From Thermicanus aegyptius DSM 12793 (GTDB lineage: Bacteria > Bacillota > Bacilli > Thermicanales > Thermicanaceae), in contig NZ_KI783301.1 of assembly GCF_000510645.1 (NCBI RefSeq), positions 2,611,151 to 2,675,150 of the forward strand: a DNA stretch of 64,000 nt, in the 5' to 3' direction. This document shows positions 1-64,000 of the stretch, in pieces. The first letter of the stretch is position 1. Each line of letters opens with the position of its first letter. A program made the translations under genes and the position numbers. The notes under the pieces were generated by a model that was given only the letters and a program-made list of their open reading frames with translations, was not told the DNA's origin and ran no database searches.

Positions 1-3000
1 CTATTCACGATCGCCTGGGAAGGGAAGTTTTTTGAAAACCAAAGCTTGGCCATGGTAAACCGGCAAATTGTTTCCCGCTTACAAAACGATACCCGTCTCA
101 CATGGCGGCTGATCACTCCGGAATTACAGCCGGTCTCCATGCTTGATCCGAATCATGCCCGACATTCCGAAAAACCCGCTGACATCTACGTGTCGCATCA
201 ATGGCCTCCAAGAATGGTACGGCCCGATTCGGCCGGCCGATGGATTTCCATGATCCCATGGGAATTCGGCGCCATCCCGGTCTCCTGGTACGTTCCTATG
301 AAATATTGGATGGACGAGATCTGGGTATACAGCCGGTACAACAAAGATGGCTACGTCAAATCGGGCTTGCCTGAAGAAAAAATCCGCGTCATTCCGCTGG
401 GCGTCGATGAACTGGTATTTCATCCCGACGTACAGCCCACATTCTTTGAAGGAGATGGCCGCTTTCGGTTTCTCTATGTCGGCGGGACGATTGCCCGAAA
501 AGGTTTTGATCTGCTTCTTAAGGCCTACCTGGCGGAATTTAAAAAAGAAGAGCCCGTCTGTCTTATCGTCAAAGACCATGGAGTGGATACGCATTATCAA
601 GGAATAACGATGGAACAACGCATTCGTGAAGCCGAAGCGAATCCCCTCTCCCCGGCCATCCAATATATCAACGAGCAGTTGACACCTGAACAATTGGCCT
701 CTCTGTACCGCTCCTGCGATTGTTCGGTGTTTCCTTACAGAGGAGAAGGATTCGGCCTCCCGATGGTTGAATCGGCGGCTTGCGGAACGCCGGTCATCGT
801 ACCGGGGCTGGGACCGGCAGCGGAAATGTTCGGCGAGGAACATGCCCTGTTCATTCACGCCAAAGAACAGAGACAGGACGACAGAAAAGTCGGCGCGATG
901 GAAACGGTTGACTTCCCATGGTGGATTGAGCCCGATTTGAATGACCTTCGACATCAAATGCGGTTCGCATACGAAAACAAAGACAAGTTGGCCGAAATGG
1001 GAAAACGCGCCAGCGTGTATGTTGGCTCCCGTTTTACCTGGAACAAAACGGCAGAAACCGTACGGAAAGCTTTGGAAACCATTCAAGCGCGGCAGAAGCC
1101 CCTCTCCTGGAACCCCGACGATATCCTTCGTACGGAGATCGAATGGGTGGAAAAGGACTTGGCCGACAATCAATCGGAACAGGCGCTCGGAAAATTGCAG
1201 GCACTCCTGCAGGTCTTCCCGAATGCCCTCCGGGTACGGTTACAAGCCGCGCATCTCTACATGCGGCAGGAAAAGTACTTGCCTGCCATCGGTCTCCTTG
1301 CCCCTTTATCCCGCGAGTTGGAAAAAGAGAAAGGCAAGGTCAACCATTTTTTGTACTCACAGGTCTGGGCTTTATTGGCCCTTTGTTACAGCGGGATTCA
1401 ATCGTGGGCATTGGCCATCGACGCTTTTCGGAAAGCGGGTGAATCGAATCCCGAGATCCACGCGCTCAAAATTCCTTATCTTCATTCGGCGGTTCGATCT
1501 TCACATGTTCTCTTGGGATCGATCCATCAGGAGCTCGGGGACGCGTATTCGGCGTTAAACGATGACGTGAAAGCCAAAGAGATGTATAACAAGGCGTTAA
1601 TCTATGACAGCCGGCTTCAGTCCGCCAAACTGCGTCTGGAGCATCTGAGGAAACGCCAACTTGCACTCAAAAACCAGATGAAACCCCTTCTTGACTTCAG
1701 CCGGCGCCTGTTGGAATCGACAGAACGGAATCAAGATGTCCGGTGGGTATCCGCCGGGGACGAGACCGTCTATCCGCACATCTTTGTTTTTCAAAGAAGA
1801 ATTTGGAATTCGCTCTATATGCCCGGACAACTGGTGCGGATCATTTCTACAGCATCTTCAAGTCTTCCTGAACGGTCGGAAGCGCATGAGAACGAGGAAA
1901 GGAACGATTGGAACGGCGCCATCTTTTTCCTGGGAAAACAAAGCCCGCTTGACGGTTGCATCCAATGGTATCAATGGTGCATGCGCAACATAAGACCCGG
2001 CGGAAAGGTGATCCTTCACAGCAACGACCCGGCCAATCAGGCCTATCTTGCACTCCGTTCCTTGTTCGATTACGGCGGGTGGAATGAAAATGGAAAACAT
2101 CCCATGAGGAGCATGGGAGGCCGGCAAGAGGGAGAATTTACGATCTTCCAATACGGGGGTTTTGGCGTTCTCTGGCAATCTCCTTTCTACAACGCTTCCG
2201 GCTACGCTTCGGAACAGAGACACTTTTTGAAAAGCTTGCAACCGTATCCGTTGCTCATTCAATTGAACGCTTGGGATGCGCCTACAGGCTCTCAGGAGGA
2301 GCAAAACGACGAGATATACGCCCACCGTGCCATACTGAAAGAAAGCCCGCTCATCCATTATCAGGCAGCTCCCGCCAACCTGTTCGCGCTCTCCCGGGCT
2401 CCGTTGTCCGTCGGACGCACGATGTTCGAGACCGACCGCTTGCCCATAGAATGGGTTCACAAACTGAATGAACTGACGGAGGTGTGGGTGCCCTCAACGT
2501 TTAACCAGGAGACGTTTGCAAACGCCGGTGTAATGGCAGAGAAAATTCACATTGTGCCCGGGACGATTGACGAAACCAAATACCATCCCCTGCAAGTTAA
2601 GCCCTATCCTCTTCCTGAAGCCCGCCGTTTCAAGCTGTTATCCGTTTTCGATTGGAGCATTCGGAAAGGATGGGATCTCCTCTTAAAAGCTTATTTAGAA
2701 AGTTTCACAAGTGAAGACGACGTCTCCCTGGTGCTGAAATTGAGCAAAATCAACGAACCTGCCGCTCAGGTGAATCAAGTGGTTGAACAAATGAAAAAGA
2801 AGAGCGGTTTAAAGCATCTTCCCCACATCATGGTGATCGATTCCCGCATGTCGGAAGAAGAAATGATCGGGCTGTACGCCGCCTGCGACGCCTTTGTACT
2901 GCCTACCCGGGGCGAGGGATGGGGAAGGCCTTTTATGGAAGCGATGGCTTTGGAAATTCCCGTCATCGGCACGAACTGGAGCGGGCATCTCGAGTTTATG

Positions 3001-3267
3001 AATGAGAAAAACAGTTATTTGATCGAGGTGGAACGTATGACACCGGTACCGGACAGCATGCCTCCACACTTTCACGGCCATATGTGGGCGGAACCGAGCG
3101 TGGAACATTTAAAAATGCTTCTGCTGGAAGTTTACCGGCACAGGGACCGGGCGAAAGAAAAGGCGAAAGAAGCGAGAAAGAGTCTCTTCCCTCGTTTTTC
3201 TTTGAAAGAAGTAGGCCGGATCATTTATAACCGGTTCGATCATCTGATCCGAAATTATTTGGAATGA
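1..3267 (+). CDS. Two-domain GT4 glycosyltransferase with central TPR region (5' partial)
   Basis: The reading frame is open to base 1 and the first residues (LFTIAWEGKFFENQSLA) read like the start of a GT4 protein, so the true start lies upstream; the TTG at 46 is unlikely to be it. A first GT4 domain (roughly residues 20-360) has a GGTIARKGFDLLL nucleotide-sugar-binding stretch and an EGFGLPMVE motif. A TPR-like helical region covers about 390-560. A linker of uncertain fold follows, then a second GT4 domain (about 735-1088) with FDWSIRKGWDLLL and EGWGRPFMEA. GT-TPR-GT fusions occur in glycan assembly and protein glycosylation loci of Bacilli. The acceptor is unknown. The FkbM methyltransferase 10 bp downstream suggests a methylated glycan. 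Confidence 0.85.
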   Translation, partial: LFTIAWEGKFFENQSLAMVNRQIVSRLQNDTRLTWRLITPELQPVSMLDPNHARHSEKPADIYVSHQWPPRMVRPDSAGRWISMIPWEFGAIPVSWYVPMKYWMDEIWVYSRYNKDGYVKSGLPEEKIRVIPLGVDELVFHPDVQPTFFEGDGRFRFLYVGGTIARKGFDLLLKAYLAEFKKEEPVCLIVKDHGVDTHYQGITMEQRIREAEANPLSPAIQYINEQLTPEQLASLYRSCDCSVFPYRGEGFGLPMVESAACGTPVIVPGLGPAAEMFGEEHALFIHAKEQRQDDRKVGAMETVDFPWWIEPDLNDLRHQMRFAYENKDKLAEMGKRASVYVGSRFTWNKTAETVRKALETIQARQKPLSWNPDDILRTEIEWVEKDLADNQSEQALGKLQALLQVFPNALRVRLQAAHLYMRQEKYLPAIGLLAPLSRELEKEKGKVNHFLYSQVWALLALCYSGIQSWALAIDAFRKAGESNPEIHALKIPYLHSAVRSSHVLLGSIHQELGDAYSALNDDVKAKEMYNKALIYDSRLQSAKLRLEHLRKRQLALKNQMKPLLDFSRRLLESTERNQDVRWVSAGDETVYPHIFVFQRRIWNSLYMPGQLVRIISTASSSLPERSEAHENEERNDWNGAIFFLGKQSPLDGCIQWYQWCMRNIRPGGKVILHSNDPANQAYLALRSLFDYGGWNENGKHPMRSMGGRQEGEFTIFQYGGFGVLWQSPFYNASGYASEQRHFLKSLQPYPLLIQLNAWDAPTGSQEEQNDEIYAHRAILKESPLIHYQAAPANLFALSRAPLSVGRTMFETDRLPIEWVHKLNELTEVWVPSTFNQETFANAGVMAEKIHIVPGTIDETKYHPLQVKPYPLPEARRFKLLSVFDWSIRKGWDLLLKAYLESFTSEDDVSLVLKLSKINEPAAQVNQVVEQMKKKSGLKHLPHIMVIDSRMSEEEMIGLYAACDAFVLPTRGEGWGRPFMEAMALEIPVIGTNWSGHLEFMNEKNSYLIEVERMTPVPDSMPPHFHGHMWAEPSVEHLKMLLLEVYRHRDRAKEKAKEARKSLFPRFSLKEVGRIIYNRFDHLIRNYLE

Positions 3268-3277
3268 GGGATGCTTT

Positions 3278-4075
3278 ATGGATCGCGTCAGTGCATATTT
3301 GGGGAATTACACCTATTTGACACAGCTCAAGTACGGACCAAAAATATTTCTGGATACCCGGGAATTAAGCTTGACGGCCCATATCATTGCCGACGGATTG
3401 TGGGAGAGCTGGATTACGGAGGTGTTTGTGGCGAGTCTATCTCCAGGGGTGACCGTGCTGGATATCGGGGCCAATTGCGGCTACTATTCCTTGCTGGCAG
3501 CCCAGCTGACCGGTCCGTCAGGGCGCGTTCATGCGTTTGAGCCCAATCCTTTTCATCATGAAAACCTCATCAAAAGCAAATTGATTAACGGATTTAACCA
3601 TCTGGAGATTCATCCCTTCGCTCTGAGCGATCGAAATGAGGAAATCATTCTGTACGCTCCCGCACACTTGACGGCTTCAGCCAGTATGTTCGAACATCTG
3701 CTTAAGCCGCTGCAGCATGTGGATACCATTCAGCCCGTACGCGTTCCCGCGGTCAAGCTGAGCGACAGACTCCCCGGTTTGAAAGCGGATGTGATCAAAA
3801 TGGACATTGAAGGGGCGGAGCCGCTCATTTTGGACGAAGTGCTGGACATCATGGAACGGAGCGGAGAATCGAAACTTTTTATGGAATATAACCAGAAAGC
3901 CTGGCAAATGCAGGGACACGACTGCGAAGCGATTCTGAATCACATCACGGCGCGGAACTTTGAGCTTTACATCATTCGGCACGATCAAACGCTTCAAAGC
4001 GTTACTCCCGGCAGTTTAGTCGAAATGACGAGCGAAGCGACGCATTTTGACCTGCTGATTATCAAAGGGAATTGA
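3278..4075 (+). CDS. FkbM family methyltransferase
   Basis: This 265-residue SAM-dependent methyltransferase has motif I at VLDIGANCGYYSLLAA (about residues 65-80), the following acidic residue in HAFEPNP, and the FkbM-type VIKMDIEGAEP motif (about 170-180). The ATG at 3278 follows a GAGGG ribosome binding site that overlaps the end of the preceding glycosyltransferase gene, so the two are probably cotranscribed. FkbM enzymes O-methylate sugars or related hydroxyls; O-methylation of the glycan built by the upstream enzyme is inferred. No intact partner glycan genes are visible in the window. Confidence 0.85.
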   Translation: MDRVSAYLGNYTYLTQLKYGPKIFLDTRELSLTAHIIADGLWESWITEVFVASLSPGVTVLDIGANCGYYSLLAAQLTGPSGRVHAFEPNPFHHENLIKSKLINGFNHLEIHPFALSDRNEEIILYAPAHLTASASMFEHLLKPLQHVDTIQPVRVPAVKLSDRLPGLKADVIKMDIEGAEPLILDEVLDIMERSGESKLFMEYNQKAWQMQGHDCEAILNHITARNFELYIIRHDQTLQSVTPGSLVEMTSEATHFDLLIIKGN

Positions 4076-4104
4076 AATCGAAACGGGAATTTCTATACAA
4101 TGAA

Positions 4105-4133
4105 TTGATTCCAAAAGATAAATATGCTACCAT
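4105..4133 (+). promoter_or_regulatory. Sigma-A-like promoter of thiC
   Basis: TTGATT (4105-4110) and TACCAT (4128-4133) are separated by exactly 17 bp, about 25 bp upstream of the TPP riboswitch. This is the expected place for the promoter whose leader carries the aptamer. Confidence 0.6.
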
Positions 4134-4154
4134 GAGGTCAACAACCGCATAAGA

Positions 4155-6064
<1,910 letters not shown>

Positions 6065-6139
6065 GATGAAGAGATGTCGCTTAAGTCATTTGACTTTTAT
6101 GTCCCACTTCTTCTTAAAAACTTACACAAAAAATAACAT

Positions 6140-6172
6140 CCCGTTCCACACTATAGTGGTTCGGGTTTTTTT
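6140..6172 (+). terminator. Terminator after thiC
   Basis: A hairpin with CCCG...CGGG and CCAC...GTGG arms (two internal mismatches) is followed by seven T, 75 bp after the thiC stop. Confidence 0.6.
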
Positions 6173-6252
6173 GTTTGAAACAGCCCACCGAAGTTATCAT
6201 GCGAAATGATCGATGAGTAAAAACCCTTTTTTTCGAAAAATTTATGCTGCCT

Positions 6253-6314
6253 TTAACCATTCCTTAACTTCATCTTAACAAAACTTTACGTTCTCTTCAT
6301 CCTGACGATACATA
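6253..6314 (+). promoter_or_regulatory. PhoP-box-like repeat array plus -10
   Basis: Four direct repeats of TT(A/T)AC type occur on one face of the helix: TTAACC 6253, TTAACT 6264, TTAACA 6275 and TTTACG 6285, spaced 11, 11 and 10 bp. A -10-like TACATA (6309-6314) lies 18 bp after the last repeat. This matches the layout of PhoP-activated promoters in Bacillus (TTAACA-like repeats, ~11 bp period, reaching into the -35 region). PhoP control of the downstream HAD-RpiR-ABC transporter operon is inferred. The rest of the 6065-6403 gap holds only the thiC terminator and the operon leader. Confidence 0.5.
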
Positions 6315-6403
6315 ACTCGGTTAAGATGTCATTGAAGGATTTCCTACAGAATATTCCCGTCTGAATGATTTCCTTCAATACAAGACGAGAAAGGAGAGTC
6401 TGT

Positions 6404-7129
6404 TTGAATTTACAACGTCTCAAAGTGATCGGCTTTGATCTTGGTTACACCTTGGTCCGCAATAGGCGTGAACGCATCTATCAAGGATTCTTGAAAGAAA
6501 ACGGAATTGAGCTTTCGATTCAGTCGATCGAAAAAGCCTTCCACCTGGCAGATAAAACATTTATGCGTCTTTTCCCCGGTGCTCTGGGAAAACCGGCTAA
6601 AACCTTCTATCCATGGTGGCTGGGAATCGTGAACTATCACTTAGAGCTCCAGTTTGATTTGGTAAAACAAACGCAATATTTCTTTGCCCATCAGGACCGG
6701 GAGTCATTTTGGGAGCTATTCCCTTGGACGGAATCTGTCCTGAAAGAACTAAAAAAGGCGGGCTATCGGCTGATCTTGCTATCCAACTGGGATAACGGCG
6801 CCCGCTCCCTGATCGAGCGCCTGGGCCTTGCCCCCTATTTCGATGACCTGTTGATCTCCGCCGAACTGGGGATACAAAAACCGGATCCCAAGATTTTCAA
6901 CGAGATGGTAAAGCGGGCACAGTGCAGTCCGGAAGAGGTTCTATACGTGGGTGATAATTATTACGACGATGTGGCGGGCGCAAAAAAAGCAGGGATCGAT
7001 ACGGTTTTGATTAACCGTTTTGGACGCCTTGGCATCGAGGAGATCGATCATCATCCCGTTATCGCAGATATCAGGGAGTTGATCCAACTTTTACAACTGA
7101 ATGGAGAGCGGTTGGAACATGCCATCTAA
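6404..7129 (+). CDS. HAD-superfamily hydrolase (subfamily IA)
   Basis: This is a 241-residue haloacid-dehalogenase-fold protein. Motif I is FDLGYTL (Asp-Leu-Gly, so the usual second Asp is Gly), motif II is LLSNWDNG, motif III is the Lys in GIQKPDPKIF, and motif IV is VGDNYYDDVAGA. It is probably a small-molecule phosphatase; the substrate is unknown. I choose the TTG at 6404 because AAAGGAGAG lies 7 bp upstream, while the ATG at 6365 has no ribosome binding site. It is the first gene of the operon behind the PhoP-box-like array and overlaps the RpiR gene. Confidence 0.8.
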   Translation: MNLQRLKVIGFDLGYTLVRNRRERIYQGFLKENGIELSIQSIEKAFHLADKTFMRLFPGALGKPAKTFYPWWLGIVNYHLELQFDLVKQTQYFFAHQDRESFWELFPWTESVLKELKKAGYRLILLSNWDNGARSLIERLGLAPYFDDLLISAELGIQKPDPKIFNEMVKRAQCSPEEVLYVGDNYYDDVAGAKKAGIDTVLINRFGRLGIEEIDHHPVIADIRELIQLLQLNGERLEHAI

Positions 7130-7976
7130 TTCTCCTGAGACTCCATTTCAAACGGTTCGACATCGAATCGATCATGTGTATGAACGCTTAAGCCCTTCAC
7201 AAAAGAAAGCGGCGGCCTGGATTCGGAGCCATTCAAACTTGGCGGCTATTCTGACGGCGAAAGAGATTGGCATTGAAGCGGGCGTGAGCGAAGCGACGGT
7301 ACATCGACTCGTCGCATCCATGGGGTACAAAAGCTTCTTTCAATTGAGAGAGACATTACAACAGGAATTACTCGTAGATCGGACACTGGTCCGGCTGAAC
7401 CAGCGTAAGTCCATGGAGCCGAAATCTTATATCGAACAAACGATGAGACTAGAATGTCAAAACATCCAAGAAACGCTCTCTCATATTGAGGACGCCATAC
7501 GTGCCGCGGCAGAACGGATCACGGGAGCGGAACGGGTTTATGTCGCAGGATGGCGTTCAGGGCTTGCGGTCTCGGCCCCGCTTAGTTATCAGTTGAATTT
7601 GATTTTAGGGAATACAATGCTGCTCCCTGCGGGAGGTGAGTTGAGCGAGCGAGTTGCTTTTTTGACCGGCAGCGATGTCTTAATTGCCGTTGCATTCCCG
7701 CGCTATTGCAAGACGACCTACCGTTTGGTTCAAGAAGCGAAATCCATGAATACACAAACGATTATCTTTACAGATGCACCCATTTCCCCTTTTTATGCGT
7801 TCGCTGATGTTGCTCTATTCGCTAAAACCGATAGCTTCGGTTTTCTCGATTCTTATGCCGCACCGTTGATCCTCGCCCAATTATTGGTGCAAGAAGTTGC
7901 GAATCAGGCACCCGAGCGGGTGAAACGAAATTTGCAGAAACAAGAACAGCTCTTTCGCGATTGGAAATTGATTTAA
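7119..7976 (+). CDS. RpiR-family transcriptional regulator (HTH + SIS)
   Basis: This protein of about 285 residues has an N-terminal HTH_6 domain (LSPSQKKAAAWI, then AKEIGIEAGVSEATVHRLV) and a C-terminal SIS sugar-isomerase fold (about 120-260; VYVAGWRSGLAVSAPL). RpiR proteins sense phosphosugars, often N-acetylmuramate- or glucosamine-derived. The start at 7119 overlaps the HAD gene by 11 bp. Together with the following peptide-type ABC transporter this suggests control of uptake of a phosphosugar-linked or murein-derived compound, which is inference. Confidence 0.88.
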   Translation: MPSNSPETPFQTVRHRIDHVYERLSPSQKKAAAWIRSHSNLAAILTAKEIGIEAGVSEATVHRLVASMGYKSFFQLRETLQQELLVDRTLVRLNQRKSMEPKSYIEQTMRLECQNIQETLSHIEDAIRAAAERITGAERVYVAGWRSGLAVSAPLSYQLNLILGNTMLLPAGGELSERVAFLTGSDVLIAVAFPRYCKTTYRLVQEAKSMNTQTIIFTDAPISPFYAFADVALFAKTDSFGFLDSYAAPLILAQLLVQEVANQAPERVKRNLQKQEQLFRDWKLI

Positions 7977-7993
7977 TAAGGAGGGACCCTCAA

Positions 7994-9568
7994 ATGAAAT
8001 CCAAGTATCTATCCATTTTTCTCATGGTTGCCATGTTGTTTGTCCTTGCAGCTTGCGGGCAAAAGAACACAACGGGTACGGCGGAATCGAACCGACCCTC
8101 TTACGGCACAGAAAACGGCGGACAAGCGACAACTGAGGAAAAAAACAAATACGGCGGGAAATTGGTCTATGCCCTAAGCAATGATGTGGATGGCCTTGAT
8201 CCTCATCGAACGGTCTCTGCCTCTACCTTTCAGGTGACGAATAACATCTTCGACACATTAATCGGCGTCACCCCAAAGGGTGAATTGGTTCCGCGGCTGG
8301 CCAAAGAGTGGCACTCCTCCGAAGACGGATTGACCTGGACATTTTCGTTGCAAGAGAATGTAAAGTTCCATAACGGCAGGATGTTGACCGCAGACGATGT
8401 GGTCTACTCCTTTCATCGCTTAAAAGAGAAAGGGAGCCCACGGGCTAAGGATTATGCGAACATCATCGAAGTAAAAGCAGACGGAGAGAATAAAGTGATC
8501 TTCTCCCTTGGACAAGCCGATGCCACTTTCCTTTCTTCTTTAGCTATGCCTTGGACTGCCATCGTTGCCAAAGAGGCGGATGCAGATATGAAAAATCATC
8601 CGATTGGCACCGGACCGTACAAGTTGGTGGAGTGGGTGCCGCAACAGAGCATTACCCTACAGAAGAATGAAAATTATTTTGTCAAAGGAAAGCCTTATTT
8701 GGATGAGGTAACCTTTCAAATCATTCCTGAAGCGACCACCTTGCTGGCCAACCTTCAATCCGGAGCCATCGATATCGCGGGAATTTCCGGAGAACAGGTT
8801 GACCAGATCAAGAATGACCCGACTTTAAAAGTCATTGAAAGTCCGATGAATAACGTCCAGGTGCTTGCTTTAAACAATAAGCGCAAACCTTTAGACGATG
8901 TGCGCGTCCGACAGGCGATCTCCATGGCCATCAATAAACAACAGGTGATAGACGGCGCAAACTGGGGATACGGGCAGGTAATAGGCAGCCATATGGCACC
9001 GACTAGCCCATATTATGTAGATACCACCCAGATCCTCCCTTACGACCTGGATAAAGCAAAGTCACTGTTAAAAGAAGCCGGGTATGAAAAAGGCTTTTCG
9101 ATGAAACTTTCTTTGCCGGAACCGTACAAGATCCATGTTGACAGCGGACAGATCATTGCAGACCAGTTAAAGAAGATCGGCATCAACCTGAAAATCGAAA
9201 TGGTTGAATGGGGCAAGTGGGTTCAAGATGTATACACCGGGCGCAATTATGACATGACCATCATCAGCCATACCGGCCGTCTTGATCCTGATGCCATGCT
9301 GTCCCGCTATCAGATCGATTCGGGAGAAAATTACTTGAACTATGAAAATCAGGAAGTAGATAATGCGATCAAAGAGGCAAAGATCACGCTGGATGATAAG
9401 AAGCGCAGGCAATTATATGAATTTGTCCAAAAAACATTGGCGAAGGAAGTTCCCGCCGTCTATATCCAAGCTCCCTATGCGCTGATTGGCATGAAGAAAT
9501 TAGTTCAAGGGTATGAGGTTTATCCGATCGATATGATTGAGCTTTCGAACATTTATTTAGAAAAATAG
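7994..9568 (+). CDS. ABC transporter substrate-binding lipoprotein (SBP family 5)
   Basis: This 524-residue lipoprotein has a signal peptide ending in a lipobox LAAC with the lipidated Cys at residue 21, then a Ser/Thr/Gly-rich linker and a full SBP_bac_5 domain. The family signatures VYSFHRLKEKGSP and RQAISMAINKQQVI are present. It captures oligopeptides, dipeptides or similar solutes outside the membrane and delivers them to the two permeases encoded next. The ATG at 7994 follows AAGGAGGGACC; the longer frame to 7961 overlaps rpiR. Ligand identity cannot be read from sequence. Confidence 0.92.
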   Translation: MKSKYLSIFLMVAMLFVLAACGQKNTTGTAESNRPSYGTENGGQATTEEKNKYGGKLVYALSNDVDGLDPHRTVSASTFQVTNNIFDTLIGVTPKGELVPRLAKEWHSSEDGLTWTFSLQENVKFHNGRMLTADDVVYSFHRLKEKGSPRAKDYANIIEVKADGENKVIFSLGQADATFLSSLAMPWTAIVAKEADADMKNHPIGTGPYKLVEWVPQQSITLQKNENYFVKGKPYLDEVTFQIIPEATTLLANLQSGAIDIAGISGEQVDQIKNDPTLKVIESPMNNVQVLALNNKRKPLDDVRVRQAISMAINKQQVIDGANWGYGQVIGSHMAPTSPYYVDTTQILPYDLDKAKSLLKEAGYEKGFSMKLSLPEPYKIHVDSGQIIADQLKKIGINLKIEMVEWGKWVQDVYTGRNYDMTIISHTGRLDPDAMLSRYQIDSGENYLNYENQEVDNAIKEAKITLDDKKRRQLYEFVQKTLAKEVPAVYIQAPYALIGMKKLVQGYEVYPIDMIELSNIYLEK

Positions 9569-9607
9569 GTTTGTAGGAATGACTATTCGGAGAAAGGAAG
9601 TCCGATT

Positions 9608-10573
9608 GTGGGAATCTTTTGGTTTCACCGTGTCCGCTCGGCACTGCTCTTAATCGTTCTGGTCTCTTTTTTCTCCTTTCTCGTCCTGATGATGCTGCCC
9701 GGTGATCCCGTGCAACTGATGTTGGGCATAGAAGCTCCTCCAGAAGTAGCGGAAGAGCTTCGTGCTCAACTCGGTTTTGACAAGCCCTGGTATGTACGGT
9801 ATGGTGCGTGGATCTGGAACTTGATACACGGAGACTTAGGGGTATCGATCCTTTATGGTCAACCGGTTTCCGCGCTCATATTGGAGCGCATCCCTTTAAC
9901 CTTGTCCATCACCTTGTTATCACTCGCACTTTCGTTATTGCTCGCATTGCCGTTAGGGATGATTTCCGCTGTGAAAAAGGGATCTTGGGCCGATAAGATG
10001 ATTCAATGGTTGGTTCAGATTGGACTGGCCGCGCCCAATTTCTGGGTTGGTATTCTATTCATTTTGTTCTTTGCCGTCCATTTGAAGATCCTTCCTCCGA
10101 GCGGATACACTCCCATTACCGAAGGCCTGATTCCTCATTTGACCAGCATCCTTTTGCCCTGCTCTTCCTTAGCGCTCGCGGAAGCCGCCGTTCTGATCCG
10201 CATGATCCGTGCTTCTCTCCTGGAAGTTTTGGATCGCGATTATATGACCTTTGCCCGGACGAAAGGATTGTCACGGTTTCGCCGTTATACCCACTATGCC
10301 TTGCGAAACGGTCTGATCGGCCCCATCACCTTGCTTGGCTTTCAGGTGATGAATCTGCTCGGCGGAGTGATCGTGATTGAAAATATATTCGCCCTGCCCG
10401 GCCTTGGCCGCCTTCTGCTCATTGCGGTCCGGCAACGCGATCTCATTCTGGTTCAGGGGTTGGTGATCGTCCTTACCTTTACCGTGATTCTGATCAACCT
10501 TTTGCTTGATTTACTCTACACGCTGATCGATCCGCGCATTAAACTTCAAGCAGAAAGGAATGGATCCCGATGA
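9608..10573 (+). CDS. dppB: Peptide-type ABC transporter permease DppB/OppB
   Basis: This 321-residue membrane protein has about six transmembrane segments and the binding-protein-dependent transport (BPD_transp_1) domain. The conserved EAA-type loop contains the RDYMTFARTKGLSRFR stretch that docks the ATPases. The GTG start follows AAAGGAAG. It overlaps the next permease gene by 4 bp, so the two are translationally coupled and form the heterodimeric channel. Confidence 0.92.
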   Translation: MGIFWFHRVRSALLLIVLVSFFSFLVLMMLPGDPVQLMLGIEAPPEVAEELRAQLGFDKPWYVRYGAWIWNLIHGDLGVSILYGQPVSALILERIPLTLSITLLSLALSLLLALPLGMISAVKKGSWADKMIQWLVQIGLAAPNFWVGILFILFFAVHLKILPPSGYTPITEGLIPHLTSILLPCSSLALAEAAVLIRMIRASLLEVLDRDYMTFARTKGLSRFRRYTHYALRNGLIGPITLLGFQVMNLLGGVIVIENIFALPGLGRLLLIAVRQRDLILVQGLVIVLTFTVILINLLLDLLYTLIDPRIKLQAERNGSR

Positions 10574-11355
10574 AATCGATCGTAACCGGCGGGACGCTGA
10601 TCGCATTGATCATTCTTATGGCGTTGATCGGTTGGATCCATCCACCTTACGGTCCCACAGAGATGAATATTGCGGAAAAGTTCCAGCCCCCCTCCCTATC
10701 TCACTGGTTGGGCACGGACCAATACGGGCGCGATATCTTAAGCCGCCTCATTGTCGCATCACACTACGCATTGATGGTAAGCATCGGAGCGGTGGGATTG
10801 GGCGTGCTTGTTGGAGCATCGCTTGGGGCTATTGCCGGCTATACCCGCAATGGGATCAGTAGGATCATAATGCTGATAATGGATGGACTGTTCGCCTTTC
10901 CCAATCTCCTTCTTGCCCTGATGATCGTGAGCACATTGGGAGTAGGAGAGACGAACGCTTTACTGGCCATCGCCATCTTCAATGTGCCGTTGTTTGCCCG
11001 GTTGATGTATAGCTTTATCCTGGAGGCACACGCCTATGGCTATGTGAAAGCGGCGTATACCTATGGCGCTGGCCCGGCAAGAGTGTTATTCATTCATATG
11101 ATCCCGGCTGCCCTTCCCCGCCTTGGCGTCCAGGTGACCACGAGCATGGGCGGCGCGATTCTGGCTGAATCGGCGTTATCCTTCCTCGGGCTTGGCGTTC
11201 AACCCCCTTTTCCCAGTTGGGGAGGGATGCTCGACGAAGCGCAACACTATTTATCCGTTGCTCCCTGGTATCCGGTCTTTCCGGGAGTGATGATTCTGAT
11301 CGCCGTTATGGGCTTTAATCTCCTTGGCGACGGATTAAGGGATTTGCAGCAATAG
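10570..11355 (+). CDS. dppC: Peptide-type ABC transporter permease DppC/OppC
   Basis: This 261-residue permease starts ATGA-overlapped with DppB. It carries the N-terminal signature HWLGTDQYGRDILSRL (about 48-64) and the EAA loop EAHAYGYVKAAYTYGAGPARV. It pairs with DppB to form the transmembrane pore. Confidence 0.92.
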   Translation: MKSIVTGGTLIALIILMALIGWIHPPYGPTEMNIAEKFQPPSLSHWLGTDQYGRDILSRLIVASHYALMVSIGAVGLGVLVGASLGAIAGYTRNGISRIIMLIMDGLFAFPNLLLALMIVSTLGVGETNALLAIAIFNVPLFARLMYSFILEAHAYGYVKAAYTYGAGPARVLFIHMIPAALPRLGVQVTTSMGGAILAESALSFLGLGVQPPFPSWGGMLDEAQHYLSVAPWYPVFPGVMILIAVMGFNLLGDGLRDLQQ

Positions 11356-11366
11356 GAGGAAGATGC

Positions 11367-12395
11367 ATGTTAACCGTAAAGCAACTGAATATAGAAGTGC
11401 TGCAGGGAAAACGATGGCATTCGGCGGTCGAACAGATCGGCTTCACCTTGGAACAAGGCGAAATTCTTGGAATCATCGGGGAATCGGGTTCGGGAAAAAG
11501 CTTAACGGCGAAGGCCATAGCCAACATTCTCCCCCGTCAGGCAAGAATCGCCTCCGGCGAAATCTATTTCCTTGGCCACAACCTGGTCCACACTCCCCGA
11601 ACAACCTGGTCCAGGCTTTATGGCCAAGAATTGAGCGTGATCTTTCAAAATCCGATGACCGCTTTAAATCCGGTGATGCGGATCGGAAAACAGCTGACAG
11701 ACGCGTACCGTACCCATCATCGTTGTTCGGAACAAGAGGCGAAACGGGTCGCGATGAATACCTTAAGCCTGGTGGGAATTCATGATCCGGATCGGGTATA
11801 CCGGAGCTATCCCCACGAACTAAGCGGCGGGATGAAACAGCGGGTGATGATCGCGATTGCCGTGATCAACAAGCCCCGCCTACTGATTGCCGATGAACCA
11901 ACCACCGCTCTCGACGCTACCATACGAAAACAGATTCTTGACCTCTTCCTTAAGCTAAGGAAGGAGATGAACCTCTCCATTCTATTGATCAGCCATGATC
12001 TCGGCACCATCGGATATCTCTGTGATCAGGTACTGGTTCTCTATGGAGGGCGTCTCCTAGAAAAAGGAAGTCGGCAAAATCTGTTAACCCACCCTCTGCA
12101 TCCGTATACCAAGGCGCTTCTGGATGCCGTGCCACGCATGCACGGTCCCCTTCAGCTTGTAGGGATCCCTGGGTCCGTACCCAACATCACCGAAGCGAAA
12201 AAAGGGTGTATCTTTGCGGCACGGTGCAACTACGCGCGTTCCATTTGTGCCGAAATCGAACCCGAGCTTACGGCAACGACCCTTCCACAAGGCGAAAAAC
12301 AAGCATTCTATGCTTGCCACTTCCCTCTGAAATGGGAAGTACGGCGCGAAACCGGCCCGCAACCGGAAGAGAGAAACCTTTTGGTGGGGGTGTAA
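11367..12395 (+). CDS. dppD: Peptide-type ABC transporter ATPase DppD/OppD
   Basis: This 342-residue ATPase has Walker A GESGSGKS (about 38-45), signature LSGGMKQR (about 151-158), Walker B LLIADEPTTALD, and the C-terminal oligopeptide-transporter Cys-rich segment (GCIFAARCNYARSIC plus a later ACHFP) found in DppD/OppD proteins. RBS TAGGAGGAAG precedes the ATG. It powers import with the DppF-like ATPase. Confidence 0.93.
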   Translation: MLTVKQLNIEVLQGKRWHSAVEQIGFTLEQGEILGIIGESGSGKSLTAKAIANILPRQARIASGEIYFLGHNLVHTPRTTWSRLYGQELSVIFQNPMTALNPVMRIGKQLTDAYRTHHRCSEQEAKRVAMNTLSLVGIHDPDRVYRSYPHELSGGMKQRVMIAIAVINKPRLLIADEPTTALDATIRKQILDLFLKLRKEMNLSILLISHDLGTIGYLCDQVLVLYGGRLLEKGSRQNLLTHPLHPYTKALLDAVPRMHGPLQLVGIPGSVPNITEAKKGCIFAARCNYARSICAEIEPELTATTLPQGEKQAFYACHFPLKWEVRRETGPQPEERNLLVGV

Positions 12396-12397
12396 GC

Positions 12398-13210
12398 ATG
12401 AACGCACGTCCAGGGCGAACAAATAAGGAGAAATTAATCGAAGTAAAGCACCTGCATAAAAGCTTTCCTCTTCCCGGAAGCCTGTTATTCAGGCGGAAAA
12501 AACATTTTCAGGTGTTAAAAGATTTGAACCTAACGATCTATACGGGAGAAACGATCGGTCTGGTCGGCGAAAGCGGGAGCGGAAAGTCCACCCTTGCCGA
12601 GTGCATCGGCGGATTACAGTCCATCCCGGCCAATAGCGTCTATTATAAAGGCGTCCCGTTGGAGAAGTTATCCGGAGATGCGTATAAAGCTTATCGGAGG
12701 AACGTGCAATTTGTTTTTCAAAGTCCTTATGATACCCTCAATCCGCGAATGACCGTAGCACAGATCATCAGGGAACCGATGCGCATCCAAAAGATGTTTC
12801 GGACAAAGAATGAAGAAGATGCGGCCATCAATGATCTGCTCCATGATGTGGGCCTTGATCCCAGTTTTACGCATGCTTTCCCGGGGCAATTGAGCGGTGG
12901 ACAGTGCCAAAGAGTCGCCATCGCCCGGGCTCTTTCGTTAAAACCTGAACTGATCATTTGTGATGAGGCCGTATCGGCCCTGGATGTATCGGTCCAAGCC
13001 ACCATATTGAATCTGCTTCAGGACCTGAAGCAGAAATACGATGTTTCTTACCTGTTTATTTCTCATGATCTGGGAGTAGTGCGCAGCATAGCAGACCGGG
13101 TCATCGTAGTAAAAAATGGGGAGATCGTGGAAGAAGGAAGGATGGAAGAGGTATTTCATCATCCAAAAGAATCTTATACGAAGGAATTGCTTGCAGCAAT
13201 ACCCGAATAG
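12398..13210 (+). CDS. dppF: Peptide-type ABC transporter ATPase DppF/OppF
   Basis: This 270-residue ATPase has Walker A GESGSGKS (about 56-63), signature LSGGQCQR (about 165-172), and Walker B LIICDEAVSALD. The ATG at 12398 lies 2 bp after the DppD stop. It lacks the long C-terminal Cys-rich extension of DppD and ends soon after EEVFHHPKESYTKELL, as some single-domain DppF proteins do. Confidence 0.92.
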   Translation: MNARPGRTNKEKLIEVKHLHKSFPLPGSLLFRRKKHFQVLKDLNLTIYTGETIGLVGESGSGKSTLAECIGGLQSIPANSVYYKGVPLEKLSGDAYKAYRRNVQFVFQSPYDTLNPRMTVAQIIREPMRIQKMFRTKNEEDAAINDLLHDVGLDPSFTHAFPGQLSGGQCQRVAIARALSLKPELIICDEAVSALDVSVQATILNLLQDLKQKYDVSYLFISHDLGVVRSIADRVIVVKNGEIVEEGRMEEVFHHPKESYTKELLAAIPE

Positions 13211-13226
13211 GAAGGTGAATCGAACA

Positions 13227-13961
13227 TTGAAATGGACCATCCTCGGATTCTGGGGAGCCTACCCGGAAGCCGACTCAGCTACATCCACTTACTTATTGGA
13301 AGCGGAAGGTTACCGCTTGCTTGTCGATTGCGGCAGCGGGGCGGTGAGCCGGCTGCAGCGACATCGCTCGATCCAAGATTTGGATGCCTTGATCCTGTCT
13401 CATTATCATCACGACCATATCGCCGATGTGGGAGTACTGCAGTACGCCATGCTTATCCAAAACCAGTTAGGAAATCGTAAAAAGCCGCTCCCGATTTACG
13501 GACACCGGCACGACATCCGGCACTTTAACGCCTTAACCTTTGCAGAGTACACCACGGGCGTAAGTATTACGGAAGATCAGACGATCAGGATCGGCCCATT
13601 TGAAGTCAGCTTTTGCCCGACCACTCACCCCGTCTACTGCCTGGCGATGAGATTCAACCATAACGGCAAAAGCCTGGTCTATACCGCCGATACCGAATGG
13701 AGCGAACCGTTGGTGGAATTCGCAAGGGATGCCGACCTCCTTGTTTGCGAAGCCAATCTCTATAATCACCAATGGGGTAAGGTAGGCGGCCACCTGACCG
13801 CCGGTCAAGCAGGTGAATTGGCTGCCAAAGCCAGGGTCAAATCCCTCCTGCTTACCCATTTCCCCCACTACGGAGATCTGGAAACCCTGGCCACCCAGGC
13901 GAAAGAAACGTATGGCGGGCCGGTTGCTTTGGCCAGGCAAGACATGGTCCTCTCCCTCTAA
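13227..13961 (+). CDS. yhfI: MBL-fold metallo-hydrolase, YhfI-like
   Basis: This 244-residue RNase Z-like metallo-beta-lactamase-fold hydrolase has the dinuclear metal motif SHYHHDHIAD (about residues 58-67) and later metal ligands in TTHP, YTADTEW and LLTHFPHY. Length and N-terminal GFWGAYPEAxxATSxYL pattern match Bacillus YhfI. The TTG start at 13227 follows GGAAGGTGAA. It closes the operon and is followed by a strong terminator. Its substrate is unknown; a phosphodiester would fit the possible Pho control, but that is speculation. Confidence 0.85.
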   Translation: MKWTILGFWGAYPEADSATSTYLLEAEGYRLLVDCGSGAVSRLQRHRSIQDLDALILSHYHHDHIADVGVLQYAMLIQNQLGNRKKPLPIYGHRHDIRHFNALTFAEYTTGVSITEDQTIRIGPFEVSFCPTTHPVYCLAMRFNHNGKSLVYTADTEWSEPLVEFARDADLLVCEANLYNHQWGKVGGHLTAGQAGELAAKARVKSLLLTHFPHYGDLETLATQAKETYGGPVALARQDMVLSL

Positions 13962-13980
13962 CTTTTGAAACAAGAAACCT

Positions 13981-14020
13981 AACCCGCTTCCCTTCTTCCC
14001 TTGGGGAGCGGGCTTTTTTT
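13981..14020 (+). terminator. Operon terminator
   Basis: CCCGCTTCCC and GGGGAGCGGG form a GC-rich stem followed by a run of seven T, directly after the YhfI-like gene. Confidence 0.85.
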
Positions 14021-14290
14021 CTCCCCATTATGCTGGCCGTGAGGTATCGCTCTCTGGCCTGCGATCCCCTCGTGATCTATGGGATGGTTGACGAAGTCTA
14101 TGATCCTTATCGGGTAGAGCATCAGGAATTTGGGGGGATTAAGCCCATGGGTCCATGCTCTATCCCAACATTCGCCAACTGCATGACCGTCATTCTTTTA
14201 CGGGCTTGGAGCAGCATAAAGACGGCAAGGATATTGCCCGCCTTAGCCATCGTATTCCCTCACTCTTTTTTCCGTTTTGACTGCTTCATG
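14021..14290. other. Gene-free stretch, possible ORF remnant
   Basis: No convincing gene. One forward frame between about 14,150 and 14,270 reads as protein-like (HGSMLYPNIRQLHDR, LEQHKDGKDIARL) but has no start or ribosome binding site. It may be a decayed gene or IS fragment; I cannot assign a family. Confidence 0.3.
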
Positions 14291-14908
14291 TTAATTCACA
14301 GCCTCCCTTAATTTCTCCAGGGTCATGCGCTCAACAAATTTGGAGAATTTTTCTTTCTTTTTCCCGTTTTGCTGAAACAACTCGATGAGTTTGCGCACGA
14401 CAGGAATCAACTGTTGCTCCGTTAACCCCGAAAGGAATAATACTCCCAGCGTCGGTTTCAACGATTTGCCGTCACCACCTACATAAATATCATAAGTGTC
14501 TCTCATCTTGACGATCCCAATATCTTTTAACAAAGGCTCGCTCGTGCCGAGTGCGCAGCCGGCAAACCCGATTTTCAGAGGACTTGGCACTTCATGTCCG
14601 GAAATCGCTTCATCCAGCGCTCGCGCTACATCCAAACCGGCTTCTTCTGCACCACGGCAGAAATTACAAGAAATAAGGCTCTTTGTTACAAAACCTGCGG
14701 GGTGAATTTGCAAACCCGCATTCTTTAGCTTTTCCTTGATTTCCTCCACTCTTACTTCATCCACCTCAACATATAGCTGCTTGAATGGGGTTAATTCGAT
14801 TTTGGCATTTTCCCCCACCGTGGTTCCTAGAACAGCTAAGTGTTCCGGTTTAAATAAGGTTCCACCCACTTCAAATCCGGGAGTAACTGCGAACTTCACA
14901 AAGCCCAT
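14291..14908 (-). CDS. Small sulfite/nitrite-reductase-like protein with altered cluster cysteines
   Basis: This protein of about 205 residues has a ferredoxin-like half-domain followed by the siroheme/[4Fe-4S] region of the nitrite/sulfite reductase family (LKIGFAGCALGTSEPLLKDIGI and a YVGGDG motif). The usual ligands are C-x5-C ... C-x3-C. Here the first pair reads CRGAEEA and the second CALGT, so the second Cys of each pair is Ala and Thr; an extra CNFC precedes. Siroheme catalysis is therefore doubtful. ATG 14908 is preferred because GGGGAGG lies 9 bp upstream. It has its own promoter and no cotranscribed neighbour. Confidence 0.7.
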   Translation of the reverse strand: MGFVKFAVTPGFEVGGTLFKPEHLAVLGTTVGENAKIELTPFKQLYVEVDEVRVEEIKEKLKNAGLQIHPAGFVTKSLISCNFCRGAEEAGLDVARALDEAISGHEVPSPLKIGFAGCALGTSEPLLKDIGIVKMRDTYDIYVGGDGKSLKPTLGVLFLSGLTEQQLIPVVRKLIELFQQNGKKKEKFSKFVERMTLEKLREAVN

Positions 14909-14985
14909 TTTTCTCAACCTCCCCAGTCATAACAGGATCTTCACGGACACGTCTACTCGTTGTAACAGAAAGTATCTCTTACATA

Positions 14986-15002
14986 TACCTCCATAGGGTA
15001 TA
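14986..15002. promoter_or_regulatory. CsoR/CstR-like palindrome in the leader
   Basis: ATACCTCCATAGGGTAT is a 17-bp imperfect palindrome of the ATACCC-N5-GGGTAT type bound by CsoR-family repressors. It lies in the transcribed leader of the sulfite-reductase-like gene. Confidence 0.4.
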
Positions 15003-15118
15003 AAAGCAATTAAAACGTACGGTTTACCGCAAAGATCAAACCGCTTGACTCATCTGAGCCGAACAGTCTGCCGCATCATGAATGGTTTTCCATACGATTC
15101 GGCTTTCTTGTTTTTATG

Positions 15119-15147
15119 ATAGTATACCCCTGTATTGTATTTGTCAA
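15119..15147 (-). promoter_or_regulatory. Promoter of the sulfite-reductase-like gene with overlapping palindrome
   Basis: On the minus strand TTGACA (15147-15142) and TACTAT (15124-15119) are separated by 17 bp, a near-consensus sigma-A promoter. Plus-strand ATACCCCTGTATTGTAT (15124-15140) fills the spacer and is a second ATACCC-N5-type site, in the right place to block RNA polymerase. Confidence 0.65.
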
Positions 15148-15209
15148 GGTTCAAATCCTTGCTTAAACTTAACAAAAATTTAATCGGTAACCTTCTAAAA
15201 TGGTACTCG

Positions 15210-15895
15210 GTAGTCGGGGGCAAATTTTTTGATGAAGGAGTGGAACATCATGAAAGGAAAACATGTTTGGCTGACATCGGTTCTGGTTGTTGCCATGCTC
15301 TCCATTGCAGCCGTTACTTCGACATTTGCAGCGCCGAAATTGACGGTTGAAAAAACGAATGATCCGATTTCCAAATCGGTGGATATTAGCCAACAGTCAT
15401 CCGGTGCCGTGACCGTTATGAAGAAACCTGTCCAACCGGTCATCGACGATACAGCGGAAACGTCAAGCCGTGTAACCGTCGATGGGAAACCCGTACATGC
15501 CCTTCAACTGTCAAAGGAAAGCATCAAAGAGATCAAATTGTCGGAAGCGGATGAGGCCGGTGTTCTGGCAACCTACCACGTCGACATCACACTGCCCGGT
15601 CAAACCCTTGCCCGAATCAGCGACAGCAATGGCAATCCGTGGCATCTGACAAGGGGAGAAGAGGTCACCCTCACTCTCTCATGGCTTCCGAGAGATGCGG
15701 CGCTTCGTGTCGGACTCATTGACTCCGACAACACGTTCCATTATGTTCACTTTACAGGCGGTGCGGACGCGGTCACTTTCACGGTGAATGTGGCGGACGA
15801 CTACCGCGTTGGCATTTACAATACCGACACACACGAAGCGGAAATCTCGGGAGATATCACGATTTAATCCAATGAAGTGAAATGCCCCCGACTAC
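15210..15895. repeat. 13-bp inverted repeat flanking one gene
   Basis: GTAGTCGGGGGCA (15210-15222) and its exact reverse complement TGCCCCCGACTAC (15883-15895) lie just before the ribosome binding sites of the secreted-protein gene and of the response-regulator gene. Function unknown. Confidence 0.5.
15250..15867 (+). CDS. Secreted protein of unknown function, cotranscribed with a two-component system
   Basis: This 205-residue protein has a Sec signal peptide (KGKHVWL n-region, hydrophobic SVLVVAMLSIAAVTS, cleavage near TFA-AP). The mature part is Thr/Val-rich and probably beta-rich, with no recognised catalytic motif. AAGGAG lies 9 bp before the ATG at 15250; an upstream ATG at 15229 has no ribosome binding site. 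The response regulator follows after 47 bp, so this may be an extracytoplasmic accessory or target of that system. No family assigned. Confidence 0.75.
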   Translation: MKGKHVWLTSVLVVAMLSIAAVTSTFAAPKLTVEKTNDPISKSVDISQQSSGAVTVMKKPVQPVIDDTAETSSRVTVDGKPVHALQLSKESIKEIKLSEADEAGVLATYHVDITLPGQTLARISDSNGNPWHLTRGEEVTLTLSWLPRDAALRVGLIDSDNTFHYVHFTGGADAVTFTVNVADDYRVGIYNTDTHEAEISGDITI

Positions 15896-15914
15896 GTTTT
15901 GAGGTGACGAAAAA

Positions 15915-16610
15915 ATGAGATTATTAATTGTGGAAGACGAAGAGGATCTGGCAAACGCCATAAAAAAAGGCCTGCAAAAAGAAGGGTTCGCCGTGGATGT
16001 TGCATTTGACGGCCTGGAAGGGGACCGGCTTACCGAGATTTATTCCTACGATCTCGTGCTGCTGGATTTAAACCTGCCGGAAATAAACGGTCTTAAGCTG
16101 TTGCAACACATTCGCAAACGTTCCTCGCAAACCAGGGTGTTGATTCTCACCGCCCGTACGGAGATTGAGGATCGGATTCATGGGTTGAATATGGGAGCGG
16201 ACGACTATTTGGGCAAGCCGTTTCATTTTGGAGAACTGAAGGCAAGAATCCGTGCTTTGTTACGGCGCGACATTTCCATCGGCACCCCCGTTTTAAGCTA
16301 CGGTCCGGTTGAATTGAATACCGTCACCATGACCGTTACATGCGGTGGTCATCTCCTGTCGTTGACCCGAAAAGAGCTGGCGATCCTCCATTATTTTTTG
16401 TCCCATCCCGATCGCGTCATTAGCTCCGAGGAATTATTGGAGCATGTGTGGGATCAAAACGCCGATCTCTTTTCAAACGCCGTAAGGGTTCATATCACTT
16501 CGCTGCGAAACAAGGTGAAACCGTTTCTGCCGGAAGTCAATCTTTTGGAAACCGTTCCGGGAATCGGATATCGGCTGAACCGGCAATTGAAGGAGTATGC
16601 GGCGCCATGA
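15915..16610 (+). CDS. OmpR/PhoB-family response regulator
   Basis: This 231-residue protein has a receiver domain (acidic pair near residues 7-8, phospho-acceptor Asp51 in VLLDLNLPE, switch Thr in ILTAR, Lys in GKPF) and a C-terminal winged helix (about 130-225; LTRKELAILHYFL, VRVHITSLRNKV, TVPGIGYRL). RBS GAGGTGA precedes the ATG. It overlaps the kinase gene by 4 bp, so the two are translationally coupled. Confidence 0.95.
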   Translation: MRLLIVEDEEDLANAIKKGLQKEGFAVDVAFDGLEGDRLTEIYSYDLVLLDLNLPEINGLKLLQHIRKRSSQTRVLILTARTEIEDRIHGLNMGADDYLGKPFHFGELKARIRALLRRDISIGTPVLSYGPVELNTVTMTVTCGGHLLSLTRKELAILHYFLSHPDRVISSEELLEHVWDQNADLFSNAVRVHITSLRNKVKPFLPEVNLLETVPGIGYRLNRQLKEYAAP

Positions 16611-17827
16611 GGAACCAATTTCAACTCACTTTGAAGAAACGGATGGTTCTCTGGAACGCCCTTTTATTGATCCTGGCAGGTTTATTCCTGGTCATTGCCA
16701 TGAATGTGTTCATCCATATGATGCTGCCCAAAGTATATGTGACGGCCACGGAATCACAAGTGGAATCGGATCCGGACCCGCATTTTCCCACCATTGAAAA
16801 GGTGGACATCGGAAACAGTACAGGTATTCAGCAGGAAGTGCTAGCGTCGGATATTGGCTATTCCTCTTCGATTCTCACGTTTAAAAAACGCATCCAGATG
16901 TTTTCCATCGTTTGTTTGCTCGCGGTGATGGCGCTGGGCAGTGCAGGAGCTTATTATATCTCCAAAAAGTCGCTCTTTCCCGTGCGCCAATTGGCCGACC
17001 GCATCAAAAAAATAAACGCCAATCAGTTGTCGGTTCAACTTCCTGTGGCTGGACCGGACGATGAATTGAAGGATTTGTCGGAAGCGTTCAATACGATGCT
17101 GCAAACGTTGGACCGTTCGTTTCAGCAGCAAAAGCATTTCATTTCCAATGCCGCCCATGAGTTTCGTACGCCCATAACCGTTTTGCAAACCAATCTGGAA
17201 GTGGTCAAACACGACAGCGCGGCCACAGCAGAGGATTATCATCGGCTGATGGACGTATTCGACAAGACGTTAAGCCGAATGATCCGAATGATCAACGATT
17301 TGCTCGTCCTTGCGAAAGACGACCTAATCAAAAAAGAACCCATAGAAATCGTCGCGATCATGGATAAAACGATTGCCGATCTCAAGAATTTGGCCGACAA
17401 ACACGGCGTTTCCGTCGAAGTTTCGAATGAATGCCGCTCCGTTCTGCTCGGCAACGAAGTTTTATTGCAGCGCGCCCTGAGCAATTTGGTTGAAAATGCC
17501 ATTCTGTACAATCGCCCGAACGGCAACGTGATCATTTCTTGTCAGCTGCAGGAAGATGAACTATGGATATCGATCTCAAATACGGGGGCCGGGATTGAAC
17601 CAGAGCACATGCCGTATATCTTCGAGCCCTTTTATAGAACCGACCGGAGCCGAACAAAGAACAAAATGGGCGCAGGGCTTGGATTGTCGATTGCCTCCTC
17701 GGTTGTTCACAAGCATGGCGGGAGGATCGATGTTCATCAAAAACAAGGAGTAACTTGTTTTACGGTCCGTTTTCCCCTATCTGAGATGCTTTCAGATCAA
17801 TCTCTCCCCGTTTCAGGTTCAACTTGA
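16607..17827 (+). CDS. Membrane sensor histidine kinase
   Basis: This 406-residue kinase has TM1 (about 12-33), an extracytoplasmic loop of about 60 residues, TM2 (about 98-118), HAMP (about 118-172), the HisKA H-box NAAHEFRTPI (His about 184), and HATPase_c with N-box LVENAILYN and G-box GAGLGLSIA. It starts at the ATGA overlap with the regulator gene. Its 3' end overlaps the convergent Lgt-like gene by 31 bp. The signal sensed is unknown. Confidence 0.94.
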   Translation: MRNQFQLTLKKRMVLWNALLLILAGLFLVIAMNVFIHMMLPKVYVTATESQVESDPDPHFPTIEKVDIGNSTGIQQEVLASDIGYSSSILTFKKRIQMFSIVCLLAVMALGSAGAYYISKKSLFPVRQLADRIKKINANQLSVQLPVAGPDDELKDLSEAFNTMLQTLDRSFQQQKHFISNAAHEFRTPITVLQTNLEVVKHDSAATAEDYHRLMDVFDKTLSRMIRMINDLLVLAKDDLIKKEPIEIVAIMDKTIADLKNLADKHGVSVEVSNECRSVLLGNEVLLQRALSNLVENAILYNRPNGNVIISCQLQEDELWISISNTGAGIEPEHMPYIFEPFYRTDRSRTKNKMGAGLGLSIASSVVHKHGGRIDVHQKQGVTCFTVRFPLSEMLSDQSLPVSGST

Positions 17828-18573
17828 TTTGAATCCACTGCAGGCGTTCCCTTGCGACGGTTCGTTCTCTCAAAAAAAACAGATAGAATCCATCCTGTTG
17901 TGATCATCAATAAGTATAGAATTTGCTCTCGGGATAACCCGTAGAAAGCAGACGTTTTGGTTTTAAAGATGGAAACCAGCATAAGGCCCATGCCGTAATA
18001 GATGAGTACATTTAGAATCATGTTCCCGGTGCCCAACAACACCGAACTCTTTCTCCATAACCAAATCCACATGGGCAGCGTGACCAGAAAAATGTAGATG
18101 TTAACGGGGTGGTACCGAAAGTCAGGGTTTTCGAGGGAGATCCCCCAGGGGAGATGGGTCGTCGTACCATACTGTTTGTCCAACAGGCTGTACACCAGCA
18201 TGGCTGTGACCCATCCCAGAGCCATCAAATCCGCAAAAAAGAGTCTGGGAATCTTCATCGTCCACAAAGCTCTGTCCATATACAGCAAAGCTGCCCCCGC
18301 TCCCAACCAAACTCCCGCGGTATGACCGGGCATGATCAAAACCCCGAGTGGAAAGGTCCACAGCAGGGAGGGTGCATAGAGCAGAGGGCTGAGCTTCCAA
18401 ACCAGAAAAGCGATGATGAAAGCGTTAAGTAATTTGTCCGGAAGAGGGCGTTCCGCAAAAGCGGATTTCTTCAATGCATGCTTCAGTGCACCGTAACCGG
18501 CAATGCCGGATACTCCCATCAGTAACCAGTCCAATCGAATCATCAATGAGCCGAATTGCAAAACGTCCAGCAT
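17797..18573 (-). CDS. Prolipoprotein diacylglyceryl transferase (Lgt)-like membrane protein
   Basis: This 258-residue polytopic protein (about seven hydrophobic segments) contains a central HPVNIYIF segment resembling the HPxxLYE region of Lgt and a PGHTAG motif. It is more divergent than housekeeping Lgt, so enzymatic identity is uncertain. It is the last gene of the CcdA-ResA-Lgt-like operon (12-bp gap) and its C-terminus is charged and cytoplasmic. Confidence 0.6.
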   Translation of the reverse strand: MLDVLQFGSLMIRLDWLLMGVSGIAGYGALKHALKKSAFAERPLPDKLLNAFIIAFLVWKLSPLLYAPSLLWTFPLGVLIMPGHTAGVWLGAGAALLYMDRALWTMKIPRLFFADLMALGWVTAMLVYSLLDKQYGTTTHLPWGISLENPDFRYHPVNIYIFLVTLPMWIWLWRKSSVLLGTGNMILNVLIYYGMGLMLVSIFKTKTSAFYGLSREQILYLLMITTGWILSVFFERTNRRKGTPAVDSNQVEPETGRD

Positions 18574-18585
18574 GGAGATGCCCTC

Positions 18586-19098
18586 CTAAGGAATAAGCTG
18601 CCTAAACTTATCTTCCATCGTTTTCGGATCCACCACACCGATCACTTTATCTACAATCATTCCGTCACCCTTCACAAAAAACGATGTGGGTATCGATCTT
18701 ACTTGATAAATGTCCGAAACCTTCCCTTTTTCATCTAGTAACACAGGAAAGAGGAACCCGAACGTTTCTGCGAATTCTTTCGCTCCCTCCACACTGTCGC
18801 TAGACGTCAAGTTTACCGCATAGATTTCAATTTGATCGCGATATTTCTCATAAAGCCGAACGAACTCGGGCGCCTCAATTCTGCACGGTCCGCACCAGGA
18901 AGCCCAAAAATTGATGACGACCGGTTTACCCTTCAAGCCTTCAAGCGAATACGTTTTTCCGTCCAAAGCCTTCAGTTCAAACGGCGGAGCCTGATAGCCG
19001 ATCTTCGGCAACGCTTCGAGATTTTTTGAAGTCGACTGATACATGGCCAGAACAACCAAAAAGACAATGACCACTAAAATCATCCATTGCTTTTTCAA
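18586..19098 (-). CDS. TlpA/ResA-like membrane-anchored thioredoxin
   Basis: This 170-residue protein has an N-terminal signal-anchor (about 5-22) and a thioredoxin fold with active site WASWCGPCRIE (Cys about 69 and 72) and the cis-Pro region RSIPTSFF. ResA/TlpA proteins reduce apocytochrome c or other extracytoplasmic disulfides using electrons from CcdA, whose homologue is encoded 15 bp upstream. Confidence 0.92.
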   Translation of the reverse strand: MKKQWMILVVIVFLVVLAMYQSTSKNLEALPKIGYQAPPFELKALDGKTYSLEGLKGKPVVINFWASWCGPCRIEAPEFVRLYEKYRDQIEIYAVNLTSSDSVEGAKEFAETFGFLFPVLLDEKGKVSDIYQVRSIPTSFFVKGDGMIVDKVIGVVDPKTMEDKFRQLIP

Positions 19099-19113
19099 CG
19101 CTTTTCCTCCACT

Positions 19114-19857
19114 TCAGAATAGAGTCCAATAGGTTAACGTATCGCTGCTTCCAAGGAGAATAAAGAAGACACCCGATGCTTTTTGAATCCAACCGCCCCA
19201 ACGTTTCATTCGCTTTACGAGTACTCGGTCCAATCCGAAACCTACGGTCAGGCCGGCAATAAACAACAAAGGCATCGCCGTCCCCACCGCAAATACCGAC
19301 GGCAACAGAACACCGTAGGAAGATTGGAGAGCGAGAGGCATAAGGGAACCGAAAAATAAGACAAACATGGTCGGACAGAATCCGATTGAAAACGCAACAC
19401 CCAGGAAAAAGGCCCCGCTTTTGCCCCCTTTCCGTTCCGACCATCTTTGGATCGCAGAAGAAAAACGCGCGACAAATTGAAACGGTAATCGGATCCAACC
19501 GAGCAGAAATAGGCCGATCACGACAAGCAGCGGACCGAGGAGTTTCCTCGACCACGAAAACAACGGAATAAAATCGGTAGAAATCTGCCGTCCAAACGCC
19601 CAAAACAGCGCTCCAAATAAACTGAAAACCGCCATTTTCCCCAGGAGATACATCACGGTCTCCAGCCAAGACAACTTCGCCTGCACCTGTCGATTCCCAA
19701 AGTATGCGATCGCCGCCGCGTTGGCTGAAATCTGACAGGGAGCGACCGATCCCACGATCCCCAAAAACAAGGCAGCCAAAAAAGCAATATCCGTATGAGC
19801 TGCATTTGCAAACGGGCCACTCAAAAAATTGCTGATTTTGGTGAAAAATTCGTACAT
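19114..19857 (-). CDS. CcdA/DsbD-type thiol-reductant transporter
   Basis: This 247-residue membrane protein has about six transmembrane helices and the cysteine motifs VAPCQISAN (TM1) and GFCPTMFVLFFG (TM4), as in CcdA/DsbD-beta proteins that carry reductant from cytosolic thioredoxin to ResA-like partners. ATG 19857 is chosen because GGGGGGAGGAC precedes it. It is the first gene of the operon, and an ACTAC-N5-GTAGT operator lies 105 bp upstream. Confidence 0.85.
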   Translation of the reverse strand: MYEFFTKISNFLSGPFANAAHTDIAFLAALFLGIVGSVAPCQISANAAAIAYFGNRQVQAKLSWLETVMYLLGKMAVFSLFGALFWAFGRQISTDFIPLFSWSRKLLGPLLVVIGLFLLGWIRLPFQFVARFSSAIQRWSERKGGKSGAFFLGVAFSIGFCPTMFVLFFGSLMPLALQSSYGVLLPSVFAVGTAMPLLFIAGLTVGFGLDRVLVKRMKRWGGWIQKASGVFFILLGSSDTLTYWTLF

Positions 19858-19961
19858 GTCCTCCCCCCTAAAATCCCGCCATTCCGCCAAAGAGTTCAAA
19901 CAGGAAGATCGCTATTAAGAGCATCCGTTAAATTAGAAGCGCTCGGGACTCTGCCATTGTG

Positions 19962-19976
19962 ACTACGCTTCGTAGT
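19962..19976. promoter_or_regulatory. Second BlaI-type operator, upstream of ccdA-like gene
   Basis: ACTACGCTTCGTAGT is a perfect ACTAC-N5-GTAGT dyad, the same architecture as the dyad in the blaI-like promoter at 21311-21325. It lies in the 143-bp gap between the M56 stop and the ccdA-like start. Confidence 0.6.
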
Positions 19977-20000
19977 GATCCAGGTGCAGAAAAAGGTGGT

Positions 20001-20861
20001 TTATGAAGAACACCCACCCATCCCCATGCTTAACATGGCGAATAAGATCCACACGGACAGGATCACCGTATTCCAGCGAAAAAAAGAAATGGAAATTGGC
20101 TTGTTGGGTTCAAGAACCTGCAAGATGCGAAAGTTCATCGCCGCGTCGGCAAAAGAAACGCCCACAATCACTTTGTGACGATTTCCCCAATTCGCCATAC
20201 GCAGCAGCACTTGCCCCAGGTAATATTCGGTTCCCATCTGACGCATGGCATAGCGGTCGGCCAAAAGCTCTTTCCATGTTTTATAATGCAGCGCCGCGGC
20301 TTTTATAATGGGAATATACCCGAAGCCGTCTGAAATGACGGCGAATAAAAAAGCCTTAAGCGGATCGTAATGGCGGCAATGATACATTTCATGCAGGAGA
20401 ATCGCTTCCGCCTCCCGTTTGGAAAACAGTCGGAAAAGTCCGGTCGAAACGATGATTCGAGGCTTTAACAGCCCCATGGTTAAAGCGATAAACCCATCGT
20501 CTTCAACCACCACAAACCGTATCCTCCCATTCCGGTACCTGTCATTCAGCCGTTTGGTTAGCCTGGGGTCCGTTTTTTCCCGGAACCAATGAGTCCATTT
20601 ACGGGTCAAGTACCATTGCTTGATGAGGCGCCAAAAGATCCGAACGGAGGAGTATGCGATCAAAAGATTTAACAATACCTGGATGAAATTGTACCCTACG
20701 CTTGCCTCTTGAATAATGGTGAGACAATATTGAAACAAATCCCATTTGATCGGTACGCCCCATACTTGATGAGCTACAAATAAGCCCATCTGAAACAATA
20801 CCAATAAACTGAAAAGTATGACGAAACCAAAGGATAAGTTGAGTTTCAAAGCGGGTTTCAT
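20001..20861 (-). CDS. M56-family (BlaR1-type) membrane metallopeptidase
   Basis: This 286-residue protein has hydrophobic helices near 12-32 and 55-75 and a zinc-protease motif LLHEMYHCRHYDP (about 155-167). It lacks the C-terminal penicillin-sensor domain of BlaR1. Such short M56 proteins cleave their cognate BlaI-type repressor on an unknown signal. It overlaps the blaI-like gene by 4 bp (ATGA). Confidence 0.88.
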   Translation of the reverse strand: MKPALKLNLSFGFVILFSLLVLFQMGLFVAHQVWGVPIKWDLFQYCLTIIQEASVGYNFIQVLLNLLIAYSSVRIFWRLIKQWYLTRKWTHWFREKTDPRLTKRLNDRYRNGRIRFVVVEDDGFIALTMGLLKPRIIVSTGLFRLFSKREAEAILLHEMYHCRHYDPLKAFLFAVISDGFGYIPIIKAAALHYKTWKELLADRYAMRQMGTEYYLGQVLLRMANWGNRHKVIVGVSFADAAMNFRILQVLEPNKPISISFFRWNTVILSVWILFAMLSMGMGGCSS

Positions 20862-21292
20862 GGCTGTTTCCTGCTTTTCATCCGATTTAATTTTTCCTGA
20901 AGTTTGGCGATCAAATCAGGATCAGCCTCATCCAGCGCGTCGATCATATGATTAATAACGAGATCGCCGTATTCATGGATAAGCCCGTAGGTCACCGCTT
21001 TGGTCTGTTCGTTTAAAAACTGTTCTTTGGTCTGCACCGGTTCGTAATAAGAAGAGCGTGCTCTTCCCCTTCCTACGATTTTCTTTTGCAGATGTCCTTT
21101 TTCCAGCAATCGATTCATCACCGTCATCACCGCGTTAAACGAAATCGGGGCTTCCTTATTCAAAATTTCCTGAACTTCCTTGATACTCAACCCTTTTGCG
21201 GACCAGAGAATATCCATTATTCGGGCTTCGAGGGGACCGAAAAACCGATTGAGTCCTTCTTCGTTCATATTCAATCTCTTCACTTTCATCAT
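20858..21292 (-). CDS. blaI: BlaI/MecI/CopY-family repressor
   Basis: This 144-residue winged-helix repressor has LEARIMDILWSAKGLSIKEV and the recognition region SFNAVMTVMNRLLEKGHL, followed by the helical dimerisation tail. BlaI proteins bind TACA/TGTA-type dyads and are inactivated by an M56 protease, encoded here just downstream. Two adjacent ATGs follow GGGGGTGGAAAG; either could start it. A dyad overlaps its own -10, which suggests autoregulation. Confidence 0.92.
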   Translation of the reverse strand: MMKVKRLNMNEEGLNRFFGPLEARIMDILWSAKGLSIKEVQEILNKEAPISFNAVMTVMNRLLEKGHLQKKIVGRGRARSSYYEPVQTKEQFLNEQTKAVTYGLIHEYGDLVINHMIDALDEADPDLIAKLQEKLNRMKSRKQP

Positions 21293-21310
21293 CTCTTTCC
21301 ACCCCCTTAC

Positions 21311-21347
21311 ACTACTAATTGTAGTATAGATGACATGAGCGAGTCAA
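21311..21347 (-). promoter_or_regulatory. blaI promoter with operator dyad
   Basis: On the minus strand TTGACT (21347-21342) and TACAAT (21323-21318) are 18 bp apart. ACTACTAATTGTAGT (21311-21325), a perfect ACTAC-N5-GTAGT dyad, covers the -10. Confidence 0.75.
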
Positions 21348-21398
21348 CAACAATCCAGGGTCTATCATCTGTACGCCTGAAATCAAAAAAGCGATCGC

Positions 21399-21480
21399 AT
21401 AAAATCGATTTTATGCTTCGCTCAGCAAGCCGACCGCATCCAACGCAGATTTTAGCGGAATGGACAGCAGTGCGAGGTAT
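21399..21480 (-). pseudogene. Fragment of a PIN-domain toxin gene
   Basis: This 82-bp stretch is nearly identical to 26312-26399 inside the intact PIN toxin gene, covering the conserved SALDAVHLA region, but it carries a 5-bp deletion and no flanking coding sequence. The rest of 21348-21642 shows no gene. Confidence 0.8.
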
Positions 21481-21600
21481 GACCGGTTACTTCATCACGC
21501 CCATGTATTTCCCCTGCGGAGAGAGAGCGACCGAATGAAAGGAATGAAAGAAGGGAGAGCTTAGTCTTTTGCATAGGGGAGTTGACGAATTCAATCGAAC

Positions 21601-21625
21601 AAAAATGTCCATTTTCAAATGGCCA
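21601..21625 (-). terminator. Terminator of the beta-CASP gene
   Basis: On the minus strand CCATTT pairs with AAATGG around a 2-nt core, with outer TG/CA pairs, followed by five T, 18 bp after the stop codon. Confidence 0.55.
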
Positions 21626-21642
21626 TTGACATTGCCTTAAGC

Positions 21643-24366
21643 TTATTTGAATGAAACCTCCAATTCATATCCCGTCAGTGCTTTGATTTTTTCACGGATC
21701 CGTGTTACTTCCTCTACCTCAGGAACGGAATCCAACTTGACGGAGACAACGGCCTTGTCCGTAAAAATGGAAGGGTTTTTCTTCACTTGCCAATGAGGAG
21801 GAAGGGACTCCATGGTCAACCGTATAATCTCATTCTGCTTCGGGGTTTTGGCGAAGGTAACCGGCATACCGATCAGGTAAGAAAGTTCCTCCATATCGGC
21901 TTCATGCCGTATCGCGATCTCCGGTGAGATGAAGTGAAGCTCCATGATCGTAACGTCTGCGGTATGCCTTAAACTTGTTTTATAAAGTGTAATACCCCGC
22001 TTGTCCGCCCACTTTTTCGCTTCTTCCATCGCCTGATTATTTTCAAGCCGCTTTGAAGGCGTTTTGGCCTGGTACAAATGCGCTTCCTGCTCCAATGATC
22101 GATTGGTCGGCATCTTTTCTTTAAAAAATAATTCAAATCCGGTAATTTTTTTCCACTCGGCCTCGATCATCGCGGCGTTTTCCGGCCTGTCCATCGGCAG
22201 GACCACTTTCCGTTCCTGAATATGGATGGAAGGAGGTTGCGTTAAACCGCCCAGTAATTTCGAAAGTTCATGTTGCATGAGATCTTGACGAACAGATGGG
22301 GAGAAGTCAACGTTCCAACCTGTTTCCGAATGAATCAATTGTGCAATCTCTTTTCTCTCTTCATCATGAACCGCATGTGGAAAGTCAAAATAAATCGTTA
22401 TCCTCTCTTGCGGCGTACCCGGATCATCAATCCCACAGCGAAGATAACGGGGATGCCCCTCCAAAAGCAGTCTAACCCGCTCCATCGCTTGGGTGGGATT
22501 AATTTTCAGTCCTTGAATTGATAAATCGAAATGAATGAGCCTCTTTTTGCTCTCTTCATCGATTAGGTAGAGCGCTTTCCCCTCTCCATCATTTGCCTTT
22601 TTCTCCCGCGGAAGAGCTTGCAAGGCGAGTGCCGCGGCTATTCTCTCCTGTAAATTTTCCAGTTGAAGTTTTTCGATCACCTCATTCAGCGTCACATATT
22701 GATTGGGCAATAAACTCCAATCCAAATCCTTAAGGTATGGCAGACTAAAGGATAGAACGGGCTCCGCCCATTCTTTCAATTCATCCATCGAACGATTCCA
22801 GGGGCCTAGTGTCTCGATCACCTGATCGATGCGTAATTTCAGTTGCTTCCCTCTCAAGGTTTGGCAGATGAAGGTTTTGGTTCGTTCATGGACACCCGTA
22901 CAGATCGCCAGCCCAACGCTGCCTTCACTATGTTCATAGAGCAACAGTTGTCCTACCTTCTCCTGCAGAGAGGGATCCCTTTGTGAGGTGTATCGTTTTC
23001 CGACAATCCCCTTTCCAGATCTGCGCCGCTCAAATGGGTAAGATTCTCCATTCTCCGCCAAGATGGGATGATGCTTAGGGTCGACAAGTCCTTGCAGCTT
23101 AGTTCTTGCTTCGTCGTCGCCATGAACCAGCAATGTATAGGTGGGATTGACCACCTGAATAAAACGCGTTAATTCTTGGGCGTCGGCATGGGCGGAAAGA
23201 CCATACTTCGCAACACGGCATTTCACCTCATAACTTATCCCACCCAGTTCAAGATGATCTTCGATCCCTTCGGCAATATGGAGAAGTTTTCTCCCGGGGC
23301 TCTCCTCATCCTGATAACCCGTGATGAAAATCGCATTCTTTTCATCGTGAAGGAGCCTTTCGGCATACCAGGAACTTGCCCCGCCGATCAGCATCCCGGA
23401 TGAAGCAACGATGCATGCCGGTTTGCCTTTGAGTACCTCTTCCCGTTCCTTCGGATTGACCGCTTTACAGCGCCCTTCTGTCAAAAATACATCGCCATGA
23501 TTTTTGATTCGATAGGCAACAGGCCCTTTAAGATAGTGGGGGTATTGGTTATAGATGTGGCTTACGGGGGTGACGAGTCCATCTACATAGATGGGAAATT
23601 CCGGAATAAGCCCCTTTTCCATGTAGTCCTGCAAAATGAGCAGCACCTCCTGCGCCCTTCCCAAGGCAAAGGCAGGAATGAGGGCAAAACCGCCGCTCGC
23701 AACAACATCCGCCACATCTTTTGCCAGGCGGCTTTCCTCCGTATGGCGATCCAAATGGGCGCGATTCCCATACGTTGCTTCAATGATGAGTACATCTGGG
23801 TTTATTTGATGAGGGACCTTAGCGCCTGGGATCGTCCGCCCTGCTTTAAAGCTTATATCACCGGTGATGAGGAGCTTCTCCCCTTCTCCCTCAATGAGGA
23901 ACATGACGGCTCCTAAGATGTGTCCTGCGCGGAAGCTGGTGATGTTCAGATTGCCCACCTTCAACACTCCGCTTGCAGGGAAAAAGAGGAGTGCGTTCAA
24001 CAGCGTCGACACTTGCTCCTCCGTATAGGGAGGGAGCGTATTCGTCTCTCTGCTGCGCTGTTCTAAGATTTTATACGAATCTTTCATCATGATTTTCATT
24101 AAATCGATCGTCGGCGGCGTGGCATAGATGGGGACATTGGGATATAGGGTATGGACGATTGGCAGAGCACCAATGTGGTCTGCATGCGCATGGGTAACAA
24201 GAATCGCCTCCGGCTCATTAAAATCAGCCAGCATGCCTAATGCCGGGAGCAAATCATCCCCATGCACCCTCATCCCCGCATCAATGATGAGACTCGTGCC
24301 CGCGATCTCTACATGGACGCAGGATGCTCCTACCTCGTTCCCTCCGCCTAAAATACTTACCTTCAT
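21643..24366 (-). CDS. MBL/beta-CASP ribonuclease-like protein with long C-terminal extension
   Basis: The N-terminal ~450 residues form a CPSF73/Ysh1-type metallo-beta-lactamase plus beta-CASP nuclease: HAHADH at 59-64, GDISFKAGR, EATYGNR, GRAQEVLLIL, ASSGMLIGG and a final LSAHAD metal ligand. The remaining ~450 residues match no domain I recognise; they contain helical regions and two segments ending in VEEVTRIREKIKALTG-like pairs. Usual prokaryotic beta-CASP RNases have 420-650 residues, so this is unusually long at 907. ATG 24366 is preferred, with AAAGGGTGA 8 bp upstream; a GTG at 24378 overlaps that site. Confidence 0.85.
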   Translation of the reverse strand: MKVSILGGGNEVGASCVHVEIAGTSLIIDAGMRVHGDDLLPALGMLADFNEPEAILVTHAHADHIGALPIVHTLYPNVPIYATPPTIDLMKIMMKDSYKILEQRSRETNTLPPYTEEQVSTLLNALLFFPASGVLKVGNLNITSFRAGHILGAVMFLIEGEGEKLLITGDISFKAGRTIPGAKVPHQINPDVLIIEATYGNRAHLDRHTEESRLAKDVADVVASGGFALIPAFALGRAQEVLLILQDYMEKGLIPEFPIYVDGLVTPVSHIYNQYPHYLKGPVAYRIKNHGDVFLTEGRCKAVNPKEREEVLKGKPACIVASSGMLIGGASSWYAERLLHDEKNAIFITGYQDEESPGRKLLHIAEGIEDHLELGGISYEVKCRVAKYGLSAHADAQELTRFIQVVNPTYTLLVHGDDEARTKLQGLVDPKHHPILAENGESYPFERRRSGKGIVGKRYTSQRDPSLQEKVGQLLLYEHSEGSVGLAICTGVHERTKTFICQTLRGKQLKLRIDQVIETLGPWNRSMDELKEWAEPVLSFSLPYLKDLDWSLLPNQYVTLNEVIEKLQLENLQERIAAALALQALPREKKANDGEGKALYLIDEESKKRLIHFDLSIQGLKINPTQAMERVRLLLEGHPRYLRCGIDDPGTPQERITIYFDFPHAVHDEERKEIAQLIHSETGWNVDFSPSVRQDLMQHELSKLLGGLTQPPSIHIQERKVVLPMDRPENAAMIEAEWKKITGFELFFKEKMPTNRSLEQEAHLYQAKTPSKRLENNQAMEEAKKWADKRGITLYKTSLRHTADVTIMELHFISPEIAIRHEADMEELSYLIGMPVTFAKTPKQNEIIRLTMESLPPHWQVKKNPSIFTDKAVVSVKLDSVPEVEEVTRIREKIKALTGYELEVSFK

Positions 24367-24434
24367 CGTGCGATTCACCCTTTATTCACTTACTTACTAC
24401 CCCATTGTCTGCGAAGATACGTGATCCTCATCAA

Positions 24435-24443
24435 AGTATACCA
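24435..24443 (-). promoter_or_regulatory. Extended -10 of the beta-CASP gene
   Basis: The minus strand reads TGGTATACT, an extended -10 element, about 70 bp upstream of the beta-CASP start. No clear -35 is seen. Confidence 0.4.
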
Positions 24444-24457
24444 TAAACGCATCTCCC

Positions 24458-24751
24458 TTGCCCGGGCCGTGGAGGCCGCTGGTTCGTAGAACGAAATCGC
24501 GGACGGACACGGCTTTGTGTAAATCGACCGGAGAACCTGTTTTTCTTACCAAAAACGGCGAAGGAGATCTTGTCGTCATGGATATAGAGGCGTTTACCCG
24601 CCGTGAAAAAATGCTGAAGTTGCGGGAAGAACTATTAGCCGTCGAGGAAGATCGATTGGCAGGGCGTGCCGGAGTTACGCCGGACGAACTGAACAGCTAT
24701 CTGGAAAGCATCATTGATGAGGTGGAGCATGGAAAAGAAACCTCAATATAG
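24458..24751 (+). CDS. Phd/YefM-type antitoxin
   Basis: This protein of about 97 residues carries the Phd/YefM core STGEPVFLTKNGEGDLVVM and an acidic helical C-terminus (LLAVEEDRLAGRAG) that would wrap the toxin. The annotated TTG start has no convincing ribosome binding site and residues before ALCKSTGEP do not match the usual N-terminus, so the start may be wrong or the N-terminus damaged. It overlaps the RelE/ParE reading frame by 23 bp. Confidence 0.65.
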   Translation: MPGPWRPLVRRTKSRTDTALCKSTGEPVFLTKNGEGDLVVMDIEAFTRREKMLKLREELLAVEEDRLAGRAGVTPDELNSYLESIIDEVEHGKETSI

Positions 24752-25045
24752 GGTGATGGTTTCCGACCGTGCCCGTCAGATGCTGGCGGGCCATGTCCCT
24801 TTTCTGGCGCAGAAAAGTCCCCCGCCATCCGCAAGGTAAAAAACGACCTGATGGATGCTATCCGTTCTCTGCACCAAATGCCGGAGCGTTTTCCATTTCT
24901 GGAGGCGGAATTTATCCCACCGAATAAATATCATAAGATGTTTGTAGAGAAATGGTATTTGATTTTGTATCAGACCAAAGATCTGATAGTGTACGTTGAT
25001 GATATCGTTGATTGCAGACAGGATTATCGTTGGCTGGTGCGGTAG
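24729..25045 (+). pseudogene. RelE/ParE-family toxin, frameshifted
   Basis: ATG 24729 opens MEKKPQYRVMVSDRARQML, typical of the toxin N-terminus, and runs into a stop near 24839. The family-typical C-terminal half (ERFPFLEAEFIPPNKYHKMF, WYLILYQTKD, VYVDDIVDCRQDYRWL) continues in another frame to 25045. Adding one C to the C5 run near 24817-24822 joins the two halves. It is a 1-bp deletion, real or a sequencing error. The antitoxin gene overlaps upstream. Confidence 0.8.
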
Positions 25046-25084
25046 ATTTTTACTAGATTATGATCTCTCAGCGATCAGCACACC

Positions 25085-25568
25085 TCACACAGTTTCCTCG
25101 ATGTCATATCCATTTAAAAAATAAAAAACGGTTCGGGCACTTCCCCATCGATCGGATCCGTACCCTCCGAACTTAGACCCGACCCCGACAGCCACATCAG
25201 TTCCCGTGCACGTACTCAACCGCACCGTTGCTTGTTCTTCCGCGCCATATTGCATCCACGATCATCTTCATAGAGCAACTCTCTCTTCCCGTTCATCATC
25301 GTCGACATCTTCCTCAAAGCCGATCCCCATGCGGCCGAACCATCGCTTCTCCCGACATCCAGGGGTGGTGGATGAGATTTGCCGACAAAACCGGCGCAAG
25401 TTGCGGAAGCTCGTCCAGATTAAACAAAGCGACCGCCCGATCAACGTCGCCGGGATGGCGATCCCCGACTACCATCGACCCGCACTGAACAACTTCCTGG
25501 ACCGAGGCCAGATTTTTCGCTTTATTGACAAAACTCCTATGCCGCTTGAGTAAACCGAATATAGTCAT
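25085..25568 (-). pseudogene. Decayed small ORFs
   Basis: Several protein-like segments appear on the minus strand in shifting frames: SFVNKAKNLASVQEVVQ and PQLAPVLSANLIHHPW, then an acidic tail MGIGFEEDVDDDEREERVAL, then GTDVAVGVGSKFGGYGSD and a C-terminus FLNGYDIEETV ending at 25085. No single frame is intact. They look like remnants of small accessory genes; no family assigned. Confidence 0.4.
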
Positions 25569-25618
25569 TCATGCAAGCTTCATTCCCTTTACGAGAATTC
25601 CAAATCGCAAGGCTCGTT

Positions 25619-25825
25619 TCAACAAACTTTATCGATTTCATAATCAACAGAATCGTCAGCTTCGCCCGTCAAACAAGTAACGCATGAATGCCATCCTGCA
25701 ACAGCGGTTCCAATCGCCCAAATCGGTTGACCGCATTGGCTGCAGCAAGCTCCATGTTCTTTCGCGGAACCGGATGCATTCAGGGCTCTCAATGAGATTC
25801 TTCTTGTTCTCTTTTGGATTGTTCT
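25619..25825 (-). pseudogene. Zinc-knuckle-like ORF lacking a proper start
   Basis: A minus-strand frame of ~68 codons ends in CSQCGQPIWAIGTAVAGWHS and CVTCLTGEADD, two CxxC pairs arranged like a small zinc ribbon. There is no ATG/GTG with a ribosome binding site and the N-terminus is not protein-like, so it is probably a remnant. The motif CxxCGxxIW recurs in the intact 39-residue protein at 40490-40609. Bases 25,826-26,028 show no gene. Confidence 0.4.
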
Positions 25826-26028
25826 TCATATACAACGCTACGAACTTTGGCTCTCACCGAGTTTCGCAATGACATCCGCGACCTACGCCCTAACCGTGTA
25901 CATCTTTTTTTGCAAAAGTTGTACGCGCCGACAAAGGAGGATTCTATCATACCATCCCGTCAGACAAAACCACATGTTGAAAACATCACGGTATCTACCT
26001 GCTTTCACAATGCAGTTCGATCCATCGC

Positions 26029-26181
26029 TCAGGATTCGAAGTATTCCACAACCCGATCCCGACGCTTTTCTTCACCGGCTTTCAGCAGCCTGAACAGGGT
26101 TTCCAAATCCCCTGCTTCTTCCATCAATTCTTCCCTGGCTTCCCGGACTTCTTTGACAATCGGATCTTCCCACTCCTTCAT
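26029..26181 (-). CDS. Small antitoxin-like protein paired with the PIN toxin
   Basis: This 50-residue acidic helical protein (MKEWEDPIVKEVREAREEL...) starts at an ATG immediately after the PIN toxin stop, with GGAGGGATG 5-8 bp upstream. The pattern W-x-DPIVEEVRxxREE is shared by small proteins commonly encoded beside PIN-domain toxins, so an antitoxin role is likely. The order toxin-then-antitoxin is the reverse of usual VapBC operons. Confidence 0.7.
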   Translation of the reverse strand: MKEWEDPIVKEVREAREELMEEAGDLETLFRLLKAGEEKRRDRVVEYFES

Positions 26182-26673
26182 TTATTCATCCCTCCCCATT
26201 AATTCGTCTGGTGTGACGATTGTCGGCAAAAACAATCGATGCTTCAAGTTGTATTCGTTCAGCTTTTTGATGACGGAGCCATGCGCTAAGTGCTTACAGT
26301 TCCAAGTCAGCATAAAATCCATTTTATGCTTCACGCAGCAGGCCAGATGGACCGCATCCAACGCAGATTTTAGCGGAATGGACAGCAGCTCGAGGTATTG
26401 CTTAGCCAATGCCATAATCTCGTCGGTAATCGGCAACAAAGGGATGTCGGCAATATACCTCATTCTCCGTTCAGCTACTTCCGGGTCGCCTTTTGCCGCT
26501 TCCTGGACAACCGCCTCAGAAATGAACAAATCAAACCGTTTTTTATGAAGTTGCCACCAATCGTGCGTTATCTGCTGATGTCCGGCCACAACAATGTCCC
26601 TGCTTGCCCGTACCGCCAAATAACTCGGAATCGTAGTTTCAATGTACACCGTCTCTCTTTTGGTACGGACCAT
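26182..26673 (-). CDS. PIN-domain (VapC-type) toxin
   Basis: This 163-residue PIN-fold protein has YIETTIPSYL at the N-terminus (Glu/Thr in place of the usual D-T-N start, as in this PIN subfamily), a mid-protein ISEAVVQEA acidic motif, SALDAVHLA (about 108-116) and the final FMLTWNCKHLAHG. Such proteins are ribonucleases, often of tRNA. GAGGTGA precedes the ATG and a TGGTATACT extended -10 lies upstream. Part of this gene is duplicated as a broken fragment at 21399-21480. Confidence 0.85.
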   Translation of the reverse strand: MVRTKRETVYIETTIPSYLAVRASRDIVVAGHQQITHDWWQLHKKRFDLFISEAVVQEAAKGDPEVAERRMRYIADIPLLPITDEIMALAKQYLELLSIPLKSALDAVHLACCVKHKMDFMLTWNCKHLAHGSVIKKLNEYNLKHRLFLPTIVTPDELMGRDE

Positions 26674-26821
26674 CCCGTCACCTCATTTCTTGTTTTTAGT
26701 ATACCACAAGGCGGCCGGTCTTAAAGCAGGCAAAACGCATCCACGATCGCACTGCACCAAAATGGTTTCGTTCTTTGAAACCGGTACATTCATGGTTACT
26801 ACTTCCTTTCATGAACCATAG

Positions 26822-26851
26822 AAAAACAAGGGTGACATGAGTTCACCCTTG
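26822..26851 (-). terminator. Terminator after the vapBC remnant
   Basis: On the minus strand CAAGGGTGA and TCACCCTTG form a perfect 9-bp stem with a 7-nt loop followed by five T. The rest of 26,674-26,821 holds the PIN promoter region and no gene. Confidence 0.8.
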
Positions 26852-26968
26852 CATTCAATTCTCGTTTTTTTCCTCGTTCGCTTTCCGCACAAAAGCCAAT
26901 GCTGCTTCTTCGTTCGCCAATCATGCAATCGCAATATTGGTGTCCAATAAATAACCATTCTCGCCCAC
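26852..26968 (-). pseudogene. VapC (PIN toxin) remnant
   Basis: A minus-strand frame from GTG 26968 reads GYLLDTNIAIA, the canonical D-T-N start of a PIN domain, then meets TGA, then continues LANEEAALAFVRKANEEKNEN. It is truncated to about 38 codons. Confidence 0.7.
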
Positions 26969-26969
26969 T

Positions 26970-27199
26970 TTACGAGTCCCATTCCTTACGTATACGACTT
27001 ACTTCTTCTTGTAATTCTTTGGCCCGTTCATGGGTCAGAAGCCCTGCAGATTCAAGAATATCATCAATCAATCATCGTCTTCCAACTCGATGGTTTCGTT
27101 ATCCAGATCAATGGTTACTTTACGATCCGTTATGTTTAACTTGGCTAGCAAAAATTTGAATTGTTCAACCGTTTCCTTGTCCAGCTTTTTCGGGATCAT
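26970..27199 (-). pseudogene. VapB-type antitoxin, frameshifted
   Basis: ATG 27199, after a perfect GGAGGTGATC, encodes MIPKKLDKETVEQFKFLLA...IELEDDD and hits TGA; the protein resumes two bases out of phase as IDDILESAGLLTHERAKEL to a stop at 26970. The shift lies in GATTGATTGATG, consistent with slippage in a 4-bp repeat. Confidence 0.7.
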
Positions 27200-27268
27200 G
27201 CCCGATCACCTCCGTTACGCAACAAAAGCCCCAAGGACAAGTTATCCTTAAGAGCTTCGTTTCGTATT

Positions 27269-27325
27269 TGGTGCCGGTGAAAGGGGTCGAACCTTCACGG
27301 GGGGTTGCCCCACACGATTTTGAGT
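27269..27325 (-). other. 3' half of tRNA-Leu(CAA): probable attachment-site junction
   Basis: Read on the minus strand, the segment starts in an anticodon loop CTCAAAA, then has a tRNA-Leu-type long variable arm TGGGGCAACCCC, a T-arm with GGTTCGACCC, acceptor strand CACCGGC, discriminator A and encoded CCA. The 5' half (acceptor 5' strand, D arm) is missing; homology stops at the anticodon. This is the usual crossover point for tyrosine recombinases, and two lie within 300 bp. Confidence 0.75.
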
Positions 27326-27550
27326 TTGAGGAGGCGCAAGGAGGTGAACGCACGTTCGCAAAAATCCGAGAAGCCTTGTGACATAAGGAATTTCAGGGGT
27401 TGTAAATTTTTCCATTCAAAAAATACGTCCCGCGATTTTGCGAAGGGTTTTGTGCGCTCGTACTTCCCCGGGTTGTACGAAGCCAAGCCCCCTCAACCTC
27501 GCACAACTTTGACCGCGCCAAACTCCCAATAAACGGGAGGTTGACGAAAA
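27326..27550. other. Left end of the integrative element, recombinase leader
   Basis: A short-dyad-rich, gene-free stretch between the tRNA fragment and the first recombinase. It includes GAACGCACGTTC and CCTTGTGACATAAGG. Recombinase arm-binding sites may lie here; none can be confirmed by eye. Confidence 0.35.
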
Positions 27551-28528
27551 GTGTCGAAGGACAAAGCCGATGCCAGTGTAAAACTTTCCTTGCCCGCCGA
27601 CGTTTCCTCACGGGCCCAATTCAGCGAAGCCGTCCGCCTGTTTCTGATGGACTGCCGGTTCCGAAATCTTTCTCCGATGACCATCGAAGGTTATCATACG
27701 TATTTGCGGTTCCTGCAGCGCGATCTCGACCAATGGGGGCTTTCCCTGAATACCCTCACCCCAAAAGATCTCGCTGTACGGATGGTCAACGAAATGCTGG
27801 AACAGGGATTCAAACCGAATACGATCAACGGAAAAATTCGGACTTGCCAGCAATTTTTCAAATTTCTACATCTTGAAGGCATCTTGGACGCAAACCTTGC
27901 GGAAGGTCTGAAACCCATTAAAAATGATCGCAAAATGGTCCAAACTTTCACCGAAGAGCAAGTCCAGGCTATCTTGCGTCAACCGGATCGCACAACGTTT
28001 ACCGGACTGCGCGATTATACCATGATGCTGGTTTTGCTGGATACGGGCATGCGGGTCAATGAATTAACGCAAATGAAAATTTCCCATATCGACTTTGAGG
28101 AGAAGACCGTTCGCATTCCCATGGGCAAAGGCCGGAAATTCCGCGTCGTCCCCATTCAGCAAACGTGTGTGAACGCGCTAAGGGAATATCTGGAGGAACG
28201 GGGGGAACACGAATTTGATGACCTCTGGGTCACCGTCTTCCATCAACCCTTCCGACGGTACGGGGTCATTCAAATGATCAGCGGCCACTGCAAAAAGGCC
28301 GGGATCAAAGGGGTGCAAGGTTCCGCCCATACGTTCCGCCACACTTTTGCGAAATTCTTTTTAATAAACGGCGGCGACATCTTTACCCTGCAATATCTGT
28401 TGGGGCATACGACATTGGAAATGACCCGTTACTACGTGGAACTGTTCAGCAAGGACCTTCACAAACAGCACGAAAAATGCAGCCCGGTCGAACACCTTGC
28501 CGGGGATTTGGAAGAAGAGGTGCAATAA
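27551..28528 (+). CDS. Tyrosine recombinase 1 (XerC/D-like integrase)
   Basis: This 325-residue protein has an N-terminal SAM-like core-binding domain (about 20-105) and a catalytic domain with Arg in DTGMRVNEL, HTFRHTFAKFF (HxxR), LGHTTLEM and the nucleophile Tyr in TRYY. GTG start with GGGAGGTTGAC upstream. The next recombinase starts 1 bp after its stop. They share the layout and many motifs, so this is a tandem duplication rather than a host XerC or XerD. Confidence 0.93.
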   Translation: MSKDKADASVKLSLPADVSSRAQFSEAVRLFLMDCRFRNLSPMTIEGYHTYLRFLQRDLDQWGLSLNTLTPKDLAVRMVNEMLEQGFKPNTINGKIRTCQQFFKFLHLEGILDANLAEGLKPIKNDRKMVQTFTEEQVQAILRQPDRTTFTGLRDYTMMLVLLDTGMRVNELTQMKISHIDFEEKTVRIPMGKGRKFRVVPIQQTCVNALREYLEERGEHEFDDLWVTVFHQPFRRYGVIQMISGHCKKAGIKGVQGSAHTFRHTFAKFFLINGGDIFTLQYLLGHTTLEMTRYYVELFSKDLHKQHEKCSPVEHLAGDLEEEVQ

Positions 28529-28529
28529 C

Positions 28530-29519
28530 ATGGACAGGCCCGTAACGCGCCGGAAAAACATCGTCAAAGCGGCCGCTGTAAACACCGCCATCCCGAAACG
28601 CCCCGCCGATTTTGCGGATCTGGTAAAGTCCTTTCTTACGGAATGCCGGGCGAAAAATCTGTCCGGACGCACTCTTCAGTTTTACGAAGAGAACCTGGTC
28701 CGGATGAAAAAAATGTTTGATGAACAGGGGATCCCCTTGAACGTGACCATGCTCACGGCCCGGGAGATCAAGCACCATTATGTGGGCCGGATGATTGAAA
28801 ACGGCCTGGCCAGCAATACGATCAACGGCCGGATCAAAAGCTGCAAAGCGTTCTTCAAGTATTTGTTTGAAGAAGGGATCGTCCCTCATAACCTGGCGGA
28901 AGAAATCAAACTGGTGAAAGCGGAAAAGAAAATGATTCAAACGTTTACGAAAGAACAGGTGGTTGCCTTGCTCCAGCAACCCGACAAAAAAACGTTTACC
29001 GGGTTACGGGATTACACGATGATGGTGGTCATGCTGGAAACCGGAATAAGAATTGGCGAACTCCTCCATTTAAAGGTGGATGACGTTTTTCTCAAAGAGC
29101 TTGAACTTCGCATCCAAAAAGGCAAAGGAGGGAAAGCGCGGCGGGTCCCCATTCAAAAAACATGCGCCAAAATCCTGAAGCAGTATCTTGGGGAAAGGGG
29201 CGATGCGGCAACGGATGCCTTGTTCATCAGCATTAACGAGGCACCGCTAAATATCCGGACCTTTCAGGAAAATGTCCAGGAGTACGGCAGGAAGGCCGGG
29301 ATTACAGGAGTCCGCGTTTCCCCGCACACTTTCCGGCATACCATGGCCAAGTTCTATATACTAAATGGCGGCGACGTCTTCACCCTGCAACAAATTCTGG
29401 GGCACAGCACCCTGGACATGGTCCGGTATTACGTGGAATTGTTCAGCAAAGATATCAAAGAGCAGCATCAAAAATACAGTCCCGTTGAACATATGGCCCG
29501 GTACCGAAACGTGATATAA
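28530..29519 (+). CDS. Tyrosine recombinase 2 (XerC/D-like integrase)
   Basis: This 329-residue protein has catalytic residues in ETGIRIGELL (Arg), HTFRHTMAKFY (HxxR), LGHSTLDM (His) and VRYYVELFSKD (Tyr). Its C-terminus KYSPVEHMA parallels KCSPVEHLA of recombinase 1. The ATG at 28530 follows AGAAGAGG. The pair may act as a heteromeric integrase acting at the neighbouring tRNA-Leu site, which is inference. Confidence 0.93.
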   Translation: MDRPVTRRKNIVKAAAVNTAIPKRPADFADLVKSFLTECRAKNLSGRTLQFYEENLVRMKKMFDEQGIPLNVTMLTAREIKHHYVGRMIENGLASNTINGRIKSCKAFFKYLFEEGIVPHNLAEEIKLVKAEKKMIQTFTKEQVVALLQQPDKKTFTGLRDYTMMVVMLETGIRIGELLHLKVDDVFLKELELRIQKGKGGKARRVPIQKTCAKILKQYLGERGDAATDALFISINEAPLNIRTFQENVQEYGRKAGITGVRVSPHTFRHTMAKFYILNGGDVFTLQQILGHSTLDMVRYYVELFSKDIKEQHQKYSPVEHMARYRNVI

Positions 29520-29534
29520 AATGGCTCCCCTCGG

Positions 29535-29564
29535 AGAAGGGCATCTGCTTCCGGGTGCCCTTCT
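29535..29564 (+). terminator. Hairpin after the recombinase pair
   Basis: AGAAGGGCA and TGCCCTTCT form a perfect 9-bp stem with a 12-nt loop. It lacks a T-tract, so it is a weak terminator or protects both convergent transcripts. Confidence 0.45.
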
Positions 29565-29611
29565 TAAATACCCGCTGGTACTCGACTGAAATTCATTGAA
29601 AGGAAGTAGTC

Positions 29612-31534
29612 CTAAATCCCATGGCTTAAAACCTCGACATTTGCTTGTTCTAACATTTGATAAAGTGAGGATATTTCAATTTTATATTGATTAACTGCTC
29701 TCAATTGACCATTCCTCAATACTTCTCTTGAAGCACTAAATGTAAAGATTACTTGCCGTTTGGCTCTAGAGAATGCAACGAAAAAGGCACATAGATCTGC
29801 ATCCGTTTGATTTTTGAAATTCCAGAACGCATCATCTTCTAACCCCAAAAAAATTACTGTATCGTATTCCAACCCTTTACTCTTATGTATTGTCATAATA
29901 GGTATACTATTGTTACCTAAAAAATCTTCAATTGCCTCGATCCAATTACCGCATATTACAAAGGACTCAGCTATTTTATTACTTACTGTTTCAACCAGAC
30001 CTGCAAGATATCTGCCCCTCGAATATTTTGGAAAGGCACCAAGTATTTTTTCTATCCCTAAATACTCTAATATACTCCTAAAAAGTCTAATGATTTTTTC
30101 ATTACAATTATCTTTTGTAACCTGATTTACCTTGCCTTTTAAACATTCAATAAAATCATTGAGCTCGTATTCCTGTCTTAACAAAAGTTCTTGTACCTTT
30201 TCATCATCCGTGTCATATCCATTAAGGTCAACTAGAAAGTTAATCAATCTCTGCCAAGACTCAGGTGAATGTGTATGTGTAGCCAGTGTTAAAAAATCGA
30301 TAAAGAGTTGTGTTAACTCTTCCGCTAGCAAATCTTGATATTCCCTTTCAAATCTCGCCTGAATCCCCCGTTGCTTAAGTTCCATTAATAAAGCATTTGC
30401 GTATATATGCTCTTGTTGCTTTACCAAAATACATATTTCTCGTGGTGGTATTTTTTCGATATGTGTTAATTTTTGTAGGGCAGATGCAACATAAACAGCC
30501 TCTTGTAAATGATCACTAAATGTCCAAACTTGGCATATTCCGTCCTCTCTGCGCCATCTTTCAGAACTGCTTACCTTAACCGAGTTTGATCTTATCGCTT
30601 TAGCAAGTATATTTTGAATTTCTACTAACCTTGGAGCAGACCTATTATTCTTTATTAAACGAATCTCTGAAGCATGAAAATCATGAATAAATTGAGAGAA
30701 AGCATTTGGTAATGCTCCTGCCCATCCCATAATACGTTGTTTGTCGTCCCCAACAGCAGTCAAAATTGCATGCGAATCATGGAAAGCAGTCCTTAATAAA
30801 TCATACTGAATATAAGTAGTATCTTGAAATTCATCTAAAAATATATGACTGTAAGTAGCTCTAAGTGCAGAAATGATATACGGATTTGATCTCAACAAAA
30901 AATCCGCAAGCCTAGAAATCATTGGAAATGTAAGAGTGCTTTGAAGTGTATTTTTTCCATGTATTAATACTTCCCAAAGTTTTCTGACTATCCAATCGTA
31001 TAAGCTATCACCTTCTTCTTGCAGAGGAAGAGGAGAACTTGTTAATTTTTTAAATAATTTATCAAAATTTATTTCATATTGCCAGTTCGGATGGTAAGGA
31101 TGTCTTTCTGTTATATATCCTAGTGCGATTTCCTTTATCTCCCTTGCAGTTAAAGCAATATTATAATCTTTGATAGGTCTGTATTCCTCTGGTAAGGCTA
31201 GTCGAAATTGATCAAGCAAATGCTTAGCAAAAGAATCAAATGTCCTGGATTCGAAGCGACGAGCCAGTTCTTTACCGCATCTTTTTTCTACTCTACTTAA
31301 AAGATTTTCTGCTGCATCCACTTTAAAACTTATTGCCAATATTTTTTGAGAAGGAATACTCTTTCCTGTTTGTAACAAATAGCAAGCTCTTTGAGCTAGA
31401 AGTTCTGTTTTTCCTGCACCAGGCCCTGCTATAACTACTATATTTGTATCACATTTAACTGCAATTTCAGCTGCTGGCTCCAGAATCAGTCCATCTGCTG
31501 GAAACCATTTATCTGAGGGGACAAAAATTGACAT
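29612..31534 (-). CDS. gajB: Gabija protein GajB (UvrD-like helicase)
   Basis: This protein of about 640 residues is a superfamily-1 UvrD/Rep helicase with Walker A IAGPGAGKTELLA (about 37-49), motif II FLDEFQDTT (about 235-243), motif IV-like LIKNNRSAPR, and a C-terminal MTIHKSKGLEYDTVIFLGL. Paired with GajA immediately upstream it forms the Gabija anti-phage system: GajA nicks DNA and GajB ATPase depletes nucleotides. ATG 31534 is preferred with AGGTGG upstream. Composition is markedly AT-richer than the flanks, a sign of separate acquisition. Confidence 0.9.
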   Translation of the reverse strand: MSIFVPSDKWFPADGLILEPAAEIAVKCDTNIVVIAGPGAGKTELLAQRACYLLQTGKSIPSQKILAISFKVDAAENLLSRVEKRCGKELARRFESRTFDSFAKHLLDQFRLALPEEYRPIKDYNIALTAREIKEIALGYITERHPYHPNWQYEINFDKLFKKLTSSPLPLQEEGDSLYDWIVRKLWEVLIHGKNTLQSTLTFPMISRLADFLLRSNPYIISALRATYSHIFLDEFQDTTYIQYDLLRTAFHDSHAILTAVGDDKQRIMGWAGALPNAFSQFIHDFHASEIRLIKNNRSAPRLVEIQNILAKAIRSNSVKVSSSERWRREDGICQVWTFSDHLQEAVYVASALQKLTHIEKIPPREICILVKQQEHIYANALLMELKQRGIQARFEREYQDLLAEELTQLFIDFLTLATHTHSPESWQRLINFLVDLNGYDTDDEKVQELLLRQEYELNDFIECLKGKVNQVTKDNCNEKIIRLFRSILEYLGIEKILGAFPKYSRGRYLAGLVETVSNKIAESFVICGNWIEAIEDFLGNNSIPIMTIHKSKGLEYDTVIFLGLEDDAFWNFKNQTDADLCAFFVAFSRAKRQVIFTFSASREVLRNGQLRAVNQYKIEISSLYQMLEQANVEVLSHGI

Positions 31535-31543
31535 TCCAACCAC

Positions 31544-33529
31544 CTAAAGTTGTAAGAGTTCCTTTACCTTGAGAACTAATTTTTTCAACACCTCAGGACA
31601 GCTTGTACGCAGGGTTTTCTTATCAAGTGTAAGCATGGCTTCTATATGTGTACTTGGTTTGCTTCGTCCTAGAAATAGAGTATTGTACCAAACCATTAAT
31701 TCATGCTGCTCTTCAGAGTACGTTTCTCCTGTACTATTTTCATTTTTTAGAGTAGCTTTTATCCCGTGTTGTAATTTTTGATAATATTCCTCAGGTTGAG
31801 TCATTTTATCAGGTAGATTGGGACCACGTAGAACCGTTTGTTTATAGGGTTTCTGAAAAGCTTCTAACATGAGAAAATCAAAATCCAACGGAGCCGAAAA
31901 AAATACATTGTATTTTTCCAGCCTGCTTATCCAGACTTTTTCCATTATCTCGATGGATTTTTCTGTTAACGGACGCTCGTGAAACTGTTCAAGTTCATCT
32001 TCTGTTATCGTATGGGACTTACCATTCCTTGTGACTCCCAACAATTGATCCCGATCATGTCCGTTTGCAAGCAATTGCTGAAGAACATATTTTATTCTAC
32101 CCCATCCACCGCCTACACGTTCTCTGTCTAAGTCGAGTAAAGTAATATGAGGTATGTTTAATTGATGTAAAAGTTTCCATATATGATTAACATGCCTGCC
32201 ACCTAACGGAACTATAGTAAGTCCTTCGTTATCTGTTGATATCCCATGTGCCTCCAATATTTTGGGTAAGACGACTTCTTCACTGTCCCCTTCTCCTAAA
32301 ATAACCAATTTTGCAAAATATATTTCTGGATGAGCTTTAACAGCTTCTCTAATAAACTTATACGCCTCATCGGCTTTAGGTGGAAGTGCAATCCTTCTCA
32401 CAACTGTCGTGTTAGCCTTATTATCAATTCGCAAATGACATATGTTTTCAGGCTCGATTCTTTTTATTATTGCTGTGCTATGTGAAGATAATAATACCTG
32501 AGCATTATCTTGAGACGAAATTTTTTTTAGATTATCTGTAACCCTACCTAAAAGATGTGGTGATATATGATTTTCTGGTTCTTCTACTGCCAAAATTGTA
32601 AACGCCGGGACTAAATTATTGTTTAATTGCTGCTCAAGTTTCAGCAATGAGGATACAAGGGATAAATAAAAAAGTGAACGTAGTCCTTCTCCAAGTTTAT
32701 CTATGGTATATATACTCGAATCCTGTGCTGGAGAAAATTGGACCTCTATTTTTTTAAGTATAGTCGATAATGTTGTACTGTTAAATTCTATATTTGTATT
32801 TTGATATTTAATATCACGGTGGTACTTATTCCATTCTTCTTGTATTACATCTTTTATCTGGGCGATATCTTCAATTCCATCAAATAGGTCATTTACAGGT
32901 TTCATATTGTTTCTTATCAATTCGTCCATGTTTTCTGGCCATTTTATTTTTTTTAGTATACGATACAAAATTGTACCTGAAGCATTTTTTAACTGTGTCA
33001 ATGGTTCTCTGATAGCTGGAACATAAATCATTTGGATTGCGCTGCGTTGATGGGGAGAGACTCTAGTCAGGGCATTGGTCTCATCCTCTCCTTCAGGGAC
33101 AGTAACAAAATTTAAATTCTGTTCAACTTCCCCCTCTGGAGTATTACTTGGAGACCACTTCCCCGTTAATCTAATACGTAAGTGGGGCACTTCACCAGGC
33201 CTGTCTATAACTAATTGGTTAAAAAAGGGAGGTACACTCTTTTTAGCTATTAATTGATCAGTTGAGAGTAGCTCAGGAAAGTCAATTCTTACTTCAATTG
33301 TACATTCCAATTCCTGTTCAGCTTGAACTGAGAAATGAGGAACGTGAAAATCATCTCTAACTAATTCCCTATCACTGGGCCTTGTACCAAATAACTTTAA
33401 TAACGCATGTATTAGTGCCGTTTTTCCTGAACTGTTCGCCCCAATCAAGGTAGTTAGTCTAGATAAATAAATAGTCGTTTCCTCTCCAAAACACCTAAAG
33501 TTTCTTATTTTGATTTTGGTGATTTGCAT
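31544..33529 (-). CDS. gajA: Gabija protein GajA (OLD-family ATPase/TOPRIM nuclease)
   Basis: This protein of about 661 residues has an N-terminal ABC-type ATPase split domain with Walker A GANSSGKT (about 30-37) and late ATPase motifs LAVEEPENHISPHLL and LLSSHSTAIIK, then a C-terminal TOPRIM nuclease with LVILGEGDSEEVVLP (about 407-421) and the downstream DLD metal motif in ITLLDLDRE. Length matches known GajA (about 570-670). The ATG at 33529 gives MQITKIKIRNFRCF, the usual family start; a GTG 18 bp upstream is possible. gajB starts 10 bp after its stop. Confidence 0.92.
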   Translation of the reverse strand: MQITKIKIRNFRCFGEETTIYLSRLTTLIGANSSGKTALIHALLKLFGTRPSDRELVRDDFHVPHFSVQAEQELECTIEVRIDFPELLSTDQLIAKKSVPPFFNQLVIDRPGEVPHLRIRLTGKWSPSNTPEGEVEQNLNFVTVPEGEDETNALTRVSPHQRSAIQMIYVPAIREPLTQLKNASGTILYRILKKIKWPENMDELIRNNMKPVNDLFDGIEDIAQIKDVIQEEWNKYHRDIKYQNTNIEFNSTTLSTILKKIEVQFSPAQDSSIYTIDKLGEGLRSLFYLSLVSSLLKLEQQLNNNLVPAFTILAVEEPENHISPHLLGRVTDNLKKISSQDNAQVLLSSHSTAIIKRIEPENICHLRIDNKANTTVVRRIALPPKADEAYKFIREAVKAHPEIYFAKLVILGEGDSEEVVLPKILEAHGISTDNEGLTIVPLGGRHVNHIWKLLHQLNIPHITLLDLDRERVGGGWGRIKYVLQQLLANGHDRDQLLGVTRNGKSHTITEDELEQFHERPLTEKSIEIMEKVWISRLEKYNVFFSAPLDFDFLMLEAFQKPYKQTVLRGPNLPDKMTQPEEYYQKLQHGIKATLKNENSTGETYSEEQHELMVWYNTLFLGRSKPSTHIEAMLTLDKKTLRTSCPEVLKKLVLKVKELLQL

Positions 33530-33706
33530 TTCCCACTGTTCCCCCACACATAATACCTATAACAGACGTATCCTTTGTGCGATACTCCATAGAAAAAATT
33601 GTGTATTGCTTTATTCGTTATAATTCAACAATTTTCCTGCTATTTAACACTTGGAACTGCTTCTATTGCAATTATTGACCTTTTGCGATGTGAAAAACGG
33701 TGATAA

Positions 33707-35799
<2,093 letters not shown>

Positions 35800-35897
35800 G
35801 TGGAAAAATTCGGCGCGAACCCGTCCCCTGATGGGGCGCATGAAATCGACCCAACTGGGGAATTTTCAGCCGATTATTTTGGATTTTTCAATCGGTC

Positions 35898-37340
35898 TGT
35901 CAAGCGTCTGTGAATATGTCAGGTTAACTGTTCTATGAAAATGTCAGGGAGATGATAGCTGATTAAACAGCCGCCGTCCTCTTGCAGACTAGCCGGATGC
36001 TGTGCTACGCTGTAACTGCTTGCTGGAGAATGGTTTTCTCCAGGGATGGTTTGCAGCGGGCTTGCGCGGGGACGCAGGCGCCGCTTCTTTTTTGGCCGTT
36101 GTTGGCGCCGGGGTCTGTGTGGCCTGTGTCTCCACACAAGGCCAGGCCCGCCCTTGATCCCACAGCCACACTTGTCCATCCATGCCGACACGCACTTCGA
36201 CGACGCTCTTCGCTTCCCAGCGCGGAACACCGGGGACGGGCTTTGGCATGTAGCATTTCCCTTTCCAGAAGAACGTCTGCCCGCCGCTGATGCGCCGGTA
36301 TTCCCGACGCGTGAAGATATGCTCCAAAGGCGTTTCGGGCAGCGGCCGGTAGGCCGGTTCAGCTTCTTGCGGCGCGACGGCAAACTGACGATTGTGCTTG
36401 GCGATAAGTTCCGGTAACACGCGATTGGCTTCCTCCATCGTGCACACGTTGCGCAGCCTAAGTTCGATCACCAGGCGATCCTGAAAGGTTTGCCAGAGCC
36501 GTTCGATCCGTCCTTTGGCTTGGGGTGACAGCGCCTCGATATGGGTAATGCCCAGATCGGCGAGGGCCTGTCCGAAGGTGGAAAGCGACGGCGGCTCACC
36601 GGCCAATTCCTGCTCGAGGGTTGGCTTGCCCTTGGGCGGGTGAAAAATGGAGTGTTGGTCGCTGTAGAGCGCAAGCGGTACGCCTTTGCGCCTAAGCCCC
36701 TCGATCATGACGGTCACGTAGCCCTCCAGTGTTTCGGTCGGGCGGAAGGTGGCCGCGACCACTTCCCCGGTGGCGTCATCGATGATGCCGTGCAGGGTGA
36801 GCATGGGACCGCGATCCTCCAGCCAGGCATAGGGAGAAGCATCGATCTGCCACAGCATGCCCGCCTGAGGTTTGCGGGGCCGGGGTCGGTGAGCCTTCGG
36901 ACGACGGCGCAGCCGCGCGGGACGCAACCCGCCTTCCAGCAGAATGCGGCGGACCGAAGAGACGCTTAAATGGATGTTTTCGTGTTCGGCCAACAGCTCG
37001 GCAAAGTGGGTGGCATTGCTTCCGAAGTAGCGCTCCTGATACAGGAGCATAACGCGTTGTTTGAGCGAATCGGTCAAGGTGTGAGCCGGCTTACGGCCCC
37101 GATTCCCATGTGCGATCGCTTGTGCACCTCCGTGACGATATTTGGCCTTGAGCCGATACGCTTGACGGACACTGATGCCCAGGTTGCGTGCAACATCCTG
37201 TTCCGTGAGATGGCCGTCGATCCATTTTTCAATGACCATAACGCGTTTCAGTTCGTTCTTTGTCAAGGTGATCTGCTCCTTGCTCATACTGACATTTTCT
37301 CGGATCAGTTACACCCTGACAATATCACAGAACAACAACA
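35898..37340 (-). mobile_element. ISNCY/IS1202-type insertion sequence nested in the IS21 element
   Basis: Its ends form an imperfect inverted repeat beginning TGT: left TGTCAAGCGTCTGTGAATAT..., right (reversed) TGTTGTTGTTCTGTGATAT..., sharing CTGTGA, TGTCAGG, AACTG and GAAAATGTCAG in register. It is flanked by direct copies of GGATTTTTCAATCGGTC(T) at 35881-35898 and 37341-37358, the target-site duplication. About 1.44 kb with one transposase gene. Confidence 0.85.
35989..37287 (-). CDS. ISNCY (IS1202-type) transposase
   Basis: This 432-residue transposase has an N-terminal HTH (LTEQDVARNLGISVRQAYRL), then a DDE core: Asp in LWQIDASPYAW, Asp in ALYSDQHSIF, and Glu in KGRIERLWQTFQ. The C-terminal ~70 residues are Ala/Pro/Lys-rich. 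Full length and uninterrupted. Confidence 0.9.
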   Translation of the reverse strand: MSKEQITLTKNELKRVMVIEKWIDGHLTEQDVARNLGISVRQAYRLKAKYRHGGAQAIAHGNRGRKPAHTLTDSLKQRVMLLYQERYFGSNATHFAELLAEHENIHLSVSSVRRILLEGGLRPARLRRRPKAHRPRPRKPQAGMLWQIDASPYAWLEDRGPMLTLHGIIDDATGEVVAATFRPTETLEGYVTVMIEGLRRKGVPLALYSDQHSIFHPPKGKPTLEQELAGEPPSLSTFGQALADLGITHIEALSPQAKGRIERLWQTFQDRLVIELRLRNVCTMEEANRVLPELIAKHNRQFAVAPQEAEPAYRPLPETPLEHIFTRREYRRISGGQTFFWKGKCYMPKPVPGVPRWEAKSVVEVRVGMDGQVWLWDQGRAWPCVETQATQTPAPTTAKKEAAPASPRKPAANHPWRKPFSSKQLQRSTASG

Positions 37341-37379
37341 GGATTTTTCAATCGGTCTTGACAGCGAAAAATGCAATTG

Positions 37380-38393
37380 TTATACTTTTCGATTCAAATT
37401 GCGTATGGGGGAGGCTTTTTGATGCTGTATTTTCTTTTCCGGCTTCCACAAGTTCACATAAATTTTCACCATATCCTGAGTCGTATGTCCTAAAATTTCT
37501 TGCAGGCTATAAGGGTCCCCGCCATTTAAGATATACATTTTCGCAAATGTATGCCTCAGGGTATGAGGACTAACCCGGACGCCTTTGATGCCCGCACGTT
37601 CTCCGTATTCCTTTAGCGTCTCCTGAAAAGTTCTGCCTGTCATCGGTAAGCCGTCTAAAGAAACAAACAAAGTGGGATTCGGGATCTCACCTCGAACTTT
37701 CAGATATTTTATCAGCACCTTTCGAACATCATCGCAAAAAGGAACGTCCCGGGGTCGTTTACTTTTCCCCAATACTCCAATCAAATAACATTGCTTCAGA
37801 TCCACCTGATTCACTTTCAGCGTCAAAACTTCTCCCAATCTCAGCCCTGTATCCAGCATCAGATACAGCATGCAATAATCCCGAAACCCCGTAAAAGTCG
37901 ATTGATCCGGTTGCGCCAACAATCCCAAAACCTGTTCCTCCGTGAACGAATAAATAACGGGACGCTGCCCGCTTCTTATTTTTAGGTTCGCCGCGGGATT
38001 GCTCTGTATCCATCCCTCTTTGTGCAAAAATGAAAAAAATCGTTTGATCGTTTTGATCCGGTTGTTGATGGTGTTTAGCGCATACTTCTTTTCATCGACC
38101 ATATATGCGACAAAATGTTTTCGGAGTACGTCGACGGACAAACCTTCCACTTGAGGTTCTATGCCTTGTTCCAACATCATTTTACGATAACTATTCAAGT
38201 TCTCTTTTTCAAAATCCACCGTTCTGGGAGACGCCGTTTCCGTCCTCTTGGCCTGGAGGAAAAGATCGACGGCTTCATCCCACGTTAGTGTGCCATTCGA
38301 GCCATGATACGATTGTATTTCTGGTATCGTGTTTTTGCGCCGTTGTTTTTTGAAGAGGCTCTTATCATTAAAAAAAGGAACGACGTTGCTGTT
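37380..38393 (-). CDS. Tyrosine recombinase 3
   Basis: This protein of about 337 residues has an N-terminal core-binding domain (LTWDEAVDLFLQAK...) and catalytic motifs TGLRLGEVL (Arg), HTLRHTFAKMY (HxxR), LGHTTQDM (His) and KIYVNLW (Tyr). It belongs to the same broad subfamily as the two recombinases at 27.5-29.5 kb but is in the opposite orientation and more divergent. A GTG at 38393 after GAGGGGGAAAG is the most likely start; the frame stays open to 38495. Confidence 0.88.
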   Translation of the reverse strand, partial: NSNVVPFFNDKSLFKKQRRKNTIPEIQSYHGSNGTLTWDEAVDLFLQAKRTETASPRTVDFEKENLNSYRKMMLEQGIEPQVEGLSVDVLRKHFVAYMVDEKKYALNTINNRIKTIKRFFSFLHKEGWIQSNPAANLKIRSGQRPVIYSFTEEQVLGLLAQPDQSTFTGFRDYCMLYLMLDTGLRLGEVLTLKVNQVDLKQCYLIGVLGKSKRPRDVPFCDDVRKVLIKYLKVRGEIPNPTLFVSLDGLPMTGRTFQETLKEYGERAGIKGVRVSPHTLRHTFAKMYILNGGDPYSLQEILGHTTQDMVKIYVNLWKPEKKIQHQKASPIRNLNRKV

Positions 38394-38501
38394 CACCAGT
38401 CTTTCCCCCTCAGAATGATGGAGTCTTTTTATCCTCTTTGAATCATTTGCCGTTCGTGAACACCGAAGCGGTATTTCCGCAACCCGCTTTCCCAATAACT
38501 G

Positions 38502-38702
38502 TCATTCATACTTTTCGACACCGGGACATCTGCCTATGAAGTTCCCGTTCATCATTCCATATATCGCATCACTATGGGCGTTCGTGTACAACGTCAAGTT
38601 ATTCCCCACATGGGCCATATGCTGCGCTCCATTGGTTGAAAAAGAGATATCATAGCCTTCATATGCTTTTTTTACCTTCCGTTTAAATTCATCAAAGGTC
38701 AT
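38502..38702 (-). CDS. Small hypothetical protein
   Basis: This 66-residue protein (MTFDEFKRKVKKAYEGYD..., ending GRCPGVEKYE) has AGAGGTGTG 8 bp before the ATG. No family recognised. It lies between recombinase 3 and the 74-residue paralogue gene, in the same orientation. Confidence 0.6.
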   Translation of the reverse strand: MTFDEFKRKVKKAYEGYDISFSTNGAQHMAHVGNNLTLYTNAHSDAIYGMMNGNFIGRCPGVEKYE

Positions 38703-38739
38703 AACGCATCACACCTCTAAAAAAGTATTAAGAAACCGG

Positions 38740-38964
38740 TTACCTTGCGTTCCGCAAAAAGAAGCTGACATCCTTGGTCTTCAATTTATCCATGAACGAA
38801 GCAAATTCTTGTTCGTTATCCACGTAAATTTCGATCACTCCAGTCTTTTGCCGCGGATTAAATCGTTTCCCGACGATCCTTCCCCCGCTGTTCGCCACCT
38901 CCCACACGTAAGTATCCAAATCCCCTTCATGATCGCATTCGCCAAAGACAAGTGTTTTAATCAT
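38740..38964 (-). CDS. Small hypothetical protein, paralogue of the one at 62839-63060
   Basis: This 74-residue protein begins MIKTLVFGECDHEGDLDTYV. The pattern E-C-x-H-x-G-DLD-x-Y-x-x-x-V-x-x-x-GG-x-I recurs in the protein at 62839-63060, and both end in aromatic-rich tails. The Cys/His/Asp cluster could bind metal, but this is not shown. GGAATGGAGGATG precedes the ATG at 38964. Confidence 0.65.
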   Translation of the reverse strand: MIKTLVFGECDHEGDLDTYVWEVANSGGRIVGKRFNPRQKTGVIEIYVDNEQEFASFMDKLKTKDVSFFLRNAR

Positions 38965-39119
38965 CCGGCTACATCCTCCATTCCTGTTCAAAAAGTTAAG
39001 GGGTTACTTCTCCTGTATCAGCAACAGTTGGAAATCATTTTGTGCAACGGTTAGTCCATATACCTGTTTCAAACGTTCTGGACCTCTGTCAATAGATTGG
39101 ACACATGGAATCGAGAAAA

Positions 39120-39944
39120 TTACGCAACATAATCGTACATTTGTTCGCATTGAATGGGTGTGAGATACCCGATCGCCGAATGGACTCGTTTGCGATTGTA
39201 GAAAAACTCGATATATTCAAAAATCTTGCTTTGCGCTTCCTTGCGGGTCTTGAACTTTTCCAGATAAACGAGTTCCTTTTTGAGTATGCTGTGGAACGAT
39301 TCGATGCAGGCGTTGTCGTAGCAGTTGCCCTTGCGGCTCATGCTGCCCTTCATCCCGTATTTTAGGAGCCGTTGTTGGTACTCATGGGAAGCGTATTGGC
39401 TGCCCCGATCGGAATGATGAAGAACCTTACCTTTGGGCCGCTGACGGCTGTAAGCCTGGTCCAGAGCTTGCAAGACCAGTTCCTTGGTCATCCGCTCATC
39501 AGCGTGCCAGCCTACGATTTTGCGCGTGTACAAGTCCATGACGCTCGCGACATAGAGCCATCCTTCGTCTGTCGGAACGTACGTGATGTCCGCCATCCAG
39601 ACTTGGTTGGGAGCTTGCGCTGTGAACTGCTGATTCAGCACATTGTCATGCACTGGCAGGTTGTGCCTCGAGTTCGTCGTCGCCTTGTATTTTCGGACGG
39701 TGCGCGACTTAAGCCCCAACTCCTGCATGATGCGGGCGACGGTTTTCTCGGACACCCGCATCCCTTGCTGGCGCAAGACTTGAGCGATCTTCGGACTGCC
39801 ATACAGACGGCGCGATTCCAGGAAGATGCGGCTAATTTGCTGTTTTAACCGTTCGCGGCGTTTTTTCCGTTCACTTTCCTTGCGCCGGGTCCATTGATAA
39901 TAACCGCTCCGGGATACATTCAAAATCCTGCACATCTCCGACAC
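39120..39944 (-). CDS. IS3-family transposase OrfB
   Basis: This protein of about 274 residues has an IS3 integrase core: Asp in VWMADITYVPT, Asp in HHSDRGSQYAS, Glu in NACIESFHSIL, preceded by an HTH_21 region (MCRILNVSRSGYYQW). In IS3 elements it is made as an OrfAB fusion by -1 frameshifting from orfA just upstream, so its own ATG may not be used. Confidence 0.95.
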   Translation of the reverse strand: MSEMCRILNVSRSGYYQWTRRKESERKKRRERLKQQISRIFLESRRLYGSPKIAQVLRQQGMRVSEKTVARIMQELGLKSRTVRKYKATTNSRHNLPVHDNVLNQQFTAQAPNQVWMADITYVPTDEGWLYVASVMDLYTRKIVGWHADERMTKELVLQALDQAYSRQRPKGKVLHHSDRGSQYASHEYQQRLLKYGMKGSMSRKGNCYDNACIESFHSILKKELVYLEKFKTRKEAQSKIFEYIEFFYNRKRVHSAIGYLTPIQCEQMYDYVA

Positions 39945-39982
39945 CGGATACTTGGAGCGGTGCTTGTGAATAAACGAAAAGA

Positions 39983-40270
39983 TCAGTTCCGGTCTTTTGC
40001 GAAGATGTGCATCGCTTTTTTTAGAATCTCATTCTCCATCTCAAGTTGGCGAATTCGTTTCTGCATGTCGAGGAAGGTCTTTTCCTCCATTTTCAGATTG
40101 CCGCTGCCGCGAAAAGCGTTGACCGGATCCTGTTTGAATTCGCTGATCCAACGGTACAAGGTATTGTCGGATACACCCAGTTCCCGAGCGACTTGCGCCA
40201 CCGGTTTTCCCTGTTCCTGGATCATCCTCACGGTTTGGATTTTGAAGTCTTTGTCATACTTTTGACTCAT
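39983..40270 (-). CDS. IS3-family transposase OrfA
   Basis: This 95-residue protein has an HTH (PVAQVARELGVSDNTLYRWI) and a C-terminal leucine zipper (MQKRIRQLEMENEILKKAM), typical of IS3 OrfA that binds the element ends. Confidence 0.95.
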   Translation of the reverse strand: MSQKYDKDFKIQTVRMIQEQGKPVAQVARELGVSDNTLYRWISEFKQDPVNAFRGSGNLKMEEKTFLDMQKRIRQLEMENEILKKAMHIFAKDRN

Positions 40271-40342
40271 CTTCGGACACCTCGATTTTGCTAAATTTAT
40301 TGTCGCATTCTCGATTCTCGGTGTCCACTATTCAGTCTAGCA

Positions 40343-40459
40343 TCATTCCGCAGCCTTCTGCCGCGCCAATGTTTCCACTACTGTCGGGTGTGCTGCAAAC
40401 ACCGTTAGCTTTAGGCGATATCCCGCTGCCTCCAACAAGCACTCGTAACGTTTGTCCAA
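40343..40459 (-). CDS. Very small hypothetical protein
   Basis: A 38-codon frame starts at TTG 40459 with AAGGTGA 6 bp upstream (MDKRYECLLEAAGYRLKL...) and ends 16 bp from the IS3 right end. It may be a truncated gene. It is inferred only from the ribosome binding site and position behind the zinc-ribbon gene. Confidence 0.35.
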   Translation of the reverse strand: MDKRYECLLEAAGYRLKLTVFAAHPTVVETLARQKAAE

Positions 40460-40489
40460 TATGTTCACCTTCTTTTGGTCAATTTTTTG

Positions 40490-40609
40490 TTACGCTTTGT
40501 TCCTGCAGGAAAGGCATCGTTCATGCCCTTTGTACACCTGGTCATAAATGGATGGCTCGACCCAAATCGTTTTCCCACAACTGCGGCAAGTAAACAATAT
40601 TCGTTTCAT
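40490..40609 (-). CDS. 39-residue zinc-ribbon protein
   Basis: ATG 40609 follows AGGGGCG and encodes a protein with CRSCGKTIW and CLSCRNK, two CxxC pairs 23 residues apart, a compact zinc ribbon. Similar CxxCGxxIW spacing is seen in the remnant at 25619-25825. Small zinc ribbons of this kind are common on mobile elements; the role is unknown. Confidence 0.6.
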   Translation of the reverse strand: MKRILFTCRSCGKTIWVEPSIYDQVYKGHERCLSCRNKA

Positions 40610-40637
40610 ATTAACGCCCCTATTTACCTATTTAAAT

Positions 40638-40666
40638 GAATAAAACCGCCCCGAAGGACGGCTTTG
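40638..40666 (-). terminator. Terminator with TTCG tetraloop
   Basis: On the minus strand AGCCGTCC-TTCG-GGGCGGTT is followed by TTATT, just after the gene ending at 40725. Confidence 0.8.
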
Positions 40667-40724
40667 AGTTTCCAAAACGATATGCTAAATTTCTTCAATA
40701 TACGAGTCTGAAGGACCCTGAAAT

Positions 40725-41021
40725 TTATTCATCATAATCAGACAATGGAACCTGTCCGGCACAAATCACAGCCGAACAAAATTGCAATCCCTCCATAATT
40801 CCTTGGTAAAACAACCTCTCCTTTTCCTTGGCCTGAATCCAGTTACTGCTCTCCTCCCATTCCAAAAAAATCTTAAACTGTTCGGGGTTCAAAACTTGCT
40901 TCAACTGTTCACGTAATGTCTCGATTTTTTGAAATTCCTGCCGGAGTACGGGATGGGCTTGGTTTTGCCGCTCCCACAAGTCAAACCGCTGCCGCAACGT
41001 CGAAATGAATTCGTATTCCAT
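40725..41021 (-). CDS. Small helical protein, paralogue A
   Basis: This 98-residue, probably all-helical protein has FDLWERQNQAHP, LNPEQFKIFLEWEE and LFYQGIMEGLQ segments that align with paralogue B at 41699-42028. ATG 41021 follows GAGGTG. A promoter identical in spacing and nearly identical in sequence precedes both paralogues. Function unknown; related small proteins occur on Bacilli mobile elements. Confidence 0.7.
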   Translation of the reverse strand: MEYEFISTLRQRFDLWERQNQAHPVLRQEFQKIETLREQLKQVLNPEQFKIFLEWEESSNWIQAKEKERLFYQGIMEGLQFCSAVICAGQVPLSDYDE

Positions 41022-41046
41022 GCCACACCTCACATCGTCTCGATTG

Positions 41047-41084
41047 GGTGTGTCGATGGTAACTCTGCTTCGCGGCTGAAGCAA
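41047..41084 (-). promoter_or_regulatory. Duplicated promoter, copy A
   Basis: Minus strand: TTGCTT (41084-41079), 17-bp spacer, TACCAT (41061-41056). A 22-bp segment covering the -10 (41047-41068) is identical to 42054-42075. Confidence 0.7.
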
Positions 41085-41164
41085 GTGGTTTTGGAATGCA
41101 TCCGAATTTGGTTGTACCCTCAGAAAAACAACGAATCCTTCCGGACATTAGTCGCACAGAAGGA

Positions 41165-41413
41165 TTAAGGGAGATAAGGTTTGCTGTTTTCATACAACAC
41201 ATCCGGATCGAGGTCGATGTCTCCGGGCCAGACCACCGTTCCGGCATCACGGTCAACTTTGACTTGTTTAAAAAACTGCTCGTTCTTCAGAGGTTCGAAT
41301 ACAGGACCTTTAAGAAAAGGACGAATATCCACAATACGATATTCCCCAGGATTGAATTCCAAAACTAGATGGAAAGGTTCGACCGGTTGGGCGCTGCGGA
41401 TTTCATGCATCAT
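41165..41413 (-). CDS. DUF2442 domain protein
   Basis: This 82-residue protein has LVLEFNPGEYRIVDIRPFL, FEPLKNEQFFKQVKVD, GTVVWPGDIDLDPDVLYE, the full DUF2442 pattern. DUF2442 proteins are frequently encoded next to DUF4160 proteins in toxin-antitoxin-like pairs; a DUF4160-like frame lies 18 bp upstream. GAGGTGATACG precedes the start. Confidence 0.85.
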   Translation of the reverse strand: MMHEIRSAQPVEPFHLVLEFNPGEYRIVDIRPFLKGPVFEPLKNEQFFKQVKVDRDAGTVVWPGDIDLDPDVLYENSKPYLP

Positions 41414-41430
41414 TCATCGTATCACCTCGC

Positions 41431-41628
41431 TTAAGACAACGGCGGAATTCGGAATAACGTTTGTCCCGCTTGAGCCCGTTTCCAATTTTCCTCTAATTCC
41501 ACTCTATGCGTGATCACCCAAGCTGTCAACCGGTGGCCAATGCTGGGTGGCAAATACCCGGCAATCACCTTTCCCGAAAAATCCACCGCAGCGGTGTACT
41601 CCCCTCTCACATGAATATGGGGCGGCAA
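41431..41628 (-). pseudogene. DUF4160-like protein, N-terminus lost
   Basis: LPPHIHVRGEYTAAVD and WVITHRVELEENWKRA match the core and C-terminus of DUF4160. The usual ~15 N-terminal residues are missing: codons for FYAVFYQDH precede in frame but follow a TAA, and only a TTG without ribosome binding site could start it. Probably a decayed partner of DUF2442. Confidence 0.6.
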
Positions 41629-41698
41629 ATGATCCTGGTAAAAAACGGCATAAAATTACCCGTCACATGGAGACGGGATTTACCCTTGATCTTTCCGG

Positions 41699-42028
41699 TT
41701 ATTCATCTGGGCTTTCTTTTCCATTCCGTTTGCCGGCATCAAGCCAACCGCTTATCTCGTCCAGACAGGCATACAATTGGAACCCGTCCAAAAAACCTCG
41801 GATATACAATTTCTCTTTCTCCCCGGAAACTTGAAAACTCATGTGTTCTTCCCATTCCATAAACAACTGCAATTGCTCGCGCGAAAACGATGTTTGCAGC
41901 CGGTCGAAAGACTCGGTCGCGAGCTTCCTCTTTTCCCGATGTTTGGGACAGGTTTGCATACGCTGTTCCCATTCGTCGATCCGTTTGCGGAACGCGGTTA
42001 TCAACCATTCCGGCACACCACCGTACAC
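41699..42028 (-). CDS. Small helical protein, paralogue B
   Basis: This 109-residue protein has IDEWEQRMQTCPKH, SREQLQLFMEWEE and EKLYIRGFLDGFQ, in the same order as paralogue A. The GTG start lies behind GGGGAG. The copies have diverged more than their promoters, suggesting promoter conservation by selection or gene conversion. Confidence 0.7.
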   Translation of the reverse strand: MYGGVPEWLITAFRKRIDEWEQRMQTCPKHREKRKLATESFDRLQTSFSREQLQLFMEWEEHMSFQVSGEKEKLYIRGFLDGFQLYACLDEISGWLDAGKRNGKESPDE

Positions 42029-42053
42029 ACCTTGCTCCCCTTTCTCTCAAAAT

Positions 42054-42091
42054 GGTGTGTCGATGGTAACTCTGCCCGGACGATAAAGCAA
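42054..42091 (-). promoter_or_regulatory. Duplicated promoter, copy B
   Basis: Minus strand: TTGCTT (42091-42086), 17-bp spacer, TACCAT (42068-42063), followed by the 22-bp identical block shared with 41047-41068. Confidence 0.7.
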
Positions 42092-42119
42092 GTTGTTTTT
42101 ACAAGGTGTTCCTGAAATG

Positions 42120-42528
42120 TTAATCCGCTGCCTTTATTAATTGAATTCCGTATTTTTCTGCAAACCACATGCCTTTGTCCAATGTGAAAAGATCATATTT
42201 TCTTTCTATAGATTGCGGTTGCAATTATGAGTGCATCGGGGGCTTTTACAACTCGATTCTCTTCATTTTTTTGCTCCAGTCTGATTTCTCCGGCAATTGT
42301 GGCAATTTCATGATTTACATCAATAAATCGGCTGTGCTCAATGCTTTTGACGGCTTGCATTTCAAGATCGGTTTTAGCGCCGCTGATTAATTCGCATTTG
42401 GTGATCACGGAAAAGTAAAACTCATAAAAGTCTTTTTGAAGTGCCTGGATCGTTTCGACCACTGTTTTGTTATCATTCAACAAACCAATGGCAATGTTCG
42501 TATCGAGGATGACCCCCTTTTTCACCAT
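42120..42528 (-). pseudogene. VapC-type PIN toxin, frameshifted near the C-terminus
   Basis: The frame from 42528 encodes GVILDTNIAIGLLND (catalytic Asp), SVITKCELISG (acidic) and APDALIIATAIYR (Asp) and hits TGA at 42193. In the next frame the expected C-terminus follows exactly: YDLFTLDKGMWFAEKYGIQL, ending at TAA 42120. One extra A in the AAAGAAAATATG run explains the break. The shortened 111-residue product loses the last catalytic region (FTLDK). Paired with the VapB gene upstream (overlap 7 bp). Confidence 0.8.
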
Positions 42529-42746
42529 CCTTCCCTCAATTCCTCAATTTCCTTTAACCATTCCTTTGCCCGTTCGTCGGAAATGGTTCCCCGAATGCCC
42601 ATCAAGTCCGAAATCCCTGTTTCGTCATATTCGGTCATCAGGTTGTTTTTTAAATCGATGACGATACACCCATCTTCCTTAACGTTATACTGCTGAAGCA
42701 GCTGTTTGATTGCCTCCATCGTATAATTGTCAATTTTTTTTGCCAT
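42522..42746 (-). CDS. VapB-type antitoxin
   Basis: This 74-residue acidic protein begins with MAKKIDNYTMEAIKQLLQQY, has a short beta segment (DGCIVIDLKN) and a helical acidic tail (ERAKEWLKEIEELREGW) that would bind the toxin. It overlaps the vapC frame by 7 bp, the usual arrangement. Confidence 0.75.
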   Translation of the reverse strand: MAKKIDNYTMEAIKQLLQQYNVKEDGCIVIDLKNNLMTEYDETGISDLMGIRGTISDERAKEWLKEIEELREGW

Positions 42747-42856
42747 TGTTTTTTATCACCAACCTTGACCTTTGCTTAAATGCTTTACTAAATATTATTG
42801 CTTCACTGTATGGAATTGTCAAAGCAAGAAGGATGCTTTCCGCTTCCGTTTTTACG

Positions 42857-43174
42857 CTAATCCCGACTGTCCTGATAACGCCGTTCTTCGAACGACCAAT
42901 CGACACTTTTTCCGTCAAAATGGCGGACCGTTTTTTCGACGACCGAGCGGATGCGCCGATCTTTCGGCGGCCCGCCGTCCCATCCCCGGTCGTAATTGGC
43001 CAAACACCTGCCGAAGCCGGCCGAACGGTCGGGATAAACCTGCAGACGGCTAATTCTTCCCTCAGCTATGCCGTACATGGACGGTTCGCCAAACACCTGC
43101 GCCTCCACATAAAACCCGTAGACTTCTCCCACATAACGCTTGCCCATAAACCAATTGCCTTTTTCCGTAAACAT
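42857..43174 (-). CDS. Small hypothetical protein (mobile-element type)
   Basis: This 105-residue protein has NWFMGKRYVGEVYGFYVEAQVF and CLANYDRGWDGGPP, patterns shared by small proteins on Bacilli phages and integrative elements. GGAGGAACAAGC lies before the ATG. The likely beta-rich fold and function are unknown. Confidence 0.6.
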   Translation of the reverse strand: MFTEKGNWFMGKRYVGEVYGFYVEAQVFGEPSMYGIAEGRISRLQVYPDRSAGFGRCLANYDRGWDGGPPKDRRIRSVVEKTVRHFDGKSVDWSFEERRYQDSRD

Positions 43175-43207
43175 TGCTTGTTCCTCCCTTATTGCAAAAT
43201 CCGCCGG

Positions 43208-43612
43208 TTATCCAATCTGGAAAACCTCTCCGGCCGCGATTCCCGTCTTTTTTTGAACTGCTTCCTTACGCTCGAATTCAGACAAATATGCTAATAACGG
43301 ATCAGTTTTCTGCCGGAAGGCTTCAAGCGCTTGCTTCCTTTTTTCCGGATCGTTCCAAGTCGCAATGTCCTTTTTCTCTTCGATCATTTGCAACGCCCGC
43401 CGTTTGATTTCCGGCTGCAATTGTTTCTGTTCCATTTGCAGAGCGGCAAGTGCCAGAACAACCGCAACATCATTCATCGGATCGGGATAATCCTCAACGC
43501 ACCGCTTCGTAACTTCCTTCATCGGCAGTCCTTCGCGCACCAACTGCCGGAAAAGGTCACGAATGTCCAACACATCATCGTTGTCGAAAATGCCGTATCC
43601 CCATGCCCCCAT
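43208..43612 (-). CDS. DUF4259-like protein
   Basis: This 134-residue protein starts MGAWGYGIFDNDDVLD, the DUF4259 signature, with a helical remainder rich in Lys/Glu. The ribosome binding site is weak. Proteins of this family often sit in small-gene clusters as possible immunity or accessory proteins; role unknown. Confidence 0.7.
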   Translation of the reverse strand: MGAWGYGIFDNDDVLDIRDLFRQLVREGLPMKEVTKRCVEDYPDPMNDVAVVLALAALQMEQKQLQPEIKRRALQMIEEKKDIATWNDPEKRKQALEAFRQKTDPLLAYLSEFERKEAVQKKTGIAAGEVFQIG

Positions 43613-43865
43613 GCCAATCGCACCACACCGTAGACAACATCGCTTTCGGATTGTAATCCCACGTCATCGCCGCACGCTGATCCTCCCTTCGCATGACACA
43701 GCTTTGCTCCACTTTGCCGAAAAAGCAAGTCCAGTGAGAATATGATCTTCCGACGTAGAATTACGTACCTCAAGAACAGGAAAAGGACCCTTGGAAATGC
43801 AAGAGTCCTTCTCCAACAGGTCAAACTGAGTTTCCACATCGTTGCATGCCGCGAATAAACCTGAA
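43613..43865. other. Gene-poor gap at the end of the pilus locus
   Basis: A minus-strand frame (43664-43897, 77 codons) overlaps the end of the large exported-protein gene but has no ribosome binding site and no recognised motif. I see no terminator. No supported gene. Confidence 0.35.
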
Positions 43866-46800
43866 CTAATGGGTTCCGCCCGTTCCAAAGTCGTCATACG
43901 AAGAAAGATTGGCGTGGTAAAACACGATATCCCCGTCCTTCAGTTGGAACGTCACCCCAAATGGATCGGTGAAACTGCGCTTGAATCCCTCCATTTGCCA
44001 CTGGTTGTTCAGCGGTCCGTAAATGTATTGCAAATGCGGGTGATCCAGGTCCTTATTCCGGATCGTCTCGATGTTGAAATTAACAATGATATACCCGTCC
44101 CGCAGAAAAATGGGGGATTGATCGTCCAGCCGATGCGTGCGCCCATACTCCGCCAGATTCGTGCCTTTCGGCACCACATACACCGCAGCGGGCAGACTGT
44201 ATTCCCCGTACCACCGCTGAACCGACGCATTGGCCCTCGCCGCATCCACTCCGGAAGGAACATTCATGCTGCCGATGAACGTCCGCAATTGCGGCGGCAG
44301 CAGCATGATGTCGTAACCGCCGACGTACGTGGACTTTTTGGTGTTTTTCAGATACTGGTCGATATACGCCTGCTTGTTTCCGCCTGCGCCGGTCAAACTC
44401 CAGAGCGAGCTTGCGGTGTTGATCAGCTCTTGCCGGGGTACATTCCGCAGCCGCTCGTCCAAAGCGATATACCGCCGCTCCGCATCGTCTGCGGATCCGA
44501 TCCGGATAAACCGCTTATTGCCGGAATGGTAGTATAAATCCACTTCCTGTCGGTTCCTGCCCTGTCTGTCCACGAAATAAAATTTCGGCGTGATGCGGAT
44601 GCCGTCCCCCGCTCCGAACATATTGCCTTTGGTTTTCACTTCAAACTTCACATGATATCCTGTCTTCACCGCCACATTTTTCTTACCCGGATCCGGGTGG
44701 CTGCCCTGCCGGACCGGCAACACAAACGGCGGCTGGTTGCCGCGCGGCGATCCGTCGATGTCTTTCGTGCCCACCCAATACGCGTTTCCTGTCGGCGCGG
44801 CCCCGCCTTTTTGCGTCCGGAAGACCGTCTCCCAGTTGTAGTCCGCAATATCCGTGATGCGGAAATCGTACAGCCGGCCGATCACTTCCACCGGGACGAC
44901 CTGGGTCGCCACATGGTTGGACACATTCAGATTGGCGTTCATCTCGGTTCCGAACCCGGTTTGCGGGCTGTTTTCCGCGAAGGTACGGAACAGCACATCG
45001 TAGTTGCCTTCATCGACCCAAACCGGCAGGAAAAACGTTGTGGTTTCCTGCGACACCGGAATCGATATCCATGTTTCTTTCGGATAAAATCTGGATTTGT
45101 CGCCGCTGTACACATCGAACGGAAACCATACCTGTTTTTCTTTGGTATACTTCGCATAGTCGCGATCTCCGTAACCCGGGATGTTCCGATGCTGGCCTTC
45201 GGTCGGAATAGTGACGGTAAACGGCCTGTCCAAAATAAGTGCCGAACGGCCCGCGCTCGGGGTGGTTTTTTGGTTATGGGCTCTGTCGTCCGAGACTGTG
45301 GCGTAGTTCACCACCGGCGTGTGAACGGTGACGGGATTGAGACCGTGAATCGGGAAAGATTGGTTCTCCCCGCCGTTGATTCCTTTGACGAGCGAATAAT
45401 CAATGGTGCCGGAACTCGGCTGGTTGGCCTTGTTTGTCTTGCTCGGTTCGATGAGATAACCTTTTCCGTACAGCACGTCCGGACCAATCACGGGCGGCGA
45501 AGGAATTTGTCCGGGAGCCGGAGCCTGTTCTTCCACCGTCCGATTGTCCATCACCATTGTGCCGTTAAACACAAGCGAATCGTTTTTGACCCGGATTTTC
45601 CCGATCGCCTTTTCCGCTTCGCCCGTCCAGTCTTCATCGGGTACGGACGGCCGGCTCGAACCACCGTTAATGGTTTGTCCGGGAAGGGTGACATCGGAAT
45701 AAACGGGATGCGTAATGTGCGATTCCAATGCATCCGTATGCGCCGCGGAAACGCTCGGCGGCGAATATCCGGTCGGCTGCACCGTGACCGTTCCCGATGG
45801 CAAAGCGTAATTGTTGAAGGTGGCTTTTTGGATCCCATACACCTCAAGATTGTCGATGACCCAATAACGGTATCTCCGTTCGATCGTGTAGTTCTTAGTT
45901 ACCGTTTGTGTATCCGATCGTGGAACGGTGATCGTCGTCGGGTTTCCATCGGAATCGGGCGGTCCGGGCACCCTTTCCGTCCATTTCAACGTGTATGTCT
46001 TCGTAACTCGGATCGGATACTTGCACGTTCCGGACATCTCGGCAAATTCGTTTTTGTACAGATAGGCTTTGGATGATGCATTCACATACAGGCTCTCTGA
46101 AGTCGGAATGCCCTTCAGCACATCGAATCGCTCCGCGCCGCGCGGATCCGCTTGGATGACGCCTGTTGCCGCCGGGTCCATAACCTGTGCGCTCTGCACC
46201 GTTCCTTTAACAGGCCCGGTGCAAACGGCGTGTCCTCCGCCGCCTCCTCCGCAATTTCCGTCTTCGCAGGGAGGCTGCCCACAACCGTCGGCATTCGGAT
46301 CACTTTCGCAAACGTCGTTCTTTAACCTGTACATGGCGACCATATTGGTTCCGCCAACGTAGACGGTAAAGTTCCGGGTGACAACTTTGGTGTCCCCTTT
46401 ATCTTTTTCCTGTACGAAATTCCGTTCTTCCGGCCTGAGAACAGGTGAAAGGTACGAAAGGTATATCTCGTAAGTTTGTTGTCGGTACTCCACTTCTTCC
46501 GGAAACGACTCCAATATTTCGTGGCCGGCGGGGAACTTTCCGACGAGGGTTTCATCCACTTTGGTTCCGTCCGAAAGGTACAGGATTTTGTTCACCGGAT
46601 AACCCTCCGGGTCACCCTCAAACACGATTTGCACATCGAAATATTGCCGCAAATCGGACGGTTTTGCCCAATTTTCCGCCTTCACAATGCCCGACAACGT
46701 ATGAAAAGGGCCTTTTCTTACATGCGGGTTTTCCCTCGGACCATCGACGGACACCATGATCGCGCTTGCGTACAGCGTCATACCTTGTTTAATCGCTTTT

Positions 46801-47180
46801 TCGGCTTTGGCTTCGCCGATCGCCGCAAGCACTTCCTCTTTCGTCCACTGAAATGTCGTGATAACCTGCGTGTCCGTGATCCGCTCGTCGATAATATGGC
46901 CGCCTTCCAGTTTAAAGTGTTCTCCCGCTTTTTGTGACGTCGGATCGCATTCGCCGGTATGATCTTCCGTTGTGCAAGTGTCATGCATGTGAATATACCA
47001 GCCGACGGTTAAATACCTCACGCTGCTAGTGGCCTTCTTAGACTGGGTGACAAAAGTAAACTTCCCTCCATCGAAATACGCTTCGTTCGCACTTGCGAGT
47101 CCCGGGAGGAAAGAAGTCAGCAAAAACAAAAAAAAGAGAATCGAAGCGATTCCCTTTACTCTTACCGCCATATATTTCAT
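43866..47180 (-). CDS. Very large exported protein with Cys-rich Gly linker
   Basis: This protein of about 1,104 residues has a signal peptide (MKYMAVRVKG, then ILFFLFLLTSFLPGLASA). The mature part is beta-rich (many Thr/Val/Gly strands) with a Cys-rich, glycine-rich insert around 285-320 (GCGQPPCEDGNC, GGGGGG). There is no sortase motif or C-terminal anchor. Its N-terminal region resembles DUF5704-type proteins encoded near pilus genes, but I am not sure. Last gene of the Tad-like locus; a surface or tip adhesin role is inferred. Alternative starts are GTG 47192 (overlapping the upstream stop) and ATG 47171. Confidence 0.75.
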   Translation of the reverse strand: MKYMAVRVKGIASILFFLFLLTSFLPGLASANEAYFDGGKFTFVTQSKKATSSVRYLTVGWYIHMHDTCTTEDHTGECDPTSQKAGEHFKLEGGHIIDERITDTQVITTFQWTKEEVLAAIGEAKAEKAIKQGMTLYASAIMVSVDGPRENPHVRKGPFHTLSGIVKAENWAKPSDLRQYFDVQIVFEGDPEGYPVNKILYLSDGTKVDETLVGKFPAGHEILESFPEEVEYRQQTYEIYLSYLSPVLRPEERNFVQEKDKGDTKVVTRNFTVYVGGTNMVAMYRLKNDVCESDPNADGCGQPPCEDGNCGGGGGGHAVCTGPVKGTVQSAQVMDPAATGVIQADPRGAERFDVLKGIPTSESLYVNASSKAYLYKNEFAEMSGTCKYPIRVTKTYTLKWTERVPGPPDSDGNPTTITVPRSDTQTVTKNYTIERRYRYWVIDNLEVYGIQKATFNNYALPSGTVTVQPTGYSPPSVSAAHTDALESHITHPVYSDVTLPGQTINGGSSRPSVPDEDWTGEAEKAIGKIRVKNDSLVFNGTMVMDNRTVEEQAPAPGQIPSPPVIGPDVLYGKGYLIEPSKTNKANQPSSGTIDYSLVKGINGGENQSFPIHGLNPVTVHTPVVNYATVSDDRAHNQKTTPSAGRSALILDRPFTVTIPTEGQHRNIPGYGDRDYAKYTKEKQVWFPFDVYSGDKSRFYPKETWISIPVSQETTTFFLPVWVDEGNYDVLFRTFAENSPQTGFGTEMNANLNVSNHVATQVVPVEVIGRLYDFRITDIADYNWETVFRTQKGGAAPTGNAYWVGTKDIDGSPRGNQPPFVLPVRQGSHPDPGKKNVAVKTGYHVKFEVKTKGNMFGAGDGIRITPKFYFVDRQGRNRQEVDLYYHSGNKRFIRIGSADDAERRYIALDERLRNVPRQELINTASSLWSLTGAGGNKQAYIDQYLKNTKKSTYVGGYDIMLLPPQLRTFIGSMNVPSGVDAARANASVQRWYGEYSLPAAVYVVPKGTNLAEYGRTHRLDDQSPIFLRDGYIIVNFNIETIRNKDLDHPHLQYIYGPLNNQWQMEGFKRSFTDPFGVTFQLKDGDIVFYHANLSSYDDFGTGGTH

Positions 47181-47188
47181 CCCGCACT

Positions 47189-48301
47189 TCACTCCATTTT
47201 TCGGATGATACTGTTGTCAAACAAGCTGGCCATCGTCGACAAGGCCAGATGATCGCCGTAATTACCGGAATGATTGGTGCCCAGCCAAATATCGGCGTAA
47301 CCCTCGTACCAATCTCCTTTTTCAAATTTGTCGGTATCCGGATTAAAGAATGTGTCGTGAAAAATATTCTTGTACTCCGCATAGTTGTCGATCTTGAAAC
47401 GAACCCTCGCTCTTACGTACCAACCTCCCAGTCCCGAATTGTACAACATGCTCGGCTCCGGCTCGACAAAACCCTCGAGTTTTATTTTGTTTTCCTTCAC
47501 CCATTCGGCGTACTCTTTGTTTTGCTGTACCCGGACTTTACCGAACGCTTGGTTCTCGTACTGAAACAATTCGTCGGCCCACACAGCGGAATCAATGGTT
47601 TCATAGTCCACATTTAATTTCAAGGCAAAACCGTTTTTCACCCGCTGCATGATCTTTTTCAAATCTTCGGTCGAAAAGATCTGTTCCTTGTAAATGTCGA
47701 CGGAGACTTGGGTATGCCCTTTTCTCGAATGGGGATATTGAAATTCATACATCTCATTCGGTATGTCTTCCAAAATATAAGGATAATCGTTGGCGTTTTT
47801 CGGCAAATTCGCTGTGCGTACAAGCCGCCCCCATTCGTCGTAATTTGCCGTATCGTTCTCCTTCGTCGATATGTGCACGGTTGCCGTGAGGTTATCCCAA
47901 GTGACTTTCGCCCCCAGCACTTCGCTGACAAACCGCAGCGGGACGAACGTTCTCCCGCCCTTCATGATCGCTTTCGTATCAAAGGGGACTTCCGCACCGT
48001 TCACGATGGCCTTGTTTTCACCGACGGTAAGGCGGATCCGCTTGTCTCCCCGCTCAATCGGAACCGTCATCGTATCCGCTTCCCAGCCCACTTTCGCTCC
48101 CATGTTTTCGGCGACAAAGCGGACCGGTACGAGCGTGCGTCCGTTTTCGTCAACAAACGCTTGGGCGTCGGGAAACCAGATTTTCCGGCCATCCATCACG
48201 ACGCTGACAAATGCCGGCGCCGTCACCGCGGCATAGGAGAGATTTGCGAAAAGACTGACACAGACCAGGATTGCCAAGCTTAGGCTCAACCACTTCCTCA
48301 A
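47189..48301 (-). CDS. Exported protein with copper-amine-oxidase-like stalk domain
   Basis: This 370-residue protein has a signal peptide (RKWLSLSLAILVCVSLFANLSYA), then a Cu_amine_oxidN1 stalk domain (about 30-145) with two repeats: GRTLVPVRFVAENMGAKVGW and GRTFVPLRFVSEVLGAKVTW. The remaining ~220 residues are unassigned. TTG start after AAGGAG. These stalk domains are usually cell-surface modules in Bacilli. It overlaps or abuts the giant protein gene, suggesting a joint role. Confidence 0.85.
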   Translation of the reverse strand: MRKWLSLSLAILVCVSLFANLSYAAVTAPAFVSVVMDGRKIWFPDAQAFVDENGRTLVPVRFVAENMGAKVGWEADTMTVPIERGDKRIRLTVGENKAIVNGAEVPFDTKAIMKGGRTFVPLRFVSEVLGAKVTWDNLTATVHISTKENDTANYDEWGRLVRTANLPKNANDYPYILEDIPNEMYEFQYPHSRKGHTQVSVDIYKEQIFSTEDLKKIMQRVKNGFALKLNVDYETIDSAVWADELFQYENQAFGKVRVQQNKEYAEWVKENKIKLEGFVEPEPSMLYNSGLGGWYVRARVRFKIDNYAEYKNIFHDTFFNPDTDKFEKGDWYEGYADIWLGTNHSGNYGDHLALSTMASLFDNSIIRKME

Positions 48302-48532
48302 TCAACTCAACTCCTTCCCGTTTGGAATTCTGAGAAAAAAAGGAAGTCCATTCGTGTCTCCATCTTAGTCTTGTTACGTGAAACTGTCCACTCACTCTTT
48401 CAACCGTTGCTGGAACGAACGGAAACGGTAGTTGTTTTGGGGCAGGAAACACGCTGATAAACGAAAAAGCCACAATCCTCAACTTTTTGTAGGGATTGCA
48501 GCTTGTTCATTTTCGATCCTGACATCTTGTGC

Positions 48533-48895
48533 TCATGCAATGGCCTCAAACGATGGGAGCAAAACACCGTCCGGACCAATCATCCCCAGCGCATAAGCTT
48601 TTTCGATCATGCCCAGTTTTTGATTTTCAAATGGAACATTGCCGTTCCATTGCGCGTTCAACCGGGAACTCCGAACCTCATGTTCCGGCAAGGCGCGGGC
48701 ATACTGGGGATTCACCACACGATTCTTCTGAATGGCTTTCATAAATTCGGAAAAAGTGATCCCGTCGCGGTTACCGTACTTGCTGATTCCCATATCTGCG
48801 CCATAGGTTTGAAAACGATTGACCAGCGTAACTTTTGTGTACGCGGCAAATTCCGGAGTAAATCTCCCGTTCACATCCACTGCAGAAAAAGACAC
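48533..48895 (-). CDS. Hypothetical protein
   Basis: GTG 48895 follows a perfect GGAGGTG at 6 bp and gives a 120-residue protein (SFSAVDVNGRFTPEFAAYTK... ending GVLLPSFEAIA). No signal peptide or family. Weak internal similarity to SLH-like helices is not convincing. It lies between pilus genes in the same direction. The 231-bp gap after it (48302-48532) shows no gene. Confidence 0.6.
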   Translation of the reverse strand: MSFSAVDVNGRFTPEFAAYTKVTLVNRFQTYGADMGISKYGNRDGITFSEFMKAIQKNRVVNPQYARALPEHEVRSSRLNAQWNGNVPFENQKLGMIEKAYALGMIGPDGVLLPSFEAIA

Positions 48896-48975
48896 GACCA
48901 ACACCTCCGAATGTTCCTTCATTTACTATATCGGCACATGGACTGGAAAACATAACGGTCGGCTTTTCCAAATTC

Positions 48976-49959
48976 TTAACGAGCGATATTGTGGCAACTT
49001 AAAGGAACGTATCCCTTTTTCGCAGCTTCTTTTTCACTGGTGAACGTTTCCTCTACGGGGTATGGAAACGAGCAGGTGCTGTGGTAATACACCTTCATTC
49101 CGTTTTTCACCGCTCCGACGATGAACGGCTGCTTTAGCACTCGGCTGCCGCCCAGCGCGTAGTTGTTGTAGAATCGTTGTCCGACCGGGATTCCCTGCAG
49201 AAAAGCCATCACGCCGACGTCGTCGATCGTGTTGCTCCAATCCTCTCCAGATATCACAGGAAGCGAAAAGGTGTAGGAAATTCCCACACGGGCGGCGTAT
49301 TCGTTGTGCCGGTTGATCCGGTACGCCAGTTCGTTCTGGATTGCGTTTACGATGGTGCTGCGCCGCACCTGTTCAAATTTGTCCGGATCGCGCAGCAGAG
49401 GGACGATGGTATCCTCCGCGATTTCACTTCGAAAGCCCTCAACCCATCTCTGACTGCCCGCCTCATAGGCGATCACATAATCATCCAGCGTAAACGACAG
49501 GCTGTTCCCCCGCGCGTCGGCATATGCGTACGGTTTTTTCGGTCCCCATACGGAGCGCATCTCCGTTTCGCCTTCCGCGTTCGTGAACTCTTCTTCGGCA
49601 TAGACGTAAAAACCGTCATACCCGATGATAACCACGGCCGGAATATAACGGTTCAGCACACCTTGGGAAACCGGATCGTCGGCAATACCGAAGTTCATGT
49701 AGAGCGTCCGGTAGAACGTGTCAATCGCTTCTTCCTTGTTCACCCTGACCCGTTTCAGCGAATCGTATTGCGCTTCCCGCCCCGGATCGACGTTCATGAT
49801 CAGCGCCCTGGCCGCATCGTCCACTGCTGCGTCAAGTGCCGCGTCGTACCGCAATTCGGTGATCATCGTTTTTCGCTGCATCTGAGTTTCCGTTTGATTC
49901 ACCATATAGAAGGGAAACAGGATGAGCACCCCGACGATGGCCCAGTTAATCATCTTCAT
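48976..49959 (-). CDS. TadE/TadG-like membrane-anchored pseudopilin
   Basis: This protein of about 327 residues has one N-terminal hydrophobic helix (MKMINWAIVGVLILFPFYMV) and a large extracytoplasmic domain (YDAALDAAVDDAARALI, YDGFYVYAEEEF). This layout fits TadG/TadE-type minor components. ATG 49959 after GGGGGGATGG is preferred over 49998; it overlaps the upstream gene by 14 bp. Confidence 0.6.
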   Translation of the reverse strand: MKMINWAIVGVLILFPFYMVNQTETQMQRKTMITELRYDAALDAAVDDAARALIMNVDPGREAQYDSLKRVRVNKEEAIDTFYRTLYMNFGIADDPVSQGVLNRYIPAVVIIGYDGFYVYAEEEFTNAEGETEMRSVWGPKKPYAYADARGNSLSFTLDDYVIAYEAGSQRWVEGFRSEIAEDTIVPLLRDPDKFEQVRRSTIVNAIQNELAYRINRHNEYAARVGISYTFSLPVISGEDWSNTIDDVGVMAFLQGIPVGQRFYNNYALGGSRVLKQPFIVGAVKNGMKVYYHSTCSFPYPVEETFTSEKEAAKKGYVPLSCHNIAR

Positions 49960-50494
49960 TCCGGACCATCCCCCCGTACGTAATGAAGATTTTGACATGG
50001 GTACTACCGGCGTTGTTCAAGAAATCGTGCAGAATCGTTCCGTTCGTCCGGTTCGTGTTTTTTACCAAAACATAAAAGGTATCGCCCACCGACAGCCTGT
50101 AGCGACGCGACCGGTCGTCTTTCCCCGCGGCATTGTCGGGGAACAAAACCGGCAAAATTTGCGCGTTAAAGAACATCTCATAATGAACCGCGTATTCACC
50201 ACGGAACGTCTCCGGCCGCAACGGATCGTCATAAACCGGATCGTACCGTTTGTGACCGTGCTCCATTTGAATGTCATAGGTGTTGCCTGTGGCGCTTAGC
50301 GTCTGCACAAAGTCGTTGTACATCTCCGGAGAAATGTACCCCTTGTCCCGGACCGCGTCGACAAACGCGGTCACCGCGCGCAGCGCGACCAGTTCCGATA
50401 CGTCGTCCTGATGGTCAAACGCGGCGGAGATCGGGAAAATGTACAACAGAAGGACCGCGATCAGGATGGCAAACACTTTTGAGATGCTGTTCAC
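49946..50494 (-). CDS. Exported/membrane-anchored protein of the pilus locus
   Basis: This protein of about 182 residues has an N-terminal hydrophobic helix (FAILIAVLLLYIFPISAAF) and a soluble extracytoplasmic domain. GTG 50494 behind GGGGGAGG is the better start; GTG 50500 is possible. Role as minor pilin or assembly factor is inferred from position. Confidence 0.6.
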   Translation of the reverse strand: MNSISKVFAILIAVLLLYIFPISAAFDHQDDVSELVALRAVTAFVDAVRDKGYISPEMYNDFVQTLSATGNTYDIQMEHGHKRYDPVYDDPLRPETFRGEYAVHYEMFFNAQILPVLFPDNAAGKDDRSRRYRLSVGDTFYVLVKNTNRTNGTILHDFLNNAGSTHVKIFITYGGMVRNEDD

Positions 50495-50509
50495 ACCCAC
50501 CTCCCCCTC

Positions 50510-50899
50510 TCAAATCGAGGTAAACACCACGCGCGTCAATTCTCCGTTCTGCCCCCGTTGATAGAATGGTTTGTACCTGCCGTTCACCTGGATGCCGGAC
50601 AACCGGACATCCTCCTTTTCCAGATCCGGCGGGTACACCGTGCCGTTCACAACCAGTTCCACCCCGATGTCCCGGATTTGCGCGACGGACTGCAAAACTA
50701 CGGCGCCCGACACGCTGCCGTCACCCGCCAGCGGAGACAACGTGGAATGAATATTGGGGTCCGCCATTTGGTTGGACTCATACGTCCACTTCAGTGCGGC
50801 GGATCCGCTTTGAAACAGCATCAGGCCCACCGTGACGGCCGCCACGAACATCAGACAAGCCGCGCTCATTTCGATCATCGTTCGGACGGAATGTCCCAT
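50510..50899 (-). CDS. Small TadE-like pseudopilin
   Basis: This 129-residue protein has an N-terminal helix (MIEMSAACLMFVAAVTVGLMLF) containing the Glu-containing entry into the hydrophobic stretch seen in prepilins, followed by a small beta domain. AAGGAGGAACAG precedes ATG 50899. It sits immediately after the terminator that follows the pilin-like gene. Confidence 0.55.
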   Translation of the reverse strand: MGHSVRTMIEMSAACLMFVAAVTVGLMLFQSGSAALKWTYESNQMADPNIHSTLSPLAGDGSVSGAVVLQSVAQIRDIGVELVVNGTVYPPDLEKEDVRLSGIQVNGRYKPFYQRGQNGELTRVVFTSI

Positions 50900-50915
50900 T
50901 GTCTGTTCCTCCTTG

Positions 50916-50947
50916 CAAAACCGGGCTCCCCCATAAGGAGGAGCCCG
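50916..50947 (-). terminator. Strong hairpin after the pilin-like gene
   Basis: Minus strand CGGGCTCCTCC-TTAT-GGGGGAGCCCG (one G-U) followed by GTTTTGC, in the 65-bp gap between the pilin-like gene and the next gene. Confidence 0.75.
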
Positions 50948-50964
50948 CCATCCAACATGCATCG

Positions 50965-51444
50965 TTACTGTTGCACAAACACAATGCCGCGAATCACGTT
51001 GCTCCGGTCTCTCACCAGCTGCGCCCGGAACTTGCCGCTCGGATTCACATAGTTGATGTCCGCTTCGTCCATCGCGTCTGCAATCGTTCCAGGTGCGGGG
51101 CCGATGACGGAACCATACGTGACACTGTCTACGGGCACACCGGTATTAATCACTTTGCCGTACCATTGCCCGGCCGGATTTTTTCCCGTCACGATCTGAA
51201 TCCCGAATTGATCCTGATCGGAAAATTTGCGGAGGGCGTTCAACACCTGACTGCCGGAGACAAGCGTATTATCATACACCGTAAACGCCGTTTGGGAAAG
51301 TTCGGTTTGAATGTTGGAGAAATTGTTTTGCGCCGCTTTCGTCGCTTCCTGAGCGGAAATAAACATGACGACCGCAATCGTGATCAGGGCGATGGCGAGA
51401 AAAATGCCGGCTGCCATCACCAGCGCTTTTTGGGCGTTGGACAT
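50965..51444 (-). CDS. Probable major pilin of the Tad-like system
   Basis: This 159-residue protein begins MSNAQKALVMAAGIFLAIAL, a short polar leader and a long hydrophobic helix like a class III/type IV pilin N-terminus, followed by a soluble domain rich in Asn/Gln/Thr. A canonical G/A-x4-(E) cleavage motif is not obvious, so processing by the prepilin peptidase encoded at 60.3 kb is inferred. ATG 51444 follows AAAGGAGTGA. It is bracketed by two terminator hairpins, as expected for an abundantly made pilin. Confidence 0.6.
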   Translation of the reverse strand: MSNAQKALVMAAGIFLAIALITIAVVMFISAQEATKAAQNNFSNIQTELSQTAFTVYDNTLVSGSQVLNALRKFSDQDQFGIQIVTGKNPAGQWYGKVINTGVPVDSVTYGSVIGPAPGTIADAMDEADINYVNPSGKFRAQLVRDRSNVIRGIVFVQQ

Positions 51445-51489
51445 CGTTTCGTTCACTCCTTTTGGAATGGATCAGAATGTTGAAGAAAA

Positions 51490-51516
51490 AGAAAAAAGCC
51501 TTCGGAATGAAGGCTT
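51490..51516 (-). terminator. Terminator between platform and pilin genes
   Basis: Minus strand AGCCTTC-ATTCC-GAAGGCT forms a perfect 7-bp stem followed by TTTTTC, 14 bp after the stop of the fused TadB-TadC-like gene. Confidence 0.75.
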
Positions 51517-51530
51517 CGGGCAATGACCCG

Positions 51531-53606
51531 CTATTGAATTCGGTGAATTTGTTCATAGTACACCGACATTTGACTCAGGCTGACGTACACGAGCGGGAAA
51601 ACGAGGTACAAAAAAATGAGGGACACCATCGGCGCAAAACCGATCATTTTCCCCCAACCCGCTTTCGTTTCGATCAACCGTTCATAATCCTGCTTGCGCT
51701 GCTCCCGCATAAACTCCCGCTCCGATTCCAGATCGTCGAACGCCCTGCGGATCGGAACGCTTTCCGCGGCCAACTGCAGCCTGTCCACGATACGGGCAAA
51801 GGGCGCAAACGGCGCCTCTTCCTTCAGCCGTTCCAAAGCTTGCTCCGCGCCATGTTCGTAATGCAACAGGCACTGCTGGAGCGGTTCCTTAAAAATAAAA
51901 GCGAACCGTTCCATCCATTCCAGCAGTTGTTCCACGGAGATGCGGTCCATTTCCGACAGCATGGCGATGACGGCGTGAAACTGGTCCACTTCGTGTTTCA
52001 TCTCCATTTGTCTGAGCCGTCTCCGGAACAGAAGCATCCACACGGGGACAAAATAGCCGCCCCAGCCGATCAGCAGGCTGAGCATCACCTCCCACCATTT
52101 CAGATATTCCTGATTCAGCGCCTCCAGCTTTCGCAGGATGCGCTGCGCGGCAGCATGAAGCTGCTGCTCGTTCTGCGCAAACTCCGGTTCTTGCCGCAAT
52201 CGGGAAAGGACCGCTTCATAAATCCGGCTTTTCGCTTCCTTTACGTCCGCCAAAATTTTGCGGTCCAGTGCCGCCGCATCCCTGGCCGCTTTCGCCTCTT
52301 CCGGAGAAAGGCGTCCGAACATCGTGTCCGGCTTGTCCCATGCATACAGAAGCTGATGCGTCGCCACCGCATGAAGCGTCACAAACAGCGCAATGGACAA
52401 CAAAAATCCGAGGACGCTCACCGCCACCCGCTGAACATAAAACCACTCCAAACGAAGCGGCGAGCTCGTTTCCTTAAGCAGCATGGTGCAGCGGGCGTAC
52501 TCTTTACTTCCGGGGCCGGGCATGATCCGATCGACCAGCCATTGAACCCAGGGAACCTGATACGCCCGTTGTTCCCATGGTTTTCGCCTCCGCGCCGCCG
52601 GCTGTTCCCGGTCCAGTTCCCGCATGTGGCGCAGCAGGACGTACGATCCGAGAACAATCAGCAGAACGACGATTCTGGACATCCAGCCGAGTTTGCCGGC
52701 GTAGAATGCGTCCATCGCCGGAAAGTAACTTCTTGCCCAGTTTTCGATCGGCTTCGTGAAGAGAAGCGGAATCAGCGCGATGGCGGTCAGACCTTGCAAC
52801 AGGAAACTCAGTTTCTCCCGCCGCAAAATGGCCAGGTTCAGTTCGCCGGTAAGCTGGCCGAGGGCTTTCAAGTACACCGACCCGTGCTGCGTCATTTTAT
52901 CCCCGTATTCCCTGACCAGATGGGAAATGCCCGCCAGTCCCTTCAAAAAGCGGTTCGGCGCGGCCTCGTAATATTGCTCCAGCCTTTCCTCCGGGTTGCT
53001 GGACGTCAGCACCTCGTAAATTTCCCGCGCATGCAGCGCCATTTCGTGCGGCGCGGTTTCCGCCGCGTCGTAAATCGCTTCCTCGACCATCCCGTGACGG
53101 TGGTAGTGATGCCTCACATCGGTGAGAAAATGGCGAAGCTGATGAAGCTGGCGGTTTTCCAGGCGGTGAACGAACGCATCGGCCATCACCCCGTGTCCGA
53201 CCCATATCCCGGTCGCAAGCAGGAGCAGCATCAGCACATCGTCGGTGATCCACAGAAGCGGCACAACGGCCGCGAGCAACACCCCCCACACCGCGAGAGC
53301 CAGCTTGACCGTTTCCAGCCGCAGTTTCCATTCGTCAACCACATGCAGCACCGCAAGCCGCCTGCGGATCCCCATCAAGTACATCCGCAGCAACGGAACC
53401 TTGGCGCACCAGACGTAAATTTTCTGAAAAAAGCTGTACGCGGCCTGCCGGCGCGACGCTTTGTCCGGGAGCCGCAACTCTTCGTATTCCCGGACCGATC
53501 CGGCGCCGGTGTTTTTTCGGGACACCATTTGAAACAAAAGCGCGGCGAGCATAAAGAACGCGACGGAAAATCCGAACGCGAACGTCAGCCAAGTTTTAAG
53601 CTCCAT
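51531..53606 (-). CDS. TadB-TadC-like inner-membrane platform (fused)
   Basis: This 691-residue protein has hydrophobic helices near residues 5-28, 105-150, 275-295, 315-335, 410-435 and at the C-terminus. Two type II secretion F-like modules follow one another (a helical-bundle region around 150-250 and a second around 530-650), whereas TadB and TadC are usually separate ~300-residue proteins. It would anchor the pilus motor in the membrane. It overlaps the TadA gene by 11 bp. Confidence 0.75.
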   Translation of the reverse strand: MELKTWLTFAFGFSVAFFMLAALLFQMVSRKNTGAGSVREYEELRLPDKASRRQAAYSFFQKIYVWCAKVPLLRMYLMGIRRRLAVLHVVDEWKLRLETVKLALAVWGVLLAAVVPLLWITDDVLMLLLLATGIWVGHGVMADAFVHRLENRQLHQLRHFLTDVRHHYHRHGMVEEAIYDAAETAPHEMALHAREIYEVLTSSNPEERLEQYYEAAPNRFLKGLAGISHLVREYGDKMTQHGSVYLKALGQLTGELNLAILRREKLSFLLQGLTAIALIPLLFTKPIENWARSYFPAMDAFYAGKLGWMSRIVVLLIVLGSYVLLRHMRELDREQPAARRRKPWEQRAYQVPWVQWLVDRIMPGPGSKEYARCTMLLKETSSPLRLEWFYVQRVAVSVLGFLLSIALFVTLHAVATHQLLYAWDKPDTMFGRLSPEEAKAARDAAALDRKILADVKEAKSRIYEAVLSRLRQEPEFAQNEQQLHAAAQRILRKLEALNQEYLKWWEVMLSLLIGWGGYFVPVWMLLFRRRLRQMEMKHEVDQFHAVIAMLSEMDRISVEQLLEWMERFAFIFKEPLQQCLLHYEHGAEQALERLKEEAPFAPFARIVDRLQLAAESVPIRRAFDDLESEREFMREQRKQDYERLIETKAGWGKMIGFAPMVSLIFLYLVFPLVYVSLSQMSVYYEQIHRIQ

Positions 53607-55476
53607 CTTCCGCCTTCACCCCCCAATGGGCGGCCAGAAACGACCGGAACGCCTGGCGGTCGGTCTCGGACATCTGCTCGAGCATTTCCCGCACCGTCCG
53701 TTCGGAAATCGGATGAACCGCCACATAGCGGCCGTCCCGGTACTCGATCACGTTCCGCGCTTCGTACAGCGCCCGGTCCGTGCTGCGGCGGAAATACTCG
53801 GCGGCCGTGTCCATGAACCGCTCCAGTTTTTGCTCCAGCGTCCGGGCGTTCCGGTAATCGGCGGGGTACGGCACGTCCTGATCCAACGGAACGCATTCCG
53901 TGATGCGTTCAATGTAACGGTGACCGTTATAATCTTTTTTCAGATGGATGTCGAAATGAAGGACGCTGATCACCTGCTGCTCCGCCACCTTCTCGTTGTG
54001 GAACACGCCGGTTTTGAGCAGGGAATTGCGGAGCGAGAACACCAGATCCCGGAACGTTTTCGCGTGGTGCGTAAACAGCGTGAAGAGCGATGCGACCTGC
54101 GACATTTGAATCATCCACGCCGCCACCGGATCGGTGGCCACCTCGCCGAGAATGTTGACGGTTCCGTCGGTCTTCTTCTGAATGTCGAGGCCCTCCTGGC
54201 CGGAGATCGTTTCCGTTTCCCGCAAGCTCAAAATGTTGCGGTCCCTGTAGATTTTCCGCAGATGCAGTTCAAAGGTCATTTCCTGCACCCGGATCGTGAA
54301 AGTTGCGGGAATATACCGCACCATCGCCATGAGAAGCGTCGTTTTCCCGCTGCCCTGCGCGCCGGTAATCGCCGTAATCCGCGCGCCTTTGACGAGAAAC
54401 GGAATGAGCCCGATGGGAAGTTCGGAGTTTTTGTCCCGAATAAGTTGCTCCAGAGTCGCATTTTGCACGTCGAATTTGCGCACAAAAAACGCCCACGATT
54501 CGGAGAACCGGGGGCGCAGAACCACCACGCGGGAGCCGTCCGCCATTTCGTTGACTTTGTAGCCGTTGGCTTCGGACAACTGGCCGGGATAATTGAACTT
54601 GTAAATGTTTTGGCACACCCGCTTTAATTCCCGCTCCGACCCGAACGAGAGGAAAGCGAGATGGATCGACTTGCCTTTGTAAAAAATCCAGACGCTGTCA
54701 TGGGATTTCGGCACTTCCCTGAGCAGCGAATCCGCCCCGAATTCCCATTCCCCTTCCCAGATGGCCGGAGGGAGACCGGAAACGCCGCCCGATACGCCGT
54801 CGATCCGCATGTCCCGGATTTCGTCCACGACGCCGAATCCCTTGTAGTTTTGGTAGATCCGCTGAACGACAATGTGCAGCTTGTCCTCAAACCGCAGGCG
54901 TCGCGCTTCCTTTTTATAAATCTCGTGAATTTCCTCCGCCGTAATCCGGTACGATTCCGTTTTCCCGTCCTCGATCAGGCGTTTCGGCCGGTCCAGATCG
55001 TACTTGCGGATCAGTTCGCCGAGCGCGTCGGGCCCGTACCGTTTTTTGTACTGGTACAGTAAAATCTCGAACTGGTCCTGCGGCGAAAGTTCGTACGGAT
55101 CGTCAAACGGGATGATTCGGTTGATGTTGGATTCGTCCAGCTTGTACGTCTGCAGGAGCAGATCGAACACAAACTGTTTGACGTACGCCTTGTCCCGTAT
55201 ATCGCCGGAGGTGCATCCGCGAAGCGCCTTTTTCAGTTCCGCCCGCTTGTTTTTGCGGCGGCGCAGTTCTTCTTCGGACAGGCCGAGATCGTACAGGTTG
55301 CTGGTCGTTAGGTGATGCAGCGCCTGTTTCACGTACTCGGTCATCGCTTCGATCGTGTACATCCTCTCTTCCGCCGGCGGTTTCTTCGGTTTGCGTTCGC
55401 TCATGCGGAAATAGAGCAACGCGCCGGCAAGGGCAAGCAACAGAACCGTTAGGAGTCCGTTCAGCACCTGCGCCAT
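53596..55476 (-). CDS. tadA: TadA/CpaF-type secretion ATPase
   Basis: This 626-residue ATPase has an unusual N-terminal membrane helix (LLTVLLLALAGALLYFRM), a long N-terminal domain, then the VirB11/PulE core with Walker A TGAQGSGKTTLL (about 375-386), a Walker-B-like ILGEVATDPVA (about 440-450) and His-box LFTHHAKTFRDLV. TadA homologues normally lack a membrane anchor. It drives pilus assembly with the platform protein encoded next. AAGGGGGAGTGACGC precedes the ATG. Confidence 0.88.
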   Translation of the reverse strand: MAQVLNGLLTVLLLALAGALLYFRMSERKPKKPPAEERMYTIEAMTEYVKQALHHLTTSNLYDLGLSEEELRRRKNKRAELKKALRGCTSGDIRDKAYVKQFVFDLLLQTYKLDESNINRIIPFDDPYELSPQDQFEILLYQYKKRYGPDALGELIRKYDLDRPKRLIEDGKTESYRITAEEIHEIYKKEARRLRFEDKLHIVVQRIYQNYKGFGVVDEIRDMRIDGVSGGVSGLPPAIWEGEWEFGADSLLREVPKSHDSVWIFYKGKSIHLAFLSFGSERELKRVCQNIYKFNYPGQLSEANGYKVNEMADGSRVVVLRPRFSESWAFFVRKFDVQNATLEQLIRDKNSELPIGLIPFLVKGARITAITGAQGSGKTTLLMAMVRYIPATFTIRVQEMTFELHLRKIYRDRNILSLRETETISGQEGLDIQKKTDGTVNILGEVATDPVAAWMIQMSQVASLFTLFTHHAKTFRDLVFSLRNSLLKTGVFHNEKVAEQQVISVLHFDIHLKKDYNGHRYIERITECVPLDQDVPYPADYRNARTLEQKLERFMDTAAEYFRRSTDRALYEARNVIEYRDGRYVAVHPISERTVREMLEQMSETDRQAFRSFLAAHWGVKAEDGA

Positions 55477-55479
55477 GCG

Positions 55480-56322
55480 TCACTCCCCCTTCCCGCCAAA
55501 AAACGGCTTGTTCAACCCGCCCCATTCGATGACCGCCTTCGCCGCGGCACGCACACTTTGCACGAAAAAATGGTTCTCGTGATCGCGGGGAACGTTGCGG
55601 TTGCGAAAACAAAAATCGATCGCGCGTCCCTCCCGCGTCGCATCCATCCAGCCGGCATTGTGCGGAACCGGAAGGAGCGGCTCCTTCACCCTGTACCTTC
55701 GCGCAATATTTTTCGCGGTATAGGAAGAGTAACGATCGTACTGGCCGAGCAACAGGATCCGTTTTTTGCCGCCCGGCCGTTCATCCGCTTCCTGATGCCC
55801 GAAGAACCGATCCAACACCAAGCGGTTCTGATTCAAATTCACGACGACCAGGTCCGCATGTTGCAGCAACGTTTGTGTCCAGGCGGAACCGGTGCCGCTT
55901 CCCCCGTCGATCAGAACCAGGTCATAGGTTGAACCCGCCGTTTCCAGCAGAAGCGGAAGCACGTCTTTCATGCCGGGCACAAACACTTTGTCCGGCTTGT
56001 TCGAACCCGGCAGCAGATCCAGCCGATCCTTGAGCAACGGGACGGTGTAGTCCCGGACCATGGCCGGCGTAAGCTTCCGGTTGCGCAGCAGCCGTTCCAG
56101 CGCATCAATGCCGGTGTCTGCCGCATGGGCCAGTTCGTCTCCCTCTTGCGTCCGCCGCCGGATCAGCGCCTGTTCCAAACTGGCGCGGCGGCTTTGCAAA
56201 TGCCCGAACAAAAGCAGGGAGGACGAATATTCGAGACCCAGCAAAGCCGACAGGGCGACGAGATTGGACGTGGTCCCGGTTTGGCCCGGCACCGGGCTCC
56301 AGAACACAACACTAAGCCCCAC
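55480..56322 (-). CDS. TadZ/MinD-like protein with degenerate P-loop
   Basis: This 280-residue protein has a MinD/ParA fold. The Walker A is PGQTGTTSN (no deviant KGG and no catalytic Lys), with a Walker B-like LVLIDGGSGTG. TadZ proteins locate the pilus machine at a site in the cell. GTG 56322 after GGAGGGATC overlaps the upstream gene by 11 bp. Confidence 0.7.
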   Translation of the reverse strand: MGLSVVFWSPVPGQTGTTSNLVALSALLGLEYSSSLLLFGHLQSRRASLEQALIRRRTQEGDELAHAADTGIDALERLLRNRKLTPAMVRDYTVPLLKDRLDLLPGSNKPDKVFVPGMKDVLPLLLETAGSTYDLVLIDGGSGTGSAWTQTLLQHADLVVVNLNQNRLVLDRFFGHQEADERPGGKKRILLLGQYDRYSSYTAKNIARRYRVKEPLLPVPHNAGWMDATREGRAIDFCFRNRNVPRDHENHFFVQSVRAAAKAVIEWGGLNKPFFGGKGE

Positions 56323-57034
56323 GCCGATCCCTCCTCATCCGTTTCCACGCTCTTTTCACCGTCCGGCCGTCCAGCCCGAACAGCACTTGGGCCAGCCATT
56401 GCACGTTTTTGGCATACGTTCCGGACAGTCCTTTTACGCTCACGCGTTCCTGGTGTTGATTGCCGATCATCACCGAAAGATCCTGATCCGAAAGCGGAAT
56501 CCGGAATACCGGTTCCTCCCACCGGATGTGGAAACCTGAATAAAAGGAATCAAAATACGCTTCGGGGATCGTGCTTTCCACAAACGGGCACCACATTTTG
56601 AAACACACAAGCGGCTGTTCGCTTGCCTTGTCCAAACCGAGCCGCCGCATCAGGTCCGCGTTTTTTTGCAAGGTCAACTTCTCAAAGCCGCCGCACCAGA
56701 CATAGTGATCGAAAGCTGGCAAATGCCGCCCGACAAATTCGGAATGATCCGTATCCAAAAGCAACACGTCGTAATGCGGCCATCCGCCTTCCGTTTGGTT
56801 CACGTGCCGATCCAACTGCCCATATGTCAAAAATCCGACAGCCACGTCAAAGCCTTCAAACTCCGTCACAAAAGCTCCCGGACGGTCGTCAGTCCGCGGC
56901 AAATATCCCAGCACCGTTTGCGCCATCGACGAATCGACCAGCAGTACGCGTTGCCCCGCCGCCGCCAGCAATTTGCCCAGCGCTAGAAGCAAGTGGCTTT
57001 TGTCCGTCGCACCGAGAAAAGCGATCTTTTTCAT
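56312..57034 (-). CDS. Second ParA/MinD-fold protein, P-loop degenerate
   Basis: This 240-residue protein starts KKIAFLGATDKSHLLLALGKLL, a ParA-type first strand with the P-loop glycines mostly lost, then VLLVDSS and DVLLLDTDHSEF. Probably a non-ATPase partner of the neighbouring TadZ-like and CpaE-like proteins. Confidence 0.65.
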   Translation of the reverse strand: MKKIAFLGATDKSHLLLALGKLLAAAGQRVLLVDSSMAQTVLGYLPRTDDRPGAFVTEFEGFDVAVGFLTYGQLDRHVNQTEGGWPHYDVLLLDTDHSEFVGRHLPAFDHYVWCGGFEKLTLQKNADLMRRLGLDKASEQPLVCFKMWCPFVESTIPEAYFDSFYSGFHIRWEEPVFRIPLSDQDLSVMIGNQHQERVSVKGLSGTYAKNVQWLAQVLFGLDGRTVKRAWKRMRRDRRGA

Positions 57035-57046
57035 AATGCCCTCCCT

Positions 57047-58150
57047 TTACGAAGCCGAAGGCGGCTGGTTAAACACATCTTCCAGTTTATTTGCCGGTGG
57101 CTTTTCTTGACCGTTTTCCGGCGGCATTTCCTTCGTTTCCCCCGGAGATGCTTCGGGCACCGGCGACGGTTGGCCGGCGGCGGGATCGTTCCCGGGCCGG
57201 GCTTGTCCGTTTTCCTGACCGGCCGGCGGCTCAGCCGGCGGTTGGATGGTTTGGCGGCTCGCGTTGTTTTGCTGCGTGGCGATCCGCTCGTTTTGAAGTT
57301 GCTGTTGGACCGTGACGCTGCCATGGACCACCTTCATTTTATCCACGTCGCTCATGGCTTTCAGATCGTTGTCCAAGCGGGTCCGAAGCTGTCTGGCCAG
57401 TTCCGTCTTCGCGGTTTCCAAAATGTTCGGATCCGTTTCCATCAGGTTCAGCACTTTCGGATTGGGCGGATAGTTGGGAATGGCCGCCTCCTGCATGCCC
57501 GGATCCACGTACGCGAGGGCGTACAATTTCGCTCCTTGCAGGTAGGCGTCGATGATGGCGCTGGAAGCCATCAGGATTTCCCGTTCATCCATCGTGTACC
57601 AAACGATATTGCCCGACAGTTCCTGCACTTTCTTTTTGGAAAGGACAATATAGTCCTGGCCGGTTGGGAAGTTGATCCGCACGTCCACGTACTGGCCTTT
57701 TTGCAGGTTGGTCGGAAGCTGAATGACGTTAAATTCCTGCAGCCGCAAATCCCTCGGAACGGGGCCTTCCTCAAACAGCATGGAGGACACAAGCGGTGTG
57801 TTGGCGCGCAATTCGATTTTTGTGACTTTCCCGACCGCCTGCTTCGGATCGGTGATCAGGTTTTCCGAAACCAGATCCGCGGCAAGGTCAAGCACCCGTA
57901 AATCTTCGGTCTTTAGCACCGTTCCGGCCGGGAGATCGCGAACAACTACAACCATCCTCGTTTTTTGGGCTGCTTCCCGGTTTTGGAGTTCCTGGATCCT
58001 TGCTTCGTATTCAGCTTTCATCTGGGCTGTGGTTTCTTTGGTTTGCAAAAAGCTGTACAGCACCATGCCGGTGGCAAAAAACAAAATGATCAAAATACAT
58101 ACGAACGAAATCATGATGATTCGTTTTCGTTGTTGTCCCCTAAATGGCAT
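57047..58150 (-). CDS. cpaB: CpaB/RcpC-like SAF-domain protein
   Basis: This 367-residue protein has an N-terminal membrane helix (IIMISFVCILIILFFATGM), a coiled segment, a SAF domain (about 60-120; VVVRDLPAGTVLKTEDL) and a C-terminal Pro/Gly/Gln/Glu-rich tail. CpaB links the Tad machine across the wall. In Bacillota it must work without an outer membrane; the low-complexity tail may span the peptidoglycan. Confidence 0.85.
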   Translation of the reverse strand: MPFRGQQRKRIIMISFVCILIILFFATGMVLYSFLQTKETTAQMKAEYEARIQELQNREAAQKTRMVVVVRDLPAGTVLKTEDLRVLDLAADLVSENLITDPKQAVGKVTKIELRANTPLVSSMLFEEGPVPRDLRLQEFNVIQLPTNLQKGQYVDVRINFPTGQDYIVLSKKKVQELSGNIVWYTMDEREILMASSAIIDAYLQGAKLYALAYVDPGMQEAAIPNYPPNPKVLNLMETDPNILETAKTELARQLRTRLDNDLKAMSDVDKMKVVHGSVTVQQQLQNERIATQQNNASRQTIQPPAEPPAGQENGQARPGNDPAAGQPSPVPEASPGETKEMPPENGQEKPPANKLEDVFNQPPSAS

Positions 58151-58177
58151 GTCTCTTCATTGCTCCTTTCCATATGG

Positions 58178-59485
58178 TCAGAAACGTTTGAAGCGAAAGA
58201 ACCGGTTCCATCTGGGTTCCTCATGGATTCCCTTTCCGAACCAGTAACGGTCGACAAACGCATGGATTCGAGCCGCATAAGCTCCTTTCGTCGCACATTC
58301 GCCGCGCCGGATCCCTTCACCTACGGCTTCGTCTTCGGGAAGATCCAATGCATATGGCCACGGAAGAAGTTCGCGCAAACGGTCTTTCGGAATCTTCTCC
58401 CGCATCCGGTTCCAGACCACCGCGATATCCGGCGAAGGATACAAGGCGGACAAGAACGGTTTCATCCGGCCAAGATTGCGGATGCTGGCCGGCTCGTCTG
58501 TGGTCATTAACCATAACTGTTCGGCCTGCTCCAAGGCCAGCTTCGTGATGGCGTCCAAATGGACTGGAGTATCGATGAGTACCGTATCCATTTCCGACTT
58601 CAGAAAACGGACGACGGCGATCAGCTGTTCCCGCTCCAGAATCAACGTCCCTGCCTTGGCGGGGGCAGCGACAATAAAAAAACCCATCTTCGTTTTCAGA
58701 AGACAGGCTTGGCTGGCTTTTCCATCCTCGATCCGGCGTACCAGGTCGGCAATCGTCTTGTTTGGCTGGAGTTGCAAGGTGGAAGCCACGGATCCGTGCA
58801 TCAAATCCAAATCCAGGATGCACACCCGGCCTCCCTCCCGAGCCAGTTTCGCCGCCAAATGAAGCAGAAAGGTGGTCGTTCCGACCCCTCCTTTGGCCGC
58901 ATACGCGGCAAGAACGGAAGGCGCATACCTGGCAAGTGCTGCTGAAACCGGCGCGGCCGGCGTTTCGCTTTCCTTTTGGGTCCATAATCCGGAAGGCGGC
59001 ATGGATACCGAAGAAACCGGCTCATGCCCCAAAATAAAGCGGGGGAATTTCTCCTGTTCGTGCTGTTCGTTCTGCGGGATCACTTCCTCTGAAGGAGCCT
59101 TTTGTGCCCGGTGGGAAAGCGGCACCGGGTCATCCGGCTCCATATCTTCATCTTCTTCAAAGAGTAAGGAAGACTCCCGCGATGTTGACGGAGACGAAAC
59201 GTACGCTTCAAAATCCGTTTCATCCGTGGGGGTGATCACGTTGGAAATCCCGATGGCCGCCCATTTTTCTTTTGGGATATTCTCGTCAGATAACAGAAGA
59301 ACAGTCATCTTTTTGCGGACGAACACGGGCACGAATTTTTCCCAACTTGCGTCCGCGGCATCGAGAACGACCAGTTTCCCTCTGACTTTATGGGCCTCGT
59401 GCAACACCCGCACCACCCATCCTTTTCCCCGAAGCCGATTGATCCACTCCTCACGATGGCACGGCCGAAAAAGAACCAGCCGCAT
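58178..59485 (-). CDS. cpaE: CpaE-like receiver/MinD ATPase
   Basis: This 435-residue protein has an N-terminal receiver-like domain (about 1-95; VVRVLHEAHKVRG, LLLSDENIPKEKW), a disordered acidic linker, then a MinD ATPase with deviant Walker A AKGGVGTTTFLL (about 198-209), ILDLDLMHGSV and LIDTPVHLDA. It is the only one of the three ParA-like proteins with an intact P-loop. ATG 59485 follows GAAAGGAGGGCGG. Confidence 0.8.
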   Translation of the reverse strand: MRLVLFRPCHREEWINRLRGKGWVVRVLHEAHKVRGKLVVLDAADASWEKFVPVFVRKKMTVLLLSDENIPKEKWAAIGISNVITPTDETDFEAYVSSPSTSRESSLLFEEDEDMEPDDPVPLSHRAQKAPSEEVIPQNEQHEQEKFPRFILGHEPVSSVSMPPSGLWTQKESETPAAPVSAALARYAPSVLAAYAAKGGVGTTTFLLHLAAKLAREGGRVCILDLDLMHGSVASTLQLQPNKTIADLVRRIEDGKASQACLLKTKMGFFIVAAPAKAGTLILEREQLIAVVRFLKSEMDTVLIDTPVHLDAITKLALEQAEQLWLMTTDEPASIRNLGRMKPFLSALYPSPDIAVVWNRMREKIPKDRLRELLPWPYALDLPEDEAVGEGIRRGECATKGAYAARIHAFVDRYWFGKGIHEEPRWNRFFRFKRF

Positions 59486-59542
59486 GTGTTCCGCCCTCCT
59501 TTCGCCATGCATGCCAACCAGAATCGGATATACCGTTTCCTA

Positions 59543-59737
59543 TCAGGGTTTGGATTCAAACCCTTCAAAAACGCCTCGTGCGTATTCGTTCCGATGTTGC
59601 CGAATCCAATTGGCCGTCTCCGGGTAACCGAGCACTTCCGCCCAGTAGATCACAACAGGGACGTCCAGCATATTGGTGCGGCCCGATTGGCGAACCGCCT
59701 CAAGACCTTCATACACTTTTTGGGAAACTTGAATCAT
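59543..59737 (-). CDS. DUF5049-like small protein
   Basis: This protein of about 64 residues (MIQVSQKVYEGLEAVRQSGRTNMLDVP...) matches the DUF5049 pattern (VYEGLEAVRxSGxTNMLD...YARGxFxGF), known from Bacilli phages and integrative elements. ATG 59737 follows AAAGGAGTGG. Confidence 0.75.
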   Translation of the reverse strand: MIQVSQKVYEGLEAVRQSGRTNMLDVPVVIYWAEVLGYPETANWIRQHRNEYARGVFEGFESKP

Positions 59738-59816
59738 CGCATCTTCCACTCCTTTGGTTTAACTTGTGGATATGTTGTGGATACATTGTGAATATGAAAA
59801 TTCGAAACGAAAACTG

Positions 59817-60023
59817 TCATTCCATCCTGAAGTCCTGACCGTTCAACACCCCGCGAAGCGCCCGTTCCAGTTGCCGGTCCGTTGCCTCCATGATGGTTCG
59901 CGGATCGTATCCCCTGTCCCCCGCATAAGCAGCAAGATCCCTGCGGAAATATGCATTCGAGACGCAGTGGGAAACAATCAGGACCGTAATCCAATCCCTG
60001 GGTAACGTAATGCGATTTTTCAT
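59817..60023 (-). CDS. Small hypothetical protein
   Basis: This 68-residue protein (MKNRITLPRDWITVLIV...) has AATGGAGG 6 bp before ATG 60023. No family recognised. It lies in the same transcript as its neighbours. Confidence 0.5.
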   Translation of the reverse strand: MKNRITLPRDWITVLIVSHCVSNAYFRRDLAAYAGDRGYDPRTIMEATDRQLERALRGVLNGQDFRME

Positions 60024-60042
60024 CGTCATCCTCCATTCCTCT

Positions 60043-60270
60043 TTATTGCAGGGGGAACGTCCGCCAATAATTTCGGATTTCATCCAATTCTCCGCTGTAC
60101 CACAGGCTTTTCCCGGCTGATGTTTCAAATTGCCATTGCCACTGGTTAATGCGATCTCGGCGCACATACACGGTCACCGGATTTCCGTATTTGTCTTTCG
60201 TATTTAATCGAACGACATTGGGGCTGATTGGCATGGTTTCAATGAATAACAGAAACTGGGACTGGCTCAT
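60043..60270 (-). CDS. Small hypothetical protein
   Basis: This 75-residue protein (MSQSQFLLFIETMPISPNV...) has CGGGGGGATG upstream of ATG 60270. Its Tyr/Trp/Arg-rich beta pattern (GNPVTVYVRRDRINQWQWQF) is unassigned. Confidence 0.5.
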   Translation of the reverse strand: MSQSQFLLFIETMPISPNVVRLNTKDKYGNPVTVYVRRDRINQWQWQFETSAGKSLWYSGELDEIRNYWRTFPLQ

Positions 60271-60310
60271 CGGGACATCCCCCCGTTTTCTCAATGGTTC
60301 CATAAAAAAT

Positions 60311-60748
60311 TCAGTCCGCCGAAATCGTGATGGATCGACCGCACATGAGCAATGCCGCGGCAGCAAGCGGGATGGCGAAAGAAATCTTCTTATTTTCGAC
60401 CCGCTGATGTTGAGTACAAGCAAGTGCCAACCAAAGCAATGAGAACATGGAAGCCCATAAACACAAACTGGCAAATCGCGAAGGACCCAAGAGAGTTCCA
60501 TATGCCATCATGAGCTTTACATCCCCGCCGCCCAACCATCCTTTCAGATAGGGAACAATCAAAATGCTTGCGGATAAAAAACCTGTCAAACTTTCCATCG
60601 TATTTCCATCTAAAACGTTCAGGAGGAATCCGCAAAAGATCCCTCCCAAGCTCACTCCATTCGGAATGATATGATCCTTTCCGTCGTACCAAGCGGCAAG
60701 CAATGCCATGGTGGCCACCAAACCAACGGACAACCCGGTGATCATCAT
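60311..60748 (-). CDS. Prepilin peptidase (A24, TadV/CpaA-like)
   Basis: This 145-residue membrane protein has the catalytic aspartates of family A24: Asp in AWYDGKDHIIPN (about 20-31) and the GGGDVKLM motif (GxGD; about 72-79), with four or more hydrophobic helices. It would cleave the pilin leader. It starts within the stop codon of the gene upstream (ATGATGA). Confidence 0.88.
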   Translation of the reverse strand: MMITGLSVGLVATMALLAAWYDGKDHIIPNGVSLGGIFCGFLLNVLDGNTMESLTGFLSASILIVPYLKGWLGGGDVKLMMAYGTLLGPSRFASLCLWASMFSLLWLALACTQHQRVENKKISFAIPLAAAALLMCGRSITISAD

Positions 60749-60939
60749 TTCTTGTATACGCGGAAACCTGTCGGCCCCTGGTCAATGCCGAAGCGATAAT
60801 GGTACATGAACAAAGCATAATCCACAAGCTTTTCGGCTTCCGAATAAGTGAATACCTCGATTGAACCGCGTTCACAAACTTGCTCTACCTTTTCCTCCAG
60901 CTCAGCATCGATATGCTCCCACTTGTGCCCATTCACCAT
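60745..60939 (-). CDS. Small hypothetical protein
   Basis: This 64-residue protein (MVNGHKWEHIDAELEEKVEQV...) with perfect GGAGGTGAGAC before the ATG. Overlaps the prepilin peptidase start, so it may be translationally coupled to it. Unassigned. Confidence 0.6.
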   Translation of the reverse strand: MVNGHKWEHIDAELEEKVEQVCERGSIEVFTYSEAEKLVDYALFMYHYRFGIDQGPTGFRVYKK

Positions 60940-61035
60940 GTCTCACCTCCGAAGTACTTCGATCGGGGCTCTTCTGTCCGATGAATCCGTCATCGACTTT
61001 CCACAGCTTCCGATCCTGTCGTCTGCTCGTCCATG

Positions 61036-61347
61036 TTACACTCGATTGAGAATCGTCCGGGCCGTTTCGGCATCGATCACGCAAACGTAACGGGCATAGT
61101 TGTACCCTTGAGGATCCACCGCCAGCACGCGCTTTTTGTCCGTAAGAATGAGCAGTGGGCAGTCCTTATGCTCCCGAATGACATCCAGATCTTCAAGCCG
61201 AATCGCCGCATCCATCTCCTGGGGAGTAACAAGAAAGATTGGAACATCCCGGTAAAGAATGTGTGTGGTATCTGGGTTTCCTTCATATCCCGGAATCCGA
61301 TTGTATTTCCGCAATTTCTCGTACACTTTCACATCCATTTTCATCAT
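61036..61347 (-). CDS. Small hypothetical protein
   Basis: This 103-residue protein (MMKMDVKVYEKLRKYNRIPGY..., LLILTDKKRVLAVDPQGYNY) has GGATGGAGGGCC upstream of ATG 61347. A mixed alpha/beta fold is likely; no family recognised. Confidence 0.55.
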   Translation of the reverse strand: MMKMDVKVYEKLRKYNRIPGYEGNPDTTHILYRDVPIFLVTPQEMDAAIRLEDLDVIREHKDCPLLILTDKKRVLAVDPQGYNYARYVCVIDAETARTILNRV

Positions 61348-61375
61348 GCGTGGCCCTCCATCCGTACAACTGGAA

Positions 61376-62158
61376 TCAATCCGCCTTCTCTGGCGGGTAA
61401 TTGGTAATGAACAACTCCTTAACCGGCTGCCGGCCGCTTTGTTGTCTGCAGAGGGTATACCGGGTTTCCACCTCTTCGATGTAAAACGGTTTGTACCATT
61501 CACGAACCACAGGATGGTCGTTAATGCTGAGGAGAAATTTCCCTTTAATCCCGGTCAGCAAATCCCGCAATTGAAGCTGATGCTCTTTTGTGAATTTGTA
61601 AATGTATCCCGAAAGCTCGAAATAGGGAGGATCGCAATAAAAAAAAGTGTCCGGCGAATCGTACCGCGGGATCACTTCTTCAAAGGACCGGTTTTCAATG
61701 TACACTCCGATCAGTCGTTCATGGGTCTCCTTGAATTTCTTCTTCACATCGCTCATATTATAGGCGGGCCTTGTCCGGGAGTATCCCCAGTCGTCACAAT
61801 CGTTGTATTTGCCCCCGAAATGGGAATAGACCCGGTAGTAGAAGTCATAGGCGCGCGTCACGGGGTCCCGTTCCTCGTTCCTTCGCGCCATGATCCGTTG
61901 GAATTCGTCGCGGGCGTACAAAGCCCATTCAAACCTTTGCGCCAACTCCTCCCAGTTTTCCTGGATCACGCGAAAAAAATTCACCAGCTCCGAGTTAATG
62001 TCGGCAAACACCTCGACTTTTGACCGTTCCTTTCCGAACAACACCCAACCGGCGCCTCCAAAAACTTCCACATAGCACGTATGAGGGGGAAAACGACGGA
62101 TGATTTCTTTCCGCAAGCGGGATTTTCCCCCTTGCCAACGAATCGGGCTTTTGAGCAT
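61376..62158 (-). CDS. D12-class N6-adenine DNA methyltransferase
   Basis: This 260-residue Dam-like methylase has the SAM-binding VEVFGGAGWVLFGK (about 31-44), VFADINSELVNFF, and catalytic FYCDPPYF (about 181-188). D12 enzymes methylate adenine in GATC-like sites. No cognate restriction enzyme is seen, so it is probably an orphan methylase protecting the element, as in phages and integrative elements. AAAGGAGGAATC precedes the ATG. Confidence 0.9.
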   Translation of the reverse strand: MLKSPIRWQGGKSRLRKEIIRRFPPHTCYVEVFGGAGWVLFGKERSKVEVFADINSELVNFFRVIQENWEELAQRFEWALYARDEFQRIMARRNEERDPVTRAYDFYYRVYSHFGGKYNDCDDWGYSRTRPAYNMSDVKKKFKETHERLIGVYIENRSFEEVIPRYDSPDTFFYCDPPYFELSGYIYKFTKEHQLQLRDLLTGIKGKFLLSINDHPVVREWYKPFYIEEVETRYTLCRQQSGRQPVKELFITNYPPEKAD

Positions 62159-62175
62159 ACCGATTCCTCCTTTGC

Positions 62176-62427
62176 CTAGACGCTGTTTCTGTCGATGGAA
62201 GGATGGCTGTTGCCATTCCCCATTCCTTGTGACAAATAAGTCCGCAATGTCTTTCCCCGGTAAAAAATGCGATCATCCGGTACACTCAGGTCTTTCGCAT
62301 ACTGAAAAACTTTGTCCAGGATACATTTCCATTGGGAACTCTGTCCCAGAAAATAGATTTCTTTCCCCGGTACAACCCCTACGAGATAAAATTCACCCTG
62401 GTCTTTGATATACAACTGTAAATCCAT
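62176..62427 (-). CDS. Small hypothetical protein
   Basis: This 83-residue protein (MDLQLYIKDQGEFYLVGVVPG...) with a weak ribosome binding site. No family recognised. Ends 17 bp before the methylase start, so probably in the same transcript. Confidence 0.45.
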   Translation of the reverse strand: MDLQLYIKDQGEFYLVGVVPGKEIYFLGQSSQWKCILDKVFQYAKDLSVPDDRIFYRGKTLRTYLSQGMGNGNSHPSIDRNSV

Positions 62428-62464
62428 GGCACAACCGACGCTTTTTTTAGAAAAAAGAAACGGG

Positions 62465-62740
62465 TTAGTATTCCCTCGGAAGCAAAGCCGTGGCTACGAG
62501 ATAATCACCGTAATTATCGAAAATCACCCATATTTTTTCAGGTAAATGGAGATTCACGGTGTCCAGGATTTTGTCGTTCCCATCGGTAATCTCTACCCGC
62601 CCATTTTTCGGTTGAAAGGAAATAAACGGCGATTTGTCTTTATGGGCGATCGCTTTGTCAAACAACGTCCGTAGCACATGAGGGGGCAAATCCAGTCTTT
62701 CAACGCCCCTTGTCATCACCGTTTGAATCGGCTTTCCCAT
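62465..62740 (-). CDS. Small hypothetical protein (DUF960-like?)
   Basis: This 91-residue protein starts MGKPIQTVMTRGVERLDLP at ATG 62740 after GAGGAGGATTC. The TRGV...LP segment recalls DUF960, but the rest does not align well, so this is tentative. Confidence 0.5.
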   Translation of the reverse strand: MGKPIQTVMTRGVERLDLPPHVLRTLFDKAIAHKDKSPFISFQPKNGRVEITDGNDKILDTVNLHLPEKIWVIFDNYGDYLVATALLPREY

Positions 62741-62783
62741 ACGAATCCTCCTCATTTCCAAAATTCAAAATGGTCAAATGGCA

Positions 62784-62812
62784 TAAAAAAACGACTTCGT
62801 TTCCGAAGCCGT
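62784..62812 (-). terminator. Terminator with GAAA tetraloop
   Basis: Minus strand ACGGCTTCG-GAAA-CGAAGTCGT (one G-U) followed by seven T, after the gene ending at 62839. It separates the hydrolase-proximal genes from the methylase/pilus transcript. Confidence 0.85.
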
Positions 62813-62838
62813 ACTTGCCCTTATGCTGTTACCAGCGT

Positions 62839-63060
62839 CTAGAACAAAAAATCATAAGAACTCGTTTTCCTGAACTTGCGATAAAATTCTTCCGGGTCGT
62901 GGCAATTCAGTTTGACGGTTAAGTACCCTTTTTCGGCCAACGGGTCGACCATGCGATCCAGCACGATACCGCCGCACTTCACCACATCCGAAGCATACGC
63001 ATCCAGATCTCCGTTGTGCTCACATTCCCGAAAACGCAATATGACTCTAATCTTTCTCAC
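62839..63060 (-). CDS. Small hypothetical protein, paralogue of the one at 38740-38964
   Basis: This 73-residue protein (MRKIRVILRFRECEHNGDLD...) shares EC-x-H-x-GDLD-x-Y-x-x-x-V-x-x-x-GG-x-I and the C-terminal hydrophobic end with the 74-residue protein beside recombinase 3. The pair bracket the element's accessory region. Confidence 0.65.
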   Translation of the reverse strand: MRKIRVILRFRECEHNGDLDAYASDVVKCGGIVLDRMVDPLAEKGYLTVKLNCHDPEEFYRKFRKTSSYDFLF

Positions 63061-63335
63061 CCCTGTTTTTTACGGGCTATGTTGACCGGAGGCATTTTTT
63101 GAGATCGCAGAAGAAACAAGCCGTTGTACAGAATTTGTATCAGATCCCGATGGACCACCCAAGGTTCGACAACCATTCTGCCCGTTTTCACATTGACAAC
63201 CCGGAATGCGACCGATTGCGGAGCGGTCGGAAGAAATTTCATTTGTACAGCATACATGGGAGGGGTCCCTTTTCTTCCAACCTCCTCCCACCCGTCTTTA
63301 AGCAAAGAATAACTCTGCGTCTTCTTCCAAATCAT
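63057..63335 (-). CDS. Small hypothetical protein
   Basis: This 92-residue protein (MIWKKTQSYSLLKDGWEEVG...) with GGAAAGGAAAGAG upstream. It overlaps the next gene by 4 bp. A basic C-terminus (IARKKQG) is the only notable feature. Confidence 0.5.
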   Translation of the reverse strand: MIWKKTQSYSLLKDGWEEVGRKGTPPMYAVQMKFLPTAPQSVAFRVVNVKTGRMVVEPWVVHRDLIQILYNGLFLLRSQKMPPVNIARKKQG

Positions 63336-63389
63336 GATATCTCTTTCCTTTCCACTGCAGCGGTTCCCGAGTATATATCTGTTTTCTAA

Positions 63390-64000
63390 CTACGGAATCC
63401 ATTTTTCCATCGGGTCGACCGATTGACCGTGCTCTGTCATCCCCAGATGGAGATGCGGTCCAGTGGAACGGCCCGTTGATCCGACCGCTCCGATCATTTG
63501 GCCGGTATAAACGAACTGACCGGCTTCCACACCGATCACCGACAGATGCCCGTAAAAACTATCGACTCCATTTTGATGGTCGATGCGAATGTAATGGCCA
63601 TACCCTCCGTAATTCAACGAAGCGGCCGTGACGAACCCGTCCCGAATGGCCAATACGGGTGTTCCTACCGGAGCGGGCAAATCGATCCCGTCATGGAACG
63701 CGGTTTCCTCTGTAAATGGATCGCTGCGTAGGCCGTATGAGCTTGAGACCGTGGTATGGCCGATCAACGGCCACAGCCAACCGTCCACCCGAATCAAGGC
63801 GGATCGGTACTTCGCTTCCACATCGACAATTTTCGCGATTTCGTCTTCTCCCAGCCGAAGCGAACGAAGCGCATCATCAAAGGATCCCTGCCAGTGGGAT
63901 ACGGTTGCCGCAAGCGAAAAGATGGCATCTTCGGGATTGTCGGGATCCATCGCTCCATCTCCATCGCCGTCGCGGTGAAATTGCTCCCAAAGAAAGTCGG
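63390..64000 (-). CDS. Transglycosylase/M23 peptidase cell-wall hydrolase (5' partial)
   Basis: The frame is open to the window edge. The visible part starts with DFLWEQFHRDGDGDG and DPDNPEDAIFS, the C-terminal signature of a lytic transglycosylase (SLT) domain, followed by an M23 peptidase with the zinc motifs HDGIDLPAP and GPHLHLGM. SLT-M23 or SLT-NlpC hydrolases open the wall for conjugation or pilus machines in Gram-positives. Here it heads the leftward locus, upstream of the pilus genes. Confidence 0.88.
   Translation of the reverse strand, partial: DFLWEQFHRDGDGDGAMDPDNPEDAIFSLAATVSHWQGSFDDALRSLRLGEDEIAKIVDVEAKYRSALIRVDGWLWPLIGHTTVSSSYGLRSDPFTEETAFHDGIDLPAPVGTPVLAIRDGFVTAASLNYGGYGHYIRIDHQNGVDSFYGHLSVIGVEAGQFVYTGQMIGAVGSTGRSTGPHLHLGMTEHGQSVDPMEKWIP

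Follow-up and report, generated by a model that had tools for sequence, protein, structure and literature searches.

A small sulfite/nitrite reductase-fold protein linked to CsoR-type copper-efflux operons and found also where genes for siroheme synthesis are lacking

The window considered here, i.e. the whole 64,000-nucleotide stretch of Thermicanus aegyptius DSM 12793 DNA that was analysed, contains a short gene for a protein of the sulfite/nitrite reductase (SiR/NiR) fold, preceded by a long leader with a promoter-like sequence and two operator-like palindromes (Table 1). A TTG codon three codons upstream of the ATG is also a possible start. Genes sharing the intergenic region are divergent (15250-17827) and encode a signal-peptide-like protein with no Pfam match, then an OmpR-type response regulator and a histidine kinase (the kinase assigned by eye); minus-strand genes in the adjoining stretch (17797-21292) encode a BlaI/MecI-like repressor and an M56-like membrane peptidase (both assigned by eye), together with a DsbD_2/CcdA-like protein, a ResA-like thioredoxin and an LGT-like membrane protein.

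Table 1. Positions of the gene, its ligand codons and the leader elements (window numbering; L016 is the locus of the paralogous host operon)
Feature	Position	Strand	Remarks
CDS, small NIR_SIR-fold copper-operon protein	14291..14908	minus	205 aa, ATG start; intact; 92% identical paralogue behind copA
E124 codon	14537-14539	minus	invariant in the A2 alignment
Second ligand loop codons, C118-x3-T122	14543..14557	minus	last Cys replaced by Thr
First cluster loop codons, C81-N-F-C84	14657..14668	minus	C-x2-C instead of C-x5-C
Apparent remnant of copA 3' end before the gene	14930..14966	minus	gene-side limit approximate
Apparent remnant of copZ-copA intergenic region	14969..15064	minus	72.7% to L016 11644-11546, E 1.4e-10
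Putative operator 1, ATACCTCCATAGGGTAT	14985..15001		1 mismatch to ATACCCN5GGGTAT; counterpart of the operator before copA
Apparent remnant of csoR promoter and first csoR codons	15067..15156	minus	85.6% to L016 12283-12198, E 1.3e-23
Sigma-A type promoter-like TTGACA-17-TACTAT	15119..15147	minus	10/12; near-identical sequence before csoR
Putative operator 2, ATACCCCTGTATTGTAT	15124..15140		2 mismatches; minus strand ATACAATACAGGGGTAT; in promoter spacer; csoR-promoter operator

The single Pfam match of the encoded protein is to the NIR_SIR 4Fe-4S domain PF01077 (57.3 bits); NCBIfam adds partial matches, among others to NirB, NirA, CysI and CobG, each of them far under its cut-off. Its architecture, one ferredoxin-like plus 4Fe-4S module, corresponds to a half-size sulfite/nitrite reductase. 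The cluster motif of Fsr and the assimilatory enzymes is C-x5-C...C-x3-C, with C-xn-CC-x3-C as an alternative for siroheme reductases (PMC10229431, in part); the window protein has neither, its corresponding residues being CxFC...GC-x3-T. A first-pass annotation of this DNA had read the two sites as C...A and C...T. Letter by letter that reading is accurate (C81-x5-A87 and C118-x3-T122), yet C84 is present as the second cysteine of the first site, such that a three-residue shortening of the loop, from C-x5-C to C-x2-C, appears a better account than loss of that cysteine. On the aligned sequences the sole apparent loss of a cluster ligand is that of the last cysteine, with T122 in its place. 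This threonine aligns, by sequence, with position 472 of MjFsr, the cysteine of which provides the sulfur bridging cluster to siroheme (PMC10229431, in part).

The predicted structure of the protein (pLDDT 90.1, pTM 0.85; least confident in the CNFC block, with a mean pLDDT of 72 over residues 81-90) has the SiR/NiR fold, being closest to Fsr (VIA Z 19.5, rmsd 3.4 over 200 aa), followed by Dsr (Z ~17), CysI (~15) and NiR (14.5). With the siroheme reductases (CysI, NirB, NiR, Fsr and Dsr, Z 14.5-19.5) it shares the two-domain module and PF01077; it differs from them in having C-x2-C for C-x5-C, threonine for the bridging cysteine and a copper-operon setting, and its family differs in occurring also in genomes that lack the genes for siroheme synthesis.

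Apart from these, a single match exceeds Z 8.1, namely that to the cluster domain of IspG (VIA Z 10.0, rmsd 2.6, 94 aa, 20% identity), which is the closest siroheme-free relative. The profile A2, comprising the window protein, its host paralogue and 50 of the 63 homologue loci described below, aligns by hhalign with 12 IspG sequences (probability 92.8, E 4e-7), pairing C81, C84, C118 and E124 with IspG C262, C265, C297 and E304; both the VIA and hhalign comparisons were examined with IspG already in mind, and IspG is absent from a sequence profile search of the PDB and from the best 50 Foldseek matches. The cluster of IspG is held by three cysteines and a glutamate (PMC11218510, in part), so the likeness to the C-terminal [4Fe-4S] domain of IspG (GcpE) extends to the CxxC...C...E spacing as well as to the lack of siroheme. 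The window protein has one residue fewer before the glutamate, an extra N-terminal ferredoxin-like domain and no TIM barrel; it has no link to the MEP pathway, and the host has its own IspG. At 205 aa it is not a full-length IspG family member, and has no Pfam GcpE match up to 0.01; a member of the sister clade (below) matches GcpE at E 0.0069, below the cut-off. The IspG likeness is confined to the cluster domain; taken as a whole, the protein lies nearer to Fsr (Z 19.5) and to CysI/NiR. NirB likewise has a glutamate at the place of E124, and this residue is therefore not specific to IspG.

A scan of named genomes (Paenibacillus, Brevibacillus, Cohnella, Shimazuella) gave 63 homologue loci. 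CxFC is present in 62/63 and GC-x3-T in 61/63, the exceptions being broken copies, i.e. L086, which lacks both motifs, and L088, a partial copy that lacks the second and matches over residues 80-124 only. In L086 tblastn covers residues 1-205 and the frame as read stops after 52 aa, so that this copy is probably frameshifted. The search that gave the 63 loci used the peptide CNFCRGAE in part, and the conservation of CxFC among them is biased to that extent; a profile search with no requirement for CxFC gives the same conservation (44/44 loci, L090-L133, a set that includes the window itself and some of the 63 again). In the A2 alignment 33 columns are invariant, among them three cysteines, one glutamate and several lysines/arginines.

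Searched against 398 genomes of the window's class (inferred to be Bacilli), A2 scores at least 196 bits in 49 among the matches listed, with frames of 205-365 aa; one further genome (G244) reaches 163 bits with a partial match, and the next scores among the matches listed, at most 141 bits, come mostly from frames of ~500-760 aa of the CysI/NirB type. Across 398 genomes of the phylum, five reach at least 196 bits, all of the same class as the window. A sister clade (25 loci, not counting L134, which scores 118 bits and does not belong to the family) has CxFC...GC-x3-C, i.e. a set of four cysteines of which the first two are at the short spacing. In a tree of 53 rows, which includes 25 of the 63 loci, the C-x3-T and C-x3-C forms are separated by one branch (support 99/98), and a single Cys/Thr exchange therefore suffices to account for them. 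The alignment of homologues, a check that the first-pass annotation had proposed, accordingly bears out its expectation that they do not keep all four canonical cysteines; the altered motif is a family trait and not a peculiarity of the window copy.

The genomic setting of the family is predominantly that of copper efflux. One or more of copA, copZ and csoR lie within 4 kb in 51/63 homologue loci (copA in 48, csoR in 43, copZ in 40), frequently in the order csoR-copZ-copA-[NIR_SIR gene]; of the remaining 12, two have a YtkA-like gene only and ten have no marker at all within that distance. In 32/63 loci a copA stop lies 17-249 nt upstream on the same strand, a count that omits L065 and L069, which have a copA tail only, and the broken copy L088 (35 before omission). 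Other neighbours are the YtkA-like gene (22/63; named from likeness, there being no Pfam match), glutaredoxin (16/63) and ferredoxin (3/63). For the sister clade, copA, copZ or csoR are near in 15/25 loci, 11 of the 25 having a flank of at most 1.5 kb. A protein search of plasmid records finds the family there too, and 2/4 of the records examined have the order copper-binding protein/CopZ, P-type ATPase, 'nitrite reductase': in both Mesobacillus foraminis and Paenibacillus urinalis a P-type ATPase precedes the family gene, accompanied by copZ in the former and by a 'copper ion binding protein' in the latter. The Niallia record has a CsoR-type regulator, copZ and the ATPase ~4-5 kb further on, and that of A. 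pseudofirmus has no CsoR, CopZ or P-type ATPase annotated within 5 kb of the family gene. The operon in its complete form, as in the host, has the genes, gene order and type-2 operators (TAC-X9-GTA) of the known csoR-copZ-copA operon (the CsoR regulon) and differs from it in the fourth gene, of SiR/NiR fold, which the window keeps alone; for a bacterial copper operon that is among the most thoroughly studied, a fourth recurring component is thereby named.

The host genome (one contig, 3.66 Mb) has one other NIR_SIR gene, the paralogue, which starts 32 nt past the copA stop in an operon ordered csoR, copZ, copA, paralogue. By blastn of the window strand against this operon (L016), the window leader and gene share three collinear blocks with it, of which that containing the copA end and the gene (window 14966-14291, L016 9117-8446) is 87.7% identical. 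The window locus looks like a duplicate of such an operon from which csoR-copZ and copA have been deleted, with the leftovers forming the leader, and the gene reads as the x of a csoR-copZ-copA-x copper-efflux operon of the CsoR type, now standing on its own. Fusion of the remnants would explain the distance of 139 bp between the two operators and their placement, one within the promoter between its -35 and -10 elements and the other in the leader. No Rfam family scores above its gathering score in the window; the long leader is thus not a listed riboswitch, and the fused remnants account for it. Operon context, paralogue and the origin of the palindromes as leftovers of a deleted operon did not figure in the first-pass annotation, the account of which they extend. 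Loss of csoR, copZ and copA from the locus, where fragments alone remain, might suggest that the deletion left a dying pseudogene in the window; this is most improbable, given that the frame is intact, that dN/dS against the paralogue is 0.10 with 12 synonymous versus 3 non-synonymous lineage-specific changes, and that elsewhere (L065, L069) copies persist behind a mere copA tail. These substitution patterns indicate purifying selection on the gene. Judging from the tails before the gene in L065 and L069, copA seems to have been lost elsewhere too while the family gene stayed; a shorter tail is seen by eye in L083.

The two 17-bp palindromes described in the first-pass annotation are present, in promoter and leader, with one and two mismatches to the consensus, one arm of operator 2 being without its G tract. 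As a count they are not above chance (2 found versus 1.63 expected at up to two mismatches; 56/100 shuffles reach 2; genome-wide, ATACCN7GGTAT has 7 places versus 5 for a reversed control). Promoter-like sites in the region number 2, versus 1.0 expected. CsoR operators follow a TAC-X9-GTA rule, designated type-2 (PMC3902906, in part), with which both window sites comply. The csoR-promoter pattern ATACNNTACAGGGGTAT occurs exactly at two places in the genome (the window and before csoR; none in the control), and allowing one mismatch adds two further host places, one of which is the copA operator. It is the fit to the TAC-X9-GTA rule, the homology to the csoR promoter and the copZ-copA gap, and the position of operator 2 in the promoter spacer that make the palindromes credible. 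Their conservation is divided: in most of the 63 loci the 400 nt directly before the family gene contain nothing that reaches 10/12, as follows from the gene usually being last in its operon, but among the copies that lack copper neighbours 8/10 have, within 300 nt, a CsoR-type site matching at 10-11 of 12 positions, for each of which 0/61 overlapping control windows is as good. The two that do not are L065 (best 7/12) and L066 (9/12, with 8/61 control windows as good).

CsoR proteins bind copper through a Cys-His-Cys ligand set, whereas the persulfide-responsive CstR repressor is without the His ligand. The genome search for CsoR-family genes suggested in the first-pass annotation finds three (PF02583), all with the Cys-His-Cys set in translation; one is in the paralogous operon and another lies ~2.5 kb from a second copA with its own operator. 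CstR/persulfide control was set aside, the three host proteins all keeping the histidine and the neighbours of the family being copper genes. Of the sulfur or metal stress control that had been proposed, it is the metal, specifically copper, that the CsoR-type sites and neighbours favour, and copper control of the gene through a CsoR-type repressor is well supported by sequence. The third CsoR-family gene (L003 1492-1752) has a mog-like gene on one side and sat (ATP sulfurylase) on the other, neighbours named by eye, and its product may have a sulfur role. The host has sat but neither a sulfite reductase nor siroheme synthesis.

With respect to siroheme, the host has no match to the siroheme dehydrogenase (TIGR01470), its single SUMT match scores 28.7 versus a cut-off of 185 bits and reads by eye as RsmI, and it has no NIR_SIR protein besides the window protein and paralogue, hence no true sulfite reductase; with neither enzyme detected, the host does not appear to make siroheme. 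At a threshold of E below 1e-20, both SUMT and dehydrogenase are present in 42/49 family-carrying genomes and neither is present in 7/49, i.e. the host (G000), G002, G040, G285, G310, G379 and G383, the absence in the last four being partly read from their non-appearance in lists of matching genomes. These seven genomes represent five families and are 98.6-100% complete; among the matches listed A2 finds nothing else in them, and CxxC is intact in their family proteins. The family, on this genomic distribution, appears to persist without siroheme synthesis, and the siroheme-[4Fe-4S] fold is seemingly retained without siroheme; siroheme may be used by some other members, or taken up. The description in the first-pass annotation of a non-catalytic siroheme-fold protein, or one with a different cofactor, holds in so far as the fold would carry another cofactor or none; 'non-catalytic' as such sits poorly with the invariant three cysteines, glutamate and several lysines/arginines in A2 and with the dN/dS of 0.10. 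The protein probably does a different, copper-related job from that of a sulfite/nitrite reductase, and the label 'nitrite reductase', or one much like it, that several plasmid records give to the family is called into question.

What that job may be can be approached from the company of the gene. CsoR would repress the promoter at both operators and release them on binding Cu(I), so that the protein would be made in copper excess. The CxxC...C (E/T) site would hold a [4Fe-4S] cluster without siroheme, as the homologous domain of IspG does; by analogy with that domain, such a cluster is slightly more probable than its absence. The cluster could pass electrons from a ferredoxin, glutaredoxin or thiol donor to Cu(II), reduction of which would give CopZ and CopA the Cu(I) that they export. 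The idea of a cupric reductase is suggested by the position of the gene with CopZ and CopA and by precedent, since CcoG and archaeal CopZ are Fe-S cupric reductases (PMC7558416, in part). If the idea is correct, CcoG and the A. fulgidus CopZ would resemble the window protein as Fe-S proteins proposed to supply Cu(I), a likeness of role only between different proteins. Neither is known to share the fold of the window protein. A cluster acting as cupric reductase for CopZ/CopA, in the manner of these unrelated proteins, is accordingly offered as a tentative proposal, and slightly more tentative is its full form, in which a new siroheme-independent SiR-fold lineage across Bacilli would be a dedicated IspG-like [4Fe-4S] cupric reductase loading Cu(I) onto CopZ/CopA. 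The broader explanation, of a CsoR-controlled copper-response protein, encoded by the fourth gene of the operon, with an Fe-S site and possible cupric reductase activity, has in our estimate an even chance of being right. Against the cupric reductase proposal, CxxC with a third cysteine would serve just as well for Cu(I), a redox role does not account for the Cys-to-Thr change, and ferredoxin is near in so few loci (3/63).

CopZ and CopA have CxxC as their Cu(I) motif, and the SiR fold may have been reused for a Cu(I) buffer or chaperone in which C81, C84 and C118 bind Cu(I), store it or hand it to CopA. Such a role would suit a protein encoded in the same operon as CopZ and CopA, would be indifferent to the missing fourth cysteine, three being enough for trigonal Cu(I), and would accord with the absence of siroheme genes in 7/49 carriers. 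That the three cysteines occupy the Fe-S ligand positions of SiR/NiR and IspG, that the whole two-domain fold, needless for a simple buffer, is kept, and that CopZ is already near in 40/63 loci make it a doubtful, if serious, candidate. Copper attacks exposed Fe-S clusters, and the protein might instead be sacrificial or involved in repair, as a copper-labile decoy or sensor cluster, or as a carrier of clusters to Cu(I)-damaged enzymes; the glutaredoxin gene near 16/63 family loci would fit this role, but we know of no cluster carrier or sensor of the SiR fold, and we regard it as unlikely. An ordinary small, copper-induced sulfite or nitrite reductase, as annotated, is consistent with the NIR_SIR match at 57 bits, with Fsr, Dsr and CysI as top folds, with the plasmid-record labels and with both siroheme genes in 42/49 carriers, but is highly improbable given the lack of both genes in 7/49 carriers including the host, the absence of canonical C-x5-C from the family and the exchange of the bridging cysteine for threonine in the C-x3-T clade. 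No literature on a SiR/NiR-fold protein in a copper operon was found in sources that cover subscription journals and bioRxiv thinly, which is weak evidence of novelty.

Some variation in the organisation of related loci was also observed. In L055, L057, L030 and L048 the copA before the family gene appears in at least two tblastn pieces, reflecting a frameshift, insertion or assembly error, and in L058, L059 and L061 the operon is longer, with the order copZ-copA-YtkA like-family gene-HMA-glutaredoxin-ferredoxin-csoR. The csoR-copZ-copA-paralogue operon of the host is flanked by transposase-like frames, seen by eye at L016 12563-13822 and 6926-8345 (G000:C1 ~2.70-2.71 Mb), and L016 16037-16369 encodes a Cys-rich 110-aa protein that, by eye, resembles the four-helix copper-storage proteins; the region of the host operon is possibly a copper island.

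Follow-up and report, generated by a model that had tools for sequence, protein, structure and literature searches.

To our knowledge, the usual textbook view of conjugation in Gram-positive bacteria is that it needs no pilus and that surface adhesins handle contact between donor and recipient, and we know of no pilus genes in the Tcp system of pCW3 or in Tn916/ICEBs1-type systems. The thin pilus of R64/IncI1 is a type IV pilus of a conjugative element and is used for recipient contact. PAPI-1 encodes a type IVb pilus that contacts recipients (PMC5297154). A Tad locus beside TcpC/VirB4 was described in 2017 on a Cutibacterium acnes plasmid (pIMPLE-HL096PA1/p09-9), whose authors called the link between tad and conjugation unclear (PMC5696575); our literature search on Tad pili and Gram-positive conjugation returned only that paper. 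A pilus ATPase on pBsph was noted in 2015 (PMC4363355) and pBsph-like plasmids are conjugative (PMC13239906), but neither paper describes the pilus cassette as such, and our literature search turned up no experiments on transfer or on pili for any such cassette.

We analysed a window of 64,000 nucleotides from Thermicanus aegyptius DSM 12793; coordinates above 64000 lie beyond this window and continue its numbering. On balance, we favour the interpretation that the locus belongs to an ICE with a Tcp-type T4SS and a divergent Tad-like pilus, the filament of which would be an element-borne mating pilus. Its proposed role is comparable to that of the R64 and PAPI-1 pili, which are likewise type IV pili on conjugative elements; those, however, are Gram-negative, PilV-bearing type IVb pili of a non-Tad lineage that recognize LPS, whereas T. 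aegyptius has no outer membrane. The C. acnes plasmid resembles the locus in being Gram-positive and in carrying genes for TcpC, VirB4 and a VirB6-like protein next to tad and a large wall-binding (LysM) protein. It differs in its canonical actinobacterial tad (tadB and tadC separate, Flp and TadE pilins), FtsK-type translocase and divergent transcription; it is not integrated and lacks DUF5704 and a fused platform (PMC5696575). A Tad locus beside transfer genes is thus already known from this plasmid, and a pilus ATPase from pBsph; the T. aegyptius cassette is a variant.

Ends and recombinases of the element

27269–27325, minus strand: attL, left end of the element, formed by the 3′ half of the host's tRNA-Leu(CAA)
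27318–27325: att core TTTTGAGT, within the attL tRNA half
27551–28528, plus strand: IntA, Xer-like tyrosine recombinase (PF00589, 5.6e-36)
28497–29519, plus strand: IntB, Xer-like tyrosine recombinase (PF00589, 2.8e-38), conserved
37380–38495, minus strand: IntC, third tyrosine recombinase (PF00589, 1.6e-33), at the downstream end of the array
118319–118401: intact tRNA-Leu(CAA) borne by the element
118690: att core of attR, right end of the element

The original prediction placed the pilus genes to the right of a tRNA-Leu fragment with adjacent tyrosine recombinases. The fragment is real, and two of the recombinases lie in tandem next to it. The insertion interrupts the host's tRNA-Leu(CAA) gene at the anticodon loop, and the att cores at 27318, inside the fragment, and at 118690 form the two ends. 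Joining the flanks in silico restores a perfect tRNA-Leu(CAA); this is therefore an integrated element, 91,372 bp long, in a Gram-positive host. ARAGORN and Rfam scans of the window reported no tRNA, because the fragment is incomplete; it was located by comparing the left end with Cohnella laeviribosi, whose layout matches and whose tRNA half is host-different. Two other right ends were considered and rejected: the intact tRNA-Leu(CAA) at 118319 was dropped as attR since the half gene at 118690 gave the perfect joined tRNA, and with a half tRNA at 113.2 kb the anticodon stem of the joined tRNA contains mispairs.

IntA matches a XerD-like model below its cut-off and shares its position with C. 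laeviribosi and P. athensensis, while IntC is conserved in three other elements. The three Xer-like recombinases and the precise att sites supply the site-specific recombination expected of an ICE. Part of the element is closely copied in C. laeviribosi between host-different flanks, a comparison that supports past mobility. As a control, thiC was compared between the two hosts at the nucleotide level; there was no match, and the comparison is uninformative. We infer that the element continues to transfer. IS copies crowd it, and it may therefore be inactive.

One array of conjugation and pilus genes

The Tad-like genes (43866–59512) make up the downstream portion of a single leftward array that extends past the window to 73616; upstream, this array encodes a Gram-positive Tcp-type T4SS. 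Together, the T4SS and pilus genes comprise 31 co-directional genes with a largest gap of ≤ 290 nt. Gene content and array are both established at the level of sequence.

43866–47192, minus strand: DUF5704 exported protein, 1108 aa (PF18964, 1.2e-78)
47189–48301, minus strand: stalk protein, Cu-amine-oxidase N domain (PF07833, 2.6e-37)
48976–49998, minus strand: pil4, large, pseudopilin-like, N-terminal hydrophobic stretch; conserved position
49946–50500, minus strand: pil3, pseudopilin-like; gene order conserved across loci
50510–50899, minus strand: pil2, pseudopilin-like; gene order conserved across loci
50965–51456, minus strand: pil1, candidate major pilin (from alignment)
51531–53606, minus strand: fused TadB/TadC-like platform, 691 aa; follows TadA in every locus
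53596–55476, minus strand: TadA/CpaF-like secretion ATPase (Walker A GAQGSGKT)
55480–56322, minus strand: TadZ2, degenerate MinD-like (weak similarity, 0.013); conserved position
56312–57034, minus strand: TadZ1, degenerate CpaE/MinD-like (weak CbiA similarity); conserved position
57047–58150, minus strand: CpaB-like, SAF domain (PF08666, 7.9e-11; TIGR03177, 2.7e-12, below its cut-off)
58178–59512, minus strand: CpaE/MinD-like ATPase (PF13614, 5e-12; TIGR03815, 3e-10, below its cut-off)
60311–60748, minus strand: A24 prepilin peptidase (PF01478, 2.9e-13)
61376–62158, minus strand: D12 adenine methylase (PF02086, 7.3e-31)
63390–64316, minus strand: M23 wall hydrolase (PF01551, 3.5e-31), running over the window's end at 64000
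64350–65906, minus strand: VirB6-like protein (VirB6-like model)
65903–68386, minus strand: VirB4/TcpF-like protein
68383–69132, minus strand: TcpE
69139–69411, minus strand: small membrane protein
69421–70239, minus strand: TcpC
70246–71145, minus strand: Replic_Relax protein (PF13814)
71316–73616, minus strand: coupling ATPase (PF10412, 1.4e-9, above cut-off)

Pfam and NCBIfam bear out the leftward hydrolase, methylase, peptidase, CpaE-, CpaB-, TadA and exported-protein genes of the original prediction; TadA also matches solved CpaF structures (phmmer, E 1e-10), its TIGR03819 score of 1.6e-8 being below that model's cut-off. The TadZ-, platform- and pilin-like calls agree with an order conserved across loci, but have no confident family match. 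The TadZ-like pair has no recognized P-loop, the platform matches neither T2SSF nor any other family, and comparison of the platform and pilin sequences with solved structures gave nothing meaningful; yet the fused platform and the pilin-like genes keep their order across dozens of loci. As in the Tad/Flp (CpaF–CpaE–CpaB) pilus, a TadA/CpaF ATPase is accompanied by CpaB/RcpC and CpaE/TadZ proteins (NCBIfam scores below cut-off), a putative platform and several small pilin-like genes. Unlike that pilus, the putative platform is fused, the pilins lack the Flp motif, two TadZ-like proteins are present, and the stalk and DUF5704 proteins are added.

The original prediction saw no relaxase or coupling protein. 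The transfer genes start just past the window, at 64350, and extending the contig past 64 kb revealed the coupling ATPase as well as the right attachment site. VirB4 and channel proteins (PF12846, PF12642, PF12648 and the VirB6-like model) would form a mating channel, and VirB4/TcpF, TcpC, TcpE, the VirB6-like protein and the wall hydrolase stand in a single array; such components also make up the Tcp system of pCW3 and related Tn916/ICEBs1-type T4SSs. No classical (MOB) relaxase was found among the scanned ORFs, a subset of all, and this counts against the ICE and mating-pilus interpretation. The sole candidate is the Replic_Relax protein, from which the relaxases of pCW3/Tn916/ICEBs1-type systems differ.

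The adenine methylase, previously taken for a stand-alone orphan, holds the same position in eight loci and is a conserved part of this type of array (class I). The A24 peptidase was found only here and in the close C. laeviribosi copy; the model gave no match in the other class I arrays. A promoter scan was near chance level. Terminator-like sites numbered 42 versus 26.5 in shuffles, most of them weak, which does not settle the operon structure.

Contact-dependent effector delivery instead of DNA transfer, also raised originally, would fit the large exported proteins, but the coupling ATPase, the Replic_Relax protein and the recombinases with precise att sites indicate DNA transfer, no effector–immunity pair was seen in the array, and nothing supports toxin delivery; we regard it as very improbable.

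Association of the cassette with unrelated transfer systems

Four other loci (C. laeviribosi C42, P. athensensis, P. timonensis and C. zeiphila) keep the gene order of the array, and the class I VirB4 occurs in eight genomes in all. The ten-gene cassette is also found in 26 loci on the same strand as, and 14–42 kb away from, an unrelated Tn1549-like T4SS (class II: CD1110 VirB4, PrgI, PF02534, MobA/VirD2 relaxase, MobC). Among the 45 close TadBC loci, 32 share their contig with a VirB4 gene, in every case on the same strand (upstream at 12.6–15.4 kb in 6, downstream at 14–42 kb in 26); the other 13 comprise broken contigs and one subgroup that looks decayed. We at first took many relatives to lack a T4SS, a view abandoned when the second VirB4 type turned up downstream. 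In a TadA plus TadBC tree, class II is nested within class I with 100% support; the pilus cassette was therefore retained while T4SSs were exchanged.

In Bacilli and Butyrivibrio, ∼ 24 large plasmids also carry the module. A search for Replic_Relax genes was positive for 13 of 17 plasmids and for none of 14 control genomes. Each of the 25 plasmid records that have a close TadA is typed as non-mobilizable. The plasmid pSSII-1, whose strain's plasmid has been described as pBsph-like (PMC4363355), carries the module together with T4SS coupling, VirB4 and VirB6 genes. The pBsph-like Lysinibacillus plasmids differ from our element in being replicating and in their distinct T4SS (PMC4363355, PMC13239906). 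No conjugation of pBsph and pBsph-2 was detected in 2015 at a detection limit of 1e-7 (PMC4363355); transfer is therefore not efficient under all conditions.

The same pilus set with at least three kinds of transfer machine suggests, from gene neighbourhoods, that it aids the donor's grip on recipients. In class II and on the plasmids, the pilus genes lie apart from the T4SS, which, like the 13 loci without VirB4 on the same contig, counts against a mating pilus. The cassette might instead be cargo, a pilus for adhesion or colonization that benefits the host and rides on conjugative elements with no part in transfer. Adhesion is the usual job of Tad pili, and one chromosomal clade in Paenibacillus lies among housekeeping genes with no T4SS genes alongside. 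Versions at fixed chromosomal sites, named beforehand as evidence against a transfer role, thus exist, but they are distant relatives (40–48% TadBC identity) without stalk or DUF5704 genes beside them; judged by their gene context, this pilus type can serve purposes other than transfer. We nevertheless consider cargo unlikely: the cassette is same-strand and at stereotyped distance with two unrelated T4SS types, the class I cassette is spliced into the T4SS array with short gaps, and the Cutibacterium plasmid, with another Tad lineage beside TcpC/VirB4, is an independent pairing (PMC5696575). The contiguous T4SS genes, attR and the recurrence with unrelated T4SSs strengthen the earlier suggestion that the pilus sits on a transferable element and may have a part in its transfer.

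Possible role of the filament

We propose that TadA and the fused platform would power the assembly of a filament of pil1 with the pseudopilins pil2–pil4, and perhaps its retraction. The stalk protein, replaced in many relatives by an SLH-domain protein, is a candidate wall anchor and the DUF5704 protein a candidate surface, tip or adhesion protein; they may anchor the filament in the cell wall or make its contact part. The filament would draw donor and recipient together, and DNA would be passed by the coupling ATPase, VirB4 and the TcpC/TcpE/VirB6-like channel with the M23 hydrolase. DUF5704 and TadA occur in the same 5 of 399 genomes of the phylum. A literature search on DUF5704 found no paper, its AlphaFold model is too weak (mean pLDDT 56), and its Foldseek matches are not meaningful.

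The G|XXXXEY prepilin cleavage motif (Flp) is absent from the N-termini of pil1–pil4, and the AlphaFold model of pil1 is poor (mean pLDDT 48), with a predicted long N-terminal helix (2–55); the missing motif in pil1 and its poor model count against a mating pilus. Pseudopilin-like pilins without the Flp motif and wall-associated exported partners would also suit a filament for DNA uptake or anchoring, or a type II-like pseudopilus that remodels the wall during transfer, rather than one that binds distant recipients; a tad locus is required for transformation in Micrococcus luteus, as cited in a passage of PMC5696575. Such roles appear distinctly improbable, since pil1 is strongly conserved (63–88% identity across distant loci in the alignment) and stands first among the pilins, as expected of a major pilin, and the large, exported DUF5704 protein is found in the genomes that carry the pilus. 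We retain the mating pilus as our preferred interpretation. The wider proposal, a swappable Bacillota mating-pilus module (CpaB–TadZ1–TadZ2–TadA–fused TadBC–four pilins–stalk–DUF5704) with at least three unrelated T4SS partners, serving as a Gram-positive conjugative pilus, seems to us evenly balanced.

If the cassette is a mating pilus, mobility typing would be corrected, and large plasmids typed as non-mobilizable would become potentially conjugative; pBsph-like plasmids do transfer (PMC13239906). DUF5704 would acquire a testable role. For many soil Bacilli and some Clostridia, donor–recipient contact would be explained by one defined set of ten genes common to T4SSs of the Tcp type, the Tn1549 type and plasmids, and Gram-positive donors would have a conjugative pilus, a structure generally held to be absent from them.

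Secretion genes beside the pilus cassette

The window occupies positions 2611151-2675150 of a single-contig genome (3.66 Mb), so its flanks could be read; coordinates above 64000 carry the window numbering on past its end. The pilus-region genes of the original prediction proved real, and extending the contig past 64 kb, the check it had proposed, revealed type IV secretion system (T4SS) genes, including a TraG/TrwB-like coupling ATPase, and the right att site. The same-strand array is unbroken past the window edge.

Genes beyond the window edge
64316 (start), M23 hydrolase
64350-65906, array strand, VirB6-like protein
65903-68386, array strand, VirB4/TcpF-like ATPase
68383-69132, array strand, TcpE
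69139-69411, array strand, small membrane protein
69421-70239, array strand, TcpC
70246-71145, array strand, Replic_Relax protein
71316-73616, array strand, TraG/TrwB-like coupling ATPase

From the coupling ATPase to DUF5704, the last gene of the pilus cassette, 31 genes are co-directional; many overlap and the largest gap is ≤ 290 nt. Terminator-like sites are somewhat enriched, and a single transcript is therefore only a possibility. The coupling ATPase gene is immediately preceded by a BlaR1/BlaI-type pair (M56 peptidase and repressor, 74072-76124), possibly a regulator or inserted cargo. A second TadA homologue in the host genome (2214754-2215431, only 29% identical) is likely a canonical chromosomal CpaF.

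Ends and cargo of the element

The two ends carry the halves of a tRNA.

Ends of the element
27269-27325, tRNA-Leu 3' half, left of two Xer-like recombinases
118690, attR core TTTTGAGT, followed by the tRNA 5' half

Joined, the left and right flanks give an 88-nt tRNA-Leu(CAA) whose acceptor and anticodon stems pair perfectly; neither attL nor attR alone is a tRNA. The element measures 91,372 bp and contains a complete tRNA-Leu(CAA) (118319-118401), 289 bp from its right end. No other full-length tRNA-Leu(CAA) was found in the genome, so the element appears to replace the tRNA that its insertion breaks. Upstream of the array, at 85.7-89.0 kb, lie a two-component pair and a conserved gene of 230 aa that also occur in other class I elements (Tcp-type T4SS in the same array as the pilus genes), which shows that the element reaches at least 89 kb. 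At 113165-113252 lies a chimeric tRNA-Leu(CAG)-like gene with mismatched acceptor halves (called tRNA-Sec by ARAGORN). Since the P. athensensis element sits in a tRNA-Leu of this type, the chimeric gene is possibly a scar, or else a second replacement tRNA.

A complete Gabija anti-phage system (29612-33547; GajA 6.8e-248, GajB 3.2e-229) lies close within the left end, as cargo with no counterpart in the Cohnella laeviribosi copy described below. Metal-related genes lie in 91945-104239: a heavy-metal P-type ATPase (Pfam) at 91945-94401 and, by eye, a second heavy-metal-ATPase-like, a zinc-transporter-like and a repressor-like gene. Adjoining the right end, a 1572-aa DUF4011/helicase/MTES_1575/DUF3320 protein (113454-118172) is possibly a defence protein. 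The PIN-domain gene and its small upstream partner (42193-42746), in a stretch common to the C. laeviribosi copy, are likely a toxin-antitoxin pair.

Relatives of the element and of the cassette

The left end recurs in C. laeviribosi DSM 21336, joined there to that genome's own, different tRNA-Leu half. The C. laeviribosi copy shares 27316-29562 and most of 37381-62450 with the window at ∼ 93-97% nucleotide identity, and 62456-63352 at 81%, whereas flanks and intervening cargo differ. On nucleotide comparison, this pattern is the signature of one mobile element in two hosts; with only six other genomes of the window genome's order in the collection, transfer between orders is likely. The T4SS part is absent from the contig of this close copy (contig 15).

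The same order from coupling ATPase to DUF5704 occurs in C. laeviribosi contig 42 (which stops inside the stalk gene), P. athensensis (stalk gene not recovered), P. timonensis and C. zeiphila. Class I VirB4 is found in eight genomes, 73-77% identical. Many Cohnella and Paenibacillus loci carry the CpaB-TadZ1-TadZ2-TadA-TadBC-pil1-pil4-stalk-DUF5704 cassette without Tcp genes (class II). In the one examined, that of Paenibacillus sp. 32352, a Tn1549-like machine lies downstream, with a CD1110-family VirB4 (1053 bits, cut-off 325), PrgI, a VirD4-type coupling protein, VirB6-like protein, MobA/VirD2 relaxase, MobC, ParB and a serine recombinase. Among 45 close TadBC loci, 32 have a VirB4 on their contig, which in every case shares the strand of TadBC: class I in six (12.6-15.4 kb upstream), class II in 26 (14-42 kb downstream); the remaining 13 are mostly on broken contigs, four forming one decayed-looking subgroup.

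P. cellulositrophicus, P. rhizosphaerae, P. nuruki and another genome pair have a chromosomal TadBC cassette (43-48% identical) amid housekeeping genes, without adjoining stalk and DUF5704 genes; three further genomes encode DUF5704 at another place in the genome. TadA and DUF5704 co-occur in exactly the same five of 399 genomes of a phylum sample, and DUF5704 is thereby tied to this type of pilus. A TadA+TadBC tree with a Butyrivibrio plasmid as root puts the plasmid forms at the base and the chromosomal forms next to classes I and II. The nesting of class II within class I has 100% support, so the cassette was retained while the T4SS was exchanged; support is weak (61-80%) at some deeper nodes.

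Close TadA proteins (coverage at least 80%) are encoded on ∼ 24 plasmids of 100-540 kb from Paenibacillus, Cohnella, Thermobacillus, Alkalihalophilus, Sporosarcina, Cytobacillus, Lysinibacillus and Butyrivibrio, with cassette order intact in the regions examined. Several carry Tcp-type or PrgI/VirB4/VirB6-type T4SS genes, and Replic_Relax genes occur in 13 of 17 plasmids searched (usually two each) versus none of 14 control genomes. MOB-suite typed all 25 plasmid records of the first TadA search as non-mobilizable, although T4SS and Replic_Relax genes are present on many of them, suggesting that typing by relaxases has a blind spot. pSSII-1 has both cassette and T4SS. The plasmid of its strain is described as pBsph-like in a paper that lists VirD4, VirB4, VirB6 and an ATPase for pilus assembly but observed no transfer (PMC4363355); in later work pBsph and p1593 are taken as conjugative, and mobilization by p1593 was demonstrated (PMC13239906).

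A proposed role in mating

The literature searched, which lacked most subscription journals, yielded no paper on DUF5704 or on this cassette. In 2017 Cutibacterium acnes plasmids were reported to carry a tad locus next to TcpC and VirB4, whose link to conjugation the authors termed unclear (PMC5696575). On our inspection tadB and tadC are separate there and the pilins canonical, so the partnership is the same but the Tad lineage a different one. As the candidate major pilin pil1 has no Flp cleavage motif, the present system is Tad-like rather than a proven Flp pilus; structure prediction gave no useful result for pil1 or DUF5704. The ATPase, fused platform, pilins, wall-anchored stalk and large exported DUF5704 fit one coherent picture, though pilus assembly and retraction, and which part forms the tip, are inferred. 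The cassette pairs with several unrelated transfer machines, on the same strand wherever measured, and a common role in mating is the best explanation for this. We propose that the pilus would bring donor and recipient cells together, by analogy with the PAPI-1 type IV pilus, which brings cells together (PMC5297154).
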